From Patiriisocius marinistellae (GTDB lineage: Bacteria > Bacteroidota > Bacteroidia > Flavobacteriales > Flavobacteriaceae): DNA of 64,000 bases. A model generated the notes under the pieces. It searched no databases. It was not told the origin of the DNA and saw only the letters and a program-made list of their open reading frames with translations. Below, in pieces: positions 1 to 64,000 of this stretch; the first letter of the stretch is position 1, and each line of letters starts with the position of its first letter. Position numbers and translations under genes: made by a program. Where the stretch lies: NCBI RefSeq assembly GCF_009014635.1, contig NZ_BKCF01000002.1, positions 124,001-188,000 of the forward strand. The letters are read 5' to 3'.

Positions 1-209
1 TAATTTCAGACACTAAAGAAATTGCTTCTGAATTTTCAAAACAAGTAAATCGTTACATGACGGAATGCAGTTTTGATATTACAGAAGATTTAATTAAACG
101 TGTTCAAAATAGAGATTTTCAAACTGTAACTTATCGTTATAAAAAGAAAGTAATCGTTATGAATATGGTTGCTGCTTCTAAGAAAATTATGTCTGACGAG
201 GAGGAATAA
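1..209 (+). CDS. C-terminal end of an unrecognised protein (partial)
   Basis: A frame open from base 3 to a TAA at 207-209 gives the last 68 residues of a protein whose start lies outside the window. The tail is highly charged and ends in an acidic DEEE run; no catalytic motif is visible. I do not recognise the family. It converges on the acyl-CoA dehydrogenase gene, and a hairpin lies between the two. Confidence 0.6.
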   Translation, partial: ISDTKEIASEFSKQVNRYMTECSFDITEDLIKRVQNRDFQTVTYRYKKKVIVMNMVAASKKIMSDEEE

Positions 210-228
210 TTAATTAAAATTTCAGAAT

Positions 229-266
229 AAAAAAAACCTCTTAGATCAATTAAGAATTAAGAGGTT
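229..266 (-). terminator. Rho-independent terminator of the beta-oxidation operon
   Basis: The nine-base arms AACCTCTTA (235-243) and TAAGAGGTT (258-266) form a perfect stem. On the minus strand it is followed by eight T (229-236, overlapping the stem base), placing it just after the stop of the acyl-CoA dehydrogenase gene. Confidence 0.8.
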
Positions 267-287
267 GGTAATTTTACTGATTATTGT

Positions 288-2099
288 TTAGAAACAATAT
301 TTTCCTTCGGCTGAAACTTTTTCAGCAATCATTTTACGCATTGCTCCTATATTAGGCATGTTTTGATATTTTGTAAAACGTTTAAGTCCCATTAACATCA
401 TACGTTGCTCATCACCTTCAGCAAATGAAATGATTGATTCCTTCGCTTTTACAGAAATTATGTCTACAGCATGATATAAGTATAATTGAGACATTGCAAT
501 TTGTAATGTTTGAGATTCCTCACCAGAACGTTTAGCATTTTTCTCTGTTCTCAAAATAGCACTTTCGGCCATATAGATTTCGATTAAGATATCTGCTGCT
601 GCCATTAGCGTTTGTTGATGTTGTTCTAATTTGTCTCCATATTTTTGAGCAGCACTACCTGCCACCATTAAGAAAACTTTTTTCAGTTTCTTAATCATAT
701 CTTTTTCTTCAGCAAAAAGTACGCTATAGTCTGGAGTTTCAAAAGAAGGTACAGAAGTTAACTCTGTAGCTACTGCTTGAGCTGGGCCTAAAAGATCTAC
801 GTGTCCTTTCATAGCTTTCTTTACAAGCATTCCTACTGCTAACATGCGGTTAATTTCGTTTGTTCCTTCGTAAATACGTGCTATACGCGCGTCTCTCCAA
901 GCAGCTTCCATAGGTGTATCTGCGCTAAAGCCCATTCCACCAAAAATTTGAATTCCTTCATCAGAACAATTTTGAACATCTTCTGAGACTGCTACTTTAA
1001 GGATAGAACACTCAATTGCGTATTCTTCTACTCCTTTGAGCTCTGCTTCTTGATGTGTATTTCCGTCTGCCATTCTCATTGCAATACGGTCTTCAATATT
1101 TTTTGCAGCACGGTAAGATGCAGATTCTCCAACGTAAGCAGAAGTAGCCATTTCAGCAAGTTTTAGCTTAATAGCTCCAAAACTAGCAATAGGTGTTTTA
1201 AATTGAATACGCTCATTTGCATAAACAGTAGCATTTGTAATAATACGTCTTTGCGCATCTAAACAAGCTGCGGCTAGTTTAATACGACCTACGTTTAAAG
1301 CGTTCATCGCAATTTTGAATCCTTCGCCACGACCTGCCAGCATGTTTTCTACTGGTACTTTTGTTTCATTGAAGAAAACTTGGCGTGTAGAAGAAGAGTG
1401 GATACCAAGCTTGTGCTCTTCTTCACCCATAGAAATCCCATTGTCAGGATCATTTTCTACAATAAAACCAGTAATGTTTTTATCATCTTCAATACGAGCA
1501 AACACAATCATCACATTACAGAAACCTGCATTTGATATCCACATTTTTTGTCCGCTGATTGAGTATGTTTTACCATCTTCACTTAATATTGCTTTAGTTT
1601 TTCCACTATTAGCATCACTACCAGCACCTGGCTCAGTTAAACAGTATGCGCCAAACCACTCACCAGTAGCTAGTTTAGGCACATACTTCATACGTTGTTC
1701 CTCAGTACCATAAAGTGTTATTGGCATTGTACCAATCCCCGTGTGAGCTCCAAAAGCTGTCGCGATTGAGCCTGTACCGCCAGAAATATAATCACAAACA
1801 AGCATTGTAGTTACAAAGCCCATTCCTAATCCATCATATTTTTCAGGTACAGCAACTCCCAGAAGTCCCATTTCACCAGCTTTACGCATTACTTCTTCTG
1901 TAAGCGCATAATCTTTCTTTTCAAATCTTGGTTTATGAGGCCAAATCTCACGATCAACAAACTCAATAACCGATTCTTTCATCATCTTTTGCTCATCACT
2001 AAAATCTTCTGGTGTGAAGATGTCTTCGCAAGCTGTTTCTTTTACTAAAAATTGACCTCCTCTAAGAATGTCTTTCTTTTCTGCTGTTTCTGTACTCAT
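288..2099 (-). CDS. Acyl-CoA dehydrogenase, long C-terminal type
   Basis: FAD enzyme that introduces the trans-2 double bond in acyl-CoA, the first step of beta-oxidation. At 603 residues it is longer than the roughly 380-residue core family and resembles the very-long-chain type with an extra C-terminal helical region (about 430-603). The substrate/FAD signature CLTEPGAGSD is at 153-162. The catalytic glutamate is E411 in the YEGTNE motif. It is the last gene of a minus-strand set with thiolase and the fused hydratase/dehydrogenase, so a complete degradative spiral is encoded together. The electron acceptor (ETF) is not in this window. Exact chain-length preference cannot be read from sequence. 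Confidence 0.95.
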   Translation of the reverse strand: MSTETAEKKDILRGGQFLVKETACEDIFTPEDFSDEQKMMKESVIEFVDREIWPHKPRFEKKDYALTEEVMRKAGEMGLLGVAVPEKYDGLGMGFVTTMLVCDYISGGTGSIATAFGAHTGIGTMPITLYGTEEQRMKYVPKLATGEWFGAYCLTEPGAGSDANSGKTKAILSEDGKTYSISGQKMWISNAGFCNVMIVFARIEDDKNITGFIVENDPDNGISMGEEEHKLGIHSSSTRQVFFNETKVPVENMLAGRGEGFKIAMNALNVGRIKLAAACLDAQRRIITNATVYANERIQFKTPIASFGAIKLKLAEMATSAYVGESASYRAAKNIEDRIAMRMADGNTHQEAELKGVEEYAIECSILKVAVSEDVQNCSDEGIQIFGGMGFSADTPMEAAWRDARIARIYEGTNEINRMLAVGMLVKKAMKGHVDLLGPAQAVATELTSVPSFETPDYSVLFAEEKDMIKKLKKVFLMVAGSAAQKYGDKLEQHQQTLMAAADILIEIYMAESAILRTEKNAKRSGEESQTLQIAMSQLYLYHAVDIISVKAKESIISFAEGDEQRMMLMGLKRFTKYQNMPNIGAMRKMIAEKVSAEGKYCF

Positions 2100-2118
2100 A
2101 TTTTTTTTTATTAAGATT

Positions 2119-2191
2119 GTCTGTTGGAGCGTAGTCTAGAAGTTTTTAAATTAAGTCTGGTCAATTAGATCTTGACTACGCTCGACCAGAC
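2119..2191. repeat. Imperfect inverted repeat, dispersed-repeat-like
   Basis: Within the 103-base gap between thiolase and acyl-CoA dehydrogenase, the 18-base arm GTCTGTTGGAGCGTAGTC (2119-2136) is repeated inverted at 2174-2191 with two mismatches. A second left arm, GTCTGGTC (2155-2162), pairs perfectly with 2184-2191. The GC content is clearly above the surroundings. It looks like an intergenic palindromic repeat and has no run of T like a terminator; only one copy is in the window. Confidence 0.55.
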
Positions 2192-2202
2192 ATTTAAATT
2201 GT

Positions 2203-3393
2203 TTATTTCAAAAATTCAAAAATACCAGCGGCACCTTGTCCAGTTCCTACACACATGGTAACCATACCGTATTTTCCTTGCATATCACGCTTACGCATCT
2301 CATCAAATAGCTGAACAGATAATTTTGCTCCTGTACAACCTAGTGGGTGACCAAGTGCAATAGCACCTCCATTTACATTTATAATATTTGGATCTAAATC
2401 TAATTCTCTTATTACTGCTAATGACTGCGAAGCAAATGCTTCGTTCAACTCAATTAACTTAATATCATCCTGCTTTAATCCTGCTTGTTTTAAAGCTTTT
2501 GGTATTGCTTTTACTGGTCCAATTCCCATAATGCGTGGCTCAACACCTGCAGCAGCATAATTAACCATTCTCGCAACTGGTTCAAGATTTAGTTCTTTTA
2601 CCATCTCTTCACTCATAACCATAACAAAAGCAGCACCATCACTCATTTGCGAAGAATTACCAGCTGTTACACTTCCGCCAGCGGCGAAAACAGCTCTTAA
2701 TTTTGCTAGTGCTTCTTTGCTAGTTCCTTTTCTTGGACCTTCATCTTTATTTACTACGTAGCTTTTTGTTTCTTTTTTACCAGCAGTATTTACAAATGTT
2801 TCGTCGACAGTGATAGGTACGATTTGATCTTGAAAACGATCTTCAGCTTGGGCTTTTAACGCTTTCATATGTGAGTTGTATGCAAACTCATCTTGGTCTT
2901 CACGAGATACTTTAAATTGGTTTGCCACTGCTTCTGCAGTATTACCCATACCCCAATAATAGTCTTCATGTCCAGATTGAACTACATCGTAGTTTAATTC
3001 TGGTTTAAAACCAGTCATAGGAACGCTACTCATAGACTCTGCACCTCCTGCTATAATACAATCACCCATTCCGGCTTGTATTTTTGCTACTGCCATACCT
3101 ATGGTTTCAATTCCGCTAGAACAAAAACGGTTAACTGTAACTCCAGGAACATCAACAATGTCTAATCCCATCAAAGAGATAAGTCGTGCCATGTTTAACC
3201 CTTGGCTACCTTCTGGCATTGCATTTCCAACAATGACATCATCAATACGCTTAGGGTCTAATTCTGGCAATTCCTTCATCATGTATTTAATGGTTTCGGC
3301 TGCCAACTCATCTGTACGCTTAAAACGAAAAACTCCTTTAGGTGCTTTTCCTACTGCGGTACGGTATGCTTTTACTATATATGCTGTTTTCAT
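2203..3393 (-). CDS. Acetyl-CoA C-acyltransferase (3-ketoacyl-CoA thiolase)
   Basis: Cleaves 3-ketoacyl-CoA to acetyl-CoA and a shortened acyl-CoA. The 396-residue length is normal for degradative thiolases. The nucleophile is C91 (RFCSSG), the GHPLG histidine is H349 and the second active-site cysteine is C381 (CVGTGQG); the NEAFA motif is also present. It lies 89 bases downstream of the fused hydratase/dehydrogenase gene and upstream of acyl-CoA dehydrogenase. It would act as the FadA/FadI partner, although the fusion enzyme is of FadN type. Confidence 0.95.
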   Translation of the reverse strand: MKTAYIVKAYRTAVGKAPKGVFRFKRTDELAAETIKYMMKELPELDPKRIDDVIVGNAMPEGSQGLNMARLISLMGLDIVDVPGVTVNRFCSSGIETIGMAVAKIQAGMGDCIIAGGAESMSSVPMTGFKPELNYDVVQSGHEDYYWGMGNTAEAVANQFKVSREDQDEFAYNSHMKALKAQAEDRFQDQIVPITVDETFVNTAGKKETKSYVVNKDEGPRKGTSKEALAKLRAVFAAGGSVTAGNSSQMSDGAAFVMVMSEEMVKELNLEPVARMVNYAAAGVEPRIMGIGPVKAIPKALKQAGLKQDDIKLIELNEAFASQSLAVIRELDLDPNIINVNGGAIALGHPLGCTGAKLSVQLFDEMRKRDMQGKYGMVTMCVGTGQGAAGIFEFLK

Positions 3394-3403
3394 TTTTTGT
3401 TTT

Positions 3404-3468
3404 GCTTTAGGCTTTAAGCTTCATGCTTTAAGCGATTTAAAATTTGCCTATAGCGTATTGCTTAAGGC
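3404..3468. repeat. Cluster of GCTTWARGC repeats
   Basis: The 89-base gap between the hydratase/dehydrogenase and thiolase genes contains GCTTTAGGC (3404), GCTTTAAGC (3411 and 3425) and GCTTAAGGC (3460). They are near-palindromic and mutually complementary, so the spacer RNA can fold in several ways. The function is unknown. Confidence 0.4.
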
Positions 3469-3482
3469 ATATTGTAGAAACG

Positions 3483-5891
3483 TTAATTTCTCAATGGTTT
3501 ACCTTTTTGAATCATATGCTGTAAACGCTCTAGTGTTTTGCGTTCTCCAGTTAAACTTAAGAATGCTTCGCGCTCTAAGTCTAATAAGTATTGCTCGCTA
3601 ACTAAAGTGGGTTCACTTAAATCACCTCCTGCCATAACATAAGCAAGTTTGTTTGCAATTTTCTGGTCGTGCTCACTAATATAATTACTGTCTTGCATAG
3701 AATCTGTTCCTACTAAGAACATACCTAATGCTTGCTTTCCTAATACTTTTACATCATTTCTAGGTGCTGGTTTTGTGTACCCCATATCTGCCATTTGTCT
3801 TGCAACTGCTTTTGCTGTTGCAATTTGGCGAGCGGTATTAACAACAACAATATCTTTGCCTGGCTTTAAAATATCAAGATCATATGCTTCATGCGCAGAT
3901 GTTGATACTTTTGCCATACCAATTGTTAAGAAATGCTCTTGTAATACATTTAATTCTACGTCACCTTTCTGGAACATATCACTAGCACGTAATGCCATTT
4001 CTTTTGAACCACCACCACCTGGTATTACTCCAACACCAAATTCTACTAATCCAATGTAACTCTCAGCAGCTGCAACTACTCTGTCAGCATGTAATGTTAA
4101 CTCACATCCACCACCTAAAGTCATGCCGTGAGGTGCCATTACTGTTGGGATAGAAGAGTAACGTAAACGCATTACTGTATCTTGGAAATACTTTACAGCA
4201 GCATTCAACTCATCATATTCTTGCTCTGCAGCCATCATAAATATCATTCCAATATTTGCTCCAACAGAGAAGTTAGTCCCTTGATTACCTATAACCAAGC
4301 CATCATATTTATCTTCTGCAAGATCAATTGCTTTGTTTATTCCTGTTAAAACATCTCCACCTATAGAGTTCATTTTACTACGGAATTCTACATTTAAAAT
4401 ACCATCTCCTAAGTCTTGAACTGAAACTCCACTGTTACTAAAAACTTCGGTAGTTTTTCTTATATTGTCAAGAATGATAAATGAATCTTGTCCAGGTATT
4501 TTTATATGTTTCTTTTGTGGGATGTCATAAAAATATGTTGCACCATCTTTTACAGTATAAAAAGAATTTACTCCAGCTGCTTTCATTTCAGTAACCCAAG
4601 CATCAGGTGTTTTTCCTGCTGCCTCAATTAATTCTAATCCCTTGTCTAATCCAACTGCATCCCAAATTTCAAACGGACCATGTTGCCAACCAAAACCAGC
4701 TTTCATAGCATCATCTATTTTGTAAAGCTCGTCAGTGATTTCAGGAATACGTTTTGAAACGTAGGCGAACATTGCACCAAAATTCTTTTGGTAAAACTCT
4801 CCTGCCTTGTCTTTTCCTTTTATAAGGATAGGAAAACGGTCTGCAACATTATCAACAGTTTTGGTTAATTCAAGCGTAGCAAATTTTGCTTTCTTACCGG
4901 GTCTATATTCCATGGTATCTAGGTCAAGGCCTAAAATTTCGGTTTTACCATCTGCATCTTTAGATTTTTTGTAGAAACCTTGTCCGCTTTTACTTCCTAG
5001 CCATTGCTTGTCCATCAAACCTTCAACATAATCTGGCAACTTAAACAACTCATGTTCCTCATCATTAGGAACGTTCTCGTAAATTCCATTAGCTACATGT
5101 ACAAGAGTGTCAAGTCCTACTACATCTACCGTTCTAAAGGTTGCGCTTTTAGGACGTCCAATTACAGGACCTGTTAATTTATCAACTTCCTCTACAGTCA
5201 ATCCCATTTCTTTTACTAAATGGAACATAGCTTGAATACCAAAAATACCAATACGGTTTCCAATAAATGCAGGGGTATCTTTAGCAACCACAGTTGTTTT
5301 TCCTAAGTATTTTTCACCGTATCCATTAAAGAATTCTAAAACCTCAGGCGACGTTTTTGGCCCTGGAATAATTTCAAATAATTTTAAATAACGAGGTGGG
5401 TTAAAAAAGTGTGTTCCACAGAAATGCTTCTGGAAATCTTCACTACGACCTTCGCTCATAAATTTAATAGGAATACCAGATGTGTTTGATGTAATTAAAG
5501 TACCTGGTTTTCTATGTTTTTCAAGATTTTCAAAAACTTTTTGTTTAATATCAAGGCGTTCTACAACAACCTCAATAACCCAGTCAACCTCGCTCACTTT
5601 TGCAATATCATCTTCTAAGTTTCCTGTTGTAATACGCTTAGCAAAACTACTATGGTATAATGGTGCTGGTTTTGATTTGATAGAAGCAGTAAGTGCATCA
5701 TTTACAAGACGGTTGCGTACAGCTTTGTCTTCCAGAGTTAATCCTTTTGCCTTTTCCTTCTCATTTACCTCTCTTGGCACGATGTCCAATAATAGGACCT
5801 CAAGACCAATGTTTGCAAAATGGCAAGCAATACCGCTTCCCATAATTCCTGAACCGATGACGGCTACTTTATTGATTCTTCTTTTTGACAT
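3483..5891 (-). CDS. 3-hydroxyacyl-CoA dehydrogenase / enoyl-CoA hydratase fusion
   Basis: Catalyses hydration of enoyl-CoA and NAD-dependent oxidation of 3-hydroxyacyl-CoA. The dehydrogenase half is N-terminal: Rossmann motif GSGIMGSG at residues 13-20, then the helical 3HCDH domains to about residue 470. The crotonase-fold hydratase half follows (about 480-720) with its GGGCELTLHADR oxyanion-hole region and a GVIPGGGG loop. This order matches Bacillus FadN rather than E. coli FadB, where the hydratase comes first. At 802 residues it is full length. It is the first enzyme gene after the MarR-type regulator and leads into thiolase and acyl-CoA dehydrogenase. Confidence 0.95.
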   Translation of the reverse strand: MSKRRINKVAVIGSGIMGSGIACHFANIGLEVLLLDIVPREVNEKEKAKGLTLEDKAVRNRLVNDALTASIKSKPAPLYHSSFAKRITTGNLEDDIAKVSEVDWVIEVVVERLDIKQKVFENLEKHRKPGTLITSNTSGIPIKFMSEGRSEDFQKHFCGTHFFNPPRYLKLFEIIPGPKTSPEVLEFFNGYGEKYLGKTTVVAKDTPAFIGNRIGIFGIQAMFHLVKEMGLTVEEVDKLTGPVIGRPKSATFRTVDVVGLDTLVHVANGIYENVPNDEEHELFKLPDYVEGLMDKQWLGSKSGQGFYKKSKDADGKTEILGLDLDTMEYRPGKKAKFATLELTKTVDNVADRFPILIKGKDKAGEFYQKNFGAMFAYVSKRIPEITDELYKIDDAMKAGFGWQHGPFEIWDAVGLDKGLELIEAAGKTPDAWVTEMKAAGVNSFYTVKDGATYFYDIPQKKHIKIPGQDSFIILDNIRKTTEVFSNSGVSVQDLGDGILNVEFRSKMNSIGGDVLTGINKAIDLAEDKYDGLVIGNQGTNFSVGANIGMIFMMAAEQEYDELNAAVKYFQDTVMRLRYSSIPTVMAPHGMTLGGGCELTLHADRVVAAAESYIGLVEFGVGVIPGGGGSKEMALRASDMFQKGDVELNVLQEHFLTIGMAKVSTSAHEAYDLDILKPGKDIVVVNTARQIATAKAVARQMADMGYTKPAPRNDVKVLGKQALGMFLVGTDSMQDSNYISEHDQKIANKLAYVMAGGDLSEPTLVSEQYLLDLEREAFLSLTGERKTLERLQHMIQKGKPLRN

Positions 5892-6108
5892 AGTTTTAAG
5901 TTATGAGTTTTAGTTTTAAATAATACCTTTCTAATTTTAGATGTATTAATCTTGACTTTATTCTTAATGTTAAATTATTTTCTTCGGAAATATAAATTCC
6001 GTGGCACTAATTGTATTAATAAAATTCTGTATTATACTTCAATATTTTAAAAGTATAATTAAATAATAGCTACTATAAATAAAATGCTATATTTAATTAA
6101 AGCCTTGT

Positions 6109-6558
6109 TCAATGACCTGCTATTGTTTTATAAATTTTCTTTCCATTTATTAATTCTTGCATGGTGTTAGCTACTTTTTTAAAGGTGTAAAGTTCTTCTT
6201 CGCTAATGTGCTTTTTAACAGCTTCATCAAAACCGAGAACTACACCTTTTGAAAACTCACGCATTTCTATACCAAAATCAGTAAGATGTATTAATACACC
6301 CCGTCCGTCTTGTGGGTTGGGACGGCGTTCTATTAAACCTTGTTCTTCCATTTTCTTTAGCGTACGCGATAGGGAAGTAGCCTCCATGCCCATTTTAGGT
6401 CCTAATGCTGTAGAAGGAGTTCCACCCTCTGGATCAATGCTTATTAAGGCAAATCCAGTTGCCATAGTACTTTCTTTTCTTCCAGCTTCTTCATTGTACA
6501 TTTTTTGTACCGCCATCCATGTACTCCTTAATATATAGTCTATTGTTTTTTCTTTCAA
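6109..6558 (-). CDS. MarR-family transcriptional regulator
   Basis: A 149-residue winged-helix repressor. The recognition-helix region is ATSLSRTLKKMEEQGLIERR and the wing follows at DGRGVLIHLTDFG. The chosen start is a TTG at 6558: the usual N-terminal helix of this flavobacterial family (KTIDYILRSTWMAV) begins right there, and ATG appears only after it. It lies 217 bases upstream of the hydratase/dehydrogenase fusion on the same strand, which suggests it senses a fatty-acid-derived ligand and controls beta-oxidation genes. That role is inferred from context. Confidence 0.88.
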   Translation of the reverse strand: MKEKTIDYILRSTWMAVQKMYNEEAGRKESTMATGFALISIDPEGGTPSTALGPKMGMEATSLSRTLKKMEEQGLIERRPNPQDGRGVLIHLTDFGIEMREFSKGVVLGFDEAVKKHISEEELYTFKKVANTMQELINGKKIYKTIAGH

Positions 6559-6583
6559 AGCAGGTATTGATAATTAGGTATGT

Positions 6584-6591
6584 CAAATATA
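6584..6591 (-). promoter_or_regulatory. Candidate -7 box of the MarR-type regulator gene
   Basis: The minus strand reads TATATTTG, an exact match to the Bacteroidota TAnnTTTG box, 26 bases before the TTG start. No good TTG -33 element is seen at the usual distance. Confidence 0.45.
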
Positions 6592-6829
6592 ATCAAATTT
6601 ACTATGCGTGCATAATAAATTGTTCTTAAAAATTCAGATTAAAAGTATGTGACGTTTTTTGTGTTTTTATAGTTTATCAATTTTAAAATCTAAAATATTT
6701 ATCTAGAGTATTAATTCATATCTGTTTTAAAAGTAGGAATTGTCTTAACTCAGTTGTTAAATAACGTTAAACTTTTATTAAGCTTTTAAATGTGAGGTGA
6801 ATTACTTTAAATTACTACTAAATTGATCT

Positions 6830-7228
6830 TTGATAAAAATTTCAGAAAAAAATCTAAAAGATATGAAAGGGAATTCTAGAGGAAGTATTGCGTTTATTGT
6901 CGATAAATTAGTAAATAAAGGAAATTCGACAACTATCTATGATAATGCTGAAAGTACATATTTGAGCTATAACGGTATTGTAGAGCCAGAATCTATTGAC
7001 TTGTATGATTACGCTAATGGTTGTTACATTTCAGGAAGAAAGAGTGACGATATGTTTACGTTATTCCATTTTGGAGAAGGTAATCATATTGATTTAAAAA
7101 TTGATGGGAATAAATTTACTGGCTTTGATTATAGTTCTGACTCTTATTTTAAAGGAATTATAAAGGAAAGTTCAATTTCTGTATTTGATTATGGTGAAGG
7201 AACTGATTTTAATTATGCGACTTCATAA
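6830..7228 (+). CDS. Small orphan protein with tandem 20-residue repeats
   Basis: A 132-residue protein without signal peptide or recognised family. From residue 59 it is built of repeats with exact 20-residue spacing: aromatic-D/H-aromatic triplets at 59-61 (YDY), 79-81 (FHF), 99-101 (FDY) and 119-121 (FDY), each followed by a short polar/glycine segment and then beta-prone residues. A weaker copy starts at Y37. This period suggests a small beta-solenoid. The start is uncertain: TTG at 6830 gives the full frame, while ATG at 6863 (residue 12) is the first standard start. It stands alone between two minus-strand genes. Confidence 0.65.
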   Translation: MIKISEKNLKDMKGNSRGSIAFIVDKLVNKGNSTTIYDNAESTYLSYNGIVEPESIDLYDYANGCYISGRKSDDMFTLFHFGEGNHIDLKIDGNKFTGFDYSSDSYFKGIIKESSISVFDYGEGTDFNYATS

Positions 7229-7263
7229 TTGATACTAATTTGTAATTTTTTTTTTAAAAGCTT

Positions 7264-8166
7264 CTAATTTTTATTTTCGAGCTGAATTAATTGACTTGGA
7301 CTTAAATACTGAGTAGCGTCTTTGCGACTGCCTAATGCGCTATTAATTTTTGTTTTTTGAAGTTCAGTAAGTGCTAAGTATTTGTATTTACTGTGTTTTA
7401 AATAATAATCTTCATCTTTTTCTGACCAACGGAACGATTTATTTGCTATTGGTTGCATTTGATTTTTACTGGCAAAAGTATCCAGTTGCTCTTTGCTTAT
7501 TTTAGTTTCATCATATTTTACTTTAACGACTTCGCCGCTATTAAAACCTGCTTTAGTTTCTAATACTCCTTCTTGGGAGCCTAGTTGTTTTTCGCCAGTC
7601 CAGAAACAATACATTTTGTATTGTGCTTCTTTAACAGCTCCGTATTTCTTAGCTTTTAACTCTTCTCCTAAAAGTGTAATATATTTAGGCACTATTTTCC
7701 CATCATTTTCAAGCACATTTACAATAGCGTTATAGACAGCTAGTGCAGAATAATCGCCAGAAATACGTTGGGTTAGGTTTTTCCCATTTTTATTTACAAT
7801 GCGCACAACCGGGTTGTTCCAAGTTGGTTCGCTATATTTTTTAAGTATTTCTTTATCTTTTCCACCCTTGTTATTAAATATTGCTAAGGGTATAAATTCG
7901 TTTGAGATAGCCTCAACTAGTAACGGGTTGCTCATTACATTATGCCCATAGTTGCGGCATGTAGCACAACCTGGAACTTCTTGAAATAATATAAATATTG
8001 GTTTATTTTCTTTAGCCGAAATACTAGTTGCTTGGTCAAAATCTCGATACCATGAAACTAGACCAAGTTCTTCATCTTGATTTTTAGGGTTAGTGCGTTC
8101 TTGGGCGTTTAAAGAAGTTGATAATGTTATTACAATTAACAATAGGTATGCATTGAACATTTTCAT
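7264..8166 (-). CDS. Secreted thioredoxin-fold protein with MsrA-like C-terminal domain
   Basis: A signal peptide (MKMFNAYLLLIVITLSTSLNA) favours the ATG at 8166; in-frame ATGs also exist at 8199 and 8205. The thioredoxin-like domain (about residues 35-160) has the redox motif CATC at C67/C70. The C-terminal part (about 180-230) contains CFWTGE, then GV, GF, GEVV and V.YDE, which resembles the methionine sulfoxide reductase A core with its GCFW cysteine; here the cysteine would be C187. A likely role is periplasmic repair or handling of oxidised methionine, but the MsrA assignment rests on motif resemblance only. Total length is 300 residues. Confidence 0.7.
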   Translation of the reverse strand: MKMFNAYLLLIVITLSTSLNAQERTNPKNQDEELGLVSWYRDFDQATSISAKENKPIFILFQEVPGCATCRNYGHNVMSNPLLVEAISNEFIPLAIFNNKGGKDKEILKKYSEPTWNNPVVRIVNKNGKNLTQRISGDYSALAVYNAIVNVLENDGKIVPKYITLLGEELKAKKYGAVKEAQYKMYCFWTGEKQLGSQEGVLETKAGFNSGEVVKVKYDETKISKEQLDTFASKNQMQPIANKSFRWSEKDEDYYLKHSKYKYLALTELQKTKINSALGSRKDATQYLSPSQLIQLENKN

Positions 8167-8244
8167 AGGAATAATATTTTTAACTTTGGTCGTATGCATT
8201 ACCATTTACTTACATTTTACTATTTCTATAATTTATTTTTAGAA

Positions 8245-8277
8245 ACAAAAAAACCGCTTCTAAACTAGAAGCGGTTT
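8245..8277 (-). terminator. Terminator of the acyl-CoA ligase gene
   Basis: A perfect 12-base stem, AAACCGCTTCTA (8251-8262) with TAGAAGCGGTTT (8266-8277), has a three-base loop. A run of A on the plus strand at 8247-8253 gives the T tract on the minus strand. It lies 24 bases after the ligase stop. Confidence 0.9.
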
Positions 8278-8301
8278 GATTTTTTTAATAAATATAAAAT
8301 A

Positions 8302-10080
8302 CTATCTACCGTACAATCCTTCGTATAAGTCTTTGTACATTTCTTTAATAACTTTACGTTTTGCTTTCATTGTAGGTGTAAGTTGACCTCCTTCAATACT
8401 CCAAACGTCTGGGGTTAATGCAAAGGTTTTGATTTTTTCCCATTTTCCAAAACGCTCGTTATACGTATCAATTTCTTTTTGAACTCGAGCAATTAATTCT
8501 TTGTTTTGTGAAGCTTCTTTTGTGTCTGATGGTAGATTATGACCATTTTTATTAGACCAATCCATTATCCACTCCCAATTAGGTTGTATTAATGCCGCTG
8601 GCATTTTTTCTCCATCACCTACGACAAGTATTTGTTCAATAAAGTTTGATTGTTTCATCGCATTTTCAATCAATTGTGGTGCAACATATTTTCCACCACT
8701 TGTTTTGAACATTGATTTTTTACGGTCTGTAATTTTTAGAAAACCATCTTTATCTATAATTCCTATATCCCCTGTGTGAAAGTAACCGTTTTTTAAAACT
8801 TCTGCTGTTTGATCTGGGTCTTTATAATACCCCATCATTACTTGTGGACCTTTTACAAGAATTTCACCGTCTTCAGCAATTTTAACTTCAGTGTCAGGTA
8901 ATGGCTTTCCTACGGTTCCTATTCTAAACATACTGTTACGCATATCGTTTACAGATACTACAGGTGAGGTTTCGGTTAAACCGTAGCCTTCCATTACAGG
9001 ACATCCTGCAGCATTAAAAACACGTGCTAGTCTAGGTTGTAATGCAGCACTACCAGATGCGATTGCTTTAAGATTTCCGCCAAGAGCTTCTTGCCATTTA
9101 CTAAAGATAAGCTTACGTGCAATCTTTAATTTTGTTTCGTAAATCCAACCATTCTGTCCGTAGGGTTCCCATTTAAGACCTAAATCTACCGCCCAGAAAA
9201 ATAAACTTTTTTTAACACCCGTAAGATCTGCACCTTTGGCAATAATTTTATCATATACTTTTTCGAGTAATCGAGGTACTGCTGACATAACTTCAGGGTG
9301 AACTTCTTGTAAGTTGGGGCTTATTGTTTCAAGACTTTCAGCAAAATAAATACTCACCCCACAATATTGATACATATATAAAAGCATTCGCTCATAAATA
9401 TGACAGACAGGTAAAAAGCTTAATGCTTTGCTTTTACCCATCACTATTGGTAATCTTCCTTCACTATGCATTGCATTACTTGCAATGTTTTTATGATTGA
9501 GCATAACACCTTTAGGTCTCCCTGTTGTTCCAGAAGTATATATCAACGTAGCAAGATCATCTTCCTTTACAGCGTCCATCCTTTTTTGAACTTCTGTTTG
9601 TAATTCCTTGTTGTCATTACCAAGTTTTAAAACCTCCATCCAACTACCGCACCCTTTTAAATCATCAAAACTATATACTCCCTTTAAAGAAGGAACATTA
9701 GCCTTGATTTTATTGATCTTTTCAAGAACTTCAGCACAAGACACAAAACAATATGTTGACTCGCTATGATTTAAAACATATTCGTAATCCTCTTCGCTAA
9801 TTGTAGGGTAGATGGGAACATCTTGTGCTCCAGTTTGAAGAATACCAATATCGCATATATTCCATTCGGTTCTATTGGTCATTGAAATAATGGCAATTTT
9901 ATCATTAGGCTGAACTCCTAATTTTATAAGACCTCGACTTATAGCATTTGCTTTATCAATATATTCTTGTGTCGAAGTTTTTACCCATTTTCCATCTACT
10001 TTGCTCACAAGTGCACCTTCTTGTGGATATTTTTCTAATTGATAATATGGAAAATCGAAAAGTCTTTTAGGGTCTGTCAT
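8302..10080 (-). CDS. Long-chain fatty-acid--CoA ligase (AMP-forming)
   Basis: Activates fatty acids to acyl-CoA with ATP. The 592-residue adenylate-forming enzyme has the P-loop YTSGTTGRPKG at 181-191, the GYGLTETSP motif in the middle and the hinge/A8 region ITDRKKSMFKTSGGKYVAP. The absence of a signal peptide indicates a cytoplasmic or peripheral membrane enzyme. It has its own terminator and is separate from the beta-oxidation operon but only 1.7 kb from its regulator, and would supply that pathway. Exact chain length is inferred from the family. Confidence 0.93.
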   Translation of the reverse strand: MTDPKRLFDFPYYQLEKYPQEGALVSKVDGKWVKTSTQEYIDKANAISRGLIKLGVQPNDKIAIISMTNRTEWNICDIGILQTGAQDVPIYPTISEEDYEYVLNHSESTYCFVSCAEVLEKINKIKANVPSLKGVYSFDDLKGCGSWMEVLKLGNDNKELQTEVQKRMDAVKEDDLATLIYTSGTTGRPKGVMLNHKNIASNAMHSEGRLPIVMGKSKALSFLPVCHIYERMLLYMYQYCGVSIYFAESLETISPNLQEVHPEVMSAVPRLLEKVYDKIIAKGADLTGVKKSLFFWAVDLGLKWEPYGQNGWIYETKLKIARKLIFSKWQEALGGNLKAIASGSAALQPRLARVFNAAGCPVMEGYGLTETSPVVSVNDMRNSMFRIGTVGKPLPDTEVKIAEDGEILVKGPQVMMGYYKDPDQTAEVLKNGYFHTGDIGIIDKDGFLKITDRKKSMFKTSGGKYVAPQLIENAMKQSNFIEQILVVGDGEKMPAALIQPNWEWIMDWSNKNGHNLPSDTKEASQNKELIARVQKEIDTYNERFGKWEKIKTFALTPDVWSIEGGQLTPTMKAKRKVIKEMYKDLYEGLYGR

Positions 10081-10149
10081 GTTTGTAAGGATTTGAAATG
10101 CAAAATAGGTAAAAAAGTTGAAATATTTAATATTGAAATTTCAACAAAT

Positions 10150-10179
10150 AAAAAAAGCCGCATATATTATTGCGGCTTT
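10150..10179 (-). terminator. Terminator of the M14 carboxypeptidase gene
   Basis: AAAGCCGCA (10154-10162) pairs with TGCGGCTTT (10171-10179). A run of A at 10150-10156 gives a T tract on the minus strand just after the carboxypeptidase stop. Confidence 0.85.
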
Positions 10180-10199
10180 CTAAAAATTAGGCAGTTAGC

Positions 10200-12602
10200 C
10201 TATTTTTTAATGATTTTAAAACTTTCGGAAGTATCTTCTGAGGTTAATTTCATTATATAAAGTCCACTTGAAAATTGACTGTAATCAAAGGTACTGGTTC
10301 CATTGTTATTTATTTCCGAAGCAACTAATTGACCTTGCAGATTATAAACTTCTATGGTATAATTTGACTTCGAAGTTGTAATATTTAAAATATCATTTAC
10401 AGGATTAGGGTAAATCCCGAAATTTGAAACTGTTATATCTTGAGTGTTTAAAGTAGCTTCGTTTACAATATTAAAGGTTAAATCATCAAAATAAAATCCA
10501 TCTTCTGTCGCTCCTTGATCTGTTCTTAATTGAAAGCGTGCTATAATAGTTTCGCCAATGTAGTCACTTAGTTCAATTTCTTCTAAAACCCAATCATTTT
10601 GACTCCCATCATAAAGGGGTTCTCCTGTAGGTTGGAAATTTCCTGAGCCAGCTTTTGTAAATTTTCCACATTGTGGAATCCAGTCATTTCCATTATTGGT
10701 TGAAATTTCAAACTGCGCATAATCAAAGCCACTTTCAATCGCAAATTTTGTGTAAAAAGTAACATTAGCTCCAGTAGCATTGGTTAAGTCAATTTGATTA
10801 CTTAGCGAGATAGTTTTATTTTGATTATTTGAATAATTTCCATTAGGGGAATCAGTGATTGAACTTGATGGAGATACGAATGTACTTGTTGTTACATCCC
10901 AGCCATTATTTGTAAAATTATCATTCACGCTATCACCCTCATCAGAAAAAATTGATGTTAGCGAACCAAAAATTTTAGTTACTAACACCTTTGAGTCAAA
11001 GATTCCATTATTTACAATAAGTTCATAAACTACAGGATCACCACTATTGACAGTGCCACCAAGCGTATATTGAACAGCACCATTTTGACTTGCTAAAAGT
11101 TCCATACCAGTAAAAATAACGGGGTTTCCTACGGCAACAATATTTGAGGTTATTGGATTAATACTAACTGTAAAATTACCATTGCCTTGTAGTCCAAGTC
11201 TTTGAATGTTGAAAGTTCCATTGTTTATAACGTTATCTCCAGTATATAATGGTGCGGTGTCTTTTGCGCTAGCAAAATTATTTATCATTTTTGATGCTGT
11301 TAAATTGAGAAACATCATTCCTTTTGAAAGTGGTATAATTTGATTTGATGGAGGCCAAAAAGATGGGCCTATCTCTGGAGTATAAGCATAGATTTTATCG
11401 TGTGTTCCAACTGTCCCATACATAAAATCATCACTATCGCCAGCTGCTGCGTATAACTCAGAGGATAAAATATTATTGAACCCATTTCTTGAAACAAGTT
11501 CATCACCTAAAGCTGTTAGAAGTCCTTCATCTTCTGAAACTTCATTGAGTGTATATCCAAAAGGTCTTAATAATAAATTGCCATGACTATGATTGTTGAA
11601 AGCCATCACAAAATCATGTTGCTCTACAAACCATTTCATCGCTTGATTTTCAACTTCACTAAAAGGAAGGTTACCTCTATAAATATCTGAACCTGTATCT
11701 CCTGAAGAACCATCACCACCCCACATTCCATTGTTAGGATTGCCATCTATAAAATATTCATAATTACGGTTATTATCCACGCCAAATGTTCCGTCGCCAT
11801 TAGGCTTTCTGTTTTTTCTCCAAAAACCACCACCATTAGGATCTGTTTTTTCATTGTATAAATAGCCATCAGGGTTAACTACTGGCACAAAATATAACTC
11901 ACTATTATTAACAATGCTTTGTACTTCTAGATCTGTATCATAATTCTCAAGTAAATACCACATATAAAAAATTAACTGATGTAACGAAATAGGCTCACGT
12001 GCATGATGAATGGCTGAGTATAGAATTTGTGGTTCACTTTCATTTGTGTCTGGATTATCACTAATCTTCACCCATTGAATTCCATTGCCGCCTATGGACG
12101 GAGTTACAGAGTTGTCTGGTTGTCCTTCAGTTAGAAAAGTACTAATATTTGATTTTGCAGAAATTAAATTAGGATATAATGCACGCATCTGGTCAAGATT
12201 ATCTAACACCTCTTGATAGGTTAAATACCCACCCATTGAGCCTGATTGAAAATTAACAGGCGTAGGATAATCTTCACCATCATTTTGACAATCTGCGTTT
12301 CTGTAAGGTTCTTTTAAAGCATTTTTTCTTAAAAAGTCTCCTTTTAGATCATCAATTAAAACATCGACTTGAAAGCCATTAATTTTAGCAATTTGTAACT
12401 CTGTTTCAGAAAATTCTGATATAATAAAAAATCCTTTTTTGTGAACTCCATGATCAACAGGAAGCCCTATTGACTCTAAACGCGCTAAGTCTTCTATTTG
12501 AGAGTAAGAAATTTTTGCTCGCTGGTATTTTTCTTGTTTTTGCTGTTGTGAAAATACCATAGTGGTAATACATAAAAAGGCAATAAATAATATCTTTTTC
12601 AT
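10200..12602 (-). CDS. Secreted M14 zinc carboxypeptidase with type IX sorting domain
   Basis: An 800-residue exported peptidase. The start at 12602 gives a clean signal peptide (MKKILFIAFLCITTMVFS); the frame extends 14 codons further up but loses this. The M14 domain (about residues 115-450) shows the zinc motif HHAREP, the substrate-binding RKNRKP and NNRNYE segments, NNHSHG for the third zinc ligand, and TPEIG with the catalytic glutamate. A jelly-roll domain as in immune-inhibitor-A-like proteases follows (about 560-720, FEISTNNG ... FYFDDL). The last 75 residues are a type A C-terminal sorting domain (YPNPVND ... SGLYIMKL). It should be cell-surface attached or released for extracellular protein breakdown. 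Confidence 0.93.
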   Translation of the reverse strand: MKKILFIAFLCITTMVFSQQQKQEKYQRAKISYSQIEDLARLESIGLPVDHGVHKKGFFIISEFSETELQIAKINGFQVDVLIDDLKGDFLRKNALKEPYRNADCQNDGEDYPTPVNFQSGSMGGYLTYQEVLDNLDQMRALYPNLISAKSNISTFLTEGQPDNSVTPSIGGNGIQWVKISDNPDTNESEPQILYSAIHHAREPISLHQLIFYMWYLLENYDTDLEVQSIVNNSELYFVPVVNPDGYLYNEKTDPNGGGFWRKNRKPNGDGTFGVDNNRNYEYFIDGNPNNGMWGGDGSSGDTGSDIYRGNLPFSEVENQAMKWFVEQHDFVMAFNNHSHGNLLLRPFGYTLNEVSEDEGLLTALGDELVSRNGFNNILSSELYAAAGDSDDFMYGTVGTHDKIYAYTPEIGPSFWPPSNQIIPLSKGMMFLNLTASKMINNFASAKDTAPLYTGDNVINNGTFNIQRLGLQGNGNFTVSINPITSNIVAVGNPVIFTGMELLASQNGAVQYTLGGTVNSGDPVVYELIVNNGIFDSKVLVTKIFGSLTSIFSDEGDSVNDNFTNNGWDVTTSTFVSPSSSITDSPNGNYSNNQNKTISLSNQIDLTNATGANVTFYTKFAIESGFDYAQFEISTNNGNDWIPQCGKFTKAGSGNFQPTGEPLYDGSQNDWVLEEIELSDYIGETIIARFQLRTDQGATEDGFYFDDLTFNIVNEATLNTQDITVSNFGIYPNPVNDILNITTSKSNYTIEVYNLQGQLVASEINNNGTSTFDYSQFSSGLYIMKLTSEDTSESFKIIKK

Positions 12603-12624
12603 AAATGGACTAGTTAAAAACAAG

Positions 12625-12664
12625 TAGTCCTCAAAGCTAAGCAAACCTTACACTTTGAGGACTA
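12625..12664 (-). terminator. Terminator of purL
   Basis: TAGTCCTCAAAG (12625-12636) and CTTTGAGGACTA (12653-12664) form a 12-base perfect stem with a 16-base loop, 26 bases after the purL stop. The downstream T tract on the minus strand is weak. It also lies in the leader of the carboxypeptidase gene. Confidence 0.7.
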
Positions 12665-12690
12665 TTATATGATATGAATATGAGAATAAA

Positions 12691-15600
12691 TTACTTAGTC
12701 TCTAACCATTTTTTAGCATTTATAAAACCTTCAAGCCAAGGAGAAACTTCATCTTTACGATCACTTGGGTAAAAACCCCAATTCCATGGGAACGTTGAAC
12801 GTTCTAAGTGTGGCATCATTACTAAATGTCTTCCAGTAACATCAGTAAACATTGCTGTGTTAAAGTCACTTCCGTTAGGGTTTGCTGGAAATCCTTCATG
12901 CCCGTACTTACCTACAATATTATATTTATTCTCTTTCTGCGGAAATGAGAATTTACCTTCACCGTGTGCTGCCCATATACCTAATGTACTTCCTGCTAAG
13001 CTAGAAAGCATCACCGAATTATTTTCTTGAATTTTAACCGACGTAAAAGAACACTCAAATTTACCACTATCATTATATAGCATTTTTGGTTTCTCTAAAT
13101 CATCTGGTGTTAATAGACCTAGCTCTACAAAAAGTTGGCATCCATTACATACACCTAGTGAAAGCGTATCATCTTTTGCAAAGAAATTTTTCAAAGCCTT
13201 GTTTGCTTTTTCATTGTATAGAAAAGCACCAGCCCAACCTTTTGCACTCCCTAGGACATCACTATTAGAAAACCCACCCACAGCGGCTATAAATTTAATA
13301 TCCTCAAGTGTTTCGCGGCCGCTAATCAAATCTGTCATGTGGACATCTTTGACATCAAAACCTGCTAGATACATCGCATTAGCCATTTCGCGCTCACTAT
13401 TACTTCCTTTTTCTCTTATAATAGCTGCTTTAATTCTAGGTTTGCTAGTATCAATCACAGGGAGTTTTCCGCTGAAATGTGCTGGAAATTTAAATTCTAA
13501 CGGTTGTTTTTTATAATTACCAAAACGAGCTTCGGCTTCTTTACCACTTTGTTTTTTGTCAAATAAGTAAGATGTTTTATACCAAGTGTCTCTCATTGCT
13601 GAAACGGAGAAGTCAAAATCTTCTGTGCCATTTTTGATTTTAACAGTATCACTTTCCGTTACAGCCCCTATTTTATGAAATGTAATTCCAGCTTTAGAAA
13701 GTGAAGTTTCTAAAATTTTATCTTCGGTGGGTTGTAAAACGATTCCGCAGTTTTCAGCAAACAACAATTTAATAGTATCTTTTTCTGAAATTTCAGACAA
13801 GTCATATATAGCACCAAGATTAACATCGGCGAAGCACATTTCTAATAATGTAGTTATTAATCCCCCTGAAGCAACGTCATGTCCCGCGCTAATATTTCCG
13901 AAGGAAATTAACTCTTGTATTGTATTAAAAACAGTTTTTACATATGCAGCACTTTTTACTGTTGGTGCTTCATTACCAATGCTATTTTGTACTTGTCCAA
14001 ATGAAGAACCACCCAGCTTAAAATCGTCTTGCGAAATGTTGATATAGTAAATACTACCCTTGTCTTTTTGAAGTACTGGCTCAACTACATTTTTAATATT
14101 GTTACAATGACCCGCAGCCGTTATAATAACAGTTCCTGGAGAGATAACCTCTTCGTTTTTGTATTTCTGCTTCATAGAAAGTGAATCCTTTCCAGTAGGT
14201 ACATTTATTCCAAGTTCTATTGAAAAATCACTAATAGCTTCTACGGCTTTGTACAAACGTGCATCTTCGCCTTCATTGTTGCAAGGCCACATCCAGTTAG
14301 CCGATAGTGAAATACTTTTTAATCCATCTTTTAATGGTGCCCAAATGATATTTGTAAGCGACTCTGTAATTGAATTTCTAGAGCCTGCAACAGGATCAAT
14401 AAGTCCAGAAATAGGGGAGTGTCCTATACTTGTTGCAACCCCTTCCTTTCCGTTATAATCTAATGCCATTACACCGCAATTATTAAGTGGTAATTGTAAC
14501 GGCCCAGCACACTGTTGTTTTGCAACTTTACCGGTAACACAACGGTCTACCTTGTTAGTAAGCCAGTCTTTACAAGCAACAGCTTCTAATTGTAAAACTT
14601 GCTCAGTATAGTTTTTTAAATTTTTAATATCGTAGGTTGCATTATGGTAATTGCGAGCTACGGTTTTGTCATTCATGATTGTTTTTGGTGAGCTGCCAAA
14701 CATATCTGCGAGTTCAAAATCCATTGGTTTTTCACCAGTAGTTGCGCTTTCAAATGTAAACTTATGGTCGCCTGTAACATCACCCACCTCATAGATAGGA
14801 GAACGTTCACGGTCTGCAACACGTTTTAAAGTATCAATGTCTTTTTGAGCAATTACAAGTCCCATTCTTTCTTGCGACTCGTTACCAATAATCTCTTTTG
14901 CAGATAGAGTAGGGTCACCCACAGGCAGTTTATCTAAATTTATTTTTCCGCCAGTATCTTCAACTAGCTCACTTAAGCAGTTGAGGTGTCCCCCAGCACC
15001 ATGATCGTGAATTGAAACGATAGGGTTGTGGTCGCTTTCTACCATTCCTCTTACGGCATTTGCTGCTCTTTTTTGCATTTCTGGGTTAGAGCGTTGGATT
15101 GCGTTTAATTCTATTCCGCTTGAAAACTCACCAGTATCTGCGCTAGATACTGCAGCACCTCCCATACCTATTCTGTAATTTTCGCCTCCAAGAATGACAA
15201 CTTTATCTCCTTTTTGTGGTGTGTCTTTTAGTGCTTGATTTGCTTTTCCATATCCTATTCCACCCGCCATCATTATTACTTTGTCAAAACCAAGTTTTCT
15301 GGCATTATCAGCCTCTTGATGTTCAAAAGTTAATATAGAACCTGTGATTAAAGGTTGCCCAAATTTGTTTCCAAAATCTGAAGCTCCGTTACTGGCTTTT
15401 ATTAAAATATCTAGTGGGGTTTGATATAACCACTCACGTGCATCCATCGCTTTTTCCCAGGGTCTATTTTCTTCTAACCTTGAATAGCTAGTCATGTAAA
15501 CAGCAGTTCCTGCTAATGGAAGCGAACCTTTTCCGCCAGCAAGACGGTCTCTAATTTCACCACCGCTGCCTGTTGCAGCACCATTAAAGGGTTCAACGGT

Positions 15601-16356
15601 AGTTGGAAAATTATGCGTTTCTGCTTTAAGAGAAATTACGCTTTCAAATTCTTTATTTTCGTAGTAATCAGGCTTATCTGCACTTTTAGGAGCAAATTGT
15701 GTCACTTTAGGACCTTTTACAAATGCAACATTATCCTTATATGCTGAAACGATTCCGTTATGGTTTTCTGCGGAAGTTTTACGAATCATTTTAAATAATG
15801 AAGAAGGCATTTCTTTACCGTCTATGATAAATGTTCCGTTAAAAATTTTATGTCGACAATGCTCACTATTTGCTTGGCTGAAACCAAAGACTTCTGAGTC
15901 TGTTAGATTTCGGTTTAGTTTTTTTGCAAGATTTTCAAGATATGTTACTTCTTCAGCATTTAGAGCTAATCCCTCTTGACTATTAAAAGCTGCAATGTCT
16001 TTTATTTCTAGAATTGGCTCAGGCGTTATGTCAATTTTAAAAATATTTTGATGGAGTTCTGTATATTTTTGAGACAGCATGGGGTCAAAATCTTGGTTCA
16101 TTTCAGCATTAAAAAACTGCTCAATTCTAACGATACCTTCGATTCCCATATTTTGGGTAATTTCTACGGCATTAGTACTCCAAGGAGTAATCATAGCTGC
16201 ACGAGGACCAATAAAAAAATCCGTCAAAACGGATTTGTCAATTTTAGGCTGGTTGCCAAAAAGCCACACTAATTTTTTAGTGTTTGTTGCTGAAATTTCT
16301 GCGGAAGTCTGCACTGCGAAAATGCTATGCTTTATGTCTCCAAAAAAGTGAATCAT
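12691..16356 (-). CDS. purL: Phosphoribosylformylglycinamidine synthase, single-chain
   Basis: The ATP- and glutamine-dependent fourth step of purine synthesis. The 1221-residue single polypeptide is the large type (PurLQS fused) found in gamma-proteobacteria and Bacteroidota. The synthase core carries the SANSEHCRHKIFNG-like region and the AETHNFPTTVEPFNGAATG motif. The C-terminal class I glutamine amidotransferase has the nucleophile in LGVCNGCQL and a histidine in AAHGEGKF and MPHLER. The start ATG at 16356 fits the family N-terminus. It is transcribed alone from a promoter with a perfect -7 box 25 bases upstream. Confidence 0.97.
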   Translation of the reverse strand: MIHFFGDIKHSIFAVQTSAEISATNTKKLVWLFGNQPKIDKSVLTDFFIGPRAAMITPWSTNAVEITQNMGIEGIVRIEQFFNAEMNQDFDPMLSQKYTELHQNIFKIDITPEPILEIKDIAAFNSQEGLALNAEEVTYLENLAKKLNRNLTDSEVFGFSQANSEHCRHKIFNGTFIIDGKEMPSSLFKMIRKTSAENHNGIVSAYKDNVAFVKGPKVTQFAPKSADKPDYYENKEFESVISLKAETHNFPTTVEPFNGAATGSGGEIRDRLAGGKGSLPLAGTAVYMTSYSRLEENRPWEKAMDAREWLYQTPLDILIKASNGASDFGNKFGQPLITGSILTFEHQEADNARKLGFDKVIMMAGGIGYGKANQALKDTPQKGDKVVILGGENYRIGMGGAAVSSADTGEFSSGIELNAIQRSNPEMQKRAANAVRGMVESDHNPIVSIHDHGAGGHLNCLSELVEDTGGKINLDKLPVGDPTLSAKEIIGNESQERMGLVIAQKDIDTLKRVADRERSPIYEVGDVTGDHKFTFESATTGEKPMDFELADMFGSSPKTIMNDKTVARNYHNATYDIKNLKNYTEQVLQLEAVACKDWLTNKVDRCVTGKVAKQQCAGPLQLPLNNCGVMALDYNGKEGVATSIGHSPISGLIDPVAGSRNSITESLTNIIWAPLKDGLKSISLSANWMWPCNNEGEDARLYKAVEAISDFSIELGINVPTGKDSLSMKQKYKNEEVISPGTVIITAAGHCNNIKNVVEPVLQKDKGSIYYINISQDDFKLGGSSFGQVQNSIGNEAPTVKSAAYVKTVFNTIQELISFGNISAGHDVASGGLITTLLEMCFADVNLGAIYDLSEISEKDTIKLLFAENCGIVLQPTEDKILETSLSKAGITFHKIGAVTESDTVKIKNGTEDFDFSVSAMRDTWYKTSYLFDKKQSGKEAEARFGNYKKQPLEFKFPAHFSGKLPVIDTSKPRIKAAIIREKGSNSEREMANAMYLAGFDVKDVHMTDLISGRETLEDIKFIAAVGGFSNSDVLGSAKGWAGAFLYNEKANKALKNFFAKDDTLSLGVCNGCQLFVELGLLTPDDLEKPKMLYNDSGKFECSFTSVKIQENNSVMLSSLAGSTLGIWAAHGEGKFSFPQKENKYNIVGKYGHEGFPANPNGSDFNTAMFTDVTGRHLVMMPHLERSTFPWNWGFYPSDRKDEVSPWLEGFINAKKWLETK

Positions 16357-16380
16357 TGTATGATAATTTTAAGAACGTGG

Positions 16381-16388
16381 CAAAGGTA
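16381..16388 (-). promoter_or_regulatory. -7 box of purL
   Basis: The minus strand reads TACCTTTG, an exact TAnnTTTG match, 25 bases from the purL ATG. The predicted transcript start is near 16374. Confidence 0.55.
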
Positions 16389-16641
16389 GCTATTTTTAGG
16401 CGTATTTTTTTCTAATAAAAATATCACTTAACCTCATTTATTAAGCAGTTGTCAACAATATGTATTACCTTTAGATTACGCGATTTTTGTTTTTACAAGT
16501 CACTGATATTTAGATATTTGTTTTATTTTTAAAGTGATGGAATATTTTAACTAGAGTTGCTGTTTTTAATACTTTACGAATTAGGATAAAAAATAAAACT
16601 GAAAATCAACTATCTTTAACAAAAATTAAAATAAATATTTT

Positions 16642-18822
16642 ATGAAAAAATTATTCCTTGGACTTGCATTAATAGGGGCGACCTCACTTTTTGCTCAAGA
16701 AAAAGCCACAGAAGGACCAACTGAAATTACACATGGTACATTTCTTGGGAAATCAATTCCATTAAGAAATATGCCAACCATTAATGAACTTCGTACTGCT
16801 GGTATTGATAAACAAATGGAAATAAAACAACGTTTTGACCCAACTGAAGAAAACCTTGTTTTTAATCCAAATGCTTTACCTGCAGATGGTGAAGATCCTG
16901 TTAGACAAACGGAACAGGGAACAAGAGAACGATTACAAGTTATAGAAAATTTTGATGGAATTACAGTACAAGAGTCAGGTGGCTTTTTTCCTCCTGATCC
17001 TACTGGGGCTGTAGGTCCTAATCATTATGTAAATTCGGCTAATTCTGTTGTTAAAATTTTTGATAAAACAGGAAATTTATTAGCAGGCCCTACTTCATTA
17101 GGCGCTTTTCTAGGAAATGGAGCAAATAATGGTGATCCAATTGTGATGTATGATCAATTAGCAGATCGTTTTTTTGTAAGTCAATTTCAGATTTCAAATA
17201 ATGCTTTGATAATTGGAATTTCTGATACTGCAGATCCTACTGGTTCTTATAATGTCTATGAGTATTCTTTAAATGCATTTCCTGACTATCCTCATTATAC
17301 AGTGTGGCATGATGGGTATTATTTGACTGCAAATAAAAATAATGGAAATACTACATACGTTTTAGATAGACAAGCTATGTTAGACGGAGATGTTAACCCT
17401 GCCATAATTGGCTTTAATTTGCCACAGGTAAGAAGAAATCCTGCAACTGTTTTTAGTCCAGAGCCAGCTCATTTGCTAGGAAGTGATTTTGATGAAGATG
17501 CACCAGGTTATATTGTTTATTTACAAGATGATGCTTGGAGTGGAATTAGTTTTGATCATTTAAAAGTATGGGAAATTGATGTTGATTTTGCAACACCTGG
17601 AAATTCGACGATTTCTGCAAATCCATTAGAAATTCCTACACAGCCATTTGATTCTTTTTTGCGACAATTTGGACAAGGTGATATTGATCAACCTGGTACT
17701 ACACGTAGATATGATGCTCAAAGTGGAATTATTAGTTATGCAGCAAATTATAGAAGATTTACAGATCATAATTCATGGGTAATAACTTTTAATACAGACA
17801 TAGGTGGGATTACACCAGGAATTAGATGGATTGAATTACGTAATGATGATACAAATGATTGGTCTATTTTTCAAGAAGGAACATATGCTCCAGCAGATGG
17901 AGAAGGAAGATTTATGAGTAGTGCTGCAATGGATATCGATGGAAATATTGGGATGGGATATAGTTTAGGTAGTGGAGAAACGTTTAATAGTATTAAATAC
18001 ACAGGACGTTTTGATGGAGATGAACTTGGGGTAATGACATTTCCAGAAAGTACAATTCTTGATGGAACTGGTCGTCAAACTTTTACAAATAGATTTGGAG
18101 ATTATGCGCACTTATCTATGGATCCAGATGGTTCTACATTTTGGTTTACAACGGAATACTTTGTTGCGGTTAATCAATGGAGAACACGTATAGCTTCTTT
18201 TAAACTGAACAATGGCCTTGCGGCTGACGTAGGGGTTTCAAGTTTTGTTTCACCTCAAACTGGGGATTTAGGTGTAGCTGAAACAGTAACAATTAATGTG
18301 TTTAACTTTGGGAATAATGCACAATCAAACTTTGAAATAGAATTAAGAGTTGATGGTTCTTTGGTAGCGACAGAAACATTTTCTGGAACATTAGAGCCTC
18401 TATCAGGAGATACTTTTACTTTTGCTCAGACAGTAGATTTGTCAACACCACAAACTACATATGAAATTGAGGCTAAAACAATTTTAGCAGGTGATGAAAA
18501 TAATCCTAATGACCCTTTTACTACTGTTGTAGATAATACATTATTAGCGGTTAATGATTCTGAATTTAATGCTGGTGATTTTACAATTACTCCTTATGGA
18601 GGAAGACAGTATAATGTTAATTTTACAACTACTAGAGATTTTGGAAGTATAAATTATACAGTTTATAATACAATAGGTCAAAAAATTATGGACAGTAAGT
18701 TAAAATCAATGGGTAATGAGCACACAACCTTACTAGATTTTAATGGACAACCACAAGGAGTTTTCTTTGTAAAACTTAGTAATGGAGAGTTTCAAGCGAC
18801 TAAGAGGATTTTAGTAAATTAA
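16642..18822 (+). CDS. Large secreted protein with CARDB-like and type IX sorting domains
   Basis: A 726-residue exported protein of unknown function. A signal peptide (MKKLFLGLALIGATSLFAQ) is followed by a propeller-like domain of about 430 residues that begins near residue 95 with GGFFPPDPTGAVGPNHYVNS and has many aspartate/aromatic strands. Residues about 525-640 look like a CARDB-type immunoglobulin domain (DVGVSSF ... VTINVFNFG). The last 75 residues are a C-terminal sorting domain ending in KRILVN. The family is common in Bacteroidota exoproteomes; it may be a surface adhesin or a binding protein. A weak -7-like TATCTTTA lies at 16611-16618. Confidence 0.85.
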   Translation: MKKLFLGLALIGATSLFAQEKATEGPTEITHGTFLGKSIPLRNMPTINELRTAGIDKQMEIKQRFDPTEENLVFNPNALPADGEDPVRQTEQGTRERLQVIENFDGITVQESGGFFPPDPTGAVGPNHYVNSANSVVKIFDKTGNLLAGPTSLGAFLGNGANNGDPIVMYDQLADRFFVSQFQISNNALIIGISDTADPTGSYNVYEYSLNAFPDYPHYTVWHDGYYLTANKNNGNTTYVLDRQAMLDGDVNPAIIGFNLPQVRRNPATVFSPEPAHLLGSDFDEDAPGYIVYLQDDAWSGISFDHLKVWEIDVDFATPGNSTISANPLEIPTQPFDSFLRQFGQGDIDQPGTTRRYDAQSGIISYAANYRRFTDHNSWVITFNTDIGGITPGIRWIELRNDDTNDWSIFQEGTYAPADGEGRFMSSAAMDIDGNIGMGYSLGSGETFNSIKYTGRFDGDELGVMTFPESTILDGTGRQTFTNRFGDYAHLSMDPDGSTFWFTTEYFVAVNQWRTRIASFKLNNGLAADVGVSSFVSPQTGDLGVAETVTINVFNFGNNAQSNFEIELRVDGSLVATETFSGTLEPLSGDTFTFAQTVDLSTPQTTYEIEAKTILAGDENNPNDPFTTVVDNTLLAVNDSEFNAGDFTITPYGGRQYNVNFTTTRDFGSINYTVYNTIGQKIMDSKLKSMGNEHTTLLDFNGQPQGVFFVKLSNGEFQATKRILVN

Positions 18823-18862
18823 AGGTAATACTCTTACCACTTTAGGATTTTAAAGTTCTTTT

Positions 18863-18905
18863 AAAAAAAAGGCTTGACGATGATATCATTGTTGAGCCTT
18901 TTTTA
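18863..18905 (+). terminator. Terminator after the large secreted protein gene
   Basis: A long hairpin with G-U pairs runs from the A-rich arm AAAAAAGGCT (from 18865) to AGCCTTTTTT (ending 18904), enclosing self-complementary GATGATATCATT. The second of two terminators in the 382-base gap 18823-19204 serves the opposite strand; I see no gene between them. Confidence 0.8.
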
Positions 18906-19113
18906 ATTTATAAAATTTAATAGACTTGATGTTTAGTATGTAAATCTTGGTGCTGCTTTAGCTATTTTTTTATATATAATCGCTAGAATTGTTTAGCGTT
19001 TAATTTTATTAAATTTTTTAAATGGCGAGTTGCAGGACTATCATATTTTGTAATTTCATTTAAATTATTATCTGTTTCTAATTATTTTGCAAATGTTAAT
19101 AATAGGATATTGA

Positions 19114-19158
19114 GAATAAAAAAGGGCGTTCACAAAATGTGAACGCCCTTTTTTATTC
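19114..19158. terminator. Strong bidirectional terminator
   Basis: A perfect 21-base stem (19114-19134 with 19138-19158) and a three-base AAA loop, with six A on one side and six T on the other, so it works on both strands. It serves mainly the endonuclease I gene ending at 19205. Confidence 0.92.
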
Positions 19159-19204
19159 CCTAATATTTTAAACTAATTAATATAGGATGATAATATTTAA
19201 TAAT

Positions 19205-20242
19205 TTATTTAATAATTAGCTTCTTTATAATATTTGTGTTTCTACTAGAAAGTTGCAACAAATATAGTCCACTAGATAAAGAACTTACATCAATTTCATT
19301 TGCTTGGTTTACTTCTAGTGTTGCTACCCTTTTTCCTGTAACTGTATAAATCATTGCAGTTATAGATTCAGTAGTGTTTGTGTTGTAAATACTTACAGTA
19401 TTAGTAGCTGGATTAGGAGCAATAGTAATTTTAGAAAGAATATTGTCTTCTATTGAAAAAAGATCCCATCGATCCTCTGCAGCTTCTCCGCCCCATATAA
19501 GCGTTGCTAAATAAGGGTTATCAATAAAAGGGTTACGATTTCCGTAGTTGGTTTCAAGGTATGGATTTCTTTGATCTTCAAAATCACTTACGGGATCTTC
19601 AATGTTCCACTGTAAATATACTTGTAGCATATCATTTCCGCTTTGCGTAGCTCCTACACCATTTAAAGAAGGTAAGCATTGATTTCCATATCGAGTGTAC
19701 ATATACATCATAATACGTGCTACATCGCCTTTCCACTCGTCGCCAGGATACCAGTTTCCACTCCCAACATTACCAGCATTACCAGAGCCATCAGCAAATT
19801 TTTTACTTCCTCTATTATTATTCATTTGTTGATCACTTGACCTTAAATTGTGTGGGTCTGCGCCAATCCCTGTGGTACCATTATTAACATTTCCCATTGA
19901 TGGATTTGCATTTGAACGTGCAAAAGTATGTTCTCTATTATATTCACATGTAGTGCCTCCAAAATCATCTTTGTCCCTACTACGTTGAGTTGTACAACTA
20001 GAATCATCATAGCCATAAATTAATATAACGTTGTTTGAGTTTTCTGTGTCCTCATCAGTGAATTTTACAGAATCTCTAATATCCCCATAAGTGAAAGAGT
20101 TATTGTTAATATTAATTTTTTGCTGGAGTTCTTGATATAGCGCTTGTCCAGTTAATGTTAAATCAACATCATTGTAATAAGCTTGTTGTGCACTTGCTAT
20201 AGTTGTAAAAATTATTGCAAATAAGAGTGTAATTTTTTTCAT
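19205..20242 (-). CDS. Secreted endonuclease I family nuclease with type IX sorting domain
   Basis: A 345-residue exported DNA/RNA endonuclease related to EndA/NucM. The signal peptide is MKKITLLFAIIFTTIASAQ. The HNH-like nuclease core (about residues 25-255) shows YNREHTFARS, ADPHNLRSSD and GDEWKGDVARIMMYM, the usual metal and catalytic segments. The C-terminal 70 residues (IAPNPATN ... SGLYLLQLSS) are a type IX secretion signal. A likely role is extracellular DNA digestion for phosphate and nucleosides. It starts six bases after the rsmB stop, so it may be co-transcribed with rsmB. Confidence 0.93.
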   Translation of the reverse strand: MKKITLLFAIIFTTIASAQQAYYNDVDLTLTGQALYQELQQKININNNSFTYGDIRDSVKFTDEDTENSNNVILIYGYDDSSCTTQRSRDKDDFGGTTCEYNREHTFARSNANPSMGNVNNGTTGIGADPHNLRSSDQQMNNNRGSKKFADGSGNAGNVGSGNWYPGDEWKGDVARIMMYMYTRYGNQCLPSLNGVGATQSGNDMLQVYLQWNIEDPVSDFEDQRNPYLETNYGNRNPFIDNPYLATLIWGGEAAEDRWDLFSIEDNILSKITIAPNPATNTVSIYNTNTTESITAMIYTVTGKRVATLEVNQANEIDVSSLSSGLYLLQLSSRNTNIIKKLIIK

Positions 20243-20248
20243 AAGTGT

Positions 20249-21469
20249 TTAATCTTCTATTGTTTTCTTTTTTAATAAAGCTATATAAAAACCATCAAAT
20301 CCAGATTTTGAAGGAAGGATTTTTTCCTCTTTTACAAATTCAAAATCTTTGCCAGATTCTCTTTTTAAAAATGCTTTAACTTGTTTTTCATTTTCACTAG
20401 GTAGTATAGAACAAGTAGCATATACTAAATCTCCACCAGGTTTTACCATTCTAGAATAAGAATCAAGAATTTCGGCTTGAGTTTTAGTTATTTCAGCAAG
20501 AAAATCAGGGTTCATTTTCCATTTAGTATCTGGGTTTCTTTTTAAAACCCCAAGTCCTGTACATGGTGAATCTAGTAATACCTTATCTGCTTTTCCTATT
20601 AATTTTTTTATCACTTTAGTTGAGTCGATAACGCGCGTTTCAATATTATGAATACCATTACGGCGTGCTCTTCTCTTGAGTTCATTTAATTTATTTTGAT
20701 AAATATCTAGTGATAATACTTGTCCAGTATTTTCCATTAAGGAAGCAATATGTAAACTTTTCCCACCAGCTCCAGCACATGCATCCACAATGCGTTGTCC
20801 AGGTTGAGGATCTAACATGGCTGCTACTTTTTGAGAAGATGCATCTTGTACTTCAAACCAACCATTTTTAAAAGCATCTGAAGTGAATACATTTGCGCGT
20901 TCTACTAATTTTAGTGCAAAAGGGTATCCTTTTATTCTTTCAGTACGAATGTCTAGGTCGCTTAACGCATTTTCAACATCTTCAATCTTAGCTTTCATTG
21001 GGTTAACTCGTAGTACAACATCTGCTAATTGATTTAGTGCAGCAAGTTCCTTATCCCATTTCTTTCCTAGTTCTTTTTCACCAAGTTCATCTAACCAATC
21101 TGGAATAGACTCTCTTACTTTTCTAGTTTTCGAAGCCTCATCAAATCTTCCTTTAATTCGGCGAGTAGGTGTGCCTTCAAACTGTGGCCAGTCTGGTAAT
21201 TTTATACCCTTCATTGTAGCCCAAACGGCAAACATTCTAAACAAGTCTTCTCTTTTATAAGGCTCTTTAACTTCAGCTATTTCGGCATATAGACGTTTCC
21301 ATCTTACAATGTCGTAGGTAGTTTCAGCAATAAACGCGCGGTCTCTTGAGCCCCAACGTTTATCTCTTTTCAATGTGTCTTTAAGTACTTTAGATGCCAT
21401 TTTATCATCGTTAAATATTAGATTTAACGAGTCAATTGTTGCAAATACTAAGGTGCGGTGTAATCTCAT
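20249..21469 (-). CDS. 16S rRNA m5C methyltransferase, RsmB/NOP family
   Basis: S-adenosylmethionine-dependent rRNA cytosine-C5 methyltransferase. The SAM motif is DACAGAGGKS, and the two cysteines are in DSPCTGLGVLKRNPD and YATCSILPSE. An N-terminal NusB-like region and the PUA-like linker precede the catalytic domain. I set the start at the ATG at 21469 because the flavobacterial family begins MRLHR; an upstream in-frame ATG at 21502 adds 11 hydrophobic residues. A perfect -7 box lies at 21516-21523. Confidence 0.9.
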   Translation of the reverse strand: MRLHRTLVFATIDSLNLIFNDDKMASKVLKDTLKRDKRWGSRDRAFIAETTYDIVRWKRLYAEIAEVKEPYKREDLFRMFAVWATMKGIKLPDWPQFEGTPTRRIKGRFDEASKTRKVRESIPDWLDELGEKELGKKWDKELAALNQLADVVLRVNPMKAKIEDVENALSDLDIRTERIKGYPFALKLVERANVFTSDAFKNGWFEVQDASSQKVAAMLDPQPGQRIVDACAGAGGKSLHIASLMENTGQVLSLDIYQNKLNELKRRARRNGIHNIETRVIDSTKVIKKLIGKADKVLLDSPCTGLGVLKRNPDTKWKMNPDFLAEITKTQAEILDSYSRMVKPGGDLVYATCSILPSENEKQVKAFLKRESGKDFEFVKEEKILPSKSGFDGFYIALLKKKTIED

Positions 21470-21515
21470 AACTAGTAGGTATAATGCATTAAATTTCAGC
21501 ATGCATTAATTTGTG

Positions 21516-21523
21516 CAAAGGTA
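21516..21523 (-). promoter_or_regulatory. -7 box of the rsmB-like gene
   Basis: The minus strand reads TACCTTTG, with a predicted transcript start near 21509. This leaves a leader of about 40 bases to the ATG at 21469. Confidence 0.5.
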
Positions 21524-21574
21524 TAATAATGGCAATGATTTGTTTTGGTTACTTTTACTTAAAATTTCTTAAAA

Positions 21575-22615
21575 ATGCGTTTCATATTTTTAGTGCTTTC
21601 GGTTACTCTTTTTTTTTCTTGTACTTCGGAAATGAGGCAACCATTTACCACCGTAACAATTACCGAAATATTATCAGATAGCCTAAGCGTGAGAGCTATC
21701 TCGCCTCAAGATGCAAATAGTGTTTGGTTTGCTGCAAATAGAGGAGTGGTAGGTTTGATAGATGGAAAAATACCAAAGATTGCAACTGTTAAGTACGAAG
21801 ATGTGGTTTTAAATTTTAGAGCAATAGCAAAAACAGAAAAAGCTGTATTTGTATTAAGTATTGAAAACCCAGCAGTATTATATAAGATGGATGTTGCTAA
21901 TAATGAAGCTCAAAATATGACAGAGGTATATGTAGAAAATGGAGAGGGCGTTTTTTATGATGCTATAAATTTTTGGAATGAAAATGAAGGAATAGCAATG
22001 GGAGATCCTATAAATGGATGCCTTTCTATTATTATTACTAGAGATGCCGGTATAACTTGGAACAAACTATCTTGTGATATAGTGCCGCCAATTATCGAAG
22101 GAGAAGCAGCTTTTGCAGCAAGTAATTCAAATATTTCTATTGTTGGAAATCATGCTTGGATTGCAACAGGAGGGAAGCGAGCAAGAGTATTTCACTCGTC
22201 TGATAAAGGTAAAACATGGGAGGTTTTTAATACACCTATGGTACAAGGAAATGTAATGACAGGAATTTATAGCATTGATTTTTTTAATGAGAAAACAGGA
22301 GTCATTTTTGGAGGTGATTGGGAGCGAAAAGAATTTAATGAAGGAAACAAAGCCATCACAAATGATGGCGGGCAAACGTGGCAATTAATAAGTAATGGTA
22401 GGGGGCCTGGTTATCGTTCATCAGTAAAATTTGTACCAAATACAAATGGTGAAGCATTAGTAGCCGTAGGCTCGCCAGGTATATCTTACAGCAATAATGC
22501 AGGAAAAGATTGGGTTGAGTTATCCAATGAAGGATTTTATGCTATTGAATTTGTAAGTGATTCAATAGCTTTTGCTAGTGGTAGTAATAAGATTTCAAGA
22601 TTGGTCTTTAAATAA
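21575..22615 (+). CDS. YCF48/BNR-type beta-propeller lipoprotein
   Basis: A 346-residue lipoprotein: the signal peptide ends in the lipobox LFFSC, so it is anchored by the cysteine at about residue 16. Propeller repeats of the YCF48/sortilin kind are visible as D.G.TW-type strands (DAGITWNKL, DKGKTWEVF, DGGQTWQLI, NAGKDWVEL). It is often labelled oxidoreductase in flavobacteria but no cofactor motif is seen. The role is unknown; such propellers usually act as assembly or binding platforms in the cell envelope. Confidence 0.85.
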   Translation: MRFIFLVLSVTLFFSCTSEMRQPFTTVTITEILSDSLSVRAISPQDANSVWFAANRGVVGLIDGKIPKIATVKYEDVVLNFRAIAKTEKAVFVLSIENPAVLYKMDVANNEAQNMTEVYVENGEGVFYDAINFWNENEGIAMGDPINGCLSIIITRDAGITWNKLSCDIVPPIIEGEAAFAASNSNISIVGNHAWIATGGKRARVFHSSDKGKTWEVFNTPMVQGNVMTGIYSIDFFNEKTGVIFGGDWERKEFNEGNKAITNDGGQTWQLISNGRGPGYRSSVKFVPNTNGEALVAVGSPGISYSNNAGKDWVELSNEGFYAIEFVSDSIAFASGSNKISRLVFK

Positions 22616-22650
22616 AATGCTCGTATAAAAGTCAATTTATACGAGCATTT
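22615..22650. terminator. Bidirectional terminator
   Basis: A 15-base stem (22615-22629 with 22636-22650) and a six-base loop lie directly after the YCF48-like stop, with T on the plus side and A at its base. It sits between two convergent genes. Confidence 0.88.
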
Positions 22651-22667
22651 TTAATGAGTTTTAAAGC

Positions 22668-23141
22668 TTAGGGTCGATCTCTTTTCCTTCCATCACCTTT
22701 TTTTTTTCCATCACTACCCCTTTTGCTAAAGCGTTTTAATAGATTTTTTTTAAAATCATTCTCAGCTTTTTGCAATTTGATAAATTTTTGTGGAGAAATT
22801 ACTCCCTTTAAAGACTTTCTTAAGCTTATTTCATTTTTTAAGCCTTCCGCTTTAAAGTTTTCATGTTTTTCAATAAGCGTGTTTGCTTCAGCGTCACTTA
22901 ATTTATCAACGCCGTCATCTTTAAACTTTTCAAAAACTTCTTTTCGTACATTTTTTCTTAATGTCATCATTACCTCTTCATGAGCATTATAAATAGGCCA
23001 GAACTTTTCAGCCTCAGCAGTAGTTAATGATAATGCTTCTGTAATGTGCGCTGTTTTATAAGCTTTTATTTTTTCAAATCTTTTTTCTTGTGCGTTCAAT
23101 CCTATGCTACATAGAAATAGAACAATCATTATTTTTTTCAT
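22668..23141 (-). CDS. Spy/LTXXQ-like periplasmic protein of an ECF sigma operon
   Basis: A 157-residue exported protein. The signal peptide is MKKIMIVLFLCSIGLNAQ. The rest is helical and charged, with LSLTTAEAEKFWPIYN and LSDAEANTLIEKHE repeats resembling the LTxxQ helices of Spy/CpxP-type proteins, and an Arg/Lys/Gly/Asp-rich tail. It is the third gene after an ECF sigma factor and a one-membrane-segment protein. It probably takes part in envelope stress sensing or chaperoning. It is preceded by a conserved hairpin leader at its ATG. Confidence 0.8.
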   Translation of the reverse strand: MKKIMIVLFLCSIGLNAQEKRFEKIKAYKTAHITEALSLTTAEAEKFWPIYNAHEEVMMTLRKNVRKEVFEKFKDDGVDKLSDAEANTLIEKHENFKAEGLKNEISLRKSLKGVISPQKFIKLQKAENDFKKNLLKRFSKRGSDGKKKGDGRKRDRP

Positions 23142-23168
23142 ATTTATTGCCCGTAAAGACGGGTAACT
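23142..23168 (-). promoter_or_regulatory. Hairpin leader abutting the Spy-like start codon
   Basis: The minus strand reads AGTTACCCGTCTTTACGGGC, then AATAAAT and the ATG. CCCG pairs with CGGG around a short CTTT-containing loop. Counting the ATG, the 30 bases match 25 of 30 in the leader of the S41 peptidase gene at 55165-55194, at identical distance to the ATG. Confidence 0.55.
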
Positions 23169-23203
23169 TTTTAAACATCTTTTTTAAAAAGATGGAGATT
23201 AAT

Positions 23204-23692
23204 TTATTCGTTTATAATCGTGTATGTATCAATTGTTTCTAGAAGATATTCTTCTAGCGCAGTTTCTTGAAAAAGAACGTCTTCAATTTCAAGCATTTCT
23301 ATTTCATCATCAGATATTTCTGCAGATATATCATCAAGTGAAATGGAAATATTATCTGAGATTATATAATCCTCAATATTTGTCATTGCAATGGTCTCAA
23401 GCGATGCGTCATTTTGGTTATTTGTAAATGTGAAAATAACCGCAAGGCAAGCAGCAATTGAAACTCCTACTAATGCAAGTTTTCTTAAATTTATAACCTT
23501 AGGTTCAGTTTTTAAAATTTCCGAAGTAAAATTTGTTCCTTTAATAGATTCAAAATAAGTATTGGGTGCTTTAAATCCGGTCTGTGAAGGGATTTTTTCT
23601 AATTTTAATTTTAATGCAAGATCTTTCTCAAAGTTATTAAGATATCCTTCTGGCATTTTAAAACCGTGTGTATGTTGTTTGTTTTCTTGCAT
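23204..23692 (-). CDS. Putative anti-sigma factor with one membrane segment
   Basis: A 162-residue protein with a cytoplasmic N-terminal part (about residues 1-68), one membrane helix (LALVGVSIAACLAVIFTF, about 71-89) and a very acidic outer part rich in D, E and I. It lies 22 bases after the ECF sigma gene and before the Spy-like gene, the usual place for the cognate anti-sigma. No zinc anti-sigma motif is visible, so the function rests on position and topology. Confidence 0.7.
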   Translation of the reverse strand: MQENKQHTHGFKMPEGYLNNFEKDLALKLKLEKIPSQTGFKAPNTYFESIKGTNFTSEILKTEPKVINLRKLALVGVSIAACLAVIFTFTNNQNDASLETIAMTNIEDYIISDNISISLDDISAEISDDEIEMLEIEDVLFQETALEEYLLETIDTYTIINE

Positions 23693-23714
23693 CGCTTCTA
23701 TGACTTATCTTAGG

Positions 23715-24266
23715 TTAAAAGGTTTCATTTGACTTTAGATACTCGGTCACTTTTTTTGCAGCAATATGATAGCTGCTTTTTAATCCACCTACTGAGGTTT
23801 GTAATATTTCTGAAAGTTCTTCAAATGTATGAGACTCAAAATATTTCATGTTAAAAACTAGTTTTTGTTTTTCGGGTAGAGTTGCAATAGCCTGCTGTAA
23901 TAGTAGTTGTATTGTGTCTCCTTCAAAGTAAACATCAGTCTTAAGGTTTTCAATAGCTCTTGTTTGTAACTCTCCAGGAGAAATCTGCATTCGTTTAGAT
24001 TTCTTCTTTATAAATGTAAGTGCCTCATTAGTTGCAATGCGGTACATCCAAGTATATAGTTTACTATCTCCTTTAAACGATTCAAGATTTCTATAGACTT
24101 TAATAAAAGTGTTTTGTAGCACATCATCTGTATCATCATGGTTGAGTACAATTTTCCTTATATGCCAGTATAAACGCTCCTTATACATGGTAACAAGCTC
24201 ATTAAAAGCCTTATCCTTTGTAAGTGGTTTAATTAAATTTTCAATAAATACTTGTTCTTCTTTCAA
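23715..24266 (-). CDS. ECF-type RNA polymerase sigma factor
   Basis: A 183-residue sigma-70 family protein. Region 2 contains DDTDDVLQNTFIKVYRNLESF-like and LYTWMYRIATNEAL segments; region 4 contains ATLPEKQKLVFNMKYFESHTF and the helix-turn-helix LSEILQTSVGGLKSSYH. The start is a TTG at 24266; an in-frame stop lies four codons upstream and the next ATG (residue 27) would cut into region 2. It heads the minus-strand operon with the anti-sigma and Spy-like genes. Confidence 0.93.
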   Translation of the reverse strand: MKEEQVFIENLIKPLTKDKAFNELVTMYKERLYWHIRKIVLNHDDTDDVLQNTFIKVYRNLESFKGDSKLYTWMYRIATNEALTFIKKKSKRMQISPGELQTRAIENLKTDVYFEGDTIQLLLQQAIATLPEKQKLVFNMKYFESHTFEELSEILQTSVGGLKSSYHIAAKKVTEYLKSNETF

Positions 24267-24423
24267 AGTAAGTTTTTTATTATGACGATATTTTTTAAAA
24301 ATAGTTTAATTATTGTTTCTGAAATTTCTAACAATCAAATAAATATCGATTAAAACCAATTTTATTACGATAAAATACATTAAAAGTGTGTTTGTAAGAA
24401 AATTCTTCATATATTCGCATAGC

Positions 24424-24515
24424 AAATAACATATACGATTTTATTATGTGCCTCAAATATAATAGAACCGTACTGAAAACGGGATTAAGCGGGGGCTATC
24501 CCGTTTTCGCTTTTT
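24424..24515 (+). ncRNA. Candidate small RNA ending in a G-rich-loop terminator hairpin
   Basis: The 554-base gap 24267-24820 has no convincing protein gene. An 11-base perfect stem, GAAAACGGGAT (24475-24485) with ATCCCGTTTTC (24498-24508), encloses a loop containing GGGGGCT and is followed by GCTTTTT. No gene on the plus strand precedes it, so it would end an independent transcript. A poor promoter (TATATTCG at 24410-24417) is the only start signal seen. Confidence 0.35.
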
Positions 24516-24611
24516 GTAAGAATCGTTGTAGGAATAAAGCCTAAGATTAACACTTAAAAAGTAAATTATAACGATTAAAAGCGTATTTATAAGATTAAGC
24601 GTTCTTTTTTC

Positions 24612-24642
24612 TTGTTTGTTGAAATGTTAATTTATATATTTG
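24612..24642 (+). promoter_or_regulatory. Bacteroidota promoter of a candidate small RNA
   Basis: TTG (24612-24614), a spacer of 20 bases, then TATATTTG (24635-24642): both the -33 and -7 elements match at the expected spacing. There is no open reading frame downstream before the terminator at 24725. Confidence 0.65.
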
Positions 24643-24648
24643 TACCAT

Positions 24649-24729
24649 ACTTATGATACTAAGCAACTTGCGAGCCCTAAATGTAAGTTGCTAAAAACAA
24701 AGAGCGAAGCCCCAAATCGCTCTTTTTTT
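24649..24729 (+). ncRNA. Candidate small RNA with two hairpins and C-rich loops
   Basis: About 80 bases follow the promoter. Hairpin 1: AGCAACTT (24662-24669) with AAGTTGCT (24685-24692), loop GCGAGCCCTAAATGT. Hairpin 2: AAAGAGCGA (24699-24707) with TCGCTCTTT (24717-24725), loop AGCCCCAAA, followed by T to 24729, a normal terminator. The two loops share the pattern AGCCCyAAAT. A similar loop ends the candidate RNA at 57690-57759. It could belong to a flavobacterial structured-RNA family such as flavo-1, which I cannot test here. Confidence 0.6.
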
Positions 24730-24820
24730 ATGTAATTAAGTGAAGTTTTAATATCCTAATTAGTATTTACCAATTGTTTAGAATATTCTATAAATTGTAT
24801 TACTAATTGAATGTCAATTT

Positions 24821-26644
24821 CTATCCTAAAGATTGCATTTCTACAAGATTAAAATAAGTACCACGCTTTTCAAGTAATTCATGATGCTTTCCTTGTTCGA
24901 CTATCTCACCTTTGCTTAAAACAACGATAGTATCTGCATTTTGAATGGTAGAAAGTCTATGAGCGATTACTATAGATGTTCTGTTTTTCATCATGTTTTC
25001 TAACGCATCTTGTACAAGCCTTTCGCTCTCTGTATCTAATGCAGAAGTTGCTTCATCTAGAATCATAATAGGTGGGTTTTTCAAAACTGCTCTCGCAATA
25101 CTCAAACGTTGCTTTTGGCCACCACTAAGCTTATTTCCACTATCTCCTATATTTGTTTCGATACCTAACGGTAAGTCTTTTACAAACTCCCAAGCATTGG
25201 CGATTTTTAAAGCATCAATAATTTCTGCATCAGTAGCATTTTCTTTACCTATGCGTAGATTTTGCTTTATAGTATCATTAAATAATATAGAATCTTGAGT
25301 TACCAATCCAAGCAAGTTGCGCAACGAGTGTTGTGTAATATCTTTAATATCGGTATCATCAATTAATATGCGTCCTTCGTTGACATCGTAAAAACGAGTT
25401 ACCAAATTTGCAATGGTACTTTTTCCACTACCACTTTGTCCTACGAGTGCCACCGTGTGACCTTTGGGAACGTTTAAACTAAAATTGCGTAACACCCACT
25501 CATCTTCATATTTAAATGAAATATTATCAATTAATACTTTTTCATTAAAACCATCCTTAATAATTGCATCTGCCTTGTCTTTTATGGCACTTTCTGTTTC
25601 GAGGATTTCTAAAATTCTATCTGCTGCAGAGTTCCCTCTTTTTATACTTGAGTTGGCCTTGCTTATTGCTTTTGCAGGTGTTAATATTTGATAAGCTAAA
25701 GCCATGTAAACTAAAAATGCTTCTGGTTCTAGTGTTTTTTCAACTAAAACCATTTGACCTCCATACCATAACAAAATGGCAATGGTTACAATTCCTAAAA
25801 ACTCACTTGTAGGAGAAGCTAAGTTTTGTCTATTTAATAGTGTATTTGAAGATTTAAACAATCGAGTAGTAGAATCTTTAAACTTTGAACTAAAGATTTT
25901 TTCTGCGTTAAAGCCTTTGATAATTTTTAATCCTCCTAAAGTTTCTTCTAAAATTGATAGAAATACACCTTGTTCTTCCTGCACCTTATCACTGTGCTTT
26001 TTTAAACTTTTACTTATGATAGAAATAACAACTCCAGATATAGGAATGAATATAAATACAAATAAGGTAAGTTTTGCACTAATAAGTAGCATGGCGCCAA
26101 TGGCAAAAAGAATCATTAAAGGTTCTCTTACAATGAGTTCTAATATTGATAAAAAGGAATGTTGAATTTCAAACACATCATTTGTAATTCTTGCTATAGA
26201 GTCTCCTTTACGCTTTTCAGAATAAAAAGAAACTGGAAGGTCTACAGTTTTTTCATAAAGATCATTACGTAAGTCTTTTATAACACCATTGCGTAAAAAC
26301 GAAATAAAATACATTGCTAAATAACCAAAAAGATTTTTCAACAAAAACATGATAATCACCAGTGCTACCATGAAAATAAGCACATCATCAACACCTTCAT
26401 TTGCTTTTTGTGTTACAAAATAATTGAGATAGTCTTCTGCATATTCTTTTCCATTAGCTAAGCCCGTCCATATAGGTTCAACTTCTAGCTTCTCAGTATC
26501 ACCAAAGAGTACTGAGAGCATAGGGAATAATGAAACCATTGCTAAGGTTCCAAAAAGGGCATAAAATATATTTGCAATAACGTTAAGCCAAGCATACATT
26601 TTATATGGTAATGCGTAGCGGAGAATTTTTCTAAATGGTGTCAT
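24821..26644 (-). CDS. ABC exporter, fused permease and ATPase (MsbA/MDR-like)
   Basis: A 607-residue half-transporter with about six membrane helices (residues 15-325), then the ATPase with Walker A GQSGSGKST, signature LSGGQKQRLSIARA, Walker B MILDEATSALD and the switch histidine in IVIAHRLST. It works as a homodimer that exports lipids or hydrophobic compounds; the substrate is not readable. It lies 10 bases after the phosphohexomutase gene on the same strand, so the two are probably co-transcribed. Confidence 0.92.
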   Translation of the reverse strand: MTPFRKILRYALPYKMYAWLNVIANIFYALFGTLAMVSLFPMLSVLFGDTEKLEVEPIWTGLANGKEYAEDYLNYFVTQKANEGVDDVLIFMVALVIIMFLLKNLFGYLAMYFISFLRNGVIKDLRNDLYEKTVDLPVSFYSEKRKGDSIARITNDVFEIQHSFLSILELIVREPLMILFAIGAMLLISAKLTLFVFIFIPISGVVISIISKSLKKHSDKVQEEQGVFLSILEETLGGLKIIKGFNAEKIFSSKFKDSTTRLFKSSNTLLNRQNLASPTSEFLGIVTIAILLWYGGQMVLVEKTLEPEAFLVYMALAYQILTPAKAISKANSSIKRGNSAADRILEILETESAIKDKADAIIKDGFNEKVLIDNISFKYEDEWVLRNFSLNVPKGHTVALVGQSGSGKSTIANLVTRFYDVNEGRILIDDTDIKDITQHSLRNLLGLVTQDSILFNDTIKQNLRIGKENATDAEIIDALKIANAWEFVKDLPLGIETNIGDSGNKLSGGQKQRLSIARAVLKNPPIMILDEATSALDTESERLVQDALENMMKNRTSIVIAHRLSTIQNADTIVVLSKGEIVEQGKHHELLEKRGTYFNLVEMQSLG

Positions 26645-26654
26645 TTACATAGGG

Positions 26655-28370
26655 TTACCCCAATTTTAAATCTGTTATAATTGCCTCAATTTTTTGTTGA
26701 AGCTTTTGCATTGCGCCTTTTTTTTCCAAAGTTTTGACGCTTATGTAAAATTTTATTTTTGGCTCGGTCCCACTTGGGCGTGCTGCAATTTTACTTCCGT
26801 CTTCGGTATAGTAAATCAACACATTGCTTTTGGGAATGTCTAATATTTCCGAAGTACTTGAAATTATATTTTTTGCTTCACTTGAAGCATAATCTTCTAC
26901 TCGTATTACCTTGCTCCCTGCTATTGTAACTAGGGTATTATCACGCAAAGAAGTCATTATATTAGTAATTTCTTCAGCTCCTTTTTTACCTTTTTTGGTT
27001 ACCGAAATGAGGTGTTCTTTATAATAACCAACTTCGTTATAAATTTCGGTGAGGTAATCGTATAATGTGTTTCCTTTTGCTTTTTGCTGTGCTGCAATTT
27101 CGCAAGCCAACAAAGTAGCGGTAACGGCGTCCTTATCTCGTACAAAATCACCTACCATAAATCCAAAACTTTCTTCACCACCACCAATAAAGTCAAGCTG
27201 AGGAAAATCTTTTACCATTTTTGCAATCCACTTAAAACCTGTTAAGCCTTGTTTGTATTCTACATCAAATTTTTGAGCGATTTTCTCAATCATTGGTGTG
27301 GACACTATAGTAGATGCAACAAACTGTTTACCGTTGATTTTATTTTGAGATTTCCATTGTTGTAGTAAGAAATATGTTTTTATTGCCATGGCTTGATTGC
27401 CATTTAAAATAGTCATTTTTCCTTCGTTGTTTCTAACCGCGATTCCTAATCGATCACAATCTGGATCTGTTCCAATTACAATATCTGCATTAGATTTTTC
27501 AGCCAACTCAATTGCCATTTTTAGTGCTTCTGGCTCTTCTGGATTGGGAGAAACTACTGTTGGAAAATCACCATCTGGTTTAGCCTGTTCAGTAACAATT
27601 TGTGTATTTGAATACCCAGCCATTTCAAGCACTTTAGGTATCATTGTTATTGAGGTACCGTGTAATGAAGTAAAAACTATTTTTAAATTTTCTTTAGCTT
27701 GTTTTGGTGTGTTGTAGCTTCCATTTTTTAAAGATGCGTTTGCAAATGCCTCATCAACGTTAGTATCTATATATTTTATGAGATTTTCATCTGCTCTAAA
27801 ATTAATAGCACTGTATTCAAGGTTGTTTATTTCGGCTATAATCTCATTATCTTGAGGAGGAACTAGTTGACCGCCATCTTTCCAATATACTTTATAGCCA
27901 TTATATTCTGGGGGATTGTGAGATGCTGTTAAAACAATTCCGCAATGACAATCAAGATATTTTACAGCGAAAGATAACTCAGGAGTAGGGCGGAGGTCAC
28001 TGAATAAAAATACTTCAATTCCATTTGCAGAGAAAACATCGGCAACTACTTTTGCTAATGTTGCACTATTGTGTCTACAGTCAAAAGCGATAGCAACTTT
28101 TAATATTTCAGAAGGAAAAGAGCGCTTAAGATAATTACTAATTCCTTGGGTATTTTTACCTAAAGTATATTTATTTATACGATTATCTCCCACACCCATT
28201 ACACCACGCATACCACCAGTTCCAAACGCCAAACTTTTATAAAAGCTTTCTTCTAGACCTTGTGGGTCATTTGCAATCATTTCCTTTACGGTGAGTTGTG
28301 TTTTTTTATCAAATGTAGGTGTGAGCCAAACGTTTACACGGTCTAAAGTTTTTGGTTCTATATAAATCAT
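26655..28370 (-). CDS. Phosphoglucomutase/phosphomannomutase family protein
   Basis: A 571-residue alpha-D-phosphohexomutase. The catalytic phosphoserine is in [17 protein letters not shown], the metal loop is [13 protein letters not shown], the sugar loop is GGEESFGF and the phosphate-binding loop is [14 protein letters not shown]. The length fits the PgcA/PGM2-type phosphoglucomutases. The start is set at the ATG at 28370 because a perfect -7 box (28389-28396) lies inside the longer frame, which would begin at 28421. Confidence 0.93.
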
Positions 28371-28388
28371 TGGGTTGTTTTCGTGGTG

Positions 28389-28396
28389 CAAAAGTA
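28389..28396 (-). promoter_or_regulatory. -7 box of the phosphohexomutase gene
   Basis: The minus strand reads TACTTTTG, with a TTG 22 bases upstream (plus 28419-28421). The predicted transcript start near 28382 gives a leader of about 12 bases and decides the ATG at 28370. Confidence 0.55.
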
Positions 28397-28454
28397 GCAA
28401 TTTACATGATGATAGCATCAAGCGGATTAGAAAAAGGCAAGTCTTGATAGTAAG

Positions 28455-29399
28455 CTATTCAATCACTTGCTCTATGATGTAATCTTTTTGTGATTTTTTA
28501 CTGCGTAATGTAAGTTCGCCAAGAAAGCCTGCGAGGAATAATTGCGTTCCTAATATCATTGCGGTTAGTGAGATATAAAATTGTGGTCGCTCTGTTATTA
28601 GTCTTCCCGTTGTGTTGATAAAAAGCTTATCAATCCCTAAATATAAGGCAAAGCCGAAACCAACAAATAACATTATTGCTCCCCAGGCTCCAAATAAATG
28701 CATAGGTCTTTTTGCAAAGCTAGACAGAAACCAGATTGTTATTAAATCTAGAAATCCACGTACAAAACGCTCAGCACCAAACTTAGTCGTACCATATTTA
28801 CGGGCTTGGTGCAAAACTACTTTTTCTCCAATTTTAGTGAAACCTGCATTTTTTGCAAGAACGGGAATGTAGCGGTGCATTTCTCCAGTAACTTCAACTG
28901 TTTTTATTACTTGTTTTTTATACGCTTTTAGTCCACAGTTAAAATCATTTAATTGCACACCAGAGGTTCTTCGAGCTGCATAATTAAATAATTTTGAGGG
29001 TAAGTTTTTAGCAATTTTAGAGTCGTATCGTTTCTTTTTCCAGCCAGAAACTAGGTCGTAGTTTTCAACTGTAATCATTTTATAAAGTTCGGGGATTTCC
29101 TCAGGATTGTCTTGAAGGTCTGCATCCATTGTAATAATGACATTGCCTTGAGCCATTGCAAAGCCAGCGTGCAAAGCTTGTGATTTACCAAAGTTATTTA
29201 AAAACTTGATGCCTTTAACCTCAGGAAATTTTAATTTTAATGCTGAAATGAGCTCCCATGAACCATCAGTACTACCGTCGTCGATAAAAATAATTTCATA
29301 TAAAAAACCATTGGATTGCATGACTGTTGCAATCCAATGGTGTAACTCTTTTAAAGATTCGGCTTCATTGAGAAGCGGAATTACGACGGAAATATTCAT
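28455..29399 (-). CDS. Family 2 glycosyltransferase, DPM1/GtrB-like
   Basis: A 314-residue membrane-attached transferase. The GT-A domain starts at residue 1 (ISVVIPLLNEAESL) with the metal-binding segment MDADLQDNPEEI and CGLKAYKK further on. Two C-terminal membrane helices (about 232-258 and 272-298) match the polyprenyl-phosphate sugar transferases. It probably moves a sugar from a nucleotide donor to polyprenyl phosphate. It lies three bases after the DUF4199 gene, a pairing common in flavobacteria. Confidence 0.9.
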   Translation of the reverse strand: MNISVVIPLLNEAESLKELHHWIATVMQSNGFLYEIIFIDDGSTDGSWELISALKLKFPEVKGIKFLNNFGKSQALHAGFAMAQGNVIITMDADLQDNPEEIPELYKMITVENYDLVSGWKKKRYDSKIAKNLPSKLFNYAARRTSGVQLNDFNCGLKAYKKQVIKTVEVTGEMHRYIPVLAKNAGFTKIGEKVVLHQARKYGTTKFGAERFVRGFLDLITIWFLSSFAKRPMHLFGAWGAIMLFVGFGFALYLGIDKLFINTTGRLITERPQFYISLTAMILGTQLFLAGFLGELTLRSKKSQKDYIIEQVIE

Positions 29400-29402
29400 A
29401 AA

Positions 29403-29945
29403 TTATGCTATCGCGTTTGGGTCTTTTCTTTTGAAAATTAGTGCAATTAGAAGTCCTAATACAGCTTGAAATACGAGTCCAAATACATATGATTTTGCTT
29501 GATTTGCAATTGAAAAGTTGTCATTATTTTGCATTTCGGCTAATGCGGCTTCCATATCTGCTTCGGGAGTATTAAATTTTTCCATAAACTCACGTGTTAC
29601 TTCAACAGCTCTTTCGTTAATATAAGTAGCCATTTCAGGATCAAGAACATTAAATATTAAAATACCCACAACAGTACTTATTGCTAATCCAACAGCTACC
29701 GTTATAAAATATGCAGAGAAAGCTTCTTTAAATGACATAAAGCCACCCAAATTTGATTTTGATTTAGCTGTAGAAACTATTCCCACTATAACAACGAGAA
29801 CAATGGTAATAATACCTACCCACCATTTTACAAATAACTCAGGGTTAAGTGCGTACATAGAGATAGTCAATAAGGATAAAACCCCTCCTAGGACCAGTCC
29901 ATATTGCATGGATGTTTGTTTTACTGAAACGTTGTTTGCTTCCAT
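29403..29945 (-). CDS. DUF4199 family membrane protein
   Basis: A 180-residue integral membrane protein with about four helices, and the family segment GGFMSFKEAFSAYFITVAVG between helices two and three. The function is unknown. The ATG at 29945 is chosen over the longer frame to 30020 because a perfect -7 box lies at 29983-29990 and the shorter protein fits the family. It is the first gene of a two-gene unit with the glycosyltransferase. Confidence 0.88.
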   Translation of the reverse strand: MEANNVSVKQTSMQYGLVLGGVLSLLTISMYALNPELFVKWWVGIITIVLVVIVGIVSTAKSKSNLGGFMSFKEAFSAYFITVAVGLAISTVVGILIFNVLDPEMATYINERAVEVTREFMEKFNTPEADMEAALAEMQNNDNFSIANQAKSYVFGLVFQAVLGLLIALIFKRKDPNAIA

Positions 29946-29982
29946 ATTTATTAGTGTTTTTTTGGTTCGTGTTGTTAGTAAA

Positions 29983-29990
29983 CAAATGTA
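29983..29990 (-). promoter_or_regulatory. -7 box of the DUF4199 gene
   Basis: The minus strand reads TACATTTG, placing the transcript start near 29976 and the ATG about 31 bases downstream. Confidence 0.5.
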
Positions 29991-30082
29991 ATAAAATGTT
30001 ACATATTTAATGAGGAACAAATTTTTTGATATCCTGTATCTTTGAAGGGATTAAAATCTTTTATAAAAAAGCGGATAAAGTA

Positions 30083-30112
30083 TTGTTGTATTGTTAAATA
30101 TTATTATTTTTG
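30083..30112 (+). promoter_or_regulatory. Promoter of rpmE2
   Basis: TTG (30083-30085), a 19-base spacer, then TATTTTTG (30105-30112), a full Bacteroidota promoter. The transcript should start near 30119, after the in-frame ATG at 30110, which supports the ATG at 30164. Confidence 0.65.
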
Positions 30113-30163
30113 CACACGCTTTACGAAACGGTCGAAAGTGTAGTATTAAAAAGAAAATTTAAG

Positions 30164-30445
30164 ATGAAAAAAGGAATCCATCCAGAGAATTATAGATTAG
30201 TAGCATTTAAAGACATGTCAAATGATGATGTTTTTTTATCAAAATCTACAGCAAACACTAAGGAAACTATTGAAGTTGATGGTGTTGAGTATCCAGTTGT
30301 AAAAATGGAGATTTCAAGAACGTCACATCCTTTCTATACAGGTAAGTCTAAACTTATAGATACAGCAGGACGTATTGACAAGTTCAAGAACAAGTATGCA
30401 AAATTCAAGAAACCAGCTGCTGCACCTACAGAGGACAAAGAGTAG
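30164..30445 (+). CDS. rpmE2: 50S ribosomal protein L31, type B
   Basis: A 93-residue large-subunit protein. It begins [17 protein letters not shown] and contains [20 protein letters not shown], the L31 signature. There are no cysteines, so it is the zinc-independent (type B) form. The longer frame from 30110 is rejected because the promoter ends there. It is followed by its own terminator. Confidence 0.96.
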
Positions 30446-30466
30446 TCTTGGTTTTATATTATATTA

Positions 30467-30495
30467 AGAGCCTTCGAGAAATCGAAGGCTTTTTG
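30467..30495 (+). terminator. Terminator of rpmE2
   Basis: AGCCTTCGA (30469-30477) pairs with TCGAAGGCT (30482-30490) around a GAAA tetraloop, followed by T. Confidence 0.92.
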
Positions 30496-30616
30496 TGTTT
30501 TAGTCAGAGAGATTGCTGATTGCTACATTAAATAATCATTTACTTCACTCGTTGTAATGATATGATATAAAACGTATATTTTTAGTGGCTTTTATAATTT
30601 TCTGTGTTTTGTTTAA

Positions 30617-30624
30617 TATTTTTG
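30617..30624 (+). promoter_or_regulatory. -7 box of the GlmU-like gene
   Basis: TATTTTTG, an exact TAnnTTTG match, 45 bases before the ATG at 30669. No clear -33 TTG is seen. Confidence 0.45.
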
Positions 30625-30668
30625 AAAGACGAATAAGATTTTTCCCATTTAACTAATAACCAATCAAA

Positions 30669-31844
30669 ATGAATTATATCCTTTTTGACGGCAGTGTCCG
30701 TAATCAATTATTGCCATTTACATTTACACGTCCTGTGGCTGAGGTTAGGGTTGGTATTCTAACTATCCGCGAGAAATGGGAGCAAATGCTTGGATTTACA
30801 ACTACTACTGTGACAGAAGATTACTTAGCAGATAAATGGCCAATGGTGGAGTTAGAGAGTAATGTTTTAATAAATGCAAGTTTTTGTCCTTCTGAAAATT
30901 TAGTTCAATTGATAAAAGGATTACAAGAAAATCAAGCTGTTTTTTTTGAAGATGAACCATTAGCTTTTTTTACTTCAGAAAATCAAGAAGTAGATTTTGA
31001 TTCTTTTGATGTGATACAATATTCACACGATGATGTTTTACGCATTGAGCACACTTGGGATATTTTTGCAAAAAATGCAGAAGCTATTCAACGTGATTTT
31101 AATTTTTTGATCAAAGGGAGAGATTCTGAGCCTATTCCAGAAACAACCGTAGTTTTTAATAAAGAAAATATCTTTATAGAAGAGGGGGCAAAATTACCAT
31201 TATGTTCATTGAACGCAGCAGATGGACCAATATATATAGGTAAAAATGCTGAGATTATGGAAGGTGCAATGATTCGTGGCCCCTTTGCTCTTTGTGACAA
31301 TGCGACAATTAAAATGGGGGCAAAAATTTATGGAGGAACTACCGTGGGGCCACACTGCAAAGTGGGAGGTGAAGTAGGAAACTCCGTTTTATTTGGTTTT
31401 TCAAATAAAGGGCATGATGGGTATTTGGGAAATTCTGTTTTAGGAGAGTGGTGTAATTTAGGTGCAGATACAAATACTTCAAACCTTAAAAACAATTACG
31501 CAGAAGTAAAACTATATAATTACGAAACCAAGCGATTTGCAAAAACTGGTCTTCAATTTTGTGGATTGATGATGGGTGATCATAGTAAATGTAGTATTAA
31601 TACTATGTTTAATACAGGAACAGTTGTAGGCGTAAGTGCTAATATTTTTGGTACTGGATTCCCGCGCAATTTTGTGCCTAGTTTTTCTTGGGGAGGTTCT
31701 GCAGGCATGGTTACTTACAAAACAGATAAAGCCTTTGAGGTCGCTAAAATTGTAATGGCAAGACGCAGCATTGAATTTGATGCACAAGAAGCAGCAATTT
31801 TAGAGCATGTTTTTGAAGAATCTAAGGCATGGAGAAGGGATTAG
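30669..31844 (+). CDS. GlmU-like sugar nucleotidyltransferase/acyltransferase family protein
   Basis: A 391-residue protein. The N-terminal domain (about 1-130) is a shortened nucleotidyltransferase-like region starting NYILFDGSVRNQLLPFTFTR. The C-terminal part (about 165-370) is a left-handed beta-helix with hexapeptide repeats (IYIGKNAEIMEGAMIRGPF, MGAKIYGGTTVGPHCKVGG). It is the standard Bacteroidota GlmU-family protein and is shorter than true GlmU (about 450); the glucosamine-1-phosphate role is likely but unproven. Its stop overlaps the last three bases of a broken minus-strand gene. Confidence 0.85.
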   Translation: MNYILFDGSVRNQLLPFTFTRPVAEVRVGILTIREKWEQMLGFTTTTVTEDYLADKWPMVELESNVLINASFCPSENLVQLIKGLQENQAVFFEDEPLAFFTSENQEVDFDSFDVIQYSHDDVLRIEHTWDIFAKNAEAIQRDFNFLIKGRDSEPIPETTVVFNKENIFIEEGAKLPLCSLNAADGPIYIGKNAEIMEGAMIRGPFALCDNATIKMGAKIYGGTTVGPHCKVGGEVGNSVLFGFSNKGHDGYLGNSVLGEWCNLGADTNTSNLKNNYAEVKLYNYETKRFAKTGLQFCGLMMGDHSKCSINTMFNTGTVVGVSANIFGTGFPRNFVPSFSWGGSAGMVTYKTDKAFEVAKIVMARRSIEFDAQEAAILEHVFEESKAWRRD

Positions 31845-32146
31845 AACTTCGGAAATTTTACACCTCCAGCTTCTAGTAATCCATCAATAATTATAGGAGC
31901 TAGAAAAAAAACAATAATAGCAACAATTGCCGAAACTATAAGTAGGAACCATAAACGTTTGCGTTCTTTTTTCTTTTTTGCAAACTGTTCTTTTTAAAAT
32001 TCAGCAAATTCCCAAGTTTTCATTTCGGTATGATTTTCAAAAGAACCAAAAGTGCTTTTAAAGGGTACAGATGCATCAAAAAGCGTTTCTCTATTTCTAA
32101 TAAATAGTTTATGGTTTCCTGTAGTTCCATGAGTTGTGTATTTCAT
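31841..32146 (-). pseudogene. Small membrane protein gene interrupted by one in-frame stop
   Basis: The minus strand has one continuous frame of 102 codons from the ATG at 32146 to a TAA at 31841-31843, broken only by a TAA after residue 50 (MKTWEFAEF then stop then KEQFAKKKK). The second half is coherent: a basic stretch, one membrane helix (LWFLLIVSAIVAIIVFFLAP) and a short tail. A single A-to-T change (AAA to TAA) would explain it. Its terminal stop overlaps the GlmU-like stop, as expected for an old convergent gene pair. It could instead be two tiny genes. I do not recognise the family. Confidence 0.6.
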
Positions 32147-32255
32147 AAGCGCATTTTAAATTTATACGCATATTTCACTATTTTTGTTACAAAAATGAAC
32201 GTTTTAGATCTAAATAAGCTATTTTATCGTTCTTTTGGAGATAAACTATATAATT

Positions 32256-33875
32256 CTATTTTTCTTTTTTTACTCTTTTTAAGACTAAAAAATTCTGTGG
32301 GTTAATACCTAGACCGCTTATTTTTTTACTTACAAATCGCACAGCCATATCATAATATAGCGGAACAATGGGGGCGTCTGCGATGACAATACTATCCATT
32401 TTTGTGTATAATATTTTTCGGTCATTTATTTCTGAAATTTGCTGCGCCTTCACATATAAGCTGTCAAAAGTGGTGTTTTTGTAATGTGTGTAATTAGGAC
32501 CGTTAGGAGTAAAATTTGGACTATAAAATAAAGATAAATAATTCTCCGCATCCGGGTAATCTGCAACCCAGCTTGCTCTAAAAATATCAAGTTTGCCGCT
32601 ACTTTTCATTTGGCGTAGTGTTGATGGAGGCATTACGTTAATGTCTATTTCTACCCCAAGCTTCTCTAACTCTCGTTGAATATATTCACAAACATCAAGG
32701 TATTGACTGTTGGTGCCAATAGTAACTCTAGGGTTAGCATTACCACTTTCTAATTTATATTGTTCTATAAGTTCCCGTGCTTTTTCTGGATTATAATTAT
32801 AGCCTTTAATAGCATCAAAGCCAGGTAAACCCTTAGGTATAAAACCATTTATAGCAGGAATTCCCATTCCGTTTCTTAAGTAGGTGACCATTTTTTCTCT
32901 ATCAAAACCATAATTGATTGCTTGCCGCAATAATGGAGATTGTACTTCGGTAGAGTTTGTGCCCATGAAAAACCCTAAATATTCTGTATTTAAATATGGT
33001 GCGGAGATAAGGTTTGTAGTAGTCTTATATTTAGGCTGCAATTTTCCTGTAGTGGTAATAATTTCGTCTTTATAGGAGTTGTCTAAACCAGACATAAAAT
33101 CTATTTTACCTTGTGCAAATTGTAAAAACTCACTTTGTTTATCTGGCAAGAAAGTAATGGCGATAGCTTCTAAATAGGGAAGGTTTTCTCCGTTTTCATC
33201 CTTTTCAAAATAGTTGGAATTTTTTCTTAAAACCAATTTTACATTCTCTTCCCACATTTTAAACTGAAACGGGCCGGTTCCCACAGGATTACTTCTAAAA
33301 TCGTTTCCGTAAAATTCAATTGCTTCTTTAGGCACAACAGAGCAGTATCGCATAGAAAGCAATCCTAAAAATGCTGGAAATGGTTTTTTTAGTTGAATAA
33401 TAAATGTCGAATCATTTTCGGCATGGTAACTTTTAACGGCTTTTAGTACCCAACTTCCGGGAGAGGCCAGTGCTGGAGAGGTAAGTCTATCAAAGCTATA
33501 TGTAAAATCACTGGCAACTACTTTTCGAGTGTTAATATTTCCGAAGACATCATTTTTGTGGAAATAAACATCACTGCGAAGTGTAAATGTATATGTAGAA
33601 GTGCTGTCGTTTATAATCCAACTTTTAGCAACGTCTGGTTTTATATTTAGTGAGTCGTCTAATTGAACAAGTCCATTAAACAGCTGGTTAGTAGGCCAAA
33701 TTGTTTGAGGGGTTCTGGCAAATGCAGGGTCGAGAGAGGCAATATTGCTATGTTCGTTATATCTAAAAACTTGGTGATCGTTTTTATTATTGTTATGATT
33801 TGAACATCCAAAAAATAGTATTATCAAACAAAGTATTGAAATAGTGTGAAGTGTCTTTTTTAAAGGGTGTGTCAT
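32256..33875 (-). CDS. ABC transporter substrate-binding lipoprotein, family 5 (peptide type)
   Basis: A 539-residue lipoprotein with the lipobox LFFGC. The body has the family 5 pattern: SIASLDPAFARTPQTIWPTN near the N-terminus, ASDFTYSFDRL, GTGPFQFKMWEENVKL and a long C-terminal lobe ending before KKEK. It binds peptides, nickel or similar ligands for an ABC importer, but no permease or ATPase gene is adjacent, so its partner lies elsewhere. The start at 33875 is preferred over 33926: it gives a normal signal peptide and leaves the promoter region free. Confidence 0.9.
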   Translation of the reverse strand: MTHPLKKTLHTISILCLIILFFGCSNHNNNKNDHQVFRYNEHSNIASLDPAFARTPQTIWPTNQLFNGLVQLDDSLNIKPDVAKSWIINDSTSTYTFTLRSDVYFHKNDVFGNINTRKVVASDFTYSFDRLTSPALASPGSWVLKAVKSYHAENDSTFIIQLKKPFPAFLGLLSMRYCSVVPKEAIEFYGNDFRSNPVGTGPFQFKMWEENVKLVLRKNSNYFEKDENGENLPYLEAIAITFLPDKQSEFLQFAQGKIDFMSGLDNSYKDEIITTTGKLQPKYKTTTNLISAPYLNTEYLGFFMGTNSTEVQSPLLRQAINYGFDREKMVTYLRNGMGIPAINGFIPKGLPGFDAIKGYNYNPEKARELIEQYKLESGNANPRVTIGTNSQYLDVCEYIQRELEKLGVEIDINVMPPSTLRQMKSSGKLDIFRASWVADYPDAENYLSLFYSPNFTPNGPNYTHYKNTTFDSLYVKAQQISEINDRKILYTKMDSIVIADAPIVPLYYDMAVRFVSKKISGLGINPQNFLVLKRVKKEK

Positions 33876-33902
33876 GTACTTTAGATAACCAATTTTAGTT
33901 CG

Positions 33903-33910
33903 TATTTTTG
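33903..33910 (+). promoter_or_regulatory. -7 box of mtaB
   Basis: TATTTTTG lies 27 bases before the mtaB ATG, with a predicted transcript start near 33917. Confidence 0.5.
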
Positions 33911-33923
33911 CCCACTTATTTGT

Positions 33924-33931
33924 CAAAAGTA
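33924..33931 (-). promoter_or_regulatory. -7 box of the peptide-binding lipoprotein gene, overlapping the mtaB start region
   Basis: The minus strand reads TACTTTTG. Its predicted transcript start is also near 33917, so it faces the mtaB promoter within 29 bases. Confidence 0.5.
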
Positions 33932-33936
33932 CAACA

Positions 33937-35286
33937 ATGCCTACACCAAAAAAAGTCGCGTTTTATACATTGGGTTGCAAACTTAATTTTAGTGAAACAT
34001 CCACCATTGCAAGAGGTTTTTCTCAAGAAGGTTTTGACCGCGTAGACTTTAATGAAAAGGCAGATGTATATGTGATTAACACGTGTAGCGTTACCGAAAA
34101 TGCAGACAAGCGTTTTAAGAGTATTGTGAGGCAATCTCAAAAGGTAAATCCAGAAGCTTTTGTAGCGGCAGTGGGGTGTTATGCTCAATTAAAACCTGAA
34201 GAACTTGCTGATGTTGATGGGGTAGATTTAGTCCTTGGAGCGACTGAAAAATTTAATCTTACGAGTTATATTAATGATTTGTTAGCAAATCCTGATCGTA
34301 CTCGAGAAGGTGCTGAAATTCATAGCTGCGAAATTGCAGATGCTGATTTTTATGTGGGATCTTATTCAATAGGAGATAGAACACGTGCGTTTTTAAAAGT
34401 GCAAGATGGCTGTGATTATAAATGTACGTATTGTACAATACCTCTTGCAAGAGGTATTTCTAGAAGTGATACCTTGCAAAACGTGCTAGATAATGCAGCA
34501 GAAATTTCAGCAAAAGGAATTAAGGAAATTGTTTTAACTGGGGTTAATATTGGGGATTACGGAAAGGGAGAATTTGGTAATAAAAAACACGAGCATACTT
34601 TTTTTGAACTGTGTCAAGCACTCGATACTGTAAATGGTATTGAACGTTTGAGAATTTCATCTATTGAACCTAATCTTTTGAAAAATGAAACTATTGATTT
34701 TGTTTCTACCTCAAAAGCATTTGTTCCTCATTTTCATATTCCGTTGCAGAGTGGGAGTGATACATTGCTAAAATTAATGAAGCGCCGTTATATGAGCGGG
34801 CTTTATATTGATAGAGTTTCAAAGATTAAAAAGGTAATGCCTAATGCTTGTATAGGGGTTGATGTTATTGTTGGTTTTCCTGGGGAAACTGATGAATTGT
34901 TTTTAGAGACCTATCATTTTTTGAATGAGTTAGATATTTCTTACTTACATGTATTTACATATTCTGAAAGAGAAAATACTGAGGCTGCGACTATGGAAGG
35001 TGCTGTGCCTAAAAAAGTGAGAGCAAAGAGAAGTAAAATGTTGCGAGGTTTGTCTGTGAAGAAAAGGCGTGCTTTTTATGAAACACAACTGGGCAACGAA
35101 TTGACAGTTTTATTCGAGGGTGAAAATAAGGAAGGTTATATTCATGGCTTTACTGAAAATTATGTAAAAGTAAAAGCTCCGTGGAATCCGGAGCTTGTAA
35201 ATACATTACAAAAGGTGACTTTGACAAAAATTGATGAGGATGGTTTGGTTCGTTTCGATTTTATCAATGTTTTGAAAAATGCTTAA
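33937..35286 (+). CDS. mtaB: tRNA N6-threonylcarbamoyladenosine-37 methylthiotransferase
   Basis: A radical-SAM enzyme that adds a methylthio group to t6A37 of tRNAs reading ANN codons. The UPF0004 domain holds the auxiliary cluster cysteines C14, C50 and C81; the radical-SAM cluster is C159-x3-C163-x2-C166 (CDYKCTYC); a TRAM domain is at the end (about 385-447). The 449-residue length and the N-terminal KVAFYTLGCKLNFSET are typical of MtaB rather than MiaB or RimO. Confidence 0.94.
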   Translation: MPTPKKVAFYTLGCKLNFSETSTIARGFSQEGFDRVDFNEKADVYVINTCSVTENADKRFKSIVRQSQKVNPEAFVAAVGCYAQLKPEELADVDGVDLVLGATEKFNLTSYINDLLANPDRTREGAEIHSCEIADADFYVGSYSIGDRTRAFLKVQDGCDYKCTYCTIPLARGISRSDTLQNVLDNAAEISAKGIKEIVLTGVNIGDYGKGEFGNKKHEHTFFELCQALDTVNGIERLRISSIEPNLLKNETIDFVSTSKAFVPHFHIPLQSGSDTLLKLMKRRYMSGLYIDRVSKIKKVMPNACIGVDVIVGFPGETDELFLETYHFLNELDISYLHVFTYSERENTEAATMEGAVPKKVRAKRSKMLRGLSVKKRRAFYETQLGNELTVLFEGENKEGYIHGFTENYVKVKAPWNPELVNTLQKVTLTKIDEDGLVRFDFINVLKNA

Positions 35287-35299
35287 GTTTTTAAACGTG

Positions 35300-35599
35300 T
35301 TAAATATTAATTCCTACGGGCAATAAATCTCTATATTGACGTCTGTTTTTCCTTAAAAATCCAACAATTTCTGGGCTTGTGGGCATTACGCTAATTCCGC
35401 GTCTTCGAATTTCTTCAAATACTGCTTTTATAAAAATATCTCTAAATCCTTGTTCTTCTAAATCTTCTGGCATTTCATATTTTGTTAAAAATATTTTTCG
35501 TTCCTGTAAAGCATATTCAATACGTGCCATGTTATCACCTATTTCAAGCTCAAATTGTCTTAAAAATTCGTTGTCGTTAATTTCTACATCTTCAATCAT
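35300..35599 (-). CDS. Small GNAT-fold acetyltransferase (YjdJ/COG2388-like)
   Basis: A 99-residue protein. The pattern VEINDNEFLRQFELEIGDNMARIEY, then EMPEDLEEQGFRDIFIKAVFEEIRRRGI, then PTSPEIVGFLRKNRRQYRDLL (quoted as family segments) matches minimal GNAT proteins: strand pair, CoA-binding turn, and C-terminal helix with an H/N-x2-Y motif. The substrate is unknown. It is convergent with mtaB and upstream of nothing obvious; the pirin gene is 34 bases away on the same strand. Confidence 0.75.
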   Translation of the reverse strand: MIEDVEINDNEFLRQFELEIGDNMARIEYALQERKIFLTKYEMPEDLEEQGFRDIFIKAVFEEIRRRGISVMPTSPEIVGFLRKNRRQYRDLLPVGINI

Positions 35600-35633
35600 A
35601 ATGTGTTTTTTTATAATATAACTTAATAAGAGT

Positions 35634-36350
35634 TTAGTTCATTGGAACTTCAATAAGCATTAGGTCGCTGTCTTTTTCTACGGAAATTTCAATTAAATCA
35701 ACATCCCAGATGCCCATTGCATCTCTTTTGTTCAATTTTATATTATTAATTTCGGCATTTCCGTTAATAATATAGACATATGCTCCGTGTGCTTTACTGT
35801 TTAATGAAAAGGTAGTAGTAGTTTTTTTATTAAAATTTCCGAGGTGAATATAAGCATCTTGATGAATCCATACTTCACCATCTAAAGCTTTGTCCCTTGG
35901 TTTTACAATTGCCGTCAAACGATTAGTTTTAAGCAGTGGTTGAATTTTTTTCTGGTCGTAACGAGGAGTCACATTTTGTTCATTGCTAAAAATCCAAAGT
36001 TGGAACAAGGAGAGTTCTTCGTTATCCTTAGCGTTGATTTCGCTATGTTCAATACCACTCCCAGCACTCATTACTTGAATATCTCCTGCTTTAACAATAC
36101 CCTCATTGCCCATAGAATCCTTATGTTTAAGAATTCCGCTTTGAGGTATAGTAATTATCTCCATGTTTTTATGTGGATGTTCCCCAAAGCCCATAGAAGG
36201 TGCAATTATATCATCGTTTAAAACGCGGAGCGCACCAAATTGTAACCTGTTTGGGTCATAAAAATTAGCAAAACTAAATGAATATCGTGCATCAAGCCAC
36301 CCAAAGTTAGCAATACCTCTAGTGGAAGCGGGGTGAAGAATTGTTTTCAT
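35634..36350 (-). CDS. Pirin family protein (bicupin)
   Basis: A 238-residue double cupin. The metal site in the N-terminal cupin is visible as FGEHPHKNMEIITI and SAGSGIEHSE, giving the expected His-x-His, His and Glu ligands. The second cupin lacks clear ligands, as in YhhW. Pirins of this size can have quercetin 2,3-dioxygenase activity, but the physiological role is often redox sensing; neither can be chosen here. Confidence 0.92.
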   Translation of the reverse strand: MKTILHPASTRGIANFGWLDARYSFSFANFYDPNRLQFGALRVLNDDIIAPSMGFGEHPHKNMEIITIPQSGILKHKDSMGNEGIVKAGDIQVMSAGSGIEHSEINAKDNEELSLFQLWIFSNEQNVTPRYDQKKIQPLLKTNRLTAIVKPRDKALDGEVWIHQDAYIHLGNFNKKTTTTFSLNSKAHGAYVYIINGNAEINNIKLNKRDAMGIWDVDLIEISVEKDSDLMLIEVPMN

Positions 36351-36453
36351 TCTAAAAAATGGTAATTAAACCAAAATGTTTGTTGGGTATTATTCCTATT
36401 ATGTAAATTTACGAAATATCTTCGTCTTAATTGATAATACTACGCTAAAAGCA

Positions 36454-37119
36454 ATGCCGCAACACATTATCCATGTTTATTTTGTTCCAGGGTTAGCTGC
36501 TGGGAAAGAAATTTTCAGGAATATTAAGCTACCTAAAAATCGTTTTAAAACTCATATAATTGAATGGCTAATTCCAGAAAAAAATGAAACCATAGCAAAT
36601 TATTCAAAACGTATGGCAGCCATGGTAATTGAAAAGAATGCAATATTAATTGGAGTTTCTTTTGGTGGTGTTGTAGTACAGGAGATGAGTGCTTTTTTAG
36701 ATTTAAAAAAGTTGATTATTATATCTAGCATAAAATCTAAGCATGAATTGCCTTTACGTCTTAAAATAGTTAGAAAATTAAAAGCATATTATTTGATGCC
36801 TACAAGACTTGTTGTTAAGTCAAAAGATTTAACAAAACTAGCTATTGGTCCACGTTCAAAAAAGCGATTAAAAATTTATGATGAATACCTTCACGTACGT
36901 AATGAGCGTTACCTTAATTGGGCAATAAAAAATATGGTTTGCTGGAATAGAGAAATATCAAATCCTAATGTTTATCATATTCATGGAAATGAGGATGTAG
37001 TATTCCCAATTAAAAATTTGAAAACAAAGTATATTATAGATGGAGGAACCCACATAATGTTACTTAGAAAAGGACATCAAATAACAGATGTTATTATTGA
37101 AATAATAGAAGAAAATTAA
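36454..37119 (+). CDS. Alpha/beta hydrolase family protein
   Basis: A 221-residue hydrolase. The nucleophile elbow is GVSFGG, the likely acid is in HGNEDVVFP and the histidine is in GGTHIMLLRKG, so the Ser-Asp-His triad is complete. The start at 36454 (MPQHIIHVYFVPG) is chosen over 36376: the protein then begins directly with the first strand, and a -7-like TATCTTCG lies at about 36417-36424. The substrate is unknown. Confidence 0.82.
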   Translation: MPQHIIHVYFVPGLAAGKEIFRNIKLPKNRFKTHIIEWLIPEKNETIANYSKRMAAMVIEKNAILIGVSFGGVVVQEMSAFLDLKKLIIISSIKSKHELPLRLKIVRKLKAYYLMPTRLVVKSKDLTKLAIGPRSKKRLKIYDEYLHVRNERYLNWAIKNMVCWNREISNPNVYHIHGNEDVVFPIKNLKTKYIIDGGTHIMLLRKGHQITDVIIEIIEEN

Positions 37120-37177
37120 TTTTTTAAGATTAGAAGAACGGCATAATATTCGCTATATTGAGAGAAAATTTTACGTT

Positions 37178-38140
37178 ATGAATGTATTATCAAAAATAGG
37201 ATTAGGCACTATATTAGTTGGGCTTTCTTGGCTCACAATAAGTGCTGTTCAAGAGCAAAGTCAAGACAAAGATGTTATAAAACCTTATGATGCGCCACAA
37301 ACTAGTAGCGTAACATCAAATACCTTTGAGATGTCTAAGGTAAGGGCTCTTGCAGTCCCAAACTACATGGATTTTGCTGGTGAAAAAGTACCCCTAAATG
37401 ATACTGATGTAAGAGAGCGTTTAGATAGAGAGATTCATGTAAATACATACTGGCAATCAAATATGCTATTGATGATAAAAAAAGCTAATAGGTTTTTTCC
37501 AGAAATAGAACCATTATTAGAAAAATATGGCTTACCAGATGATTTTAAATACTTGGCAGTTGCAGAAAGTGGTCTAGATGATGTTCGTTCTCACGCAGGA
37601 GCTTCTGGGTTTTGGCAATTTATGAAAGCTACAGGAAAAGAATATGGCTTAGAAATTAATGATTATGTTGATGAGCGTTACAATCTTGAGTTAGCAACAG
37701 AGGTGGCCGCAGAATATCTTATAAAATCTAAGGCTCGTTTTGGTAGCTGGACAACAGCTGCAGCAGCTTATAATGCTGGAAACGCTGGAATAAATAAACA
37801 ATTGGAACGTCAAGATGTAACAGGGTATTATGATTTATTATTAAATTCAGAAACTAGTAGATACGTATTTAGGATTCTTGCTTTTAAAGAAATTTTAAGT
37901 AATCCTAAAAAATATGGTTTCTATCTAGATAAGGAAGATTTATACCAGCCAATCCCAACTAAAACGCTGGTTGTCAATACTCCAGTTGAAGACTTTGCAG
38001 TATTTGCTAAAGAAAATGGTATAAATTATAAAATTTTAAAAATACATAATCCTTGGTTGCGTGATACTTATTTAAATAATGCCTCAGGGAAAGAATATAA
38101 AATTAAGATACCTTTGCCGGGATATTATGAAACAAACTAG
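37178..38140 (+). CDS. Lytic transglycosylase (SLT/MltD-like)
   Basis: A 320-residue peptidoglycan-cleaving enzyme. The catalytic glutamate is E130 in YLAVAESGL; the rest of the goose-lysozyme fold follows with ASGFWQFMKATGKEYGL and TAAAAYNAGNAGI. The N-terminus is a hydrophobic anchor or uncleaved signal (residues 1-25). No LysM repeats are visible after the domain. It makes 1,6-anhydromuramyl ends during wall growth or recycling. It is followed at once by the TauE-like gene. Confidence 0.9.
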   Translation: MNVLSKIGLGTILVGLSWLTISAVQEQSQDKDVIKPYDAPQTSSVTSNTFEMSKVRALAVPNYMDFAGEKVPLNDTDVRERLDREIHVNTYWQSNMLLMIKKANRFFPEIEPLLEKYGLPDDFKYLAVAESGLDDVRSHAGASGFWQFMKATGKEYGLEINDYVDERYNLELATEVAAEYLIKSKARFGSWTTAAAAYNAGNAGINKQLERQDVTGYYDLLLNSETSRYVFRILAFKEILSNPKKYGFYLDKEDLYQPIPTKTLVVNTPVEDFAVFAKENGINYKILKIHNPWLRDTYLNNASGKEYKIKIPLPGYYETN

Positions 38141-38150
38141 TAAAAAAACT

Positions 38151-38534
38151 ATGAACCCTACCATTATATTATCTTTAATTATTATAGGATTATTAGCAGG
38201 TGTTTTAAGCGGATTTATGGGTGTAGGGGGAGGTGTAGTAATGGTGCCCTTAGCCATTTATTTTTTAGGCTATAGTCAACATCAAGCACAAGGTTTAAGT
38301 CTAGCAGTCTTAGCTGTCCCCGTAACTTTTTTTGCTGCATACACCTATTATGTTAACCCAGTCGATGGGGAAGCCGCATTTAACTGGCGTTACGGTTTAA
38401 TAATCGCAGCCTTTTTTGTTATTGGCGGTTTTCTAGGATCAAAATTTGCAGTTAACATTCCTCAAAATATATTAAAGAAAAGTTTTGCTGTAATACTTAT
38501 TATTGCTGCTTTGAAGATGTTCTTTTCTAAATAA
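38151..38534 (+). CDS. Half-size TauE/SafE family membrane protein
   Basis: A 127-residue protein with about four membrane helices. The first helix carries the family motif LLAGVLSGFMGVGGGVVMVPL. TauE/SafE exporters normally have two such halves in about 250 residues, so this is one half and may act as a homodimer. Start options are ATG 38151 (10 bases after the transglycosylase stop) and ATG 38127 (overlapping it); I use the first. The substrate is unknown. Confidence 0.8.
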   Translation: MNPTIILSLIIIGLLAGVLSGFMGVGGGVVMVPLAIYFLGYSQHQAQGLSLAVLAVPVTFFAAYTYYVNPVDGEAAFNWRYGLIIAAFFVIGGFLGSKFAVNIPQNILKKSFAVILIIAALKMFFSK

Positions 38535-38550
38535 TACTAATTAGAGATAT

Positions 38551-38622
38551 CTTCGGAAATATTAAAGCTTGAAAATAATTGTATAATATAATAGTCATAG
38601 AAATTAAACCTTATTTCCGAAG
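38551..38622. repeat. Inverted pair of the CTTCGGAAA motif
   Basis: CTTCGGAAA at 38551-38559 (followed by TATTAA) is repeated inverted as TTTCCGAAG at 38614-38622, with matching flanks that give arms of about 11 bases. The pair lies between the TauE-like stop and a terminator. See the window-wide motif in the findings. Confidence 0.6.
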
Positions 38623-38641
38623 TAATTGTGGACTATAAATA

Positions 38642-38678
38642 AAAAATCCTTTCCAAAATTCTAATGGAAAGGATTTTT
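38642..38678. terminator. Bidirectional terminator
   Basis: AAAAATCCTTTCCA (38642-38655) pairs with TGGAAAGGATTTTT (38665-38678), between convergent genes. Confidence 0.9.
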
Positions 38679-38711
38679 CTTTGGTTAGTGGGGATTATTT
38701 GTTGAAAAATA

Positions 38712-39407
38712 TTAAGGAGTTTCAGAAGCGTAGCCATCTTCTGTACCTTGAATAATTTTTAATAATGAAATTCCGTTGAGAAATGAAGTATAATTAAGCT
38801 CGTAAGAAATTTCATATTTTTCGTTGTATGGATGCAAAACACCACGTCTTACATCAAGTATTTTTTTATCTGCATCAACAAAGAAAGAAGTAGGGAAGCC
38901 TAAGCTATGTTTCATAGTTTTTACAGTCTCACAGTTGTTGTTTTCTAATTCGTTTACATAAACAACATTAATTTTTTTATCATACTCAGAAGCTATTTCG
39001 CGTACTTTTTGTTTTGTGTCCCAAAACAGCACAACAAAATCTATATCCTTATAATGTTCTCTTGCTATTTCATTAAGTGCAGGAATTTCTCCCACACCTG
39101 GCGTACACCATGAAGCATATGTCATTAAAAAAACAGGTTTTTCAAATTTGTATAGATCTATCTTACGACCAGAAAGTTTACGTACTTTAAAGTTATCAAG
39201 CGTGCTTCCATTCACAACATTATTAATAAGTGAATCAAATAAAAAATCGGCACGTTCAAAATCTCTTGTCGCATGTGCATCTTGAGATTGCGTTCGGTAT
39301 TTTTTGATATTTTTTCCAATCGCTTGCGAAAATAATTCTACAGGCTCAAGCTGTGCTTGTGCGGAAAATGAAATAACAATAAATAGGAGAAGTAGTTTTC
39401 TACTCAT
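38712..39407 (-). CDS. TlpA-like thioredoxin-fold protein lacking the second cysteine
   Basis: A 231-residue exported protein with signal peptide MSRKLLLLFIVISFSAQA. The thioredoxin-fold part (about 75-200) has ASWCTPGVGEIPALN where TlpA proteins have WCxPCxxE: C101 is present, but position 104 is glycine. The cis-proline region GFPTSFFVDADKKI is intact. It may therefore be a monothiol oxidoreductase or a binding protein rather than a normal disulfide reductase. The function is uncertain. Confidence 0.82.
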   Translation of the reverse strand: MSRKLLLLFIVISFSAQAQLEPVELFSQAIGKNIKKYRTQSQDAHATRDFERADFLFDSLINNVVNGSTLDNFKVRKLSGRKIDLYKFEKPVFLMTYASWCTPGVGEIPALNEIAREHYKDIDFVVLFWDTKQKVREIASEYDKKINVVYVNELENNNCETVKTMKHSLGFPTSFFVDADKKILDVRRGVLHPYNEKYEISYELNYTSFLNGISLLKIIQGTEDGYASETP

Positions 39408-39548
39408 ACGGTGATTATTTAGTCACCACAAAAATAGATAACAATATTGTGTAAGAAACAAACTTTTAGACAAGGGGTATGATAAAGTCGTCAAAACGCA
39501 ATGCAAAGTAGGATTTTACTGAGTAAAAGCCTATTAATTAACTAGAAA

Positions 39549-40127
39549 TTAGCGTCTTCCACCTTTCATTGCACGACCACTTCGTCCTCCACCATACTGT
39601 TGTTTAGGTTGCCCAGCCCGTTTCATATTTTGTTTCATTGCTTTAATCTGGTCATTAAGCATATTATGCTTATCAAGTTTTCCTGCTTCACTTAAGAGTA
39701 TTTCTGCTTCTCGCTTTCTATTTTTAGTCATAGCAATACCAGCAAGGTTTAATTTTGCCATTGCCATATCAGTATCCATACTTAGACCTAAAGAAACAGC
39801 TTTTTTGAAATACTTTTCAGCTTCATTCATATTAGTTTGTGAAACCATCAGCCCATTTAAGTAATTATAATACCCTTGTTGTTTTTTTACGAGAGAACCT
39901 TCAGGGTTTTTTATTTTATCAAGCCATTTTTTTGCTCCTGGGAAATCTTGCTTACGCAGACGTAAGAATGCAAGAAGTATAATTTCGTTTTTAAAATAAA
40001 GAAAAACAAACATTAGCGCTAATAGAATGAGCATTATACCGTTACCTATATTAGTTTCAGTAAATTGCCAAACAGCTACACCAACTAATAGTACAGCAAG
40101 GATTATTTTTAAATTTTTATTGAACAT
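39549..40127 (-). CDS. Membrane protein with TPR-like repeats
   Basis: A 192-residue protein: two membrane helices near the N-terminus (about 7-22 and 28-48), then TPR-like helices (KQQGYYNYLNGLMVSQTNMN, AEKYFKKAVSLGL, AMAKLNLAGIAMTKNRKREA) and a Gly/Arg-rich tail (YGGGRSGRAMKGGRR). It is probably a scaffold at the inner membrane. The function is unknown. Confidence 0.78.
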   Translation of the reverse strand: MFNKNLKIILAVLLVGVAVWQFTETNIGNGIMLILLALMFVFLYFKNEIILLAFLRLRKQDFPGAKKWLDKIKNPEGSLVKKQQGYYNYLNGLMVSQTNMNEAEKYFKKAVSLGLSMDTDMAMAKLNLAGIAMTKNRKREAEILLSEAGKLDKHNMLNDQIKAMKQNMKRAGQPKQQYGGGRSGRAMKGGRR

Positions 40128-40192
40128 AAAGCCTTTTTTTATAAGGGCTTCAAAGGTAATAAAAACAAATAAAAATATTTCACATTTTGATA

Positions 40193-40222
40193 TTGGACGT
40201 GTAAAAAAAGATTGTATATTTG
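40193..40222 (+). promoter_or_regulatory. Promoter of rpmH
   Basis: TTG (40193-40195), a 19-base spacer, then TATATTTG (40215-40222), a complete Bacteroidota promoter. The leader is about 95 bases long. Confidence 0.7.
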
Positions 40223-40324
40223 CACCCGCCTACGCGATGATACTGATAATATTATCTAAAGTGTAGCAATTACCAACTTTAGAATAGTTAAAAAAAGAAT
40301 TTTCAGAAGATAATATAGTATACC

Positions 40325-40486
40325 ATGAGTAAAAGAACATTTCAGCCATCAAAAAGAAAGAGAAGAAACAAGCACGGTTTTAGAGAGCGTATGGCATCTG
40401 TAAACGGTAGAAAGGTACTTGCAGCTCGTAGAGCAAAAGGTAGAAAGAAAATTTCTGTCTCTTCTGAAACTCGTCACAAAAAATAA
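40325..40486 (+). CDS. rpmH: 50S ribosomal protein L34
   Basis: A 53-residue basic protein starting [20 protein letters not shown] and containing [20 protein letters not shown], the L34 signature. The start ATG at 40325 is certain from the conserved N-terminus. It has its own promoter and terminator. Confidence 0.97.
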
Positions 40487-40507
40487 TGTTGATAAGTCAT
40501 AAATAAA

Positions 40508-40540
40508 AGGTGTTGTTTTTATAAGCAACACCTTTTTTTT
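40508..40540 (+). terminator. Terminator of rpmH
   Basis: AAAGGTGTTG (40508-40517) pairs with CAACACCTTT (40528-40537), followed by T. Confidence 0.9.
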
Positions 40541-40587
40541 ATACCCCATCGTCTCGTAATTTTACAATCTGAAAAAACTACCATATT

Positions 40588-43440
40588 ATGCCTAAGAACA
40601 CTGCGATAAAATCTATCTTAATCATTGGATCTGGTCCCATAGTTATTGGCCAAGCCTGCGAATTTGATTATTCTGGGTCACAAGCATTACGTTCGCTTCG
40701 CGAAGATGGAATTGAAACTGTATTAATCAATTCTAACCCAGCAACAATTATGACAGACCCTTCAATGGCAGATCATATTTATTTGTTGCCTCTAACAACT
40801 AAGTCATTAGTTCAAATTTTAAAAGATCATCCCCAGATTGATGCGGTGCTTCCAACTATGGGAGGGCAAACTGCCCTCAACTTGGCTATAGAAGCTGATG
40901 AAAAAGGTATTTGGAAAGATTTTGGTGTAGAGATTATTGGAGTTGACATTGACGCCATTAATATAACAGAGGATCGCGAAAAATTTAGACTTCTAATGGA
41001 AGATATAGGAGTACCTATGGCTCCACAAGCTACAGCAACTTCATACTTAGAAGGTAAAGAAATAGCTCAAGAATTTGGATTTCCACTAGTAATAAGAGCA
41101 TCATATACTTTAGGTGGAGCAGGAGCCTCTATTGTTTACAAAGAAGATGATTTTGATGAATTACTTAGGCATGGTCTTGAAATTTCACCTATACATGAAG
41201 TCATGATTGACAAGGCAATGATGGGATGGAAAGAATATGAACTTGAATTATTACGTGATAAAAATGACAATGTTGTTATTATCTGTGCAATAGAAAATAT
41301 GGATCCAATGGGTATCCACACAGGAGACTCAATAACGGTTGCGCCGGCAATGACGCTTAGTGATCGTACTTATCAACGTATGCGTGATTTAGCAATACAT
41401 ATGATGCGCAGTATTGGAGACTTTGCAGGGGGTTGTAATGTGCAATTTGCTGTAAGCCCAGATGAGAAAGAAGACATCATTGCAATTGAAATTAACCCTC
41501 GAGTATCACGCTCCTCAGCATTAGCCTCAAAAGCAACAGGTTATCCTATTGCTAAAATTGCTAGTAAACTTGCAATTGGTTATAATCTAGACGAACTTGA
41601 TAATCAAATTACAAAATCAACATCAGCTTTATTTGAGCCCACTTTAGATTATGTAATTGTAAAGATTCCAAGATGGAACTTTGATAAGTTTGAAGGAAGT
41701 GATAGAACATTAGGACTTCAAATGAAATCTGTTGGAGAGGTAATGGGAATAGGTCGTAGTTTTCAAGAAGCATTACACAAAGCAACACAGTCTCTTGAAA
41801 TAAAACGTAACGGTCTAGGAGCAGATGGAAAGAGCTACACTAATTATGAACAAATCCTAGATAAACTTAAAAACGCAAGTTGGGATCGTGTATTTGTAAT
41901 TTATGATGCTATCCAAATGGGAATTCCATTGAGCCGTATTCATGAAATCACAAAAATTGATATGTGGTTCTTACGTCAATATGAAGAGCTTTATTTATTA
42001 GAGAAAGAAATTTCTAAGTTTACGTTAGATACATTACCACGAGAGTTATTGTTAGAAGCAAAACAAAAAGGGTATGGAGACAGACAAATAGCACACATGC
42101 TAAAATGTCTTGAAAGTCAAGTGTATAATAAGCGTGAAGAAATGAATATTCAGCGTGTTTATAAATTGGTAGATACTTGCGCAGCTGAGTTTAAAGCACA
42201 AACGCCTTATTATTATAGTACATTTGAAAATGAGATGAAGCTCGACGGAAATGAGCCATACTCAGAAAATGATAGTGTTGTTACAGACAAAAAGAAAATT
42301 ATCGTTTTAGGTTCTGGACCTAATCGAATTGGGCAAGGAATTGAGTTTGATTATTGTTGTGTTCACGGTGTTTTAGCAGCTGCCGAAGTAGGATATGAAA
42401 CAATTATGATTAATTGTAACCCTGAAACAGTTTCAACTGACTTTGACGTAGCTGATAAACTTTATTTTGAACCAGTTTTTTGGGAACATATTTATGATAT
42501 AATTCGTCATGAAAAACCTGAAGGTGTTATTGTTCAATTAGGAGGGCAAACAGCTTTAAAACTAGCAGAAAAATTAGAACGCTACGGTGTGAAAATTTTA
42601 GGTACAAGTTTCCAGGCTTTAGATTTAGCAGAAGATCGCGGAAGTTTTTCTACAATTCTTAAAGATTTAAACATTCCTTATCCAGAATTTGGAGTTGCAG
42701 AAACTACAGAAGAAGCACTTAAATTAGCTGACACTTTAGACTTCCCATTATTGATTAGACCTAGTTATGTATTAGGTGGACAAGGGATGAAAATTGTAAT
42801 TAATAAACAAGAATTAGAAGAGCATGTAGTTGATTTACTCCGTAAAATACCCAATAATAAATTATTGCTTGATCATTATCTTGATGGAGCGATTGAAGCA
42901 GAGGCAGATGCAATTTGTGATGGAGAAAATGTATACATTATAGGTATTATGGAGCACATTGAGCCTTGTGGAATTCATTCAGGAGATTCAAATGCTACAT
43001 TACCCCCTTTTAATTTAGGAGAGTTTGTAATGCAACAAATTAAAGACCACACTAAAAAAATAGCGCTTGCACTAAATACTGTAGGGTTAATTAATATTCA
43101 ATTTGCAGTAAAAGATGATAAAGTTTATATCATTGAAGCAAATCCAAGAGCATCACGTACGGTTCCATTTATTGCAAAAGCGTATGGCGAACCTTATGTA
43201 AATTATGCTACTAAAGTTATGTTAGGGCATAGCAAGGTGACCGATTTCGATTTCAAACCTCATTTAGAAGGATATGCAATCAAACAACCTGTCTTTAGTT
43301 TCAATAAATTTCCGAATGTAAACAAACAATTAGGGCCAGAAATGAAAAGTACTGGAGAAAGTATTTTGTTTATTGATAGTCTAAAAGATGATCAGTTTTA
43401 CGATTTGTATTCTAGAAGAAAAATGTATTTGAGTAAATAA
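40588..43440 (+). CDS. carB: Carbamoyl-phosphate synthase large subunit, without MGS domain
   Basis: Makes carbamoyl phosphate from bicarbonate, ammonia and 2 ATP for arginine and pyrimidine synthesis. There are two homologous ATP-grasp halves: the first starts ILIIGSGPIVIGQACEFDYSG and the second at about residue 570 with IIVLGSGPNRIGQGIEFDYC. At 950 residues it lacks the C-terminal MGS-like allosteric domain (about 120 residues) of the E. coli enzyme; this short form is usual in flavobacteria, as far as I recall. The small subunit gene is not adjacent. Confidence 0.95.
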   Translation: MPKNTAIKSILIIGSGPIVIGQACEFDYSGSQALRSLREDGIETVLINSNPATIMTDPSMADHIYLLPLTTKSLVQILKDHPQIDAVLPTMGGQTALNLAIEADEKGIWKDFGVEIIGVDIDAINITEDREKFRLLMEDIGVPMAPQATATSYLEGKEIAQEFGFPLVIRASYTLGGAGASIVYKEDDFDELLRHGLEISPIHEVMIDKAMMGWKEYELELLRDKNDNVVIICAIENMDPMGIHTGDSITVAPAMTLSDRTYQRMRDLAIHMMRSIGDFAGGCNVQFAVSPDEKEDIIAIEINPRVSRSSALASKATGYPIAKIASKLAIGYNLDELDNQITKSTSALFEPTLDYVIVKIPRWNFDKFEGSDRTLGLQMKSVGEVMGIGRSFQEALHKATQSLEIKRNGLGADGKSYTNYEQILDKLKNASWDRVFVIYDAIQMGIPLSRIHEITKIDMWFLRQYEELYLLEKEISKFTLDTLPRELLLEAKQKGYGDRQIAHMLKCLESQVYNKREEMNIQRVYKLVDTCAAEFKAQTPYYYSTFENEMKLDGNEPYSENDSVVTDKKKIIVLGSGPNRIGQGIEFDYCCVHGVLAAAEVGYETIMINCNPETVSTDFDVADKLYFEPVFWEHIYDIIRHEKPEGVIVQLGGQTALKLAEKLERYGVKILGTSFQALDLAEDRGSFSTILKDLNIPYPEFGVAETTEEALKLADTLDFPLLIRPSYVLGGQGMKIVINKQELEEHVVDLLRKIPNNKLLLDHYLDGAIEAEADAICDGENVYIIGIMEHIEPCGIHSGDSNATLPPFNLGEFVMQQIKDHTKKIALALNTVGLINIQFAVKDDKVYIIEANPRASRTVPFIAKAYGEPYVNYATKVMLGHSKVTDFDFKPHLEGYAIKQPVFSFNKFPNVNKQLGPEMKSTGESILFIDSLKDDQFYDLYSRRKMYLSK

Positions 43441-43460
43441 TAAATTTTGATTATTAAATA

Positions 43461-43491
43461 AAAAAGCATCCTAAATTAGGATGCTTTTTTT
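43461..43491. terminator. Terminator after carB
   Basis: A stem of 13 bases (43461-43473 with 43477-43489) encloses a three-base loop; A and T tracts on both sides make it bidirectional. Confidence 0.9.
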
Positions 43492-43497
43492 ATGGAT

Positions 43498-43866
43498 TTA
43501 ATTTCTATTGAAATGTGGTGACTGTTCTAAGGAAACATCATTTATAAAATATTTTGAATCTCCCCAAAAGAAGAAAGTGCCAAAACGCTCTACATATGTA
43601 AGTTTTACATAGCTCCCTTGGTATTCTTCAAGTTTTTTTATAACCTCTTGTTCTTCATCTAATACTGAGAAAGAAAATATTTGCGCGCCACTTATACCTT
43701 GGCTAATTTCACCTTCATATGTTTTTACAATGACTCCTTTTCGGCTAAACTTTATAAGCTCTCCCGCACGAGTTCCTTCACTATAAGGAACAAAATATAC
43801 GAATGCAAAATAGAGTAAATAGATAGCTAATAAACTGCCCAGTATAATAAATAATATTTTTTTCAT
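43498..43866 (-). CDS. Small membrane-anchored flavobacterial protein of unknown function
   Basis: A 122-residue protein with one N-terminal membrane helix (residues 4-26) and a beta-rich outer part: YSEGTRAGELIKFSRKGVIV, KTYEGEISQG and the conserved end WGDSKYFINDV. Relatives in flavobacteria are often mislabelled 6-phosphogluconate dehydrogenase, which this cannot be. It is the last gene of the rmuC cluster on this strand, but a 38-base gap separates it from the next. Confidence 0.75.
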   Translation of the reverse strand: MKKILFIILGSLLAIYLLYFAFVYFVPYSEGTRAGELIKFSRKGVIVKTYEGEISQGISGAQIFSFSVLDEEQEVIKKLEEYQGSYVKLTYVERFGTFFFWGDSKYFINDVSLEQSPHFNRN

Positions 43867-43904
43867 ATAAGATTCCGTATTGACGTATGGTTTTTTCTGA
43901 ACTA

Positions 43905-44132
43905 TTAAAATTTTGTATCTCTAATTTTTATAAAGGTAAGCACACCTGTGGTAATTCCAATTAATAAAACAAAAACCCCTAAAATTTGCATACCCATAGC
44001 CATGTTTTTTGCTCTGCTTATTTCAGTTTCTGTAGTAATCATAAAAATGCCAAGATAAAGTAATCCAATGCTTGCTAAAATATAGACTGCTAAATCAATT
44101 TTGATTAGCCTCTTTGTTAGCTTGTTCTTCAT
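43905..44132 (-). CDS. Small two-helix membrane protein
   Basis: A 75-residue protein. Two membrane helices (about 12-32 and 45-66) with a short charged loop. It overlaps the upstream small gene by 38 bases in another frame; this ATG is the only good start because the next ATG falls inside the loop. The function is unknown. Confidence 0.6.
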   Translation of the reverse strand: MKNKLTKRLIKIDLAVYILASIGLLYLGIFMITTETEISRAKNMAMGMQILGVFVLLIGITTGVLTFIKIRDTKF

Positions 44133-44391
44133 GATTTTTAATTTTTAATTTTGTTTGTCGAATAAAATATACTTGCGTGCCTATGAGAATAATACTTACT
44201 ATAAGCGTTACAACTCCTGTTCCAAAATACATTCCTTCTTGATAGGGTTTTTCAAAGTCCTCTGTCATTGAGTAGAAAATGATATATATGCCCAATAATA
44301 AAATTCCAATGGTACTCACAAACAACCAGGTTAAAGATAATGCAGTAGAAATAATTTCTAATATTCTTACAATAGTTTTATTGCTACTCAT
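44095..44391 (-). CDS. Small two-helix membrane protein
   Basis: A 98-residue protein. Membrane helices at about 13-38 and 53-75, then a basic tail ending in EEQANKEANQN. It overlaps rmuC by 8 bases upstream and the next small gene by 38 bases downstream, so translation is probably coupled. Together they suggest a membrane subunit pair of unknown role. Confidence 0.6.
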   Translation of the reverse strand: MSSNKTIVRILEIISTALSLTWLFVSTIGILLLGIYIIFYSMTEDFEKPYQEGMYFGTGVVTLIVSIILIGTQVYFIRQTKLKIKNHEEQANKEANQN

Positions 44392-45709
44392 TTTCTTCGC
44401 TATGTGCTTTCTTTAATAATTTTTCATTTATAGTTTTACGTTGTTTGATGCCTAGTTTTTTAATTCGCTCTACTTTTTTAACCAAATTTCCTTTACCTGT
44501 TAGTTTTATCATAGTACTGTCATAACTTCCTTTTACAGTATTGAGTTGATTACCTACTTTAATTAAGTCTTCAGTCAAATTAACAAACTGATCATACAAA
44601 CGTCCCGCTTGTGTGGCAATTTCTAGCGCATTTTGTTGTTGTTTTTCATTATTCCACATAGTATCAATCGTCCTCAAAGTGGCTAAAAGTGTAGAAGGGG
44701 TTACTATAACAATATTTTTCTCAAATGCCCAAGCATATAAATTTTCATCTGTATTTATGGCTACTGCAAAAGCAGGTTCTATAGGAACAAATAATAAAAC
44801 AAAATCTGGACTCTCTATTTTGTATAAATCATGATAATTCTTTGCACTTAATTGCTCAATATGTTTTTTTAGTGAATTAACGTGCTCATTTAAATAACGA
44901 GATTTTAATAAATCATCTTCTTCATTAACAAAACGCTCATAAGAAACTAGCGAAACTTTTGAGTCGATAATCATTTTATTAGTGTCAGGCAGATGAATTA
45001 CAACATCTGGCAAAACACGTTTGCCATCATCATTAGTAAAACTTTTTTGCACAAAATATTCTCTATCTTTTTCAAGACCACTTTTTTCTAAAACGCGTTC
45101 TAAAACTAATTCTCCCCAATTTCCTTGTATTTTATTATCTCCTTTTAATGCTTTAGTCAAATTTGTAGCCTCTTTACTCATTTGCTCATTTAGCTCTTTA
45201 AGTCCAATTATTTGTTGGCGTAACATTGCATGGCGATCAATACTTTCTTTATTTGTAAATTCTACTTTTTGTTCAAATTTTTCAATTTTTTCTTGAAGTG
45301 GTTTTAAAATAGTATCAATATTCTCTTTATTCTGTTTTGTGAATTTCTCGCTTTTGCTGTCAAGTATTTTATTTGCTAAATTTTCAAATTCTTTCGAAAA
45401 CTTTTCGTTCAGTTTTTCTAGCTCTCCACTTTGCTCTCTAAGTTTGTGTTCTAGATTGTCAAACTCTGCATTACGACGTGTTAATTCTAGATTAAGAAAA
45501 TCTTTTTCTTTTCTAATTTCCTCACGCTCTTTTAATACGCTATCAAACTGAACACTCAATTTTTCTTCTTGTAATTGTGCTTGCTCAAGTCTCCCTTGCC
45601 AAATTGCATTTTCACCTTTGCCTTTTAAACGTGCTAATAAATTGCCTATATAAGTTCCAATGACTAAGCATAGAAGTGCAATTACGATTATGATTACAGT
45701 TTCGTTCAA
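44384..45709 (-). CDS. rmuC: RmuC family coiled-coil protein
   Basis: A 441-residue protein. One N-terminal membrane helix (residues 4-26), a long coiled coil (about 40-190), then the RmuC domain with the nuclease-like motif D235 (VLPDVVIHLP) and D249-S-K251 (IIDSKVSLVSYERF), which matches the PD-(D/E)xK pattern. RmuC limits DNA inversions at short inverted repeats in E. coli; the mechanism is unclear. It lies 14 bases after the DUF2130 gene and overlaps a small membrane protein gene downstream. Confidence 0.9.
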   Translation of the reverse strand: MNETVIIIVIALLCLVIGTYIGNLLARLKGKGENAIWQGRLEQAQLQEEKLSVQFDSVLKEREEIRKEKDFLNLELTRRNAEFDNLEHKLREQSGELEKLNEKFSKEFENLANKILDSKSEKFTKQNKENIDTILKPLQEKIEKFEQKVEFTNKESIDRHAMLRQQIIGLKELNEQMSKEATNLTKALKGDNKIQGNWGELVLERVLEKSGLEKDREYFVQKSFTNDDGKRVLPDVVIHLPDTNKMIIDSKVSLVSYERFVNEEDDLLKSRYLNEHVNSLKKHIEQLSAKNYHDLYKIESPDFVLLFVPIEPAFAVAINTDENLYAWAFEKNIVIVTPSTLLATLRTIDTMWNNEKQQQNALEIATQAGRLYDQFVNLTEDLIKVGNQLNTVKGSYDSTMIKLTGKGNLVKKVERIKKLGIKQRKTINEKLLKKAHSEENE

Positions 45710-45723
45710 TGTTGTTATTTATA

Positions 45724-46992
45724 TTATTCTATTGTGTTGTCTGGTAATTCGAGCACTGAGAAAGTTTCTAATTCTTTTCCTGCAATGCCTTTAATAGAAC
45801 CAAATAATGCCGAAATGTTTTCCTGTACAACCCAAATTTGTTTCTCTCTCGATGCCCATATTTTATGCATTGCTTTCTTCTCACTATTTAGCTGGTCAAT
45901 CATTCCAGAATAGTTTTCTCCTATACGCTCAATATTACGAACAAATTCATTACTAGTTAAATAACGGTATAATAGCTCCATTTTTTCTCCTTTGTTTTCA
46001 TCAGAAGATTTTACAGATTGTGTTTTCAATAATACTTCGCGCAATACTAATGAAACACTTTTAACTTCATGAAACCCACAAATCCAAACACCATCTTTTT
46101 CTCCAAAACGGTCCATGTCGCTTGGGAAAGTTTCGGTAACAATTATTGCAATGTCTGCTTTGCATTTAATTTGATCTTCTTTTAGTTTGTTAATCCAGTC
46201 ATTTGAAAAATTCTTAGTTCTCTTACTCTCATAAACTATTGAGCCACATTGTTGTTGCAGACTATTAATAACAGTTTGAATACAATCTGCACCTCGTATT
46301 CCTTTTCCTACTTCAGAAATTTCATCAAAAGGGTATGTAGCTGCTAAGAGTTCTTCAAGTGCTAATTCCTGCACCTCTCCCTGCATTTGCATTGAACCCT
46401 GCTCAGCTTTACGTTTCATTTCGTCAATCAATTTTTTTTGGTCGTCTAATTGTTTTTGAAATTCACGCTCTTTCAATACCATAGACTCACGCTCTTTTGC
46501 TCTAGCTTTGTCTTCAATTTCTTTTTGCTTTTCTAACAGTTCTTTTTGAACATTTAATTGCAGTTCCTCTGTTTTTTCTTTTAACTCATTTTCACGTTTT
46601 AAAAGTTCGATTTCTGCAGAACGTAACGCTCTGTTTTCTTCTTTCTTTTTTTCATTATCAGCCTGTAATGCGTTTAATTGTAGTTCAAAAGACTCTTTTG
46701 TTTGTTTCTCTATTTTTTCAGATTCTTTTAAAAGTCGTTGTTGTAATTTTTCTTTAAATAATTCATTTTCACGCTCTTTTTTTGCTTCAAAATCTTCTAC
46801 TTCTTTGGCAAGTTTAGATTTTTCTGCATCCATTGATTGTGCAAGTTTTAATTTTTCAGCATTAAAAACTTGAGCTTGTTCTGCAACCTTACGTTCATAA
46901 GCTGCTTTAAATTGTGCTTCTAACTTTCCTGCAAGTGCTTCTTCTACGTCAAATTGATGCGCGCAATTAGGACATTGTATTTTATCTGTCAT
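45724..46992 (-). CDS. DUF2130 coiled-coil protein with PD-(D/E)xK-like motif
   Basis: A 422-residue protein. It begins with a CxxC zinc-knuckle-like motif (C7 and C10), then a very long coiled coil (about 25-205). The C-terminal domain shows GADCIQ (D236) and YESKRTK (E255-x-K257), consistent with a restriction-endonuclease-like fold. The function is unknown. It is the first gene of a run with rmuC, which has the same architecture. Confidence 0.85.
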   Translation of the reverse strand: MTDKIQCPNCAHQFDVEEALAGKLEAQFKAAYERKVAEQAQVFNAEKLKLAQSMDAEKSKLAKEVEDFEAKKERENELFKEKLQQRLLKESEKIEKQTKESFELQLNALQADNEKKKEENRALRSAEIELLKRENELKEKTEELQLNVQKELLEKQKEIEDKARAKERESMVLKEREFQKQLDDQKKLIDEMKRKAEQGSMQMQGEVQELALEELLAATYPFDEISEVGKGIRGADCIQTVINSLQQQCGSIVYESKRTKNFSNDWINKLKEDQIKCKADIAIIVTETFPSDMDRFGEKDGVWICGFHEVKSVSLVLREVLLKTQSVKSSDENKGEKMELLYRYLTSNEFVRNIERIGENYSGMIDQLNSEKKAMHKIWASREKQIWVVQENISALFGSIKGIAGKELETFSVLELPDNTIE

Positions 46993-47076
46993 TAAAAAAA
47001 TCTTTTAATAGTAAATATACCAACAATTGCTACTAAGCAAAAGCGGTAAACCGTAATATTGTTATTTAAAAATAAA

Positions 47077-47871
47077 TTAATCCTTCACTGAAAAACGTCC
47101 AGTAGTCTTATCAAAATGAATTGTCTCAGGCGGGAAGAGTGCGTCAAATTTTCCTTTTTCAATAAGCTTACAAGGAGATCCAATGGCTAAATTATTAACA
47201 GTCATCACCATCATTGTATCTGCTAATTGAATGGCAATATCTATTTCATGAGTAGAAAAAAGAATTGTTTTTTGCTTTTCAACCGCAAGTTTTTTAAGCA
47301 ATTTTAATATATAAGCGCGATGGTATAAATCTAAATGCGTTGTAGGTTCATCAAGAATAATAATGGGTGTATCCTGCGCAAGTGCTCTAGCAATATATAC
47401 TCGTTGTAACTGCCCATCGCTAAGTTCGTAGCAGTTTTTGTTTTGGAGTTCAACTAAATCTGTAGCTTCAATCGCTTCTTCAATTTTAGTAAGATCTAGT
47501 GGTGTTAATGTCCCCATCCAACTTGTATGAGGTTGTCTTCCTAACGAGATTAGTTCTAAAACCGTTAAATTTTTAGACGCTGGAGCTTCTGTAAGAACCA
47601 AGCTTAATTGTGTGGCACGTTGTAGCGATGTGTTTTCTGAAATATCACTTCCATTTAAAATAATACTACCGTTTAAAGGTAATTGTGTTGCGGAAAGTGT
47701 TCTAAGAAGTGTAGACTTACCTATTCCGTTGCTTCCTACTAAACCAATAAGTTCTCCTTTTTTTAATTCAAAGTGTAAACCTTCGGCAATAATGGTATCT
47801 CCTTTTTTTGAGGGATACCCGATGCTTAAATTTTTAGCAATAAGAACATTATTTAAAATTTCCGAAGCCAT
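47077..47871 (-). CDS. btuD: ABC transporter ATPase, vitamin B12/siderophore type
   Basis: A 264-residue ATPase with Walker A GSNGIGKST, signature LSDGQLQRVYIARA (SDGQ instead of SGGQ) and Walker B IIILDEPTTHLD. It belongs to the FecE/BtuD family. Its ATG abuts the permease stop. The substrate is inferred from the neighbouring riboswitch-controlled receptor. Confidence 0.88.
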   Translation of the reverse strand: MASEILNNVLIAKNLSIGYPSKKGDTIIAEGLHFELKKGELIGLVGSNGIGKSTLLRTLSATQLPLNGSIILNGSDISENTSLQRATQLSLVLTEAPASKNLTVLELISLGRQPHTSWMGTLTPLDLTKIEEAIEATDLVELQNKNCYELSDGQLQRVYIARALAQDTPIIILDEPTTHLDLYHRAYILKLLKKLAVEKQKTILFSTHEIDIAIQLADTMMVMTVNNLAIGSPCKLIEKGKFDALFPPETIHFDKTTGRFSVKD

Positions 47872-48903
47872 CTAGAATAACAATTTACGTTTTTTTACCA
47901 ATAACCAAATCACAACTGGTGCACCAACAAGTGATGTAATTGCATTGATGGGCAAAAAGTATTCTGTGAAGGGTAACTGTGCAATGGTGTCACAAAGCAG
48001 CATTAAAATTGCGCCACAAATTAATACCGCTGGGATTAAAATTAAATGGTTTGAGGTTTTGATGAATTGGCGTGTTAAGTGCGGTACTGCAAGTCCAACA
48101 AATGCAATGGGACCTGCAAATGCTGTAATTCCTCCTGCAAGAATACTTGTTGCAACAATAATTATAAATGTATTTCTTTTAATTTTTAACCCCATACTTT
48201 TAGCGTAATTTTCTCCTAAAAGTAATGCGTTTAAAGCTTTTGCACTTACTAAACTAAGTAATATTCCAATGAAAAAACAAAGCGATAAAATTAAGATGCC
48301 TTCCCAGGATTGATTGCCTAAACTTCCAAATGACCAAAAAACAAATTGCTGTAATTGCTCGGCCGTACTAAAATAGGAGAGGACCGCAACCACTGCACTT
48401 GTAACGCTTCCAAACATAAGGCCAATGATTAAAATTGCCATCGTATCCTTAATCCTAAAAGTAACTGCGAGTACTGCAAGTAATACTAAAAAACTACCTA
48501 AGGCACTGGCAATTATCAAGCTCCAATCGTTTAAAAGTATCCCCCCCATAAATCCTCCCAATGCTCCAGCTCCTAAGATTAAAATTGCTACACCCAGACT
48601 TGCACCACTGCTTAACCCAAGAACAAAAGGCCCTGCGAGAGGGTTTCTAAATAAGGTTTGCATTAATAATCCCGAAACTGCCAAGCCACCACCAGCCATT
48701 ATTGCAGTTAAAGCTTTAGGAGTTCGATAATTTTGAATAATATAATTCCAAGATGATTTTTCTACTTCGCCACCAAAAATACTAGCCACTACATCACTTA
48801 ACGGAATTGCTACACTTCCTAAACTTATATTTATTAAGAAGCAAGCAAGAAGTACTAAAAGGAGTACTATGAAAAAGGGCGTATATCTTTTTTGAAGTAT
48901 CAT
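47872..48903 (-). CDS. btuC: ABC transporter permease, FecCD/BtuC family
   Basis: A 343-residue permease with about ten membrane helices. Family features include the GGGLAVSGLLMQTLFRNPLA and GPIAFVGLAVPHLTRQ segments, the latter the ATPase-contact loop. It overlaps the binding-protein gene by four bases (ATGA) and abuts the ATPase gene, so the three form one operon. Confidence 0.9.
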   Translation of the reverse strand: MILQKRYTPFFIVLLLVLLACFLINISLGSVAIPLSDVVASIFGGEVEKSSWNYIIQNYRTPKALTAIMAGGGLAVSGLLMQTLFRNPLAGPFVLGLSSGASLGVAILILGAGALGGFMGGILLNDWSLIIASALGSFLVLLAVLAVTFRIKDTMAILIIGLMFGSVTSAVVAVLSYFSTAEQLQQFVFWSFGSLGNQSWEGILILSLCFFIGILLSLVSAKALNALLLGENYAKSMGLKIKRNTFIIIVATSILAGGITAFAGPIAFVGLAVPHLTRQFIKTSNHLILIPAVLICGAILMLLCDTIAQLPFTEYFLPINAITSLVGAPVVIWLLVKKRKLLF

Positions 48904-50045
48904 TTAAGTTTTTCAAAAAAGAATAAATCATGATTTGGTAATAGAGACGGGTGCAGAATTTTGATAATATCTTTTAAAACAATGTCAGGTCTATTTGGAG
49001 CTAATTCATAATAAATCACACCGCCAGTTTCTCCTTTTTTTGTAGTAAAACTATATACATTATCTGTTTTAATTGGCTCAAAATAAGCATACGCGTTATT
49101 TGCATCCTTAAGTTGTTCTATAGAAGTAAATTGCCCTGGACCAATCCAGATATTTGCGTTTTGTCCTTTCTCTAAAACACTTTCAATATTAAGAGAAATG
49201 CTTCCTGTACCTTCACTTTCTTTCCATAAGTAATCACCATTTGCGTCATTAATAAATTGTGCTGCCCAGCTATCTCCCTGTGGCATGTACCAAACATCTT
49301 TAAACATAGCACCGCTTAAAACAGTGGGTTTTATTGAAGCTGCAGCTGCTGTTTTTTTTGCCGAAATATATTCGGTTTCAATTGTTTTAAAAATGCTATC
49401 GGCCTCTTTACTTTTATTATAAAGTGCTCCAAAAAATTTAATCCACTCAGCTTTTCCTAATGGATGCTTTTCTGTCCAGTCTGCATTAATAAGTGTGGGG
49501 ATACCTGTTTTTGCTATTGTTGAAAGTGTTGTGTTATTTCCGTCAACGGCAAAGCTTACAACGGCATCAGGGTTTAAATCGATTAAAACTTCGGTATTTA
49601 AAGATTCATTTTTCCCAACTTCCTTAATACTCCCTGCTGTTATAAGCTTCCTTGTCTTTATTGAGGATATGTAATTTAAATTAGGAAAACCAACAACTGT
49701 TTCTTCAGCGTTAAGCATTTCTAAAGATGGAATATGTGTTGTTGATGTTACAACGATTGACGTAATAGGAGTTTTTATAAAAGCATCATGTTGTGGTAAA
49801 TCTTCTTTTGGAATATCACTATCACTTAAAACATACGTGTACGTTTTATCAGCACCTGGCCATGGATTTGTGATGCTTATCGTTTTGTAGTTTTTAAATT
49901 CTGAAATTTTAAAACCTTCAGCATATTGTATTGAATTTTCCTTTAAATCTTTTTTGTTTTCTTCTGAAACGGAACTAGAGTCATTACTTTTTTTACAACC
50001 GATGATGCTAAGGGTAAGTAATAAAATTACAATTTTATGATACAT
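48900..50045 (-). CDS. btuF: ABC transporter substrate-binding lipoprotein, BtuF/FepB family
   Basis: A 381-residue lipoprotein with the lipobox LSIIGC. The two-lobed metal-chelate-binding fold is recognisable by ITSIVVTSTTHIPSLEMLNA at the first lobe and a long linker helix near ADSIFKTIETEY. It delivers cobalamin (or another corrinoid or siderophore) to the permease. It is divergent from a riboswitch-led TonB receptor gene; no riboswitch is seen on this strand. Confidence 0.86.
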   Translation of the reverse strand: MYHKIVILLLTLSIIGCKKSNDSSSVSEENKKDLKENSIQYAEGFKISEFKNYKTISITNPWPGADKTYTYVLSDSDIPKEDLPQHDAFIKTPITSIVVTSTTHIPSLEMLNAEETVVGFPNLNYISSIKTRKLITAGSIKEVGKNESLNTEVLIDLNPDAVVSFAVDGNNTTLSTIAKTGIPTLINADWTEKHPLGKAEWIKFFGALYNKSKEADSIFKTIETEYISAKKTAAAASIKPTVLSGAMFKDVWYMPQGDSWAAQFINDANGDYLWKESEGTGSISLNIESVLEKGQNANIWIGPGQFTSIEQLKDANNAYAYFEPIKTDNVYSFTTKKGETGGVIYYELAPNRPDIVLKDIIKILHPSLLPNHDLFFFEKLK

Positions 50046-50323
50046 AGGATTTTTATAATTTCAGCAAAACTAAACAAATGAGTTTTGAAAAGTTTGATTT
50101 AAACGAATAATACTTAGTCAATCTGAGCTTGTCAAATACCATTTGTGTTGTGACAATTATATATTGATCTCATTGTTTTTTTGCTCAAGCACAGTTACTG
50201 TGTTTAATAATCTTAGGTTTCAACTTTAGTTGTCTTAAGCTTGGTGAGGATATTAATTAAACTTGTGTTTTGATTTTATTACTTCTAGTTAAATTTTTCT
50301 AATAACATTTAAGAATAAAGCAG
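50046..50323. other. Intergenic region between divergent transport units
   Basis: I find no gene here. The palindrome CACAGTTACTGTG (50190-50202) is the only structured site seen and could be an operator; the promoter of the ABC operon is not evident. Confidence 0.4.
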
Positions 50324-50331
50324 TACTTTCG
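50324..50331 (+). promoter_or_regulatory. -7-like box of the riboswitch transcript
   Basis: TACTTTCG matches TAnnTTTG at seven of eight positions and lies just before the riboswitch, with a predicted start near 50338. Confidence 0.45.
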
Positions 50332-50342
50332 CCCGAGATTTT

Positions 50343-50515
50343 GGTTGGCACTTTTTTGTGTCATTAAAAGGGAATTTTGTGAAATACAAAAGCTGTTCCC
50401 GCAACTGTAAGTCGTTCAAATGTTTAAGATTTGAATAGCGAAACTTCAAACCACTGTTAGCCTTGGCTGATGGGAAGGTCGCTTAAGACAAGCCAGGAGA
50501 CCTGCCAGGATTTAT
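50343..50515 (+). promoter_or_regulatory. Cobalamin riboswitch
   Basis: The conserved B12 box AGCCAGGAGACCTGCC is at 50491-50506. Upstream are the characteristic GGTT near 50343, the AAAAGGGAA segment, CCCGCAACTGTAAG and CACTGTTAGCCTTGGCTGATGGGAAGG-type elements in the expected order. It leads the TonB receptor gene, where binding of adenosylcobalamin should shut expression off. From 50516 to 50635 I see no other feature. Confidence 0.95.
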
Positions 50516-50635
50516 AATTTGCAAACCTTCGGGATAAAGGATTGGGATGATGTGGCGCGCTATGCGCTCATTCTTCTATTTATTTCCAGGTGTAGTATTA
50601 ATTTAATATTTCCGTAGAAAGGAAAAAGTACACTT

Positions 50636-52573
50636 ATGAAAAAATTATTAGTATCGGCATTTTTTGCCGCAGCAGCATTGACTGCACATGCACAACAAAA
50701 AGTAGAGCAATTAGACTCTGTTATGATTGACACAAAAGTGAGCATCCCACGTAAAAATAGTGGAAAAGTGGTTACTACAATCGACAATGAGATGATTTTA
50801 AGAAATCAAGGAAAATCTGTTGCACAATTGATTAATGAAGTTTCAGGAATTGAAATTAACGGTAGCCGTAGCAATGACGGGCAAAATCTGGGTTATTATG
50901 TACGTGGTGGTCGCAATCGCCAAGTACTAATTGTTATTGATGGAGTCCCAGTAAATGACCCTTCACAGATTGCTAATGATTATGATTTGCGCCTTGTGCC
51001 TACTGAGACTATTGAGCGTATTGAGATTATGAAAGGCGCCTCTAGTGTTCTATATGGTGCAAATGCTGGTACGGCAGTAATTAGTATTTCGACTTTAAAA
51101 GCAAGTAAGGAAAAAATTAGTGCAATTATAACATCATCTGTGGGGACTAATCGTTCGAGTGAAGATGATGATCTTGATACAGATTATAGTGTAGAGGAGT
51201 TTAACAATGCAGTTGCTGTGAGTGGAACTCTAGGAAAATGGTTTTATAATGCAAATTTTAGTAATCGTTACGTAGAAGGTTTATCTGCTGTTGCTGCGCC
51301 AGAAGATGCTACAGAGGCATTTGAAGCAGACGATTTTAATCAATTTGAAGGTCGTGTAAACTTAGGTTTTAACTTTTCAAAGAATGTAAGTTTAAGCCAG
51401 TTTTTTAGTTTCGGAAAACTGAAAGCAGATTTTGATAGCTTTAATTATACAGATGCTGCAAATAGAAATATTACAGATCAACTGCGTACAGGTGGACAAT
51501 TTACTTGGAAATATAAAAAAGGGATTTATGTATTTAACGATAATTTTACATGGATTGAAAGAGAAATTGAGTCAGACTTTCCTGTTAGGTATGACACTAG
51601 ATCCTATAACTTAGATAATTATTTAACATATGAGTTTACAGACAGTTTTACAGCCCTTGTAGGGTTAGGGCATAATAATAGTAGTTTTAAATCATTTTCA
51701 GTGCCTTTTGGAGAGACTGAGTTAGTGAAAGACTTAGATGATAGTGTTGCTGAGTTTACTATGTTTGATCCTTATGTAAATTTAACATATATCTCAAAAA
51801 TGGGCTTTCAAGCAACTGCTGGTGCTCGTATGAATATTCATAGTGAGTATGGTAGCCATTTAGTTTATAATGTAAATCCAAGTTATAATTTTGGTTTTGG
51901 AAAAAACAACCTAAAACTGCTAGCTTCATACAGTACCGCATACATTACTCCATCATTATTTCAACTGCATGATCCTTTGTATGGTAATTTAGAATTAGAA
52001 CCAGAAGAGAACACAACGATTGAAGGAGGTCTTGAATTTACAACAGAAAATAACATACGTTTGAGTGCATTGTATTTTACACGCGACGAAAAAAACTTTG
52101 TTGATTTTGTAACTGTTGATCCAGATAATTTTATATCTCAATATCAAAACATTGATGAAGAGTTTACAGCGAGTGGAGTAGAGGTGGAAGTTGCTGCGCC
52201 ACTAGGAAACAGATTTATGTTTACAGGAAATTACACAAACACTCAAGCAGATGAAAAGTTTGCATTACGTATCCCTGAGCACAAAGCAAATGCTTCATTA
52301 TCTTATAATGTGGCTAATAAAAGCTTTATCACAGCAAGCTACCAATTTACAGGAGAGCGTACAGATTCTTTTTTTAACAACGAAACTTTTGAGTCTGAGA
52401 ATGTAATTTTAGATAGCTTTGGGACATTGAATTTAACTGCTTCAACGCAACTGCTTCCTAATATGAAGGTTTTTGTAAATGTGAGTAATATATTAAACGA
52501 AGAATATGAAGAGATTTATAGATTTCAAACATTAGGTCGCAACGTACGCGTTGGATTTAACTTGAAGTTGTAG
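50636..52573 (+). CDS. btuB: TonB-dependent outer-membrane receptor for cobalamin (BtuB-like)
   Basis: A 645-residue receptor. Signal peptide MKKLLVSAFFAAAALTAHAQ, then a plug domain (about 30-145: VAQLINEVSGIEING, VRGGRNRQVLIVIDGVPVND, IEIMKGASSVLYGANAG) and a 22-strand barrel ending in an aromatic-rich C-terminus (VRVGFNLKL). There is no carboxypeptidase-like extension, so it is smaller than SusC-type receptors. The cobalamin riboswitch directly upstream and the divergent BtuCDF genes identify the likely ligand. Confidence 0.93.
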   Translation: MKKLLVSAFFAAAALTAHAQQKVEQLDSVMIDTKVSIPRKNSGKVVTTIDNEMILRNQGKSVAQLINEVSGIEINGSRSNDGQNLGYYVRGGRNRQVLIVIDGVPVNDPSQIANDYDLRLVPTETIERIEIMKGASSVLYGANAGTAVISISTLKASKEKISAIITSSVGTNRSSEDDDLDTDYSVEEFNNAVAVSGTLGKWFYNANFSNRYVEGLSAVAAPEDATEAFEADDFNQFEGRVNLGFNFSKNVSLSQFFSFGKLKADFDSFNYTDAANRNITDQLRTGGQFTWKYKKGIYVFNDNFTWIEREIESDFPVRYDTRSYNLDNYLTYEFTDSFTALVGLGHNNSSFKSFSVPFGETELVKDLDDSVAEFTMFDPYVNLTYISKMGFQATAGARMNIHSEYGSHLVYNVNPSYNFGFGKNNLKLLASYSTAYITPSLFQLHDPLYGNLELEPEENTTIEGGLEFTTENNIRLSALYFTRDEKNFVDFVTVDPDNFISQYQNIDEEFTASGVEVEVAAPLGNRFMFTGNYTNTQADEKFALRIPEHKANASLSYNVANKSFITASYQFTGERTDSFFNNETFESENVILDSFGTLNLTASTQLLPNMKVFVNVSNILNEEYEEIYRFQTLGRNVRVGFNLKL

Positions 52574-52575
52574 TA

Positions 52576-52669
52576 CTTCGGAAATATTAATTTATTAAAG
52601 CCCTTTTAGTCGATTTCTAAAAGGGCTTTTTTATTTGTAAAAGTGTGTGATGTTGTACCGTTTCCGAAG
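52576..52669. repeat. Inverted pair of the CTTCGGAAA motif around a terminator
   Basis: CTTCGGAAA at 52576-52584 starts two bases after the btuB stop and is followed by TATTAA; the inverted copy TTTCCGAAG is at 52661-52669. The btuB terminator sits between them. Confidence 0.55.
52597..52632 (+). terminator. Terminator of btuB
   Basis: AAAGCCCTTTTAG (52597-52609) pairs with CTAAAAGGGCTTT (52617-52629), followed by T. Confidence 0.92.
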
Positions 52670-52774
52670 TGAGCAGTCTCATTTTTAAAACTTTAATAAT
52701 CATTTAATATCATTTTGCGATTTAATTCTTAAATTTATGTCAAATAAATAAGTAATCATTTAAATTAAATACCA

Positions 52775-53110
52775 ATGAGCGATACGCAAGAAAAATTATC
52801 AAAGTTAAAAGAAACAGCAGCAGGACAATTGAAAGATTGTGGAGTTTCAAAAATTGACCATGACAAATTAGATGAATATTGTAATCGCCTAAAAACAATG
52901 CTAAGTAATAAAGATGCGTTATTAGTTTCAGGCGGTGATCCAGCCGAGTTAGAAACGGTACGTAAAAATTTTGTTGTTAAAAAATTAGGCGTTGAAGATA
53001 AAGATAAGGGAATGAATGCTGTAAATGCAGTTGCCGAGAAGATGAAAGGAATTCATATGAAGAGTCGTCCAGCATTTTACTACCTAGTAGCACACGAGTT
53101 AGGAAAGTAA
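52775..53110 (+). CDS. DUF2853 family protein
   Basis: A 111-residue all-helical cytoplasmic protein. It matches the conserved family layout: KLDEYCNRLKTMLSNKDA in the middle and RPAFYYLVAHELGK at the end. The function is unknown. It is monocistronic, with its own terminator. Confidence 0.85.
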   Translation: MSDTQEKLSKLKETAAGQLKDCGVSKIDHDKLDEYCNRLKTMLSNKDALLVSGGDPAELETVRKNFVVKKLGVEDKDKGMNAVNAVAEKMKGIHMKSRPAFYYLVAHELGK

Positions 53111-53134
53111 TATAACATATTTTTAAAAATATAG

Positions 53135-53164
53135 ACCATCTCGTTTGTTCGGGGTGGTTTTTTT
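53135..53164 (+). terminator. Terminator of the DUF2853 gene
   Basis: ACCATCTCG (53135-53143) pairs with CGGGGTGGT (53150-53158) using G-U pairs, followed by T to 53164. Confidence 0.8.
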
Positions 53165-53175
53165 ATGGGTTTTAC

Positions 53176-53754
53176 TTAAAACTCATAATTAAAATATTGA
53201 ATATCCTTTGAACATTTTTGAGCGATAAGTTCACGAGCTTTATCTGTATAATAATTTTTATAATCTTTTTTAAATGTTTTATTTATAATGGGTATTTTTT
53301 GAAAATAGATATTATATTGAAGCAAAAATTCTCTGATATCATTTTCTATATTTTCAAAACGAAATATCTTGTTAGCTATAAGAGAATCTTCTTTATTTGA
53401 CAAATAATCAAGAGTGTTATAATGAAAGTAATTTATGCTTAAATCAATTGCAATATCTTGTTCAATAAAATCTTCAAGCCTTGTTCTCTCTTTTTCAATG
53501 CTTTTTAAATCATTAAAATGCAATAACAAATACCACGAAAGAATACGATCCCAGGGATTTCTAGTGCAACCAATAGTATAATAGTCATGATGTTTTTCTA
53601 AAATAGAAGTGTCATCATTTTTAGCATTAGTGTGTTGAGGGAGCACATTATTTGTGTTAACTAATTTTCTCTCTCTTAAAATATTTGAAATAGTGCTACC
53701 GCCAGTTCTATGTACGTGAATAAAGATAACTTTTAATTCATCTAAGATTAGCAT
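53176..53754 (-). CDS. Sulfotransferase family protein
   Basis: A 192-residue protein of the carbohydrate sulfotransferase type. The 5'-phosphosulfate-binding loop is IFIHVHRTGGSTI near residue 10 and the 3'-phosphate-binding region is CTRNPWDRILSWY. The rest is rich in Asn, Ile and Lys, suggesting strong AT bias. It probably uses PAPS to sulfate a surface glycan. No other glycan genes are adjacent; the S41 peptidase gene is 12 bases away on the same strand. Confidence 0.8.
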   Translation of the reverse strand: MLILDELKVIFIHVHRTGGSTISNILRERKLVNTNNVLPQHTNAKNDDTSILEKHHDYYTIGCTRNPWDRILSWYLLLHFNDLKSIEKERTRLEDFIEQDIAIDLSINYFHYNTLDYLSNKEDSLIANKIFRFENIENDIREFLLQYNIYFQKIPIINKTFKKDYKNYYTDKARELIAQKCSKDIQYFNYEF

Positions 53755-53766
53755 TTGTAAATGATT

Positions 53767-55167
53767 TTATTCAATTCTATCAATTACCATAATTCCATCA
53801 ATAATACTTCCAGCATTACTATCGCTAACTTCCTCAAGTGGAGTAAAGTGTATAATAGGCCTATTTGTAAAGAAGATGTCATCTAGTGCTTCGGCAAGAA
53901 GAGGTTCGGTTATATCTCCAAGAATTCCCAAATTTGAGTAATTTTCTCTTATTGTAATATCTGGTGATAATCCATCAATATAATCTGTATTCCCCGCTGC
54001 ATTTGCTGTTTTGAAAACTAAAGGAAGCATTGCATAGGTATGATTAGGGTTTGCTTCTGAGCGACTAAAGGTTGGGGCAGGTGCATCATATAATAAAAAA
54101 GAAGCTTGAAATTTTCCAGTAGTATTGTCGCCTACTTGCACAACATCAATATAAGGAGCCAGGCCGTTGATAACAAGTTCACTAGCAGATGCAGAGCGCC
54201 CAGAAGTTAAAATATATACTTTAGTTAAATTTAAGCTATTTATTGCATCACCATTGCTAATAGTATTATTGAAAAGTCCTGGATTTGCGTAAGCATCTTG
54301 ACGGTCATCATTCCATTGCTCATTATAAAATATCTCGCCGTTAAATTGTCCTGTAATCATAGAAGATAAATCTGTTGCTGTTTCTACAGACCCTCCTCCG
54401 TTGTAACGCAAATCTAAAATTAACTTAGTTACCCCTTCGGCATTAAAATTTCCGAAGACAGCATTAAGTTCTGGATCAAAGTCACGGTTAAATTGGTTAT
54501 ACATAATGTATCCCACTTTTTCACCTTCAATGGTATAGGTACGTTCTAAATAAATAGGGTTTTCTGTGTATTGTGTTTTTGTTAATAGAACAGTTTCTCC
54601 TGTGGGTAAAATATTTGTACCATCATACGTTGCAAGTCCAATCTCGTAACTGTCAGGATCAAGAAGACGGTTAAAATTATTTTCATCTAATTGTTGTCCA
54701 TTTACAGTATTAAAAACATCACCTCTCTGTATTCCTTTTGCCTCTGCGTCTGTATTAGGAAGCACGTAACGCACATAACCAAAAATATTTCCACTATCAT
54801 CTGGATAAAAAACTAAACCATATTCCATCCCATTATTAAGCGTTATTCCACTTAATTCGTTTTCTAAATCCACATAATTGTCGACAAGAATACTAAAACG
54901 GTCTTGGTCAGATTTTAAAAAATCAAAAATTTCCTCAGGACTTTCAAAACTACTTATAAATGCATTTTTTGCAGTTTCATCAGCAAAGGCATCATTAGCA
55001 AGTTGTGGCGTATCTGCCTTATATAAGTAGAAAAAATTAAGTCCACGGTATATAAAATCGTTTATTGAAGTAGTGGAAGCCGGATTTAAATTATCATCAA
55101 GGTCTTCAAAACAGCTTACAAATAGCGTGAGTAGTGCGAGAATGGGGAGATAAAGTTTCTTTTTCAT
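53767..55167 (-). CDS. S41 family peptidase, lipoprotein
   Basis: A 466-residue lipoprotein protease (lipobox FVSCF). A cap domain lies at 25-110, a PDZ domain at about 130-210 (YVLPNTDAEAKGIQRGDVFN), and the tail-specific protease core after it: ITKLILDLRYNGGGSVETA and the catalytic serine in SGRSASASELV, with GDNTTGK following. It probably trims misfolded envelope proteins. It is preceded by the hairpin leader shared with the Spy-like gene and lies divergent to an ECF sigma gene. Confidence 0.9.
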   Translation of the reverse strand: MKKKLYLPILALLTLFVSCFEDLDDNLNPASTTSINDFIYRGLNFFYLYKADTPQLANDAFADETAKNAFISSFESPEEIFDFLKSDQDRFSILVDNYVDLENELSGITLNNGMEYGLVFYPDDSGNIFGYVRYVLPNTDAEAKGIQRGDVFNTVNGQQLDENNFNRLLDPDSYEIGLATYDGTNILPTGETVLLTKTQYTENPIYLERTYTIEGEKVGYIMYNQFNRDFDPELNAVFGNFNAEGVTKLILDLRYNGGGSVETATDLSSMITGQFNGEIFYNEQWNDDRQDAYANPGLFNNTISNGDAINSLNLTKVYILTSGRSASASELVINGLAPYIDVVQVGDNTTGKFQASFLLYDAPAPTFSRSEANPNHTYAMLPLVFKTANAAGNTDYIDGLSPDITIRENYSNLGILGDITEPLLAEALDDIFFTNRPIIHFTPLEEVSDSNAGSIIDGIMVIDRIE

Positions 55168-55194
55168 TTTTAGTGCCCTAAAAGTCGGGTAACT
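55168..55194 (-). promoter_or_regulatory. Hairpin leader abutting the S41 peptidase start codon
   Basis: The minus strand reads AGTTACCCGACTTTTAGGGC then ACTAAAA and the ATG. CCC pairs with GGG around a CTTT-containing loop. It has the same length and position as the leader at 23142-23168. Confidence 0.55.
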
Positions 55195-55444
55195 ATTTAG
55201 TATCAGTTTTTCTAAGAATATATTAATAGTATATAAACCTTAAAATTACTTACAATATTGCAGTCTTGGAAATATACGCTTTAGAAAAGTATAAAAATTA
55301 TTTAAAATGAATAAATTAATGTTTACTTCGGAAATATTAATCAAATTAAAATTTTGGTGTAACAAAAAATAGTCTCATTCGTCACAATTATAAGAAGCCG
55401 TAAAAGATGGCTTTTTAAAAGACACTAACCAAGTCAAAAAAAAA
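55195..55444. other. Intergenic region between divergent S41 and ECF genes
   Basis: No gene is seen. It contains one CTTCGGAAA motif (55326-55334, followed by TATTAA) and a small terminator-like hairpin AAGCC/GGCTT with a T run (55395-55416) ahead of the sigma gene, which could act as an attenuator. Confidence 0.4.
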
Positions 55445-55468
55445 TACTCACTTTGGTGGGTACTAAAG
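55445..55468 (+). promoter_or_regulatory. Hairpin leader abutting the ECF sigma start codon
   Basis: TACTCAC (55445-55451) pairs with GTGGGTA (55456-55462) around TTTG, then CTAAAG and the ATG. The GGG-Y-A-CTAAA end matches the S41 leader, and the stem covers the same positions. Confidence 0.5.
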
Positions 55469-55975
55469 ATGAAACAAGCCGAGTTTGTAAATACAATTTT
55501 GCCTTTTAAAGATAGGCTGTATAGAATTGCTAAGCGATATCTTGTTTCTACCGATGAGGCTAATGATGCAGTACAAGAAGTTTTTTTGAAATTGTGGAAA
55601 AATAAAAAGTCACTTAAAAAATACAGAAGTGCAGAAGCATTTGCTATAACCATGACAAAAAATTATTGTCTAGATAGGCTTAAATCGAAACAAGCTTCAA
55701 ATTTGAAGATTGTGCATTCTAATTATCAAAATCGTGATAATCTTGAAGCAAAAATTGAAGCCGATGACGGCGTTGCATTAGTATTCAAAATAATGGATTC
55801 ATTGCCAGAGCAGCAAAAAATTATTTTACAGTTAAGAGACGTAGAACAATTTGAGTTTGCCGAAATCGCAAAAATGATTGACAGTAATGAGACGGCAGTT
55901 AGAGTGGCGCTCTCAAGAGCACGTAAAAAAGTAAGAGACCAGATGGTCAAACAATACAATTATGGAATACAATAA
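55469..55975 (+). CDS. ECF-type RNA polymerase sigma factor
   Basis: A 168-residue sigma factor. Region 2: ANDAVQEVFLKLWKNKKSL and AFAITMTKNYCLDRLKSK; region 4: DSLPEQQKIILQLRDVEQFE and the recognition helix DSNETAVRVALSRARKKV. It heads an operon with a one-helix protein and two DUF4252 genes. It overlaps the next gene by 14 bases. Confidence 0.93.
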   Translation: MKQAEFVNTILPFKDRLYRIAKRYLVSTDEANDAVQEVFLKLWKNKKSLKKYRSAEAFAITMTKNYCLDRLKSKQASNLKIVHSNYQNRDNLEAKIEADDGVALVFKIMDSLPEQQKIILQLRDVEQFEFAEIAKMIDSNETAVRVALSRARKKVRDQMVKQYNYGIQ

Positions 55976-56393
55976 AATTAAAGGATTGCTGGATAGTTAT
56001 TTTGAAGGCAATACAACGTTAGCAGAGGAGCAATTATTACGAGACTATTTTAAGAGTAGTAATGTAGATCTTTCATTAGTACAGTTTGCCCCTTTATTTA
56101 ATGGTATGAGTCAAGCGGCTCAAGAAGTTTCATCAGGCATGATTGTATTGCCTAATGAACAAAAACCAAACAGATGGTGGATAGGCATTGCTGCTATGTT
56201 AACAATTGCAGTAGGTGTAGCAGGGTTTATGTTTTCTAATATTGGTTTATCACAAGAAGAAGAGCAAGCACTTGCTAGTTTAAAAGAAAGTAAAAAAGCG
56301 ATGATGATGTTGTCGCAAAATTTAAATAAAGGAACCCAAACGTTGAGTTTAGCTCACCAGTTTGAAACAACAAAGAATAAAGTAATAAAATAA
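55962..56393 (+). CDS. Putative anti-sigma factor with one membrane segment
   Basis: A 143-residue protein: cytoplasmic N-terminal part (residues 1-72, starting MEYNKIKGLLDSYFEGNTTL), one membrane helix (about 74-92, WIGIAAMLTIAVGVAGFMF) and a helical outer part. Its position directly after and overlapping the sigma gene suggests a cognate anti-sigma. No known zinc motif. Confidence 0.72.
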   Translation: MEYNKIKGLLDSYFEGNTTLAEEQLLRDYFKSSNVDLSLVQFAPLFNGMSQAAQEVSSGMIVLPNEQKPNRWWIGIAAMLTIAVGVAGFMFSNIGLSQEEEQALASLKESKKAMMMLSQNLNKGTQTLSLAHQFETTKNKVIK

Positions 56394-56419
56394 ATAGGAA
56401 TAAATTAAAACTAAATAAA

Positions 56420-56953
56420 ATGAAAAAATTAGCAATAGTAATCGTCTTATGTATTACCTCGTTTGCAATGAATGCACAGAGTGTTTTTGATGCATTTGAG
56501 AACGAGAAAGATGTAAGTTCAGTCGTAGTGACAAAAAACATGTTCAAATTATTGAGCAAAATGGATTTAGACTCAAATGATCCTGAGGCAAAAGAATACC
56601 TCTCCATGGTTGATAATTTGAATGATATTAAAATATTTACTACGGATAATCCTGCAGTAGCCATAAAAATGTCAACTACAGTTGAAAAGTATTTAAAGAA
56701 TAATGCTTCTTTGAGTGAGTTGATGCGTGTAAAGGATGAAGGGAATAATATTAAGTTTTACTCAAAAGAGGGTAAAAGTGAAAATTTTGTGAGTGAACTT
56801 TTAATGCACATGGATGGTGTAGTTGATGGAAAACCTATGACTGTAGTAATGTCAATAACTGGTAATATTGATTTAAAGCAAATAGGTAAACTTACTGAAG
56901 ATTTGAAAGTACCTGGAAGTGATCAATTAAAAGATATCAAGAAAAAAGGCTAA
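56420..56953 (+). CDS. DUF4252 family protein (secreted)
   Basis: A 177-residue exported protein with signal peptide MKKLAIVIVLCITSFAMNAQ. The body fits DUF4252: DAFENEKDVSSVVVTKNMFK, DNLNDIKIFTTD and VMSITGNIDLKQI. The function is unknown. It is the third gene of the sigma operon, followed by a terminator. Confidence 0.85.
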   Translation: MKKLAIVIVLCITSFAMNAQSVFDAFENEKDVSSVVVTKNMFKLLSKMDLDSNDPEAKEYLSMVDNLNDIKIFTTDNPAVAIKMSTTVEKYLKNNASLSELMRVKDEGNNIKFYSKEGKSENFVSELLMHMDGVVDGKPMTVVMSITGNIDLKQIGKLTEDLKVPGSDQLKDIKKKG

Positions 56954-56965
56954 CCTATAGCTAAA

Positions 56966-56998
56966 AAAAGAGTGCTAAGATCAATAGCACTCTTTTAA
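56966..56998 (+). terminator. Terminator between two DUF4252 genes
   Basis: AAAAGAGTGCTA (56966-56977) pairs with TAGCACTCTTTT (56985-56996) around a seven-base loop. It may reduce read-through into the second DUF4252 gene. Confidence 0.85.
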
Positions 56999-57025
56999 AA
57001 TACTAACCTCTAAAAAACCACCACT

Positions 57026-57574
57026 ATGAATATTGTTAAAATAATACTTGGGCTGTCTCTAGCAGCATTAAGCTTTATAAGTTGTAATACGGATAAATCA
57101 TTGCAAGTTTATATTGTAGATAAACAAGAAGATGATAGATTTATGAAGTTAGACCTGGCAACTAGCCTAATTGAAGATGCAGAAGGGCTAGATGAAGAAA
57201 ACAGGAAAATTCTTAAAACTATAAAGAAAATCAATGTAGTTGCGTATCAAAAAGAACAAGGAACTGATGCTGATTATCAAACAGAGAAAGCTAAACTAGA
57301 TTTAATTTTAAGCCAAGAAAAATATCATTTACTGTCCAAGTTTAAGTCAAACAATCAACTAGTCACTTTAAAATACATAGGTGATGATACAACCATAGAT
57401 GAGGTGATTGTATATGGGAGTGATGATCAAAAAGGACTTGCATTGTTTAGATTATTAGGAAACAATATGAAACCTGAAAATTTAGCTAACCTAGCAATGT
57501 CTCTTGAAAAAGGTGGTTTTAACTTGTCTGACATGACAGGAATGAGTGGTATTGAAGATATTTTCAAAGAATAG
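57026..57574 (+). CDS. DUF4252 family lipoprotein
   Basis: A 182-residue lipoprotein (lipobox LSFISC). It is a distant paralogue of the preceding gene: DDRFMKLDLATSLIEDAEGL and TIDEVIVYGSDDQKGLALF correspond to the DUF4252 strands. The function is unknown; both are likely targets of the same sigma factor, one soluble and one lipid-anchored. Confidence 0.8.
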   Translation: MNIVKIILGLSLAALSFISCNTDKSLQVYIVDKQEDDRFMKLDLATSLIEDAEGLDEENRKILKTIKKINVVAYQKEQGTDADYQTEKAKLDLILSQEKYHLLSKFKSNNQLVTLKYIGDDTTIDEVIVYGSDDQKGLALFRLLGNNMKPENLANLAMSLEKGGFNLSDMTGMSGIEDIFKE

Positions 57575-57689
57575 TCCCTTTTACCGAATATTATTTAATA
57601 TTAATCGAAAACAGATTAGAATATACTAAACCTAAGCTTATTTAAGGTAATAAATAATAAATCCTTGAGTATCTTTACAAAGTAACCAG

Positions 57690-57759
57690 AAACCCCTTTT
57701 TTAAGGGATAGGTGACAAACCATGAAGCTCCGAAGCCCCCATTTTCGGAGCTTTTTTTT
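57690..57759 (+). ncRNA. Candidate small RNA or terminator with C-rich loop
   Basis: A weak hairpin CCCTT/AAGGG (57694-57707) precedes a strong one, AAGCTCCGAA (57725-57734) with TTCGGAGCTT (57744-57753), loop GCCCCCATT, then T to 57759. The loop resembles that of the RNA at 24649-24729. The stretch is 115-185 bases after the DUF4252 stop, so it could be the operon terminator or an independent RNA; TATCTTTA at about 57670-57677 is a weak -7 box. Confidence 0.45.
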
Positions 57760-57762
57760 ATA

Positions 57763-59106
57763 TTAAATCCCAGTATAATTTGAAGGTGTAATTACCCGCA
57801 TTTCTGCCTTTATTTCTTCGCTAATATCTAGCGTTTCAATAAAATCTGCAATAGATTTTTTACTTATAGCCTCATTCGTTCTTGTAAGCCCTTTCAAAGC
57901 TTCATAAGGATTAGGATATGCTTCTCTTCTCAAAATTGTTTGTAAAGCCTCTGCAACTACAGCCCAGTTTTTTTCTAAATCTTCGGCAAACTTAGACTCG
58001 TTTAATAATAATTTATTTAACCCTTTTAAAGTTGATTGAAAACCAATAAGGGTGTGTCCAATAGGCACTCCTACATTTCTTAAAACAGTACTATCTGTCA
58101 AGTCACGTTGTAATCTGCTTATAGGTAATTTTGAAGATAGATGTTCAAAAACAGCATTAGCAATCCCTAAATTTCCTTCGCTATTTTCAAAATCGATAGG
58201 GTTTACTTTATGTGGCATTGCACTTGATCCTATTTCTCCTTTTTTAATTTTTTGCTTAAAATAATCCATTGATACATACGTCCAAATGTCTCTGTCAAGA
58301 TCAATAATTATGGTGTTGATTCTTTTTAAACAATCAAATAAGGCAGCCATGTGGTCATAGTGTTCAATCTGAGTAGTAGGGAAGGAATGATGTAGCCCTA
58401 ATGTATTTTGTACAAAATTTTGACCAAACGCACGCCAATCAACCTGTGGATACGCAACATGATGTGCATTAAAATTACCAGTAGCACCACCAAATTTCGC
58501 CGCACTTTTTATATCATTCAACAAATCAAACTGTTCTTTTAAACGAACTACAAAAACTTCAATCTCTTTCCCTAAACGAGTAGGTGAAGCAGGTTGTCCA
58601 TGAGTTCTTGCAAGCATAGGGATGTCTGCCCACTCATTAGCCAGCTCGTGTAATTTATCGCTAAGCTCCATAAATAAAGGAACATAACTAGCATTCATTG
58701 CATCCTTTAAAGACAACGGAATTGCAGTATTATTAATGTCTTGAGAAGTCAAGCCAAAATGTATAAACTCCTTATACTTCTCTAAATTTAAAGCATCAAA
58801 GCGTTCCTTGATAAAATATTCCACCGCTTTTACATCGTGGTTGGTCACCTTTTCTGTGTCTTTTATTTTTTGAGCATCTTCAGTCGAAAACTCAAGATAT
58901 AAATCTCTTAACTTCGGAAATAAAGAAACATCAAAACCTTTGAGTTGCGGCAATGGTAATTCTACCAGCGAAATAAAGTATTCCACTTCTACTTGAACTC
59001 TGTATTTAATAAGCGCTTCTTCAGAAAAAAACGGAATTAATGATGAAGTTTTTGAGGCATATCTGCCATCGATTGGTGAAATTGCTTGTAATGCTTGACG
59101 TGACAT
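57763..59106 (-). CDS. purB: Adenylosuccinate lyase
   Basis: Cleaves fumarate from SAICAR and adenylosuccinate in purine synthesis. 447 residues. The fumarase/ASL signature GSSAMPHKVNPIDFEN contains the catalytic serine loop; the histidine regions LTSQDINNTA and ARTHGQPASPT are present. It is monocistronic. A hairpin with T run just downstream (57725-57753) can end it too. Confidence 0.96.
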   Translation of the reverse strand: MSRQALQAISPIDGRYASKTSSLIPFFSEEALIKYRVQVEVEYFISLVELPLPQLKGFDVSLFPKLRDLYLEFSTEDAQKIKDTEKVTNHDVKAVEYFIKERFDALNLEKYKEFIHFGLTSQDINNTAIPLSLKDAMNASYVPLFMELSDKLHELANEWADIPMLARTHGQPASPTRLGKEIEVFVVRLKEQFDLLNDIKSAAKFGGATGNFNAHHVAYPQVDWRAFGQNFVQNTLGLHHSFPTTQIEHYDHMAALFDCLKRINTIIIDLDRDIWTYVSMDYFKQKIKKGEIGSSAMPHKVNPIDFENSEGNLGIANAVFEHLSSKLPISRLQRDLTDSTVLRNVGVPIGHTLIGFQSTLKGLNKLLLNESKFAEDLEKNWAVVAEALQTILRREAYPNPYEALKGLTRTNEAISKKSIADFIETLDISEEIKAEMRVITPSNYTGI

Positions 59107-59197
59107 AGGTTGACATTTTAAGCATACAAATATAGCTTTTTAAGACGGAAGAGTACCAGATCATTTTAGAAGAAATTTTGAGCTAATATTTCAGAAT

Positions 59198-59231
59198 AAA
59201 AAAACCGAAACGCCCTTGAAAACATTTCGGT
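59198..59231 (-). terminator. Terminator of the sirtuin-HEAT gene pair
   Basis: ACCGAAA (59204-59210) pairs with TTTCGGT (59225-59231); a run of A at 59198-59204 gives T on the minus strand. It follows the gene ending at 59326 by about 95 bases. Confidence 0.7.
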
Positions 59232-59325
59232 CAAACAAAACATGTGGCTACTATCGATTCCACATAGCTAACAATGTAAAATTACATGGCTTGTGTTTTG
59301 TTGACAATACCCAATACTGGTTATT

Positions 59326-59904
59326 TTACAGGGAACTTCTGTGTTTTTTAATAGCAATAAGTGCTTTAGAGCCTATGGATTTATACCCCGCGCTATTGGT
59401 GTTAATATTTTGCTCAATAATCACTTTCAATTCTGGATGAATCCAGTCATATTCTTTGCCTAATAAAAATAAAGATTTAATGGCGAAAGCCTGTGTAGCA
59501 ACTTTTTTTTCTGAAATGAGCCAATCAAAACAACATTCCACGAGCTGCTCTCTGTATTCACCTCGGAAATGTAACAACAGTGAAGCTTCTTTCTTTTTAT
59601 AAAACCTTTCAGTAAGTAACCAACAAATTTTAGAAAAAGGCCTTAATGCTTGCTCACGATATATATAAGGTAACTTTTCAAAAAACTTTTCAAAATGCGG
59701 ATATAATAATGTTACATTTTCTAAACATACAAATTCTAATATCCAAGCTGCTCTAAACGAAATTTCTTCATCAACTTGAAAACAAAATTTTAAAAGCTCA
59801 GGAAAATTTTCAGGGTTTTCTAAAACCCAATTAGCAAGATCAAGTCGTGTCTTCCTATATGCTTTAGTATATTGTAATTTATACTCTAAGGTTTCAAAAG
59901 CCAT
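59326..59904 (-). CDS. Helical-repeat protein of unknown function
   Basis: A 192-residue all-helical soluble protein with HEAT-like pattern: FRAAWILEFVCLENVTLLYP, REQALRPFSKICWLLTERFY and TQAFAIKSLFLLGKEYDW. It has no catalytic motif. Its start abuts the sirtuin stop, so it probably works with it; relatives are sometimes wrongly called adenylosuccinate lyase. Confidence 0.75.
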   Translation of the reverse strand: MAFETLEYKLQYTKAYRKTRLDLANWVLENPENFPELLKFCFQVDEEISFRAAWILEFVCLENVTLLYPHFEKFFEKLPYIYREQALRPFSKICWLLTERFYKKKEASLLLHFRGEYREQLVECCFDWLISEKKVATQAFAIKSLFLLGKEYDWIHPELKVIIEQNINTNSAGYKSIGSKALIAIKKHRSSL

Positions 59905-60585
59905 TTATTTTATTTCTTTAATTGCCTCTATGACTTTAGGTACTCCAGTTGAAGCTTTCTCTGCAATTATAGTTATCCTATTACTATTATCTATTGATGG
60001 GTTGGGGTCTACAAAAAATACTGGAATATTTTCTGGTGCGTACTGCATTAAACCCGCAGCAGGATATACTTGCATTGATGTGCCTATTATTAAAACAATA
60101 TCTGTCTTTGCTATTATTTCAACTGCAGTTTCAATAAGTGGTACTGCCTCACCAAACCAAACAATATGAGGTCTCATTTGAAAACCATTTTCACATACAT
60201 CTCCCAGGAGTATGTCTGTAGTACAATCTATCACAGAATCTTCTTTATACGTGCTTCTAGATTTTAATAATTCGCCATGCAAATGAATAACTTTTGTGCT
60301 TCCTGCACGCTCGTGTAAATCATCAACATTTTGAGTAATTATTGTTACGTCATGTTCTTTTTCTAAAGATGCTAAAGCTAGGTGTGCGGCATTTGGTAAA
60401 ACTTCTAATAATTGTTTTCTTCTTTGATTGTAAAAGTCAAGTACAAGCTCTGGATTTGAACTAAAGCCTTGAGGAGAGGCAACCTCCATTACATTATGTC
60501 CCTCCCACAATCCATTACTGTCTCTAAAAGTTTTGAGTCCGCTTTCGGCACTTACTCCTGCTCCAGTTAGTACGGTTATTTTCAT
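59905..60585 (-). CDS. cobB: NAD-dependent sirtuin deacylase (class III)
   Basis: A 226-residue Sir2 enzyme. NAD loop GAGVSAESG at 8-16, catalytic H103 in HLHGEL, TQNVDDLHERAG, VWFGEAVP and IGTSMQVYPAAG. Y52 and R55 (DFYNQRR) correspond to the residues that make SIRT5/CobB prefer succinyl and malonyl groups. Only two cysteines (C121 and C131) are found where four usually bind zinc, so the zinc site is probably reduced or absent. Confidence 0.92.
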   Translation of the reverse strand: MKITVLTGAGVSAESGLKTFRDSNGLWEGHNVMEVASPQGFSSNPELVLDFYNQRRKQLLEVLPNAAHLALASLEKEHDVTIITQNVDDLHERAGSTKVIHLHGELLKSRSTYKEDSVIDCTTDILLGDVCENGFQMRPHIVWFGEAVPLIETAVEIIAKTDIVLIIGTSMQVYPAAGLMQYAPENIPVFFVDPNPSIDNSNRITIIAEKASTGVPKVIEAIKEIK

Positions 60586-60674
60586 ATGGTGAGTTTATTG
60601 TCTATATAGTATTTGATATTACACAACCTTAAGTTGAGAGCAGTAAAAGCTATGCGTAAACTGCTATAATTTAA

Positions 60675-61148
60675 TCATCTATGATGATATGGTTCGTTTT
60701 TTAAAATGGTAAAACCGCGATATAATTGTTCAATAAAAAATAACCGTACCATTTGATGGGAAAAGGTCATTGCTGATAACGAGATTTTTCCATTTGCTCT
60801 TGCATAAATGTCGTCACTAAAACCGTAAGGACCACCTATAACAAACACAAGGTTTTTGAGGCCGCTATTCATTTTTTTTTGGAGAAAATCTGCAAATTTT
60901 TCGCTAGTATATGTTTTACCTTTTTCGTCAAGAATTATTAGTGTATCGCTCGTTTGTAATTTTTTTAGGATTTCGTCGCCTTCAGCAATTTTTTGTTGTG
61001 CTTCGCTACGATTTTTTGCTTTTTTAATATCTGGAATAACCTCAAATGAAAAATTTACATAATGATTTAATCTTTTTTTATAAGTTTCGGTCAAAGCAAT
61101 GAGTTGCTTGTTATCTGTTTTGCCAATTGCGAGCAGGGTAATTTTCAT
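60675..61148 (-). CDS. rlmH: 23S rRNA pseudouridine-1915 N3-methyltransferase
   Basis: A 157-residue SPOUT-class enzyme: MKITLLAIGKTDNKQL at the start, LDEKGKTYTSEKFADFL, the knot motif VIGGPYGFSDDIY and the C-terminal SLSAMTFSHQMVRLFFIEQL ending in YHHR. Full length, with an ATG at 61148. Confidence 0.96.
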   Translation of the reverse strand: MKITLLAIGKTDNKQLIALTETYKKRLNHYVNFSFEVIPDIKKAKNRSEAQQKIAEGDEILKKLQTSDTLIILDEKGKTYTSEKFADFLQKKMNSGLKNLVFVIGGPYGFSDDIYARANGKISLSAMTFSHQMVRLFFIEQLYRGFTILKNEPYHHR

Positions 61149-61192
61149 AATGCAGTTTAATTTGAGTATAAAAAAAAGTAATACTCAGGAGG

Positions 61193-61238
61193 TTTTTACT
61201 TCGGAAATTTCTATTGTTTAATATTTCCGAAGTAAAAA
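61193..61238. repeat. Perfect 16-base inverted repeat of the CTTCGGAAA motif
   Basis: TTTTTACTTCGGAAAT (61193-61208) is mirrored by ATTTCCGAAGTAAAAA (61223-61238) with a 14-base spacer. It lies in the divergent promoter region of rlmH and nadC, so it is not a terminator for either. Confidence 0.7.
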
Positions 61239-61354
61239 TACTATATTTTAATGAAGCTTAATTATGGTGTTTGTTTCAAATTTCGGCTAAAAAAGAAACC
61301 TTTGCGCACCTGTTACTGCAAGGCTTTTTATAAATTAGCAGAAAATTTCTAGTT

Positions 61355-62212
61355 ATGATTTCAAAAAAACAATTTGATAAAGAAATAGCGATAATTATTG
61401 CAAACGCTATAAGGGAGGATGTAGGTGATGGTGATCACAGTTCTTTAGCATGTATTCCTGAGGATGCTGTGGGTACAGCAAAATTGTTAGTAAAAGACGA
61501 TGGTATTATTGCAGGAATTGATTTTGCAAAGCAAGTTTTTGACTATGTTGATCCAGGGCTTGAGCTTGATGTAAAAATTGAAGATGGAACGCAGGTAAAA
61601 TATGGTGATGTTTGTTTTTATGTTTCGGGAAATTCGCAATCAATATTAAAAGCAGAAAGACTGGTTTTAAACGCAATGCAGCGTATGAGTGCGATTGCAA
61701 CTAAAACCAGCAAATTTGTAAAGTTACTTGAAGGTACGGGAACCAAAATTCTAGACACGCGTAAAACAACTCCAGGAATTAGAGCTCTTGAAAAATGGGC
61801 AGTAAAAATAGGTGGGGGTGAGAATCATAGATTTGCGTTGTATGATATGATAATGTTAAAGGATAATCATATTGATTTTTGTGGTGGTGTTACAAAAGCA
61901 ATTGAAACCACAAACGAATATTTAGAGCGTAATCAACTAGATATTAAAATTATTGTAGAGGCTCGAAATCTTGATGAGATTAAAGAAATTTTAAAGACTA
62001 AAGGTGTATATCGCATATTGATAGACAACTTTAATTATGAGGATACACGCAAGGCCGTTGAACTTATAGGAAATACTTGTTTGACAGAGTCTAGTGGGGG
62101 AATTACCCTTGATACTATTAGACAGTATGCTGAGTGTGGTGTTGATTATATTTCAAGTGGTGCGTTGACCCACTCTGTTTATAATATGGATTTAAGCTTG
62201 AAAGCTGTTTAA
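61355..62212 (+). CDS. nadC: Nicotinate-nucleotide pyrophosphorylase (carboxylating)
   Basis: Converts quinolinate and PRPP to nicotinate mononucleotide in NAD synthesis. 285 residues. DTRKTTPGIRALEKWAVKIGGGENHR, LMLKDNHI-type DMIMLKDNHIDF, IIVEARNLDE and SSGGITLDTIRQYAECGVD are visible family segments. The last base of its stop codon is the first of the next ATG (TAATG), so translation is coupled. Confidence 0.95.
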   Translation: MISKKQFDKEIAIIIANAIREDVGDGDHSSLACIPEDAVGTAKLLVKDDGIIAGIDFAKQVFDYVDPGLELDVKIEDGTQVKYGDVCFYVSGNSQSILKAERLVLNAMQRMSAIATKTSKFVKLLEGTGTKILDTRKTTPGIRALEKWAVKIGGGENHRFALYDMIMLKDNHIDFCGGVTKAIETTNEYLERNQLDIKIIVEARNLDEIKEILKTKGVYRILIDNFNYEDTRKAVELIGNTCLTESSGGITLDTIRQYAECGVDYISSGALTHSVYNMDLSLKAV

Positions 62213-63168
62213 TGGAAGATGATAATGAGATAGATAAAATTGTAATTCCAAATGAAAAGGAAGGGGATGAAATTAATATTCCTATTATTAAGCAATTAAT
62301 TTGGTTAGCAAAACGTATAGTCCTCCCAGGGTTTGATGGGTTGACGTTACACGATTTTCATAAACTTTATTTTGCGGGTATTATTGAAGGAACATTTTCA
62401 CCTAGAGCAACTTCAATCGCCTATAGTTTTTTTGTAGCTATTTTTCCTTTTTTACTCTTTATACTTAACCTTATCCCTTATGTGCCAATTGAAGGTTTTC
62501 AAACAAGGTTTCTTATATTTATAGAAGAACACCTACCTCCTCAAACTGCAGATTTGTTTTATCCAGTTATTGCAGATATTGCAATTAACCCAAGGGGAGG
62601 ACTATTGTCATTTGTTTTTTTACTTTCTATTTTTTTAGCAGCTAATGGAGTTAATGCTATTTTTAGTGCCTTTGAATACTCGTTTCATGTAACAATTAAT
62701 AGAGGTTTTTTTAGGCAGTATGCTATAGCTATAGCGGTCTCATTGCTTTTGGCATTGTTATTGGTTATTACTGTAGTAGTAATCCTTTATGGAGAATACA
62801 TGATTAGTGACCTTCAAGGAAGGGCGTATTTAAATGATAGTGTATTTTGGGTATCGGCGTTGCAGCTTACGGTCTTTGTAGTATTATTGTATACCACAAT
62901 AGCGACTTTGTATTATTTTGGTACAAAAGAGGGGAAAATTTCAAGATTTTTTTCTTTGGGAGCAATTGTAACAACATTATTATTTTTGTTAACAACCTAT
63001 TTTTTTGGGGTTTACATAAATAATTTCTCTACCTATAATGAGTTATATGGTTCATTAGGGGCACTATTGATAATGTTGTTATATATTTGGATTAACAGTA
63101 ATTTATTACTTTTAGGCTTTGAGCTCAATATCACGTTACAACGATTAAAGGGCAAAAAATTTAACTAA
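62212..63168 (+). CDS. YihY/virulence factor BrkB family membrane protein
   Basis: A 318-residue protein with about six membrane helices. Family segments: TSIAYSFFVAIFPFLLFILN, FLAANGVNAIFSAFEYSFH and YGSLGALLIMLLYIWINSNL. The function is unproven (earlier claims of RNase BN activity were wrong). It overlaps nadC by one base. Confidence 0.92.
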   Translation: MEDDNEIDKIVIPNEKEGDEINIPIIKQLIWLAKRIVLPGFDGLTLHDFHKLYFAGIIEGTFSPRATSIAYSFFVAIFPFLLFILNLIPYVPIEGFQTRFLIFIEEHLPPQTADLFYPVIADIAINPRGGLLSFVFLLSIFLAANGVNAIFSAFEYSFHVTINRGFFRQYAIAIAVSLLLALLLVITVVVILYGEYMISDLQGRAYLNDSVFWVSALQLTVFVVLLYTTIATLYYFGTKEGKISRFFSLGAIVTTLLFLLTTYFFGVYINNFSTYNELYGSLGALLIMLLYIWINSNLLLLGFELNITLQRLKGKKFN

Positions 63169-63187
63169 TTAATTTTAAACAAACAAA

Positions 63188-63751
63188 ATGAAAAAATTTA
63201 TTCTCCTTGCTATTGCAGTATTTACAGTTAATATGGCAACAGCCCAAACTCAAGTGGGCGAAGTAACATTACCAAACACATTAGAATTTAACGGCGAATC
63301 TTTAGCACTAAACGGTGCAGGAATTCGTAAAAAAGCAATGGTGCTTAAATTGTATTCTGGCGGATTATACTTACCATCAAAAAGTAGTGATGCTAAATCA
63401 ATTGTTAATGCAGATGCTAATCAAGCAATTAGATTAGTAATTACATCTGGTTTTGTTTCAAGCGAAGCAATGAGTGAAGCTGTGGAAGAAGGTTTTGATG
63501 CATCAACAGATGGAAATACATCTGGGATTTCTTCAGAAATAAAAAAATTTACAAGTTTCTTCAGTGATGAAATTGTAGAAGGTGACACTTTTGATATCAC
63601 TTACCAAACAGGAAAAGGAAGTGTATGTTATAAAAATGGAAAAGAACTAGGTGTAGTTAAAGGAATGACTTTTAAAAAGGCATTATTTGGAATATGGTTA
63701 GGAAACGACCCAGCAGATAGTAAACTTAAAAAAGGAATGCTTGGTAAGTAA
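63188..63751 (+). CDS. Chalcone isomerase-like secreted protein
   Basis: A 187-residue exported protein with signal peptide MKKFILLAIAVFTVNMATAQ. The body follows the CHI-like fold: LNGAGIRKKAMVLKLYSGGLY, ITSGFVSSEAMSEAVEEGFD and FKKALFGIWLGNDPADSKLK. Bacterial members are probably fatty-acid or lipid binders rather than enzymes. It follows the YihY gene by 19 bases. Confidence 0.88.
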   Translation: MKKFILLAIAVFTVNMATAQTQVGEVTLPNTLEFNGESLALNGAGIRKKAMVLKLYSGGLYLPSKSSDAKSIVNADANQAIRLVITSGFVSSEAMSEAVEEGFDASTDGNTSGISSEIKKFTSFFSDEIVEGDTFDITYQTGKGSVCYKNGKELGVVKGMTFKKALFGIWLGNDPADSKLKKGMLGK

Positions 63752-63787
63752 GCTGTAGCTTGTTATAAGTAATACCTTAAATATTTG

Positions 63788-63835
63788 ACCGTTGTCTGTT
63801 TGAGTTTATGAAACCTCAATGAGGCAGCGGTTTTT
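63788..63835 (+). terminator. Terminator after the chalcone isomerase-like gene
   Basis: A long imperfect stem from ACCG (63788) to CGGT (63831), closing a short loop near GTTTATGAAAC and ending in T. Confidence 0.7.
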
Positions 63836-63856
63836 GTAATTTTAAAATAAATTAAT

Positions 63857-64000
63857 ATGAAAATAAAAAATGTAATTTTATCTATAATAGCTCTTGTTTT
63901 TGTGATGAATACAGCAATGGCTCAGGATGTTTTTGGAAAATGGAAGACAGTAGATGATAATACGGGAGAGGTAAAATCTATTGTAGAGATTTTTAAAAAG
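63857..64000 (+). CDS. DUF2147 family secreted protein (5' part only)
   Basis: 48 residues before the window ends: a signal peptide (about MKIKNVILSIIALVFVMNTA) and the typical DUF2147 start DVFGKWKTVDDNTGEVKSIV. These are small calycin-like envelope proteins of unknown role. Confidence 0.85.
   Translation, partial: MKIKNVILSIIALVFVMNTAMAQDVFGKWKTVDDNTGEVKSIVEIFKK

Follow-up and report, generated by a model that had tools for sequence, protein, structure and literature searches.

The question raised by this locus is why one 9-mer, CTTCGGAAA, recurs throughout a 64-kb stretch of Patiriisocius marinistellae DNA (the window, meaning the whole stretch of 64,000 nucleotides that was analysed). 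Counted on both strands, there are 18 exact copies, 8 in plus and 10 in minus orientation, as the first-pass annotation had reported. The overabundance that it claimed is real, as dinucleotide shuffles of the window give a mean of 0.47 copies and none of 100 shuffles reaches 18. Sixteen of its start coordinates stand; 5992 should be 5982, and 26848 should be 26846. The motif copies are as follows.

5982..5990, plus, intergenic
10313..10321, minus, within ORF 10200-12644
13895..13903, minus, within purL, in a variable stretch with other residues in orthologues and no indels
21624..21632, plus, within ORF 21575-22615
23518..23526, minus, within ORF 23204-23692
26846..26854, minus, within ORF 26655-28421
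31847..31855, plus, intergenic, directly past ORF 30669-31844
33538..33546, minus, within ORF 32256-33926
38551..38559, plus, intergenic, left member of convergent pair with 38614
38614..38622, minus, intergenic, right member of convergent pair with 38551
47859..47867, minus, within ORF 47077-47871, close to ORF start
52576..52584, plus, intergenic, directly past ORF 50636-52573, left member of convergent pair with 52661
52661..52669, minus, intergenic, right member of convergent pair with 52576
54449..54457, minus, within ORF 53767-55167
55326..55334, plus, intergenic
58912..58920, plus, within ORF 57763-59106, antisense
61199..61207, plus, intergenic, left member of tight convergent pair (25 bp) with 61224
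61224..61232, minus, intergenic, right member of tight pair with 61199

Nine of the 18 copies are inside open reading frames and span three frame/strand classes, in agreement with the earlier description of nine coding copies in differing frames. Extension to CTTCGGAAAT is found in 17 copies. Many copies had been said to extend further, to a 16-mer; the extension exists, but the full ACTTCGGAAATATTAA is present in 3 of 18 and CTTCGGAAATATTAA in 5 of 18, and therefore 'many' was an overstatement. In a site-by-site blastn search for orthology between species, 2 of the 18 window copies were alignable and neither was conserved.

The word is not limited to the window. The P. marinistellae genome (3.34 Mb, here G000, of which C1 is one contig) carries 967 exact copies, compared with 42 of the reversed word. 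The excess also stands against a third-order Markov model, with 517 copies observed and 11.5 predicted in a 1.66-Mb sample, where CTTCGGAAA ranks first among 9-mers with at least 30 copies and the word is also first-ranked as a 10-mer. Copies are spaced more evenly than by chance (variance/mean 0.68–0.78; spacing CV 0.82 vs a null mean of 0.91, with 1.4% of 500 nulls equally low), and there is no obvious gradient of copy density along C1:1-1.2 Mb. The longest copy-free stretch, of 24 kb, has a putative integrase and metal-efflux-like genes, as judged by eye. Outside open reading frames, 128 of 375 copies lie in 9.5% of the DNA, a 3.6-fold intergenic enrichment; the other 247 are inside, and coding copies occupy six frame/strand classes (C1:1-400 kb). 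Motif copies account for 59 of the 1325 TCG codons of ORFs in C1:1-1.2 Mb. An intragenic quintile bias of uptake words is described by van Passel in the part of the work cited (PMC2346458); the bias found here is weak (sense 31, 31, 28, 28, 17; antisense 20, 15, 24, 17, 23).

At its centre the word has a core, CTTCGGAA, lying within CTTCGGAAAT; the extended form is roughly TTTnCTTCGGAAATnTnAA plus the AT tracts at about +22 and +42. The tracts are one-sided, near +11, +22 and +42 of the motif in G000, where they are clear; they are weaker in the near relative G209, and samples from the other genera show no evident tracts. Conservation does not reach beyond the motif and flanks that are composition-like. 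Near-miss enrichment is mainly at positions 2, 4, 6 and 9, and positions 2 and 4 are tolerant also in Ulvibacter litoralis and genome G021. The core is the near-palindromic TTC-N-GAA, and tolerance is partly symmetric. A UUCG-tetraloop hairpin (TTTC-TTCG-GAAA) was considered and dropped, because T is not conserved at position -1 and the fourth loop position also accepts other bases.

Neighbouring copies tend to face each other. Pairs 15–300 bp apart in G000 are convergent (+-) in 68 cases, divergent (-+) in 9 and tandem in 17, against 11.4, 11.4 and 22.8 expected; at 15–45 bp the count is 15 +- vs 3 -+. The other motif-rich genomes show 1 +- vs 0 -+ at 15–45 bp, 27 vs 2 at 45–200 bp (U. litoralis contributing 0 vs 0) and 8 vs 12 at 200–300 bp. 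The G095 sample apparently has repeated sequence, which may make its 8 convergent pairs non-independent; minus G095, the 45–200 bp count is 19 vs 2. This pair count leaves out L010, which is inside the G209 stretch, and L021, which overlaps another stretch; the named pool of 23-kb loci comprises 15 loci, with L025, L038, L051 and L054 (genome ratios 2.3–2.7) left out. It should be pointed out that 80 of the 128 intergenic copies are oriented with their AT tracts into intergenic DNA, and the pairs might be thought a mere by-product of this arrangement. However, convergence is also preferred within ORFs (19 convergent, 1 divergent and 5 tandem at 100–300 bp), and therefore geometry alone cannot account for the pairs.

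Among Flavobacteriaceae the distribution is patchy. Core CTTCGGAA is more than twice as frequent as its reversed control in 19 of 199 genomes, with U. litoralis having 2099 vs 257, and is at or under the control in most of the 199. Within the same genus, 6 of 11 genomes carry the 10-mer at control level, and in small-genome congeners the core is lower than its reversed control. A pool of motif-poor DNA (86 kb; five named and five DUF5689 loci) shows no excess, with 4 copies of CTTCGGAA vs 7 reversed. The core is common to several genera and the extensions differ between them, as dialects. When Aequorivita loci were pooled for a k-mer search, sequence common to the loci dominated the result.

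From this genomic anatomy, CTTCGGAAAT is most likely a Bacteroidota DNA uptake sequence, to which we assign a probability of about 0.65. The hallmarks of such sequences are found: huge overabundance, strand balance, absence of polarity, even spread, intergenic enrichment with multi-frame genic copies, +- excess and dialects. The one-sided downstream AT tracts typical of the uptake signal sequences (USS) are found in G000 as well; a pilus to read the word (through a minor pilin), as for the known Neisseria-type uptake sequences (DUS) and USS, is not indicated, PilC being absent from the motif-rich genomes searched for it. The organism would be naturally competent, and its surface uptake machinery would bind the tag preferentially; DNA from its own kind would thereby be imported and recombined. 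Uptake favouring the word, together with recombination, would have spread it through the genome, as has been proposed for Haemophilus and Neisseria. The pattern suggests a third, unrelated bacterial group that tags its own DNA for uptake.

The gene content bears on what might read the word. G000 has ComEC and DprA, and a pair consisting of a DUF5689 lipoprotein and an outer-membrane barrel, likely counterparts of proteins that the cited part of PMC8459023 gives as essential for Riemerella transformation. The pilus search covered the platform protein PilC/T2SSF (PF00482) alone, which is absent from G000 and from all 13 motif-rich genomes searched and is present in 1 of 36 overall. With PilC absent, a minor pilin, the reader in Neisseriaceae and Pasteurellaceae, would not be the one that reads the word here, and the DUF5689 protein with its barrel is the best candidate. 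The barrel has a strong match in all 16 motif-rich genomes searched (54–100% identity). DUF5689 is present in 185 of 199 family genomes; none of the 14 without it is motif-rich, and the barrel match there is weak in 7 and missing in 7. The motif-rich genome G005 (59% complete) has no ComEC and no DUF5689 over the cut-off. Of 6 motif-poor congeners, all have ComEC and the barrel (in one of them cut short) and 5 have DUF5689. A strong barrel match also occurs in 5 of the 6 further motif-poor genomes that were searched. As the pair also occurs in motif-poor genomes, the machinery does not explain the distribution of the word.

A tentative extension, which we consider rather unlikely as a whole, is a third, independently evolved uptake language in Bacteroidota, read by the DUF5689 lipoprotein and its TonB-receptor-like barrel and not by a pilus. 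If SusCD-type importers are a guide, this receptor may be a dimer with two-fold symmetry that grips two copies facing each other along a single DNA molecule; such a grip would account both for the near-palindrome of the core and for convergent pairing out to 300 bp. A third uptake signal as such, in another phylum and with no pilus machine, would mean that uptake signals evolve repeatedly and without a tie to pili; the poorly understood flavobacterial transformation machinery would gain a defined DNA ligand; and word-bearing DNA would be better taken up by motif-rich marine flavobacteria.

Of the candidate explanations offered at first, the uptake signal is thus the one that genomic anatomy supports, and a protein-binding or chromosome-organising site is the main rival. 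A putative protein of the nucleoid-associated or global DNA-binding kind, probably a dimer, would occupy TTC-N-GAA at ~1000 sites and serve to fold or silence the chromosome; one-sided AT tracts would bend the DNA, and facing pairs would let two proteins bridge a short loop. The near-palindromic core with its partly symmetric tolerance, the even spacing and the convergent excess, also within ORFs, fit such a protein, but copies show neither polarity nor an obvious gradient, and the core or 10-mer is at or under control in most family genomes and in over half of the congeners. Such patchiness is, in our judgement, unusual for a housekeeping chromosome protein, and we consider this explanation unlikely.

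Terminators or RNA hairpins, with inverted pairs as stems that end or stabilize transcripts, are far less probable. There are 16 convergent pairs <45 bp apart in 1.66 Mb able to form stem-loops, but these are mostly T-rich before the stem and A-rich after it, the reverse of an intrinsic terminator. Also, most copies are single, most are inside ORFs, and the only Rfam match in the window is a cobalamin riboswitch.

Remains of a short mobile repeat (MITE, REP or BIME) might be suspected from the frequent inverted pairs, both intergenic and intragenic. When 47 facing pairs were cross-compared, the short alignments were mostly at the motif arms, and pair interiors had nothing else evident in common, among the 40 blastn matches listed. 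The purL copy, the one coding copy traced, lies in a stretch that is gap-free across 50 proteins and arose by ungapped substitutions. Conservation, too, is confined to the motif and its flanks. With no likeness evident between pair interiors among the matches listed, and with an ungapped purL copy, mobile-repeat debris, hardly credible, is rejected. Least credible is a strand-guiding signal (Chi for RecBCD/AddAB, KOPS/FtsK or a replication-polar motif), which the high copy number might suggest but which is rejected because orientation shows no polarity, being 86+/81- and 114+/94- on the two sides of a GC-skew sign change at ~0.5 Mb of C1, presumed to mark the origin or terminus, and 499/468 genome-wide on unordered contigs.

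The proposed uptake sequence can be compared with known systems. DNA uptake sequences are reported only for Neisseriaceae and Pasteurellaceae in the cited part of PMC12616744, which also describes AT-rich regions downstream of USS; an excess of +- in close inverted pairs is a known trait of DUS and USS in the part cited of PMC1852404. Like the Pasteurellaceae USS, as far as these excerpts describe them, the word has a 9–10-bp core, nearly equal strands, hundreds to thousands of copies (PMC12616744, PMC1852404), AT-rich tracts downstream, about two helical turns off (PMC12616744), and close pairs that favour +- (PMC1852404). Unlike USS, it is of unrelated sequence, in a different phylum where no type IV pilus PilC was found, and its flanks are in the wrong order for terminators; +- pairing in G000 goes out to 300 bp, whereas the excerpt gives no pair bias past about 30 nt for Pasteurellaceae (PMC1852404).

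The Neisseriaceae DUS has a family-wide core, genus dialects and high density in the cited part of PMC3630211, and the word is like it in these respects, with a core common to several genera. The +- pair excess is another likeness, the excerpt giving 226 +- vs 5 -+ for N. meningitidis Z2491 (PMC1852404). The two differ in sequence and in that no type IV pilus route was found in G000.

Riemerella, of the Flavobacteriia, is without an established uptake word in the cited parts of PMC7965970 and PMC8459023, in contrast to the probable one in G000; its commonest raw k-mers are AT-rich, with function left open by the authors. It transforms without type IV pili and has similar genes for ComEC, DprA, a DUF5689 protein and an outer-membrane barrel (PMC7965970, PMC8459023), and R. 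columbina, according to the part cited, prefers its own DNA (PMC7965970).

The first-pass annotation had described CTTCGGAAA as a strongly over-represented DNA word, with 18 exact copies in the window. The count is confirmed (eight plus, ten minus; 0.47 expected from shuffles), although two of the coordinates were off, by 10 and by 2. The 10-mer extension CTTCGGAAAT is present in 17 of these copies. Genome-wide (3,338,299 bp, 30 contigs) the 9-mer is found 499 times forward and 468 times reverse, and the reversed word, used as a control, 18 and 24 times. When words that occur 30 times or more in 1.66 Mb of the genome are ranked, CTTCGGAAA comes first among 9-mers (517 copies, where a third-order Markov model expects 11.5 and a fifth-order one 155.6) and CTTCGGAAAT among 10-mers (440 copies, where they expect 3.3 and 59.3); the fifth-order expectations are high because the motif itself inflates them. 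With an excess over the third-order model and copies spread well beyond the window region, the claim of over-representation therefore stands.

A second enriched word, TTTCTGAAA / TTCTGAAAT, occurs in contigs C1 and C2 (e.g. segments L089–L108) and looks like the motif with altered letters. TTCTGAAAT has 352 copies vs 39.5 by the third-order model (1.66 Mb); a facing-pair bias was looked for with TTTCTGAAA and none was seen. It may be a relative of the motif or a degenerate version of it.

In 375 copies from C1:1–1.2 Mb, the core has T at −6, −3 and −2 and runs on into TnTnA. AT-rich tracts accompany it on one side only, at about +19 to +27 and again at about +37 to +43, and are clearest in intergenic copies. 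Single-letter variants of CTTCGGAAAT exceed expectation chiefly at positions 2 (T to A/G), 4 (G to T), 6 (A to C) and 9. The excess is smaller at position 1 (T to C, 7 vs 1.0) and position 8 (A to G, 6 vs 1.2), and slight or absent at 0, 3, 5 and 7. In U. litoralis and in G021, another family member, where the 8-mer was analysed, tolerance recurs at positions 2 and 4; position 6 shows none in U. litoralis. Thus the core, TTC-N-GAA, is nearly palindromic, and its direction is set by the flanks.

Neighbouring copies tend to face each other. At 15–300 bp, 68 pairs are convergent (+-), 9 divergent (-+) and 17 tandem in 1.66 Mb, where 11.4, 11.4 and 22.8 are expected. Three control words show no convergent bias at this spacing, one of them having very few pairs. 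Partners with one mismatch lean convergent too (36 vs 8 divergent at 15–300 bp, about 12 expected of each), and the preference also holds within ORFs. Among the blastn matches listed, the interiors of 47 facing pairs show no obvious common sequence outside the arms. Other motif-rich genomes (440 sites, 1.23 Mb) show the preference at 45–200 bp, with 27 pairs convergent, 2 divergent and 18 tandem where 8.1, 8.1 and 16.2 are expected, and none at 15–45 bp (1, 0 and 8) or 200–300 bp (8, 12 and 12). U. litoralis shows none at 45–200 bp (0, 0 and 5).

The motif is patchily distributed. Within the genus, five of 11 genomes are high in CTTCGGAAAT (833, 605, 474, 345 and 239 copies); the other six (1.7–2.1 Mb, 77–90% complete) have only 6 to 34, and the reversed control ranges from 9 to 21 across all 11. 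By a count from the table of 199 family genomes, 19 have the core CTTCGGAA more than twice as often as its reversed control, and in most genomes the core is about equal to or rarer than the control.

Counts of CTTCGGAA and of its reversed control in the leading genomes
G021: 2187, 322
U. litoralis: 2099, 257
G046: 1495, 187
G016: 1255, 298
G095: 1228, 221
G107: 1167, 339
G078: 1018, 224
P. marinistellae: 1010, 118
G034: 999, 214
G177: 934, 202
G001: 865, 120

Among 49 named genomes, the core lies above the control in Aequorivita, Marixanthomonas, Gramella sp. AN32, Zunongwangia and Salegentibacter, and below it in Polaribacter, Tenacibaculum and Cellulophaga. The core or an overlapping word is the top 8-mer in samples of G209 (an uncultured Ulvibacter), A. 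vladivostokensis, UBA3611, U. litoralis, G177 and G021; neither tops the ranking in the G052 and G095 samples. The 3′ extension varies, being AAT in P. marinistellae and G209 and weakly A or G elsewhere. On a PurL tree of 50 rows made by a quick method (rich meaning a ratio over 2; 24 rows), the rich state requires at least 10 changes vs a shuffled mean of 17.0; it is clustered yet labile. P. marinistellae is a flavobacterium by its family and genus labels, and its PurL shows 82% identity to the PurL of an uncultured Flavobacteriaceae MAG and to that of G209, which appears to be the same genome as the congener G001, the word counts being identical.

Origin was traced for one coding copy only, that in purL (13895). 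It lies in a variable stretch that reads ISFGNISA here and has other residues in 49 other genomes, with the same conserved ends on both sides and no indel in those columns. This copy arose by substitutions, several of them non-synonymous, and not by insertion.

The word is probably a DNA uptake signal, a reading given about two chances in three. The word, its layout, its dialects and the machinery genes are observed directly; on this reading the organism would be competent, its uptake would prefer DNA carrying the word, and the word would have spread by uptake drive. The main rival is a chromosome-bound protein that occupies the word, which fits the palindromic core and the pairing but poorly explains the patchy distribution. 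Strand balance argues against Chi and KOPS: it holds to either side of the point in C1 where the GC skew changes sign (86 plus, 81 minus; 114 plus, 94 minus).

Copies are spaced more regularly than by chance (variance/mean 0.68–0.78; CV 0.82; 1.4% of 500 nulls as low). Outside ORFs, as called from a mechanical longest-ORF set, lie 128 of 375 copies in 9.5% of the DNA, and four of 21 copies of the reversed word (C1:1–1.2 Mb). C1 goes longest without the core in a 24-kb segment, in the ribosomal-protein operons and in an Rhs-like cluster adjoining comEC, with genes identified by eye.

Features along C1 and in the window
C1:1063190–1087380 (L170/L171): longest core-free stretch of C1, 24 kb, GC 0.36; its genes include, by eye, a putative integrase and others resembling metal-efflux genes
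C1:987733–1003932 (L166/L167): core-free run of repeated ORFs near comEC, Rhs-like by eye
Window 50325–50523: cobalamin riboswitch (Rfam RF00174, 92.9 bits), upstream of a TonB-receptor-like ORF at 50636–52573

The 24-kb stretch is perhaps a recently acquired island. In the window, ORFs at 47077–50045 resemble, by eye, a cobalamin-type ABC importer.

Riemerella transformation requires ComEC, DprA, ComF, RecA and four further proteins, which include a DUF5689 protein and, encoded next to it, a predicted outer-membrane protein (PMC8459023). P. marinistellae has ComEC and DprA, and a DUF5689 lipoprotein gene adjoining an outer-membrane barrel gene at C1:235784–240096. From domains and gene order, this pair probably corresponds to the Riemerella genes, and it would be the reader of the word. 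PilC/T2SSF was not found in 35 of 36 genomes searched, P. marinistellae included. The barrel has a strong match (54–100% identity) in all 16 motif-rich genomes searched, the match in G005 being incomplete. Among the 14 genomes without DUF5689, none of them motif-rich, barrel matches are weak in seven and absent in seven. However, motif-poor congeners keep the barrel (6/6), ComEC (6/6) and DUF5689 (5/6), and motif-rich G005 (59% complete) has no ComEC or DUF5689 above the cut-off, which argues against a simple link between machinery and word. Of six further motif-poor genomes, five match the barrel at 56–65% identity and the sixth at 39%.

A second barrel near the pair
C1:241938–244607 (L101:1938–4607): distant barrel carrying plug and TonB-receptor domains, some 2 kb past the one linked to DUF5689

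A similar second weak barrel match is seen in many genomes searched. DUF5689 matches twice in the main DUF5689 protein of G001 and G009 (742–745 aa frame; loci L230 and L231), and once in that of P. marinistellae, G002 and each of the five motif-poor congeners that have a match.

Full-text searches of open-licence PMC papers showed no Bacteroidota uptake sequence described among the papers listed; among the matches listed for the 9-mer itself, none was on uptake by title, and a search on convergent orientation of uptake sequences found nothing. R. columbina is reported to prefer self-DNA, and the k-mers listed for it are AT-rich only (PMC7965970). Neisseriaceae and Pasteurellaceae are named as the sole families known to use uptake sequences (PMC12616744). 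A +- excess among close pairs of their sequences, DUS and USS, is reported in PMC1852404. Tight pairs here mostly have T before the stem and A after it, unlike intrinsic terminators. In Pasteurellaceae the +- excess stops near 30 nt and is attributed to terminators (PMC1852404); the pairing described here is long-range and so differs from that of the USS.
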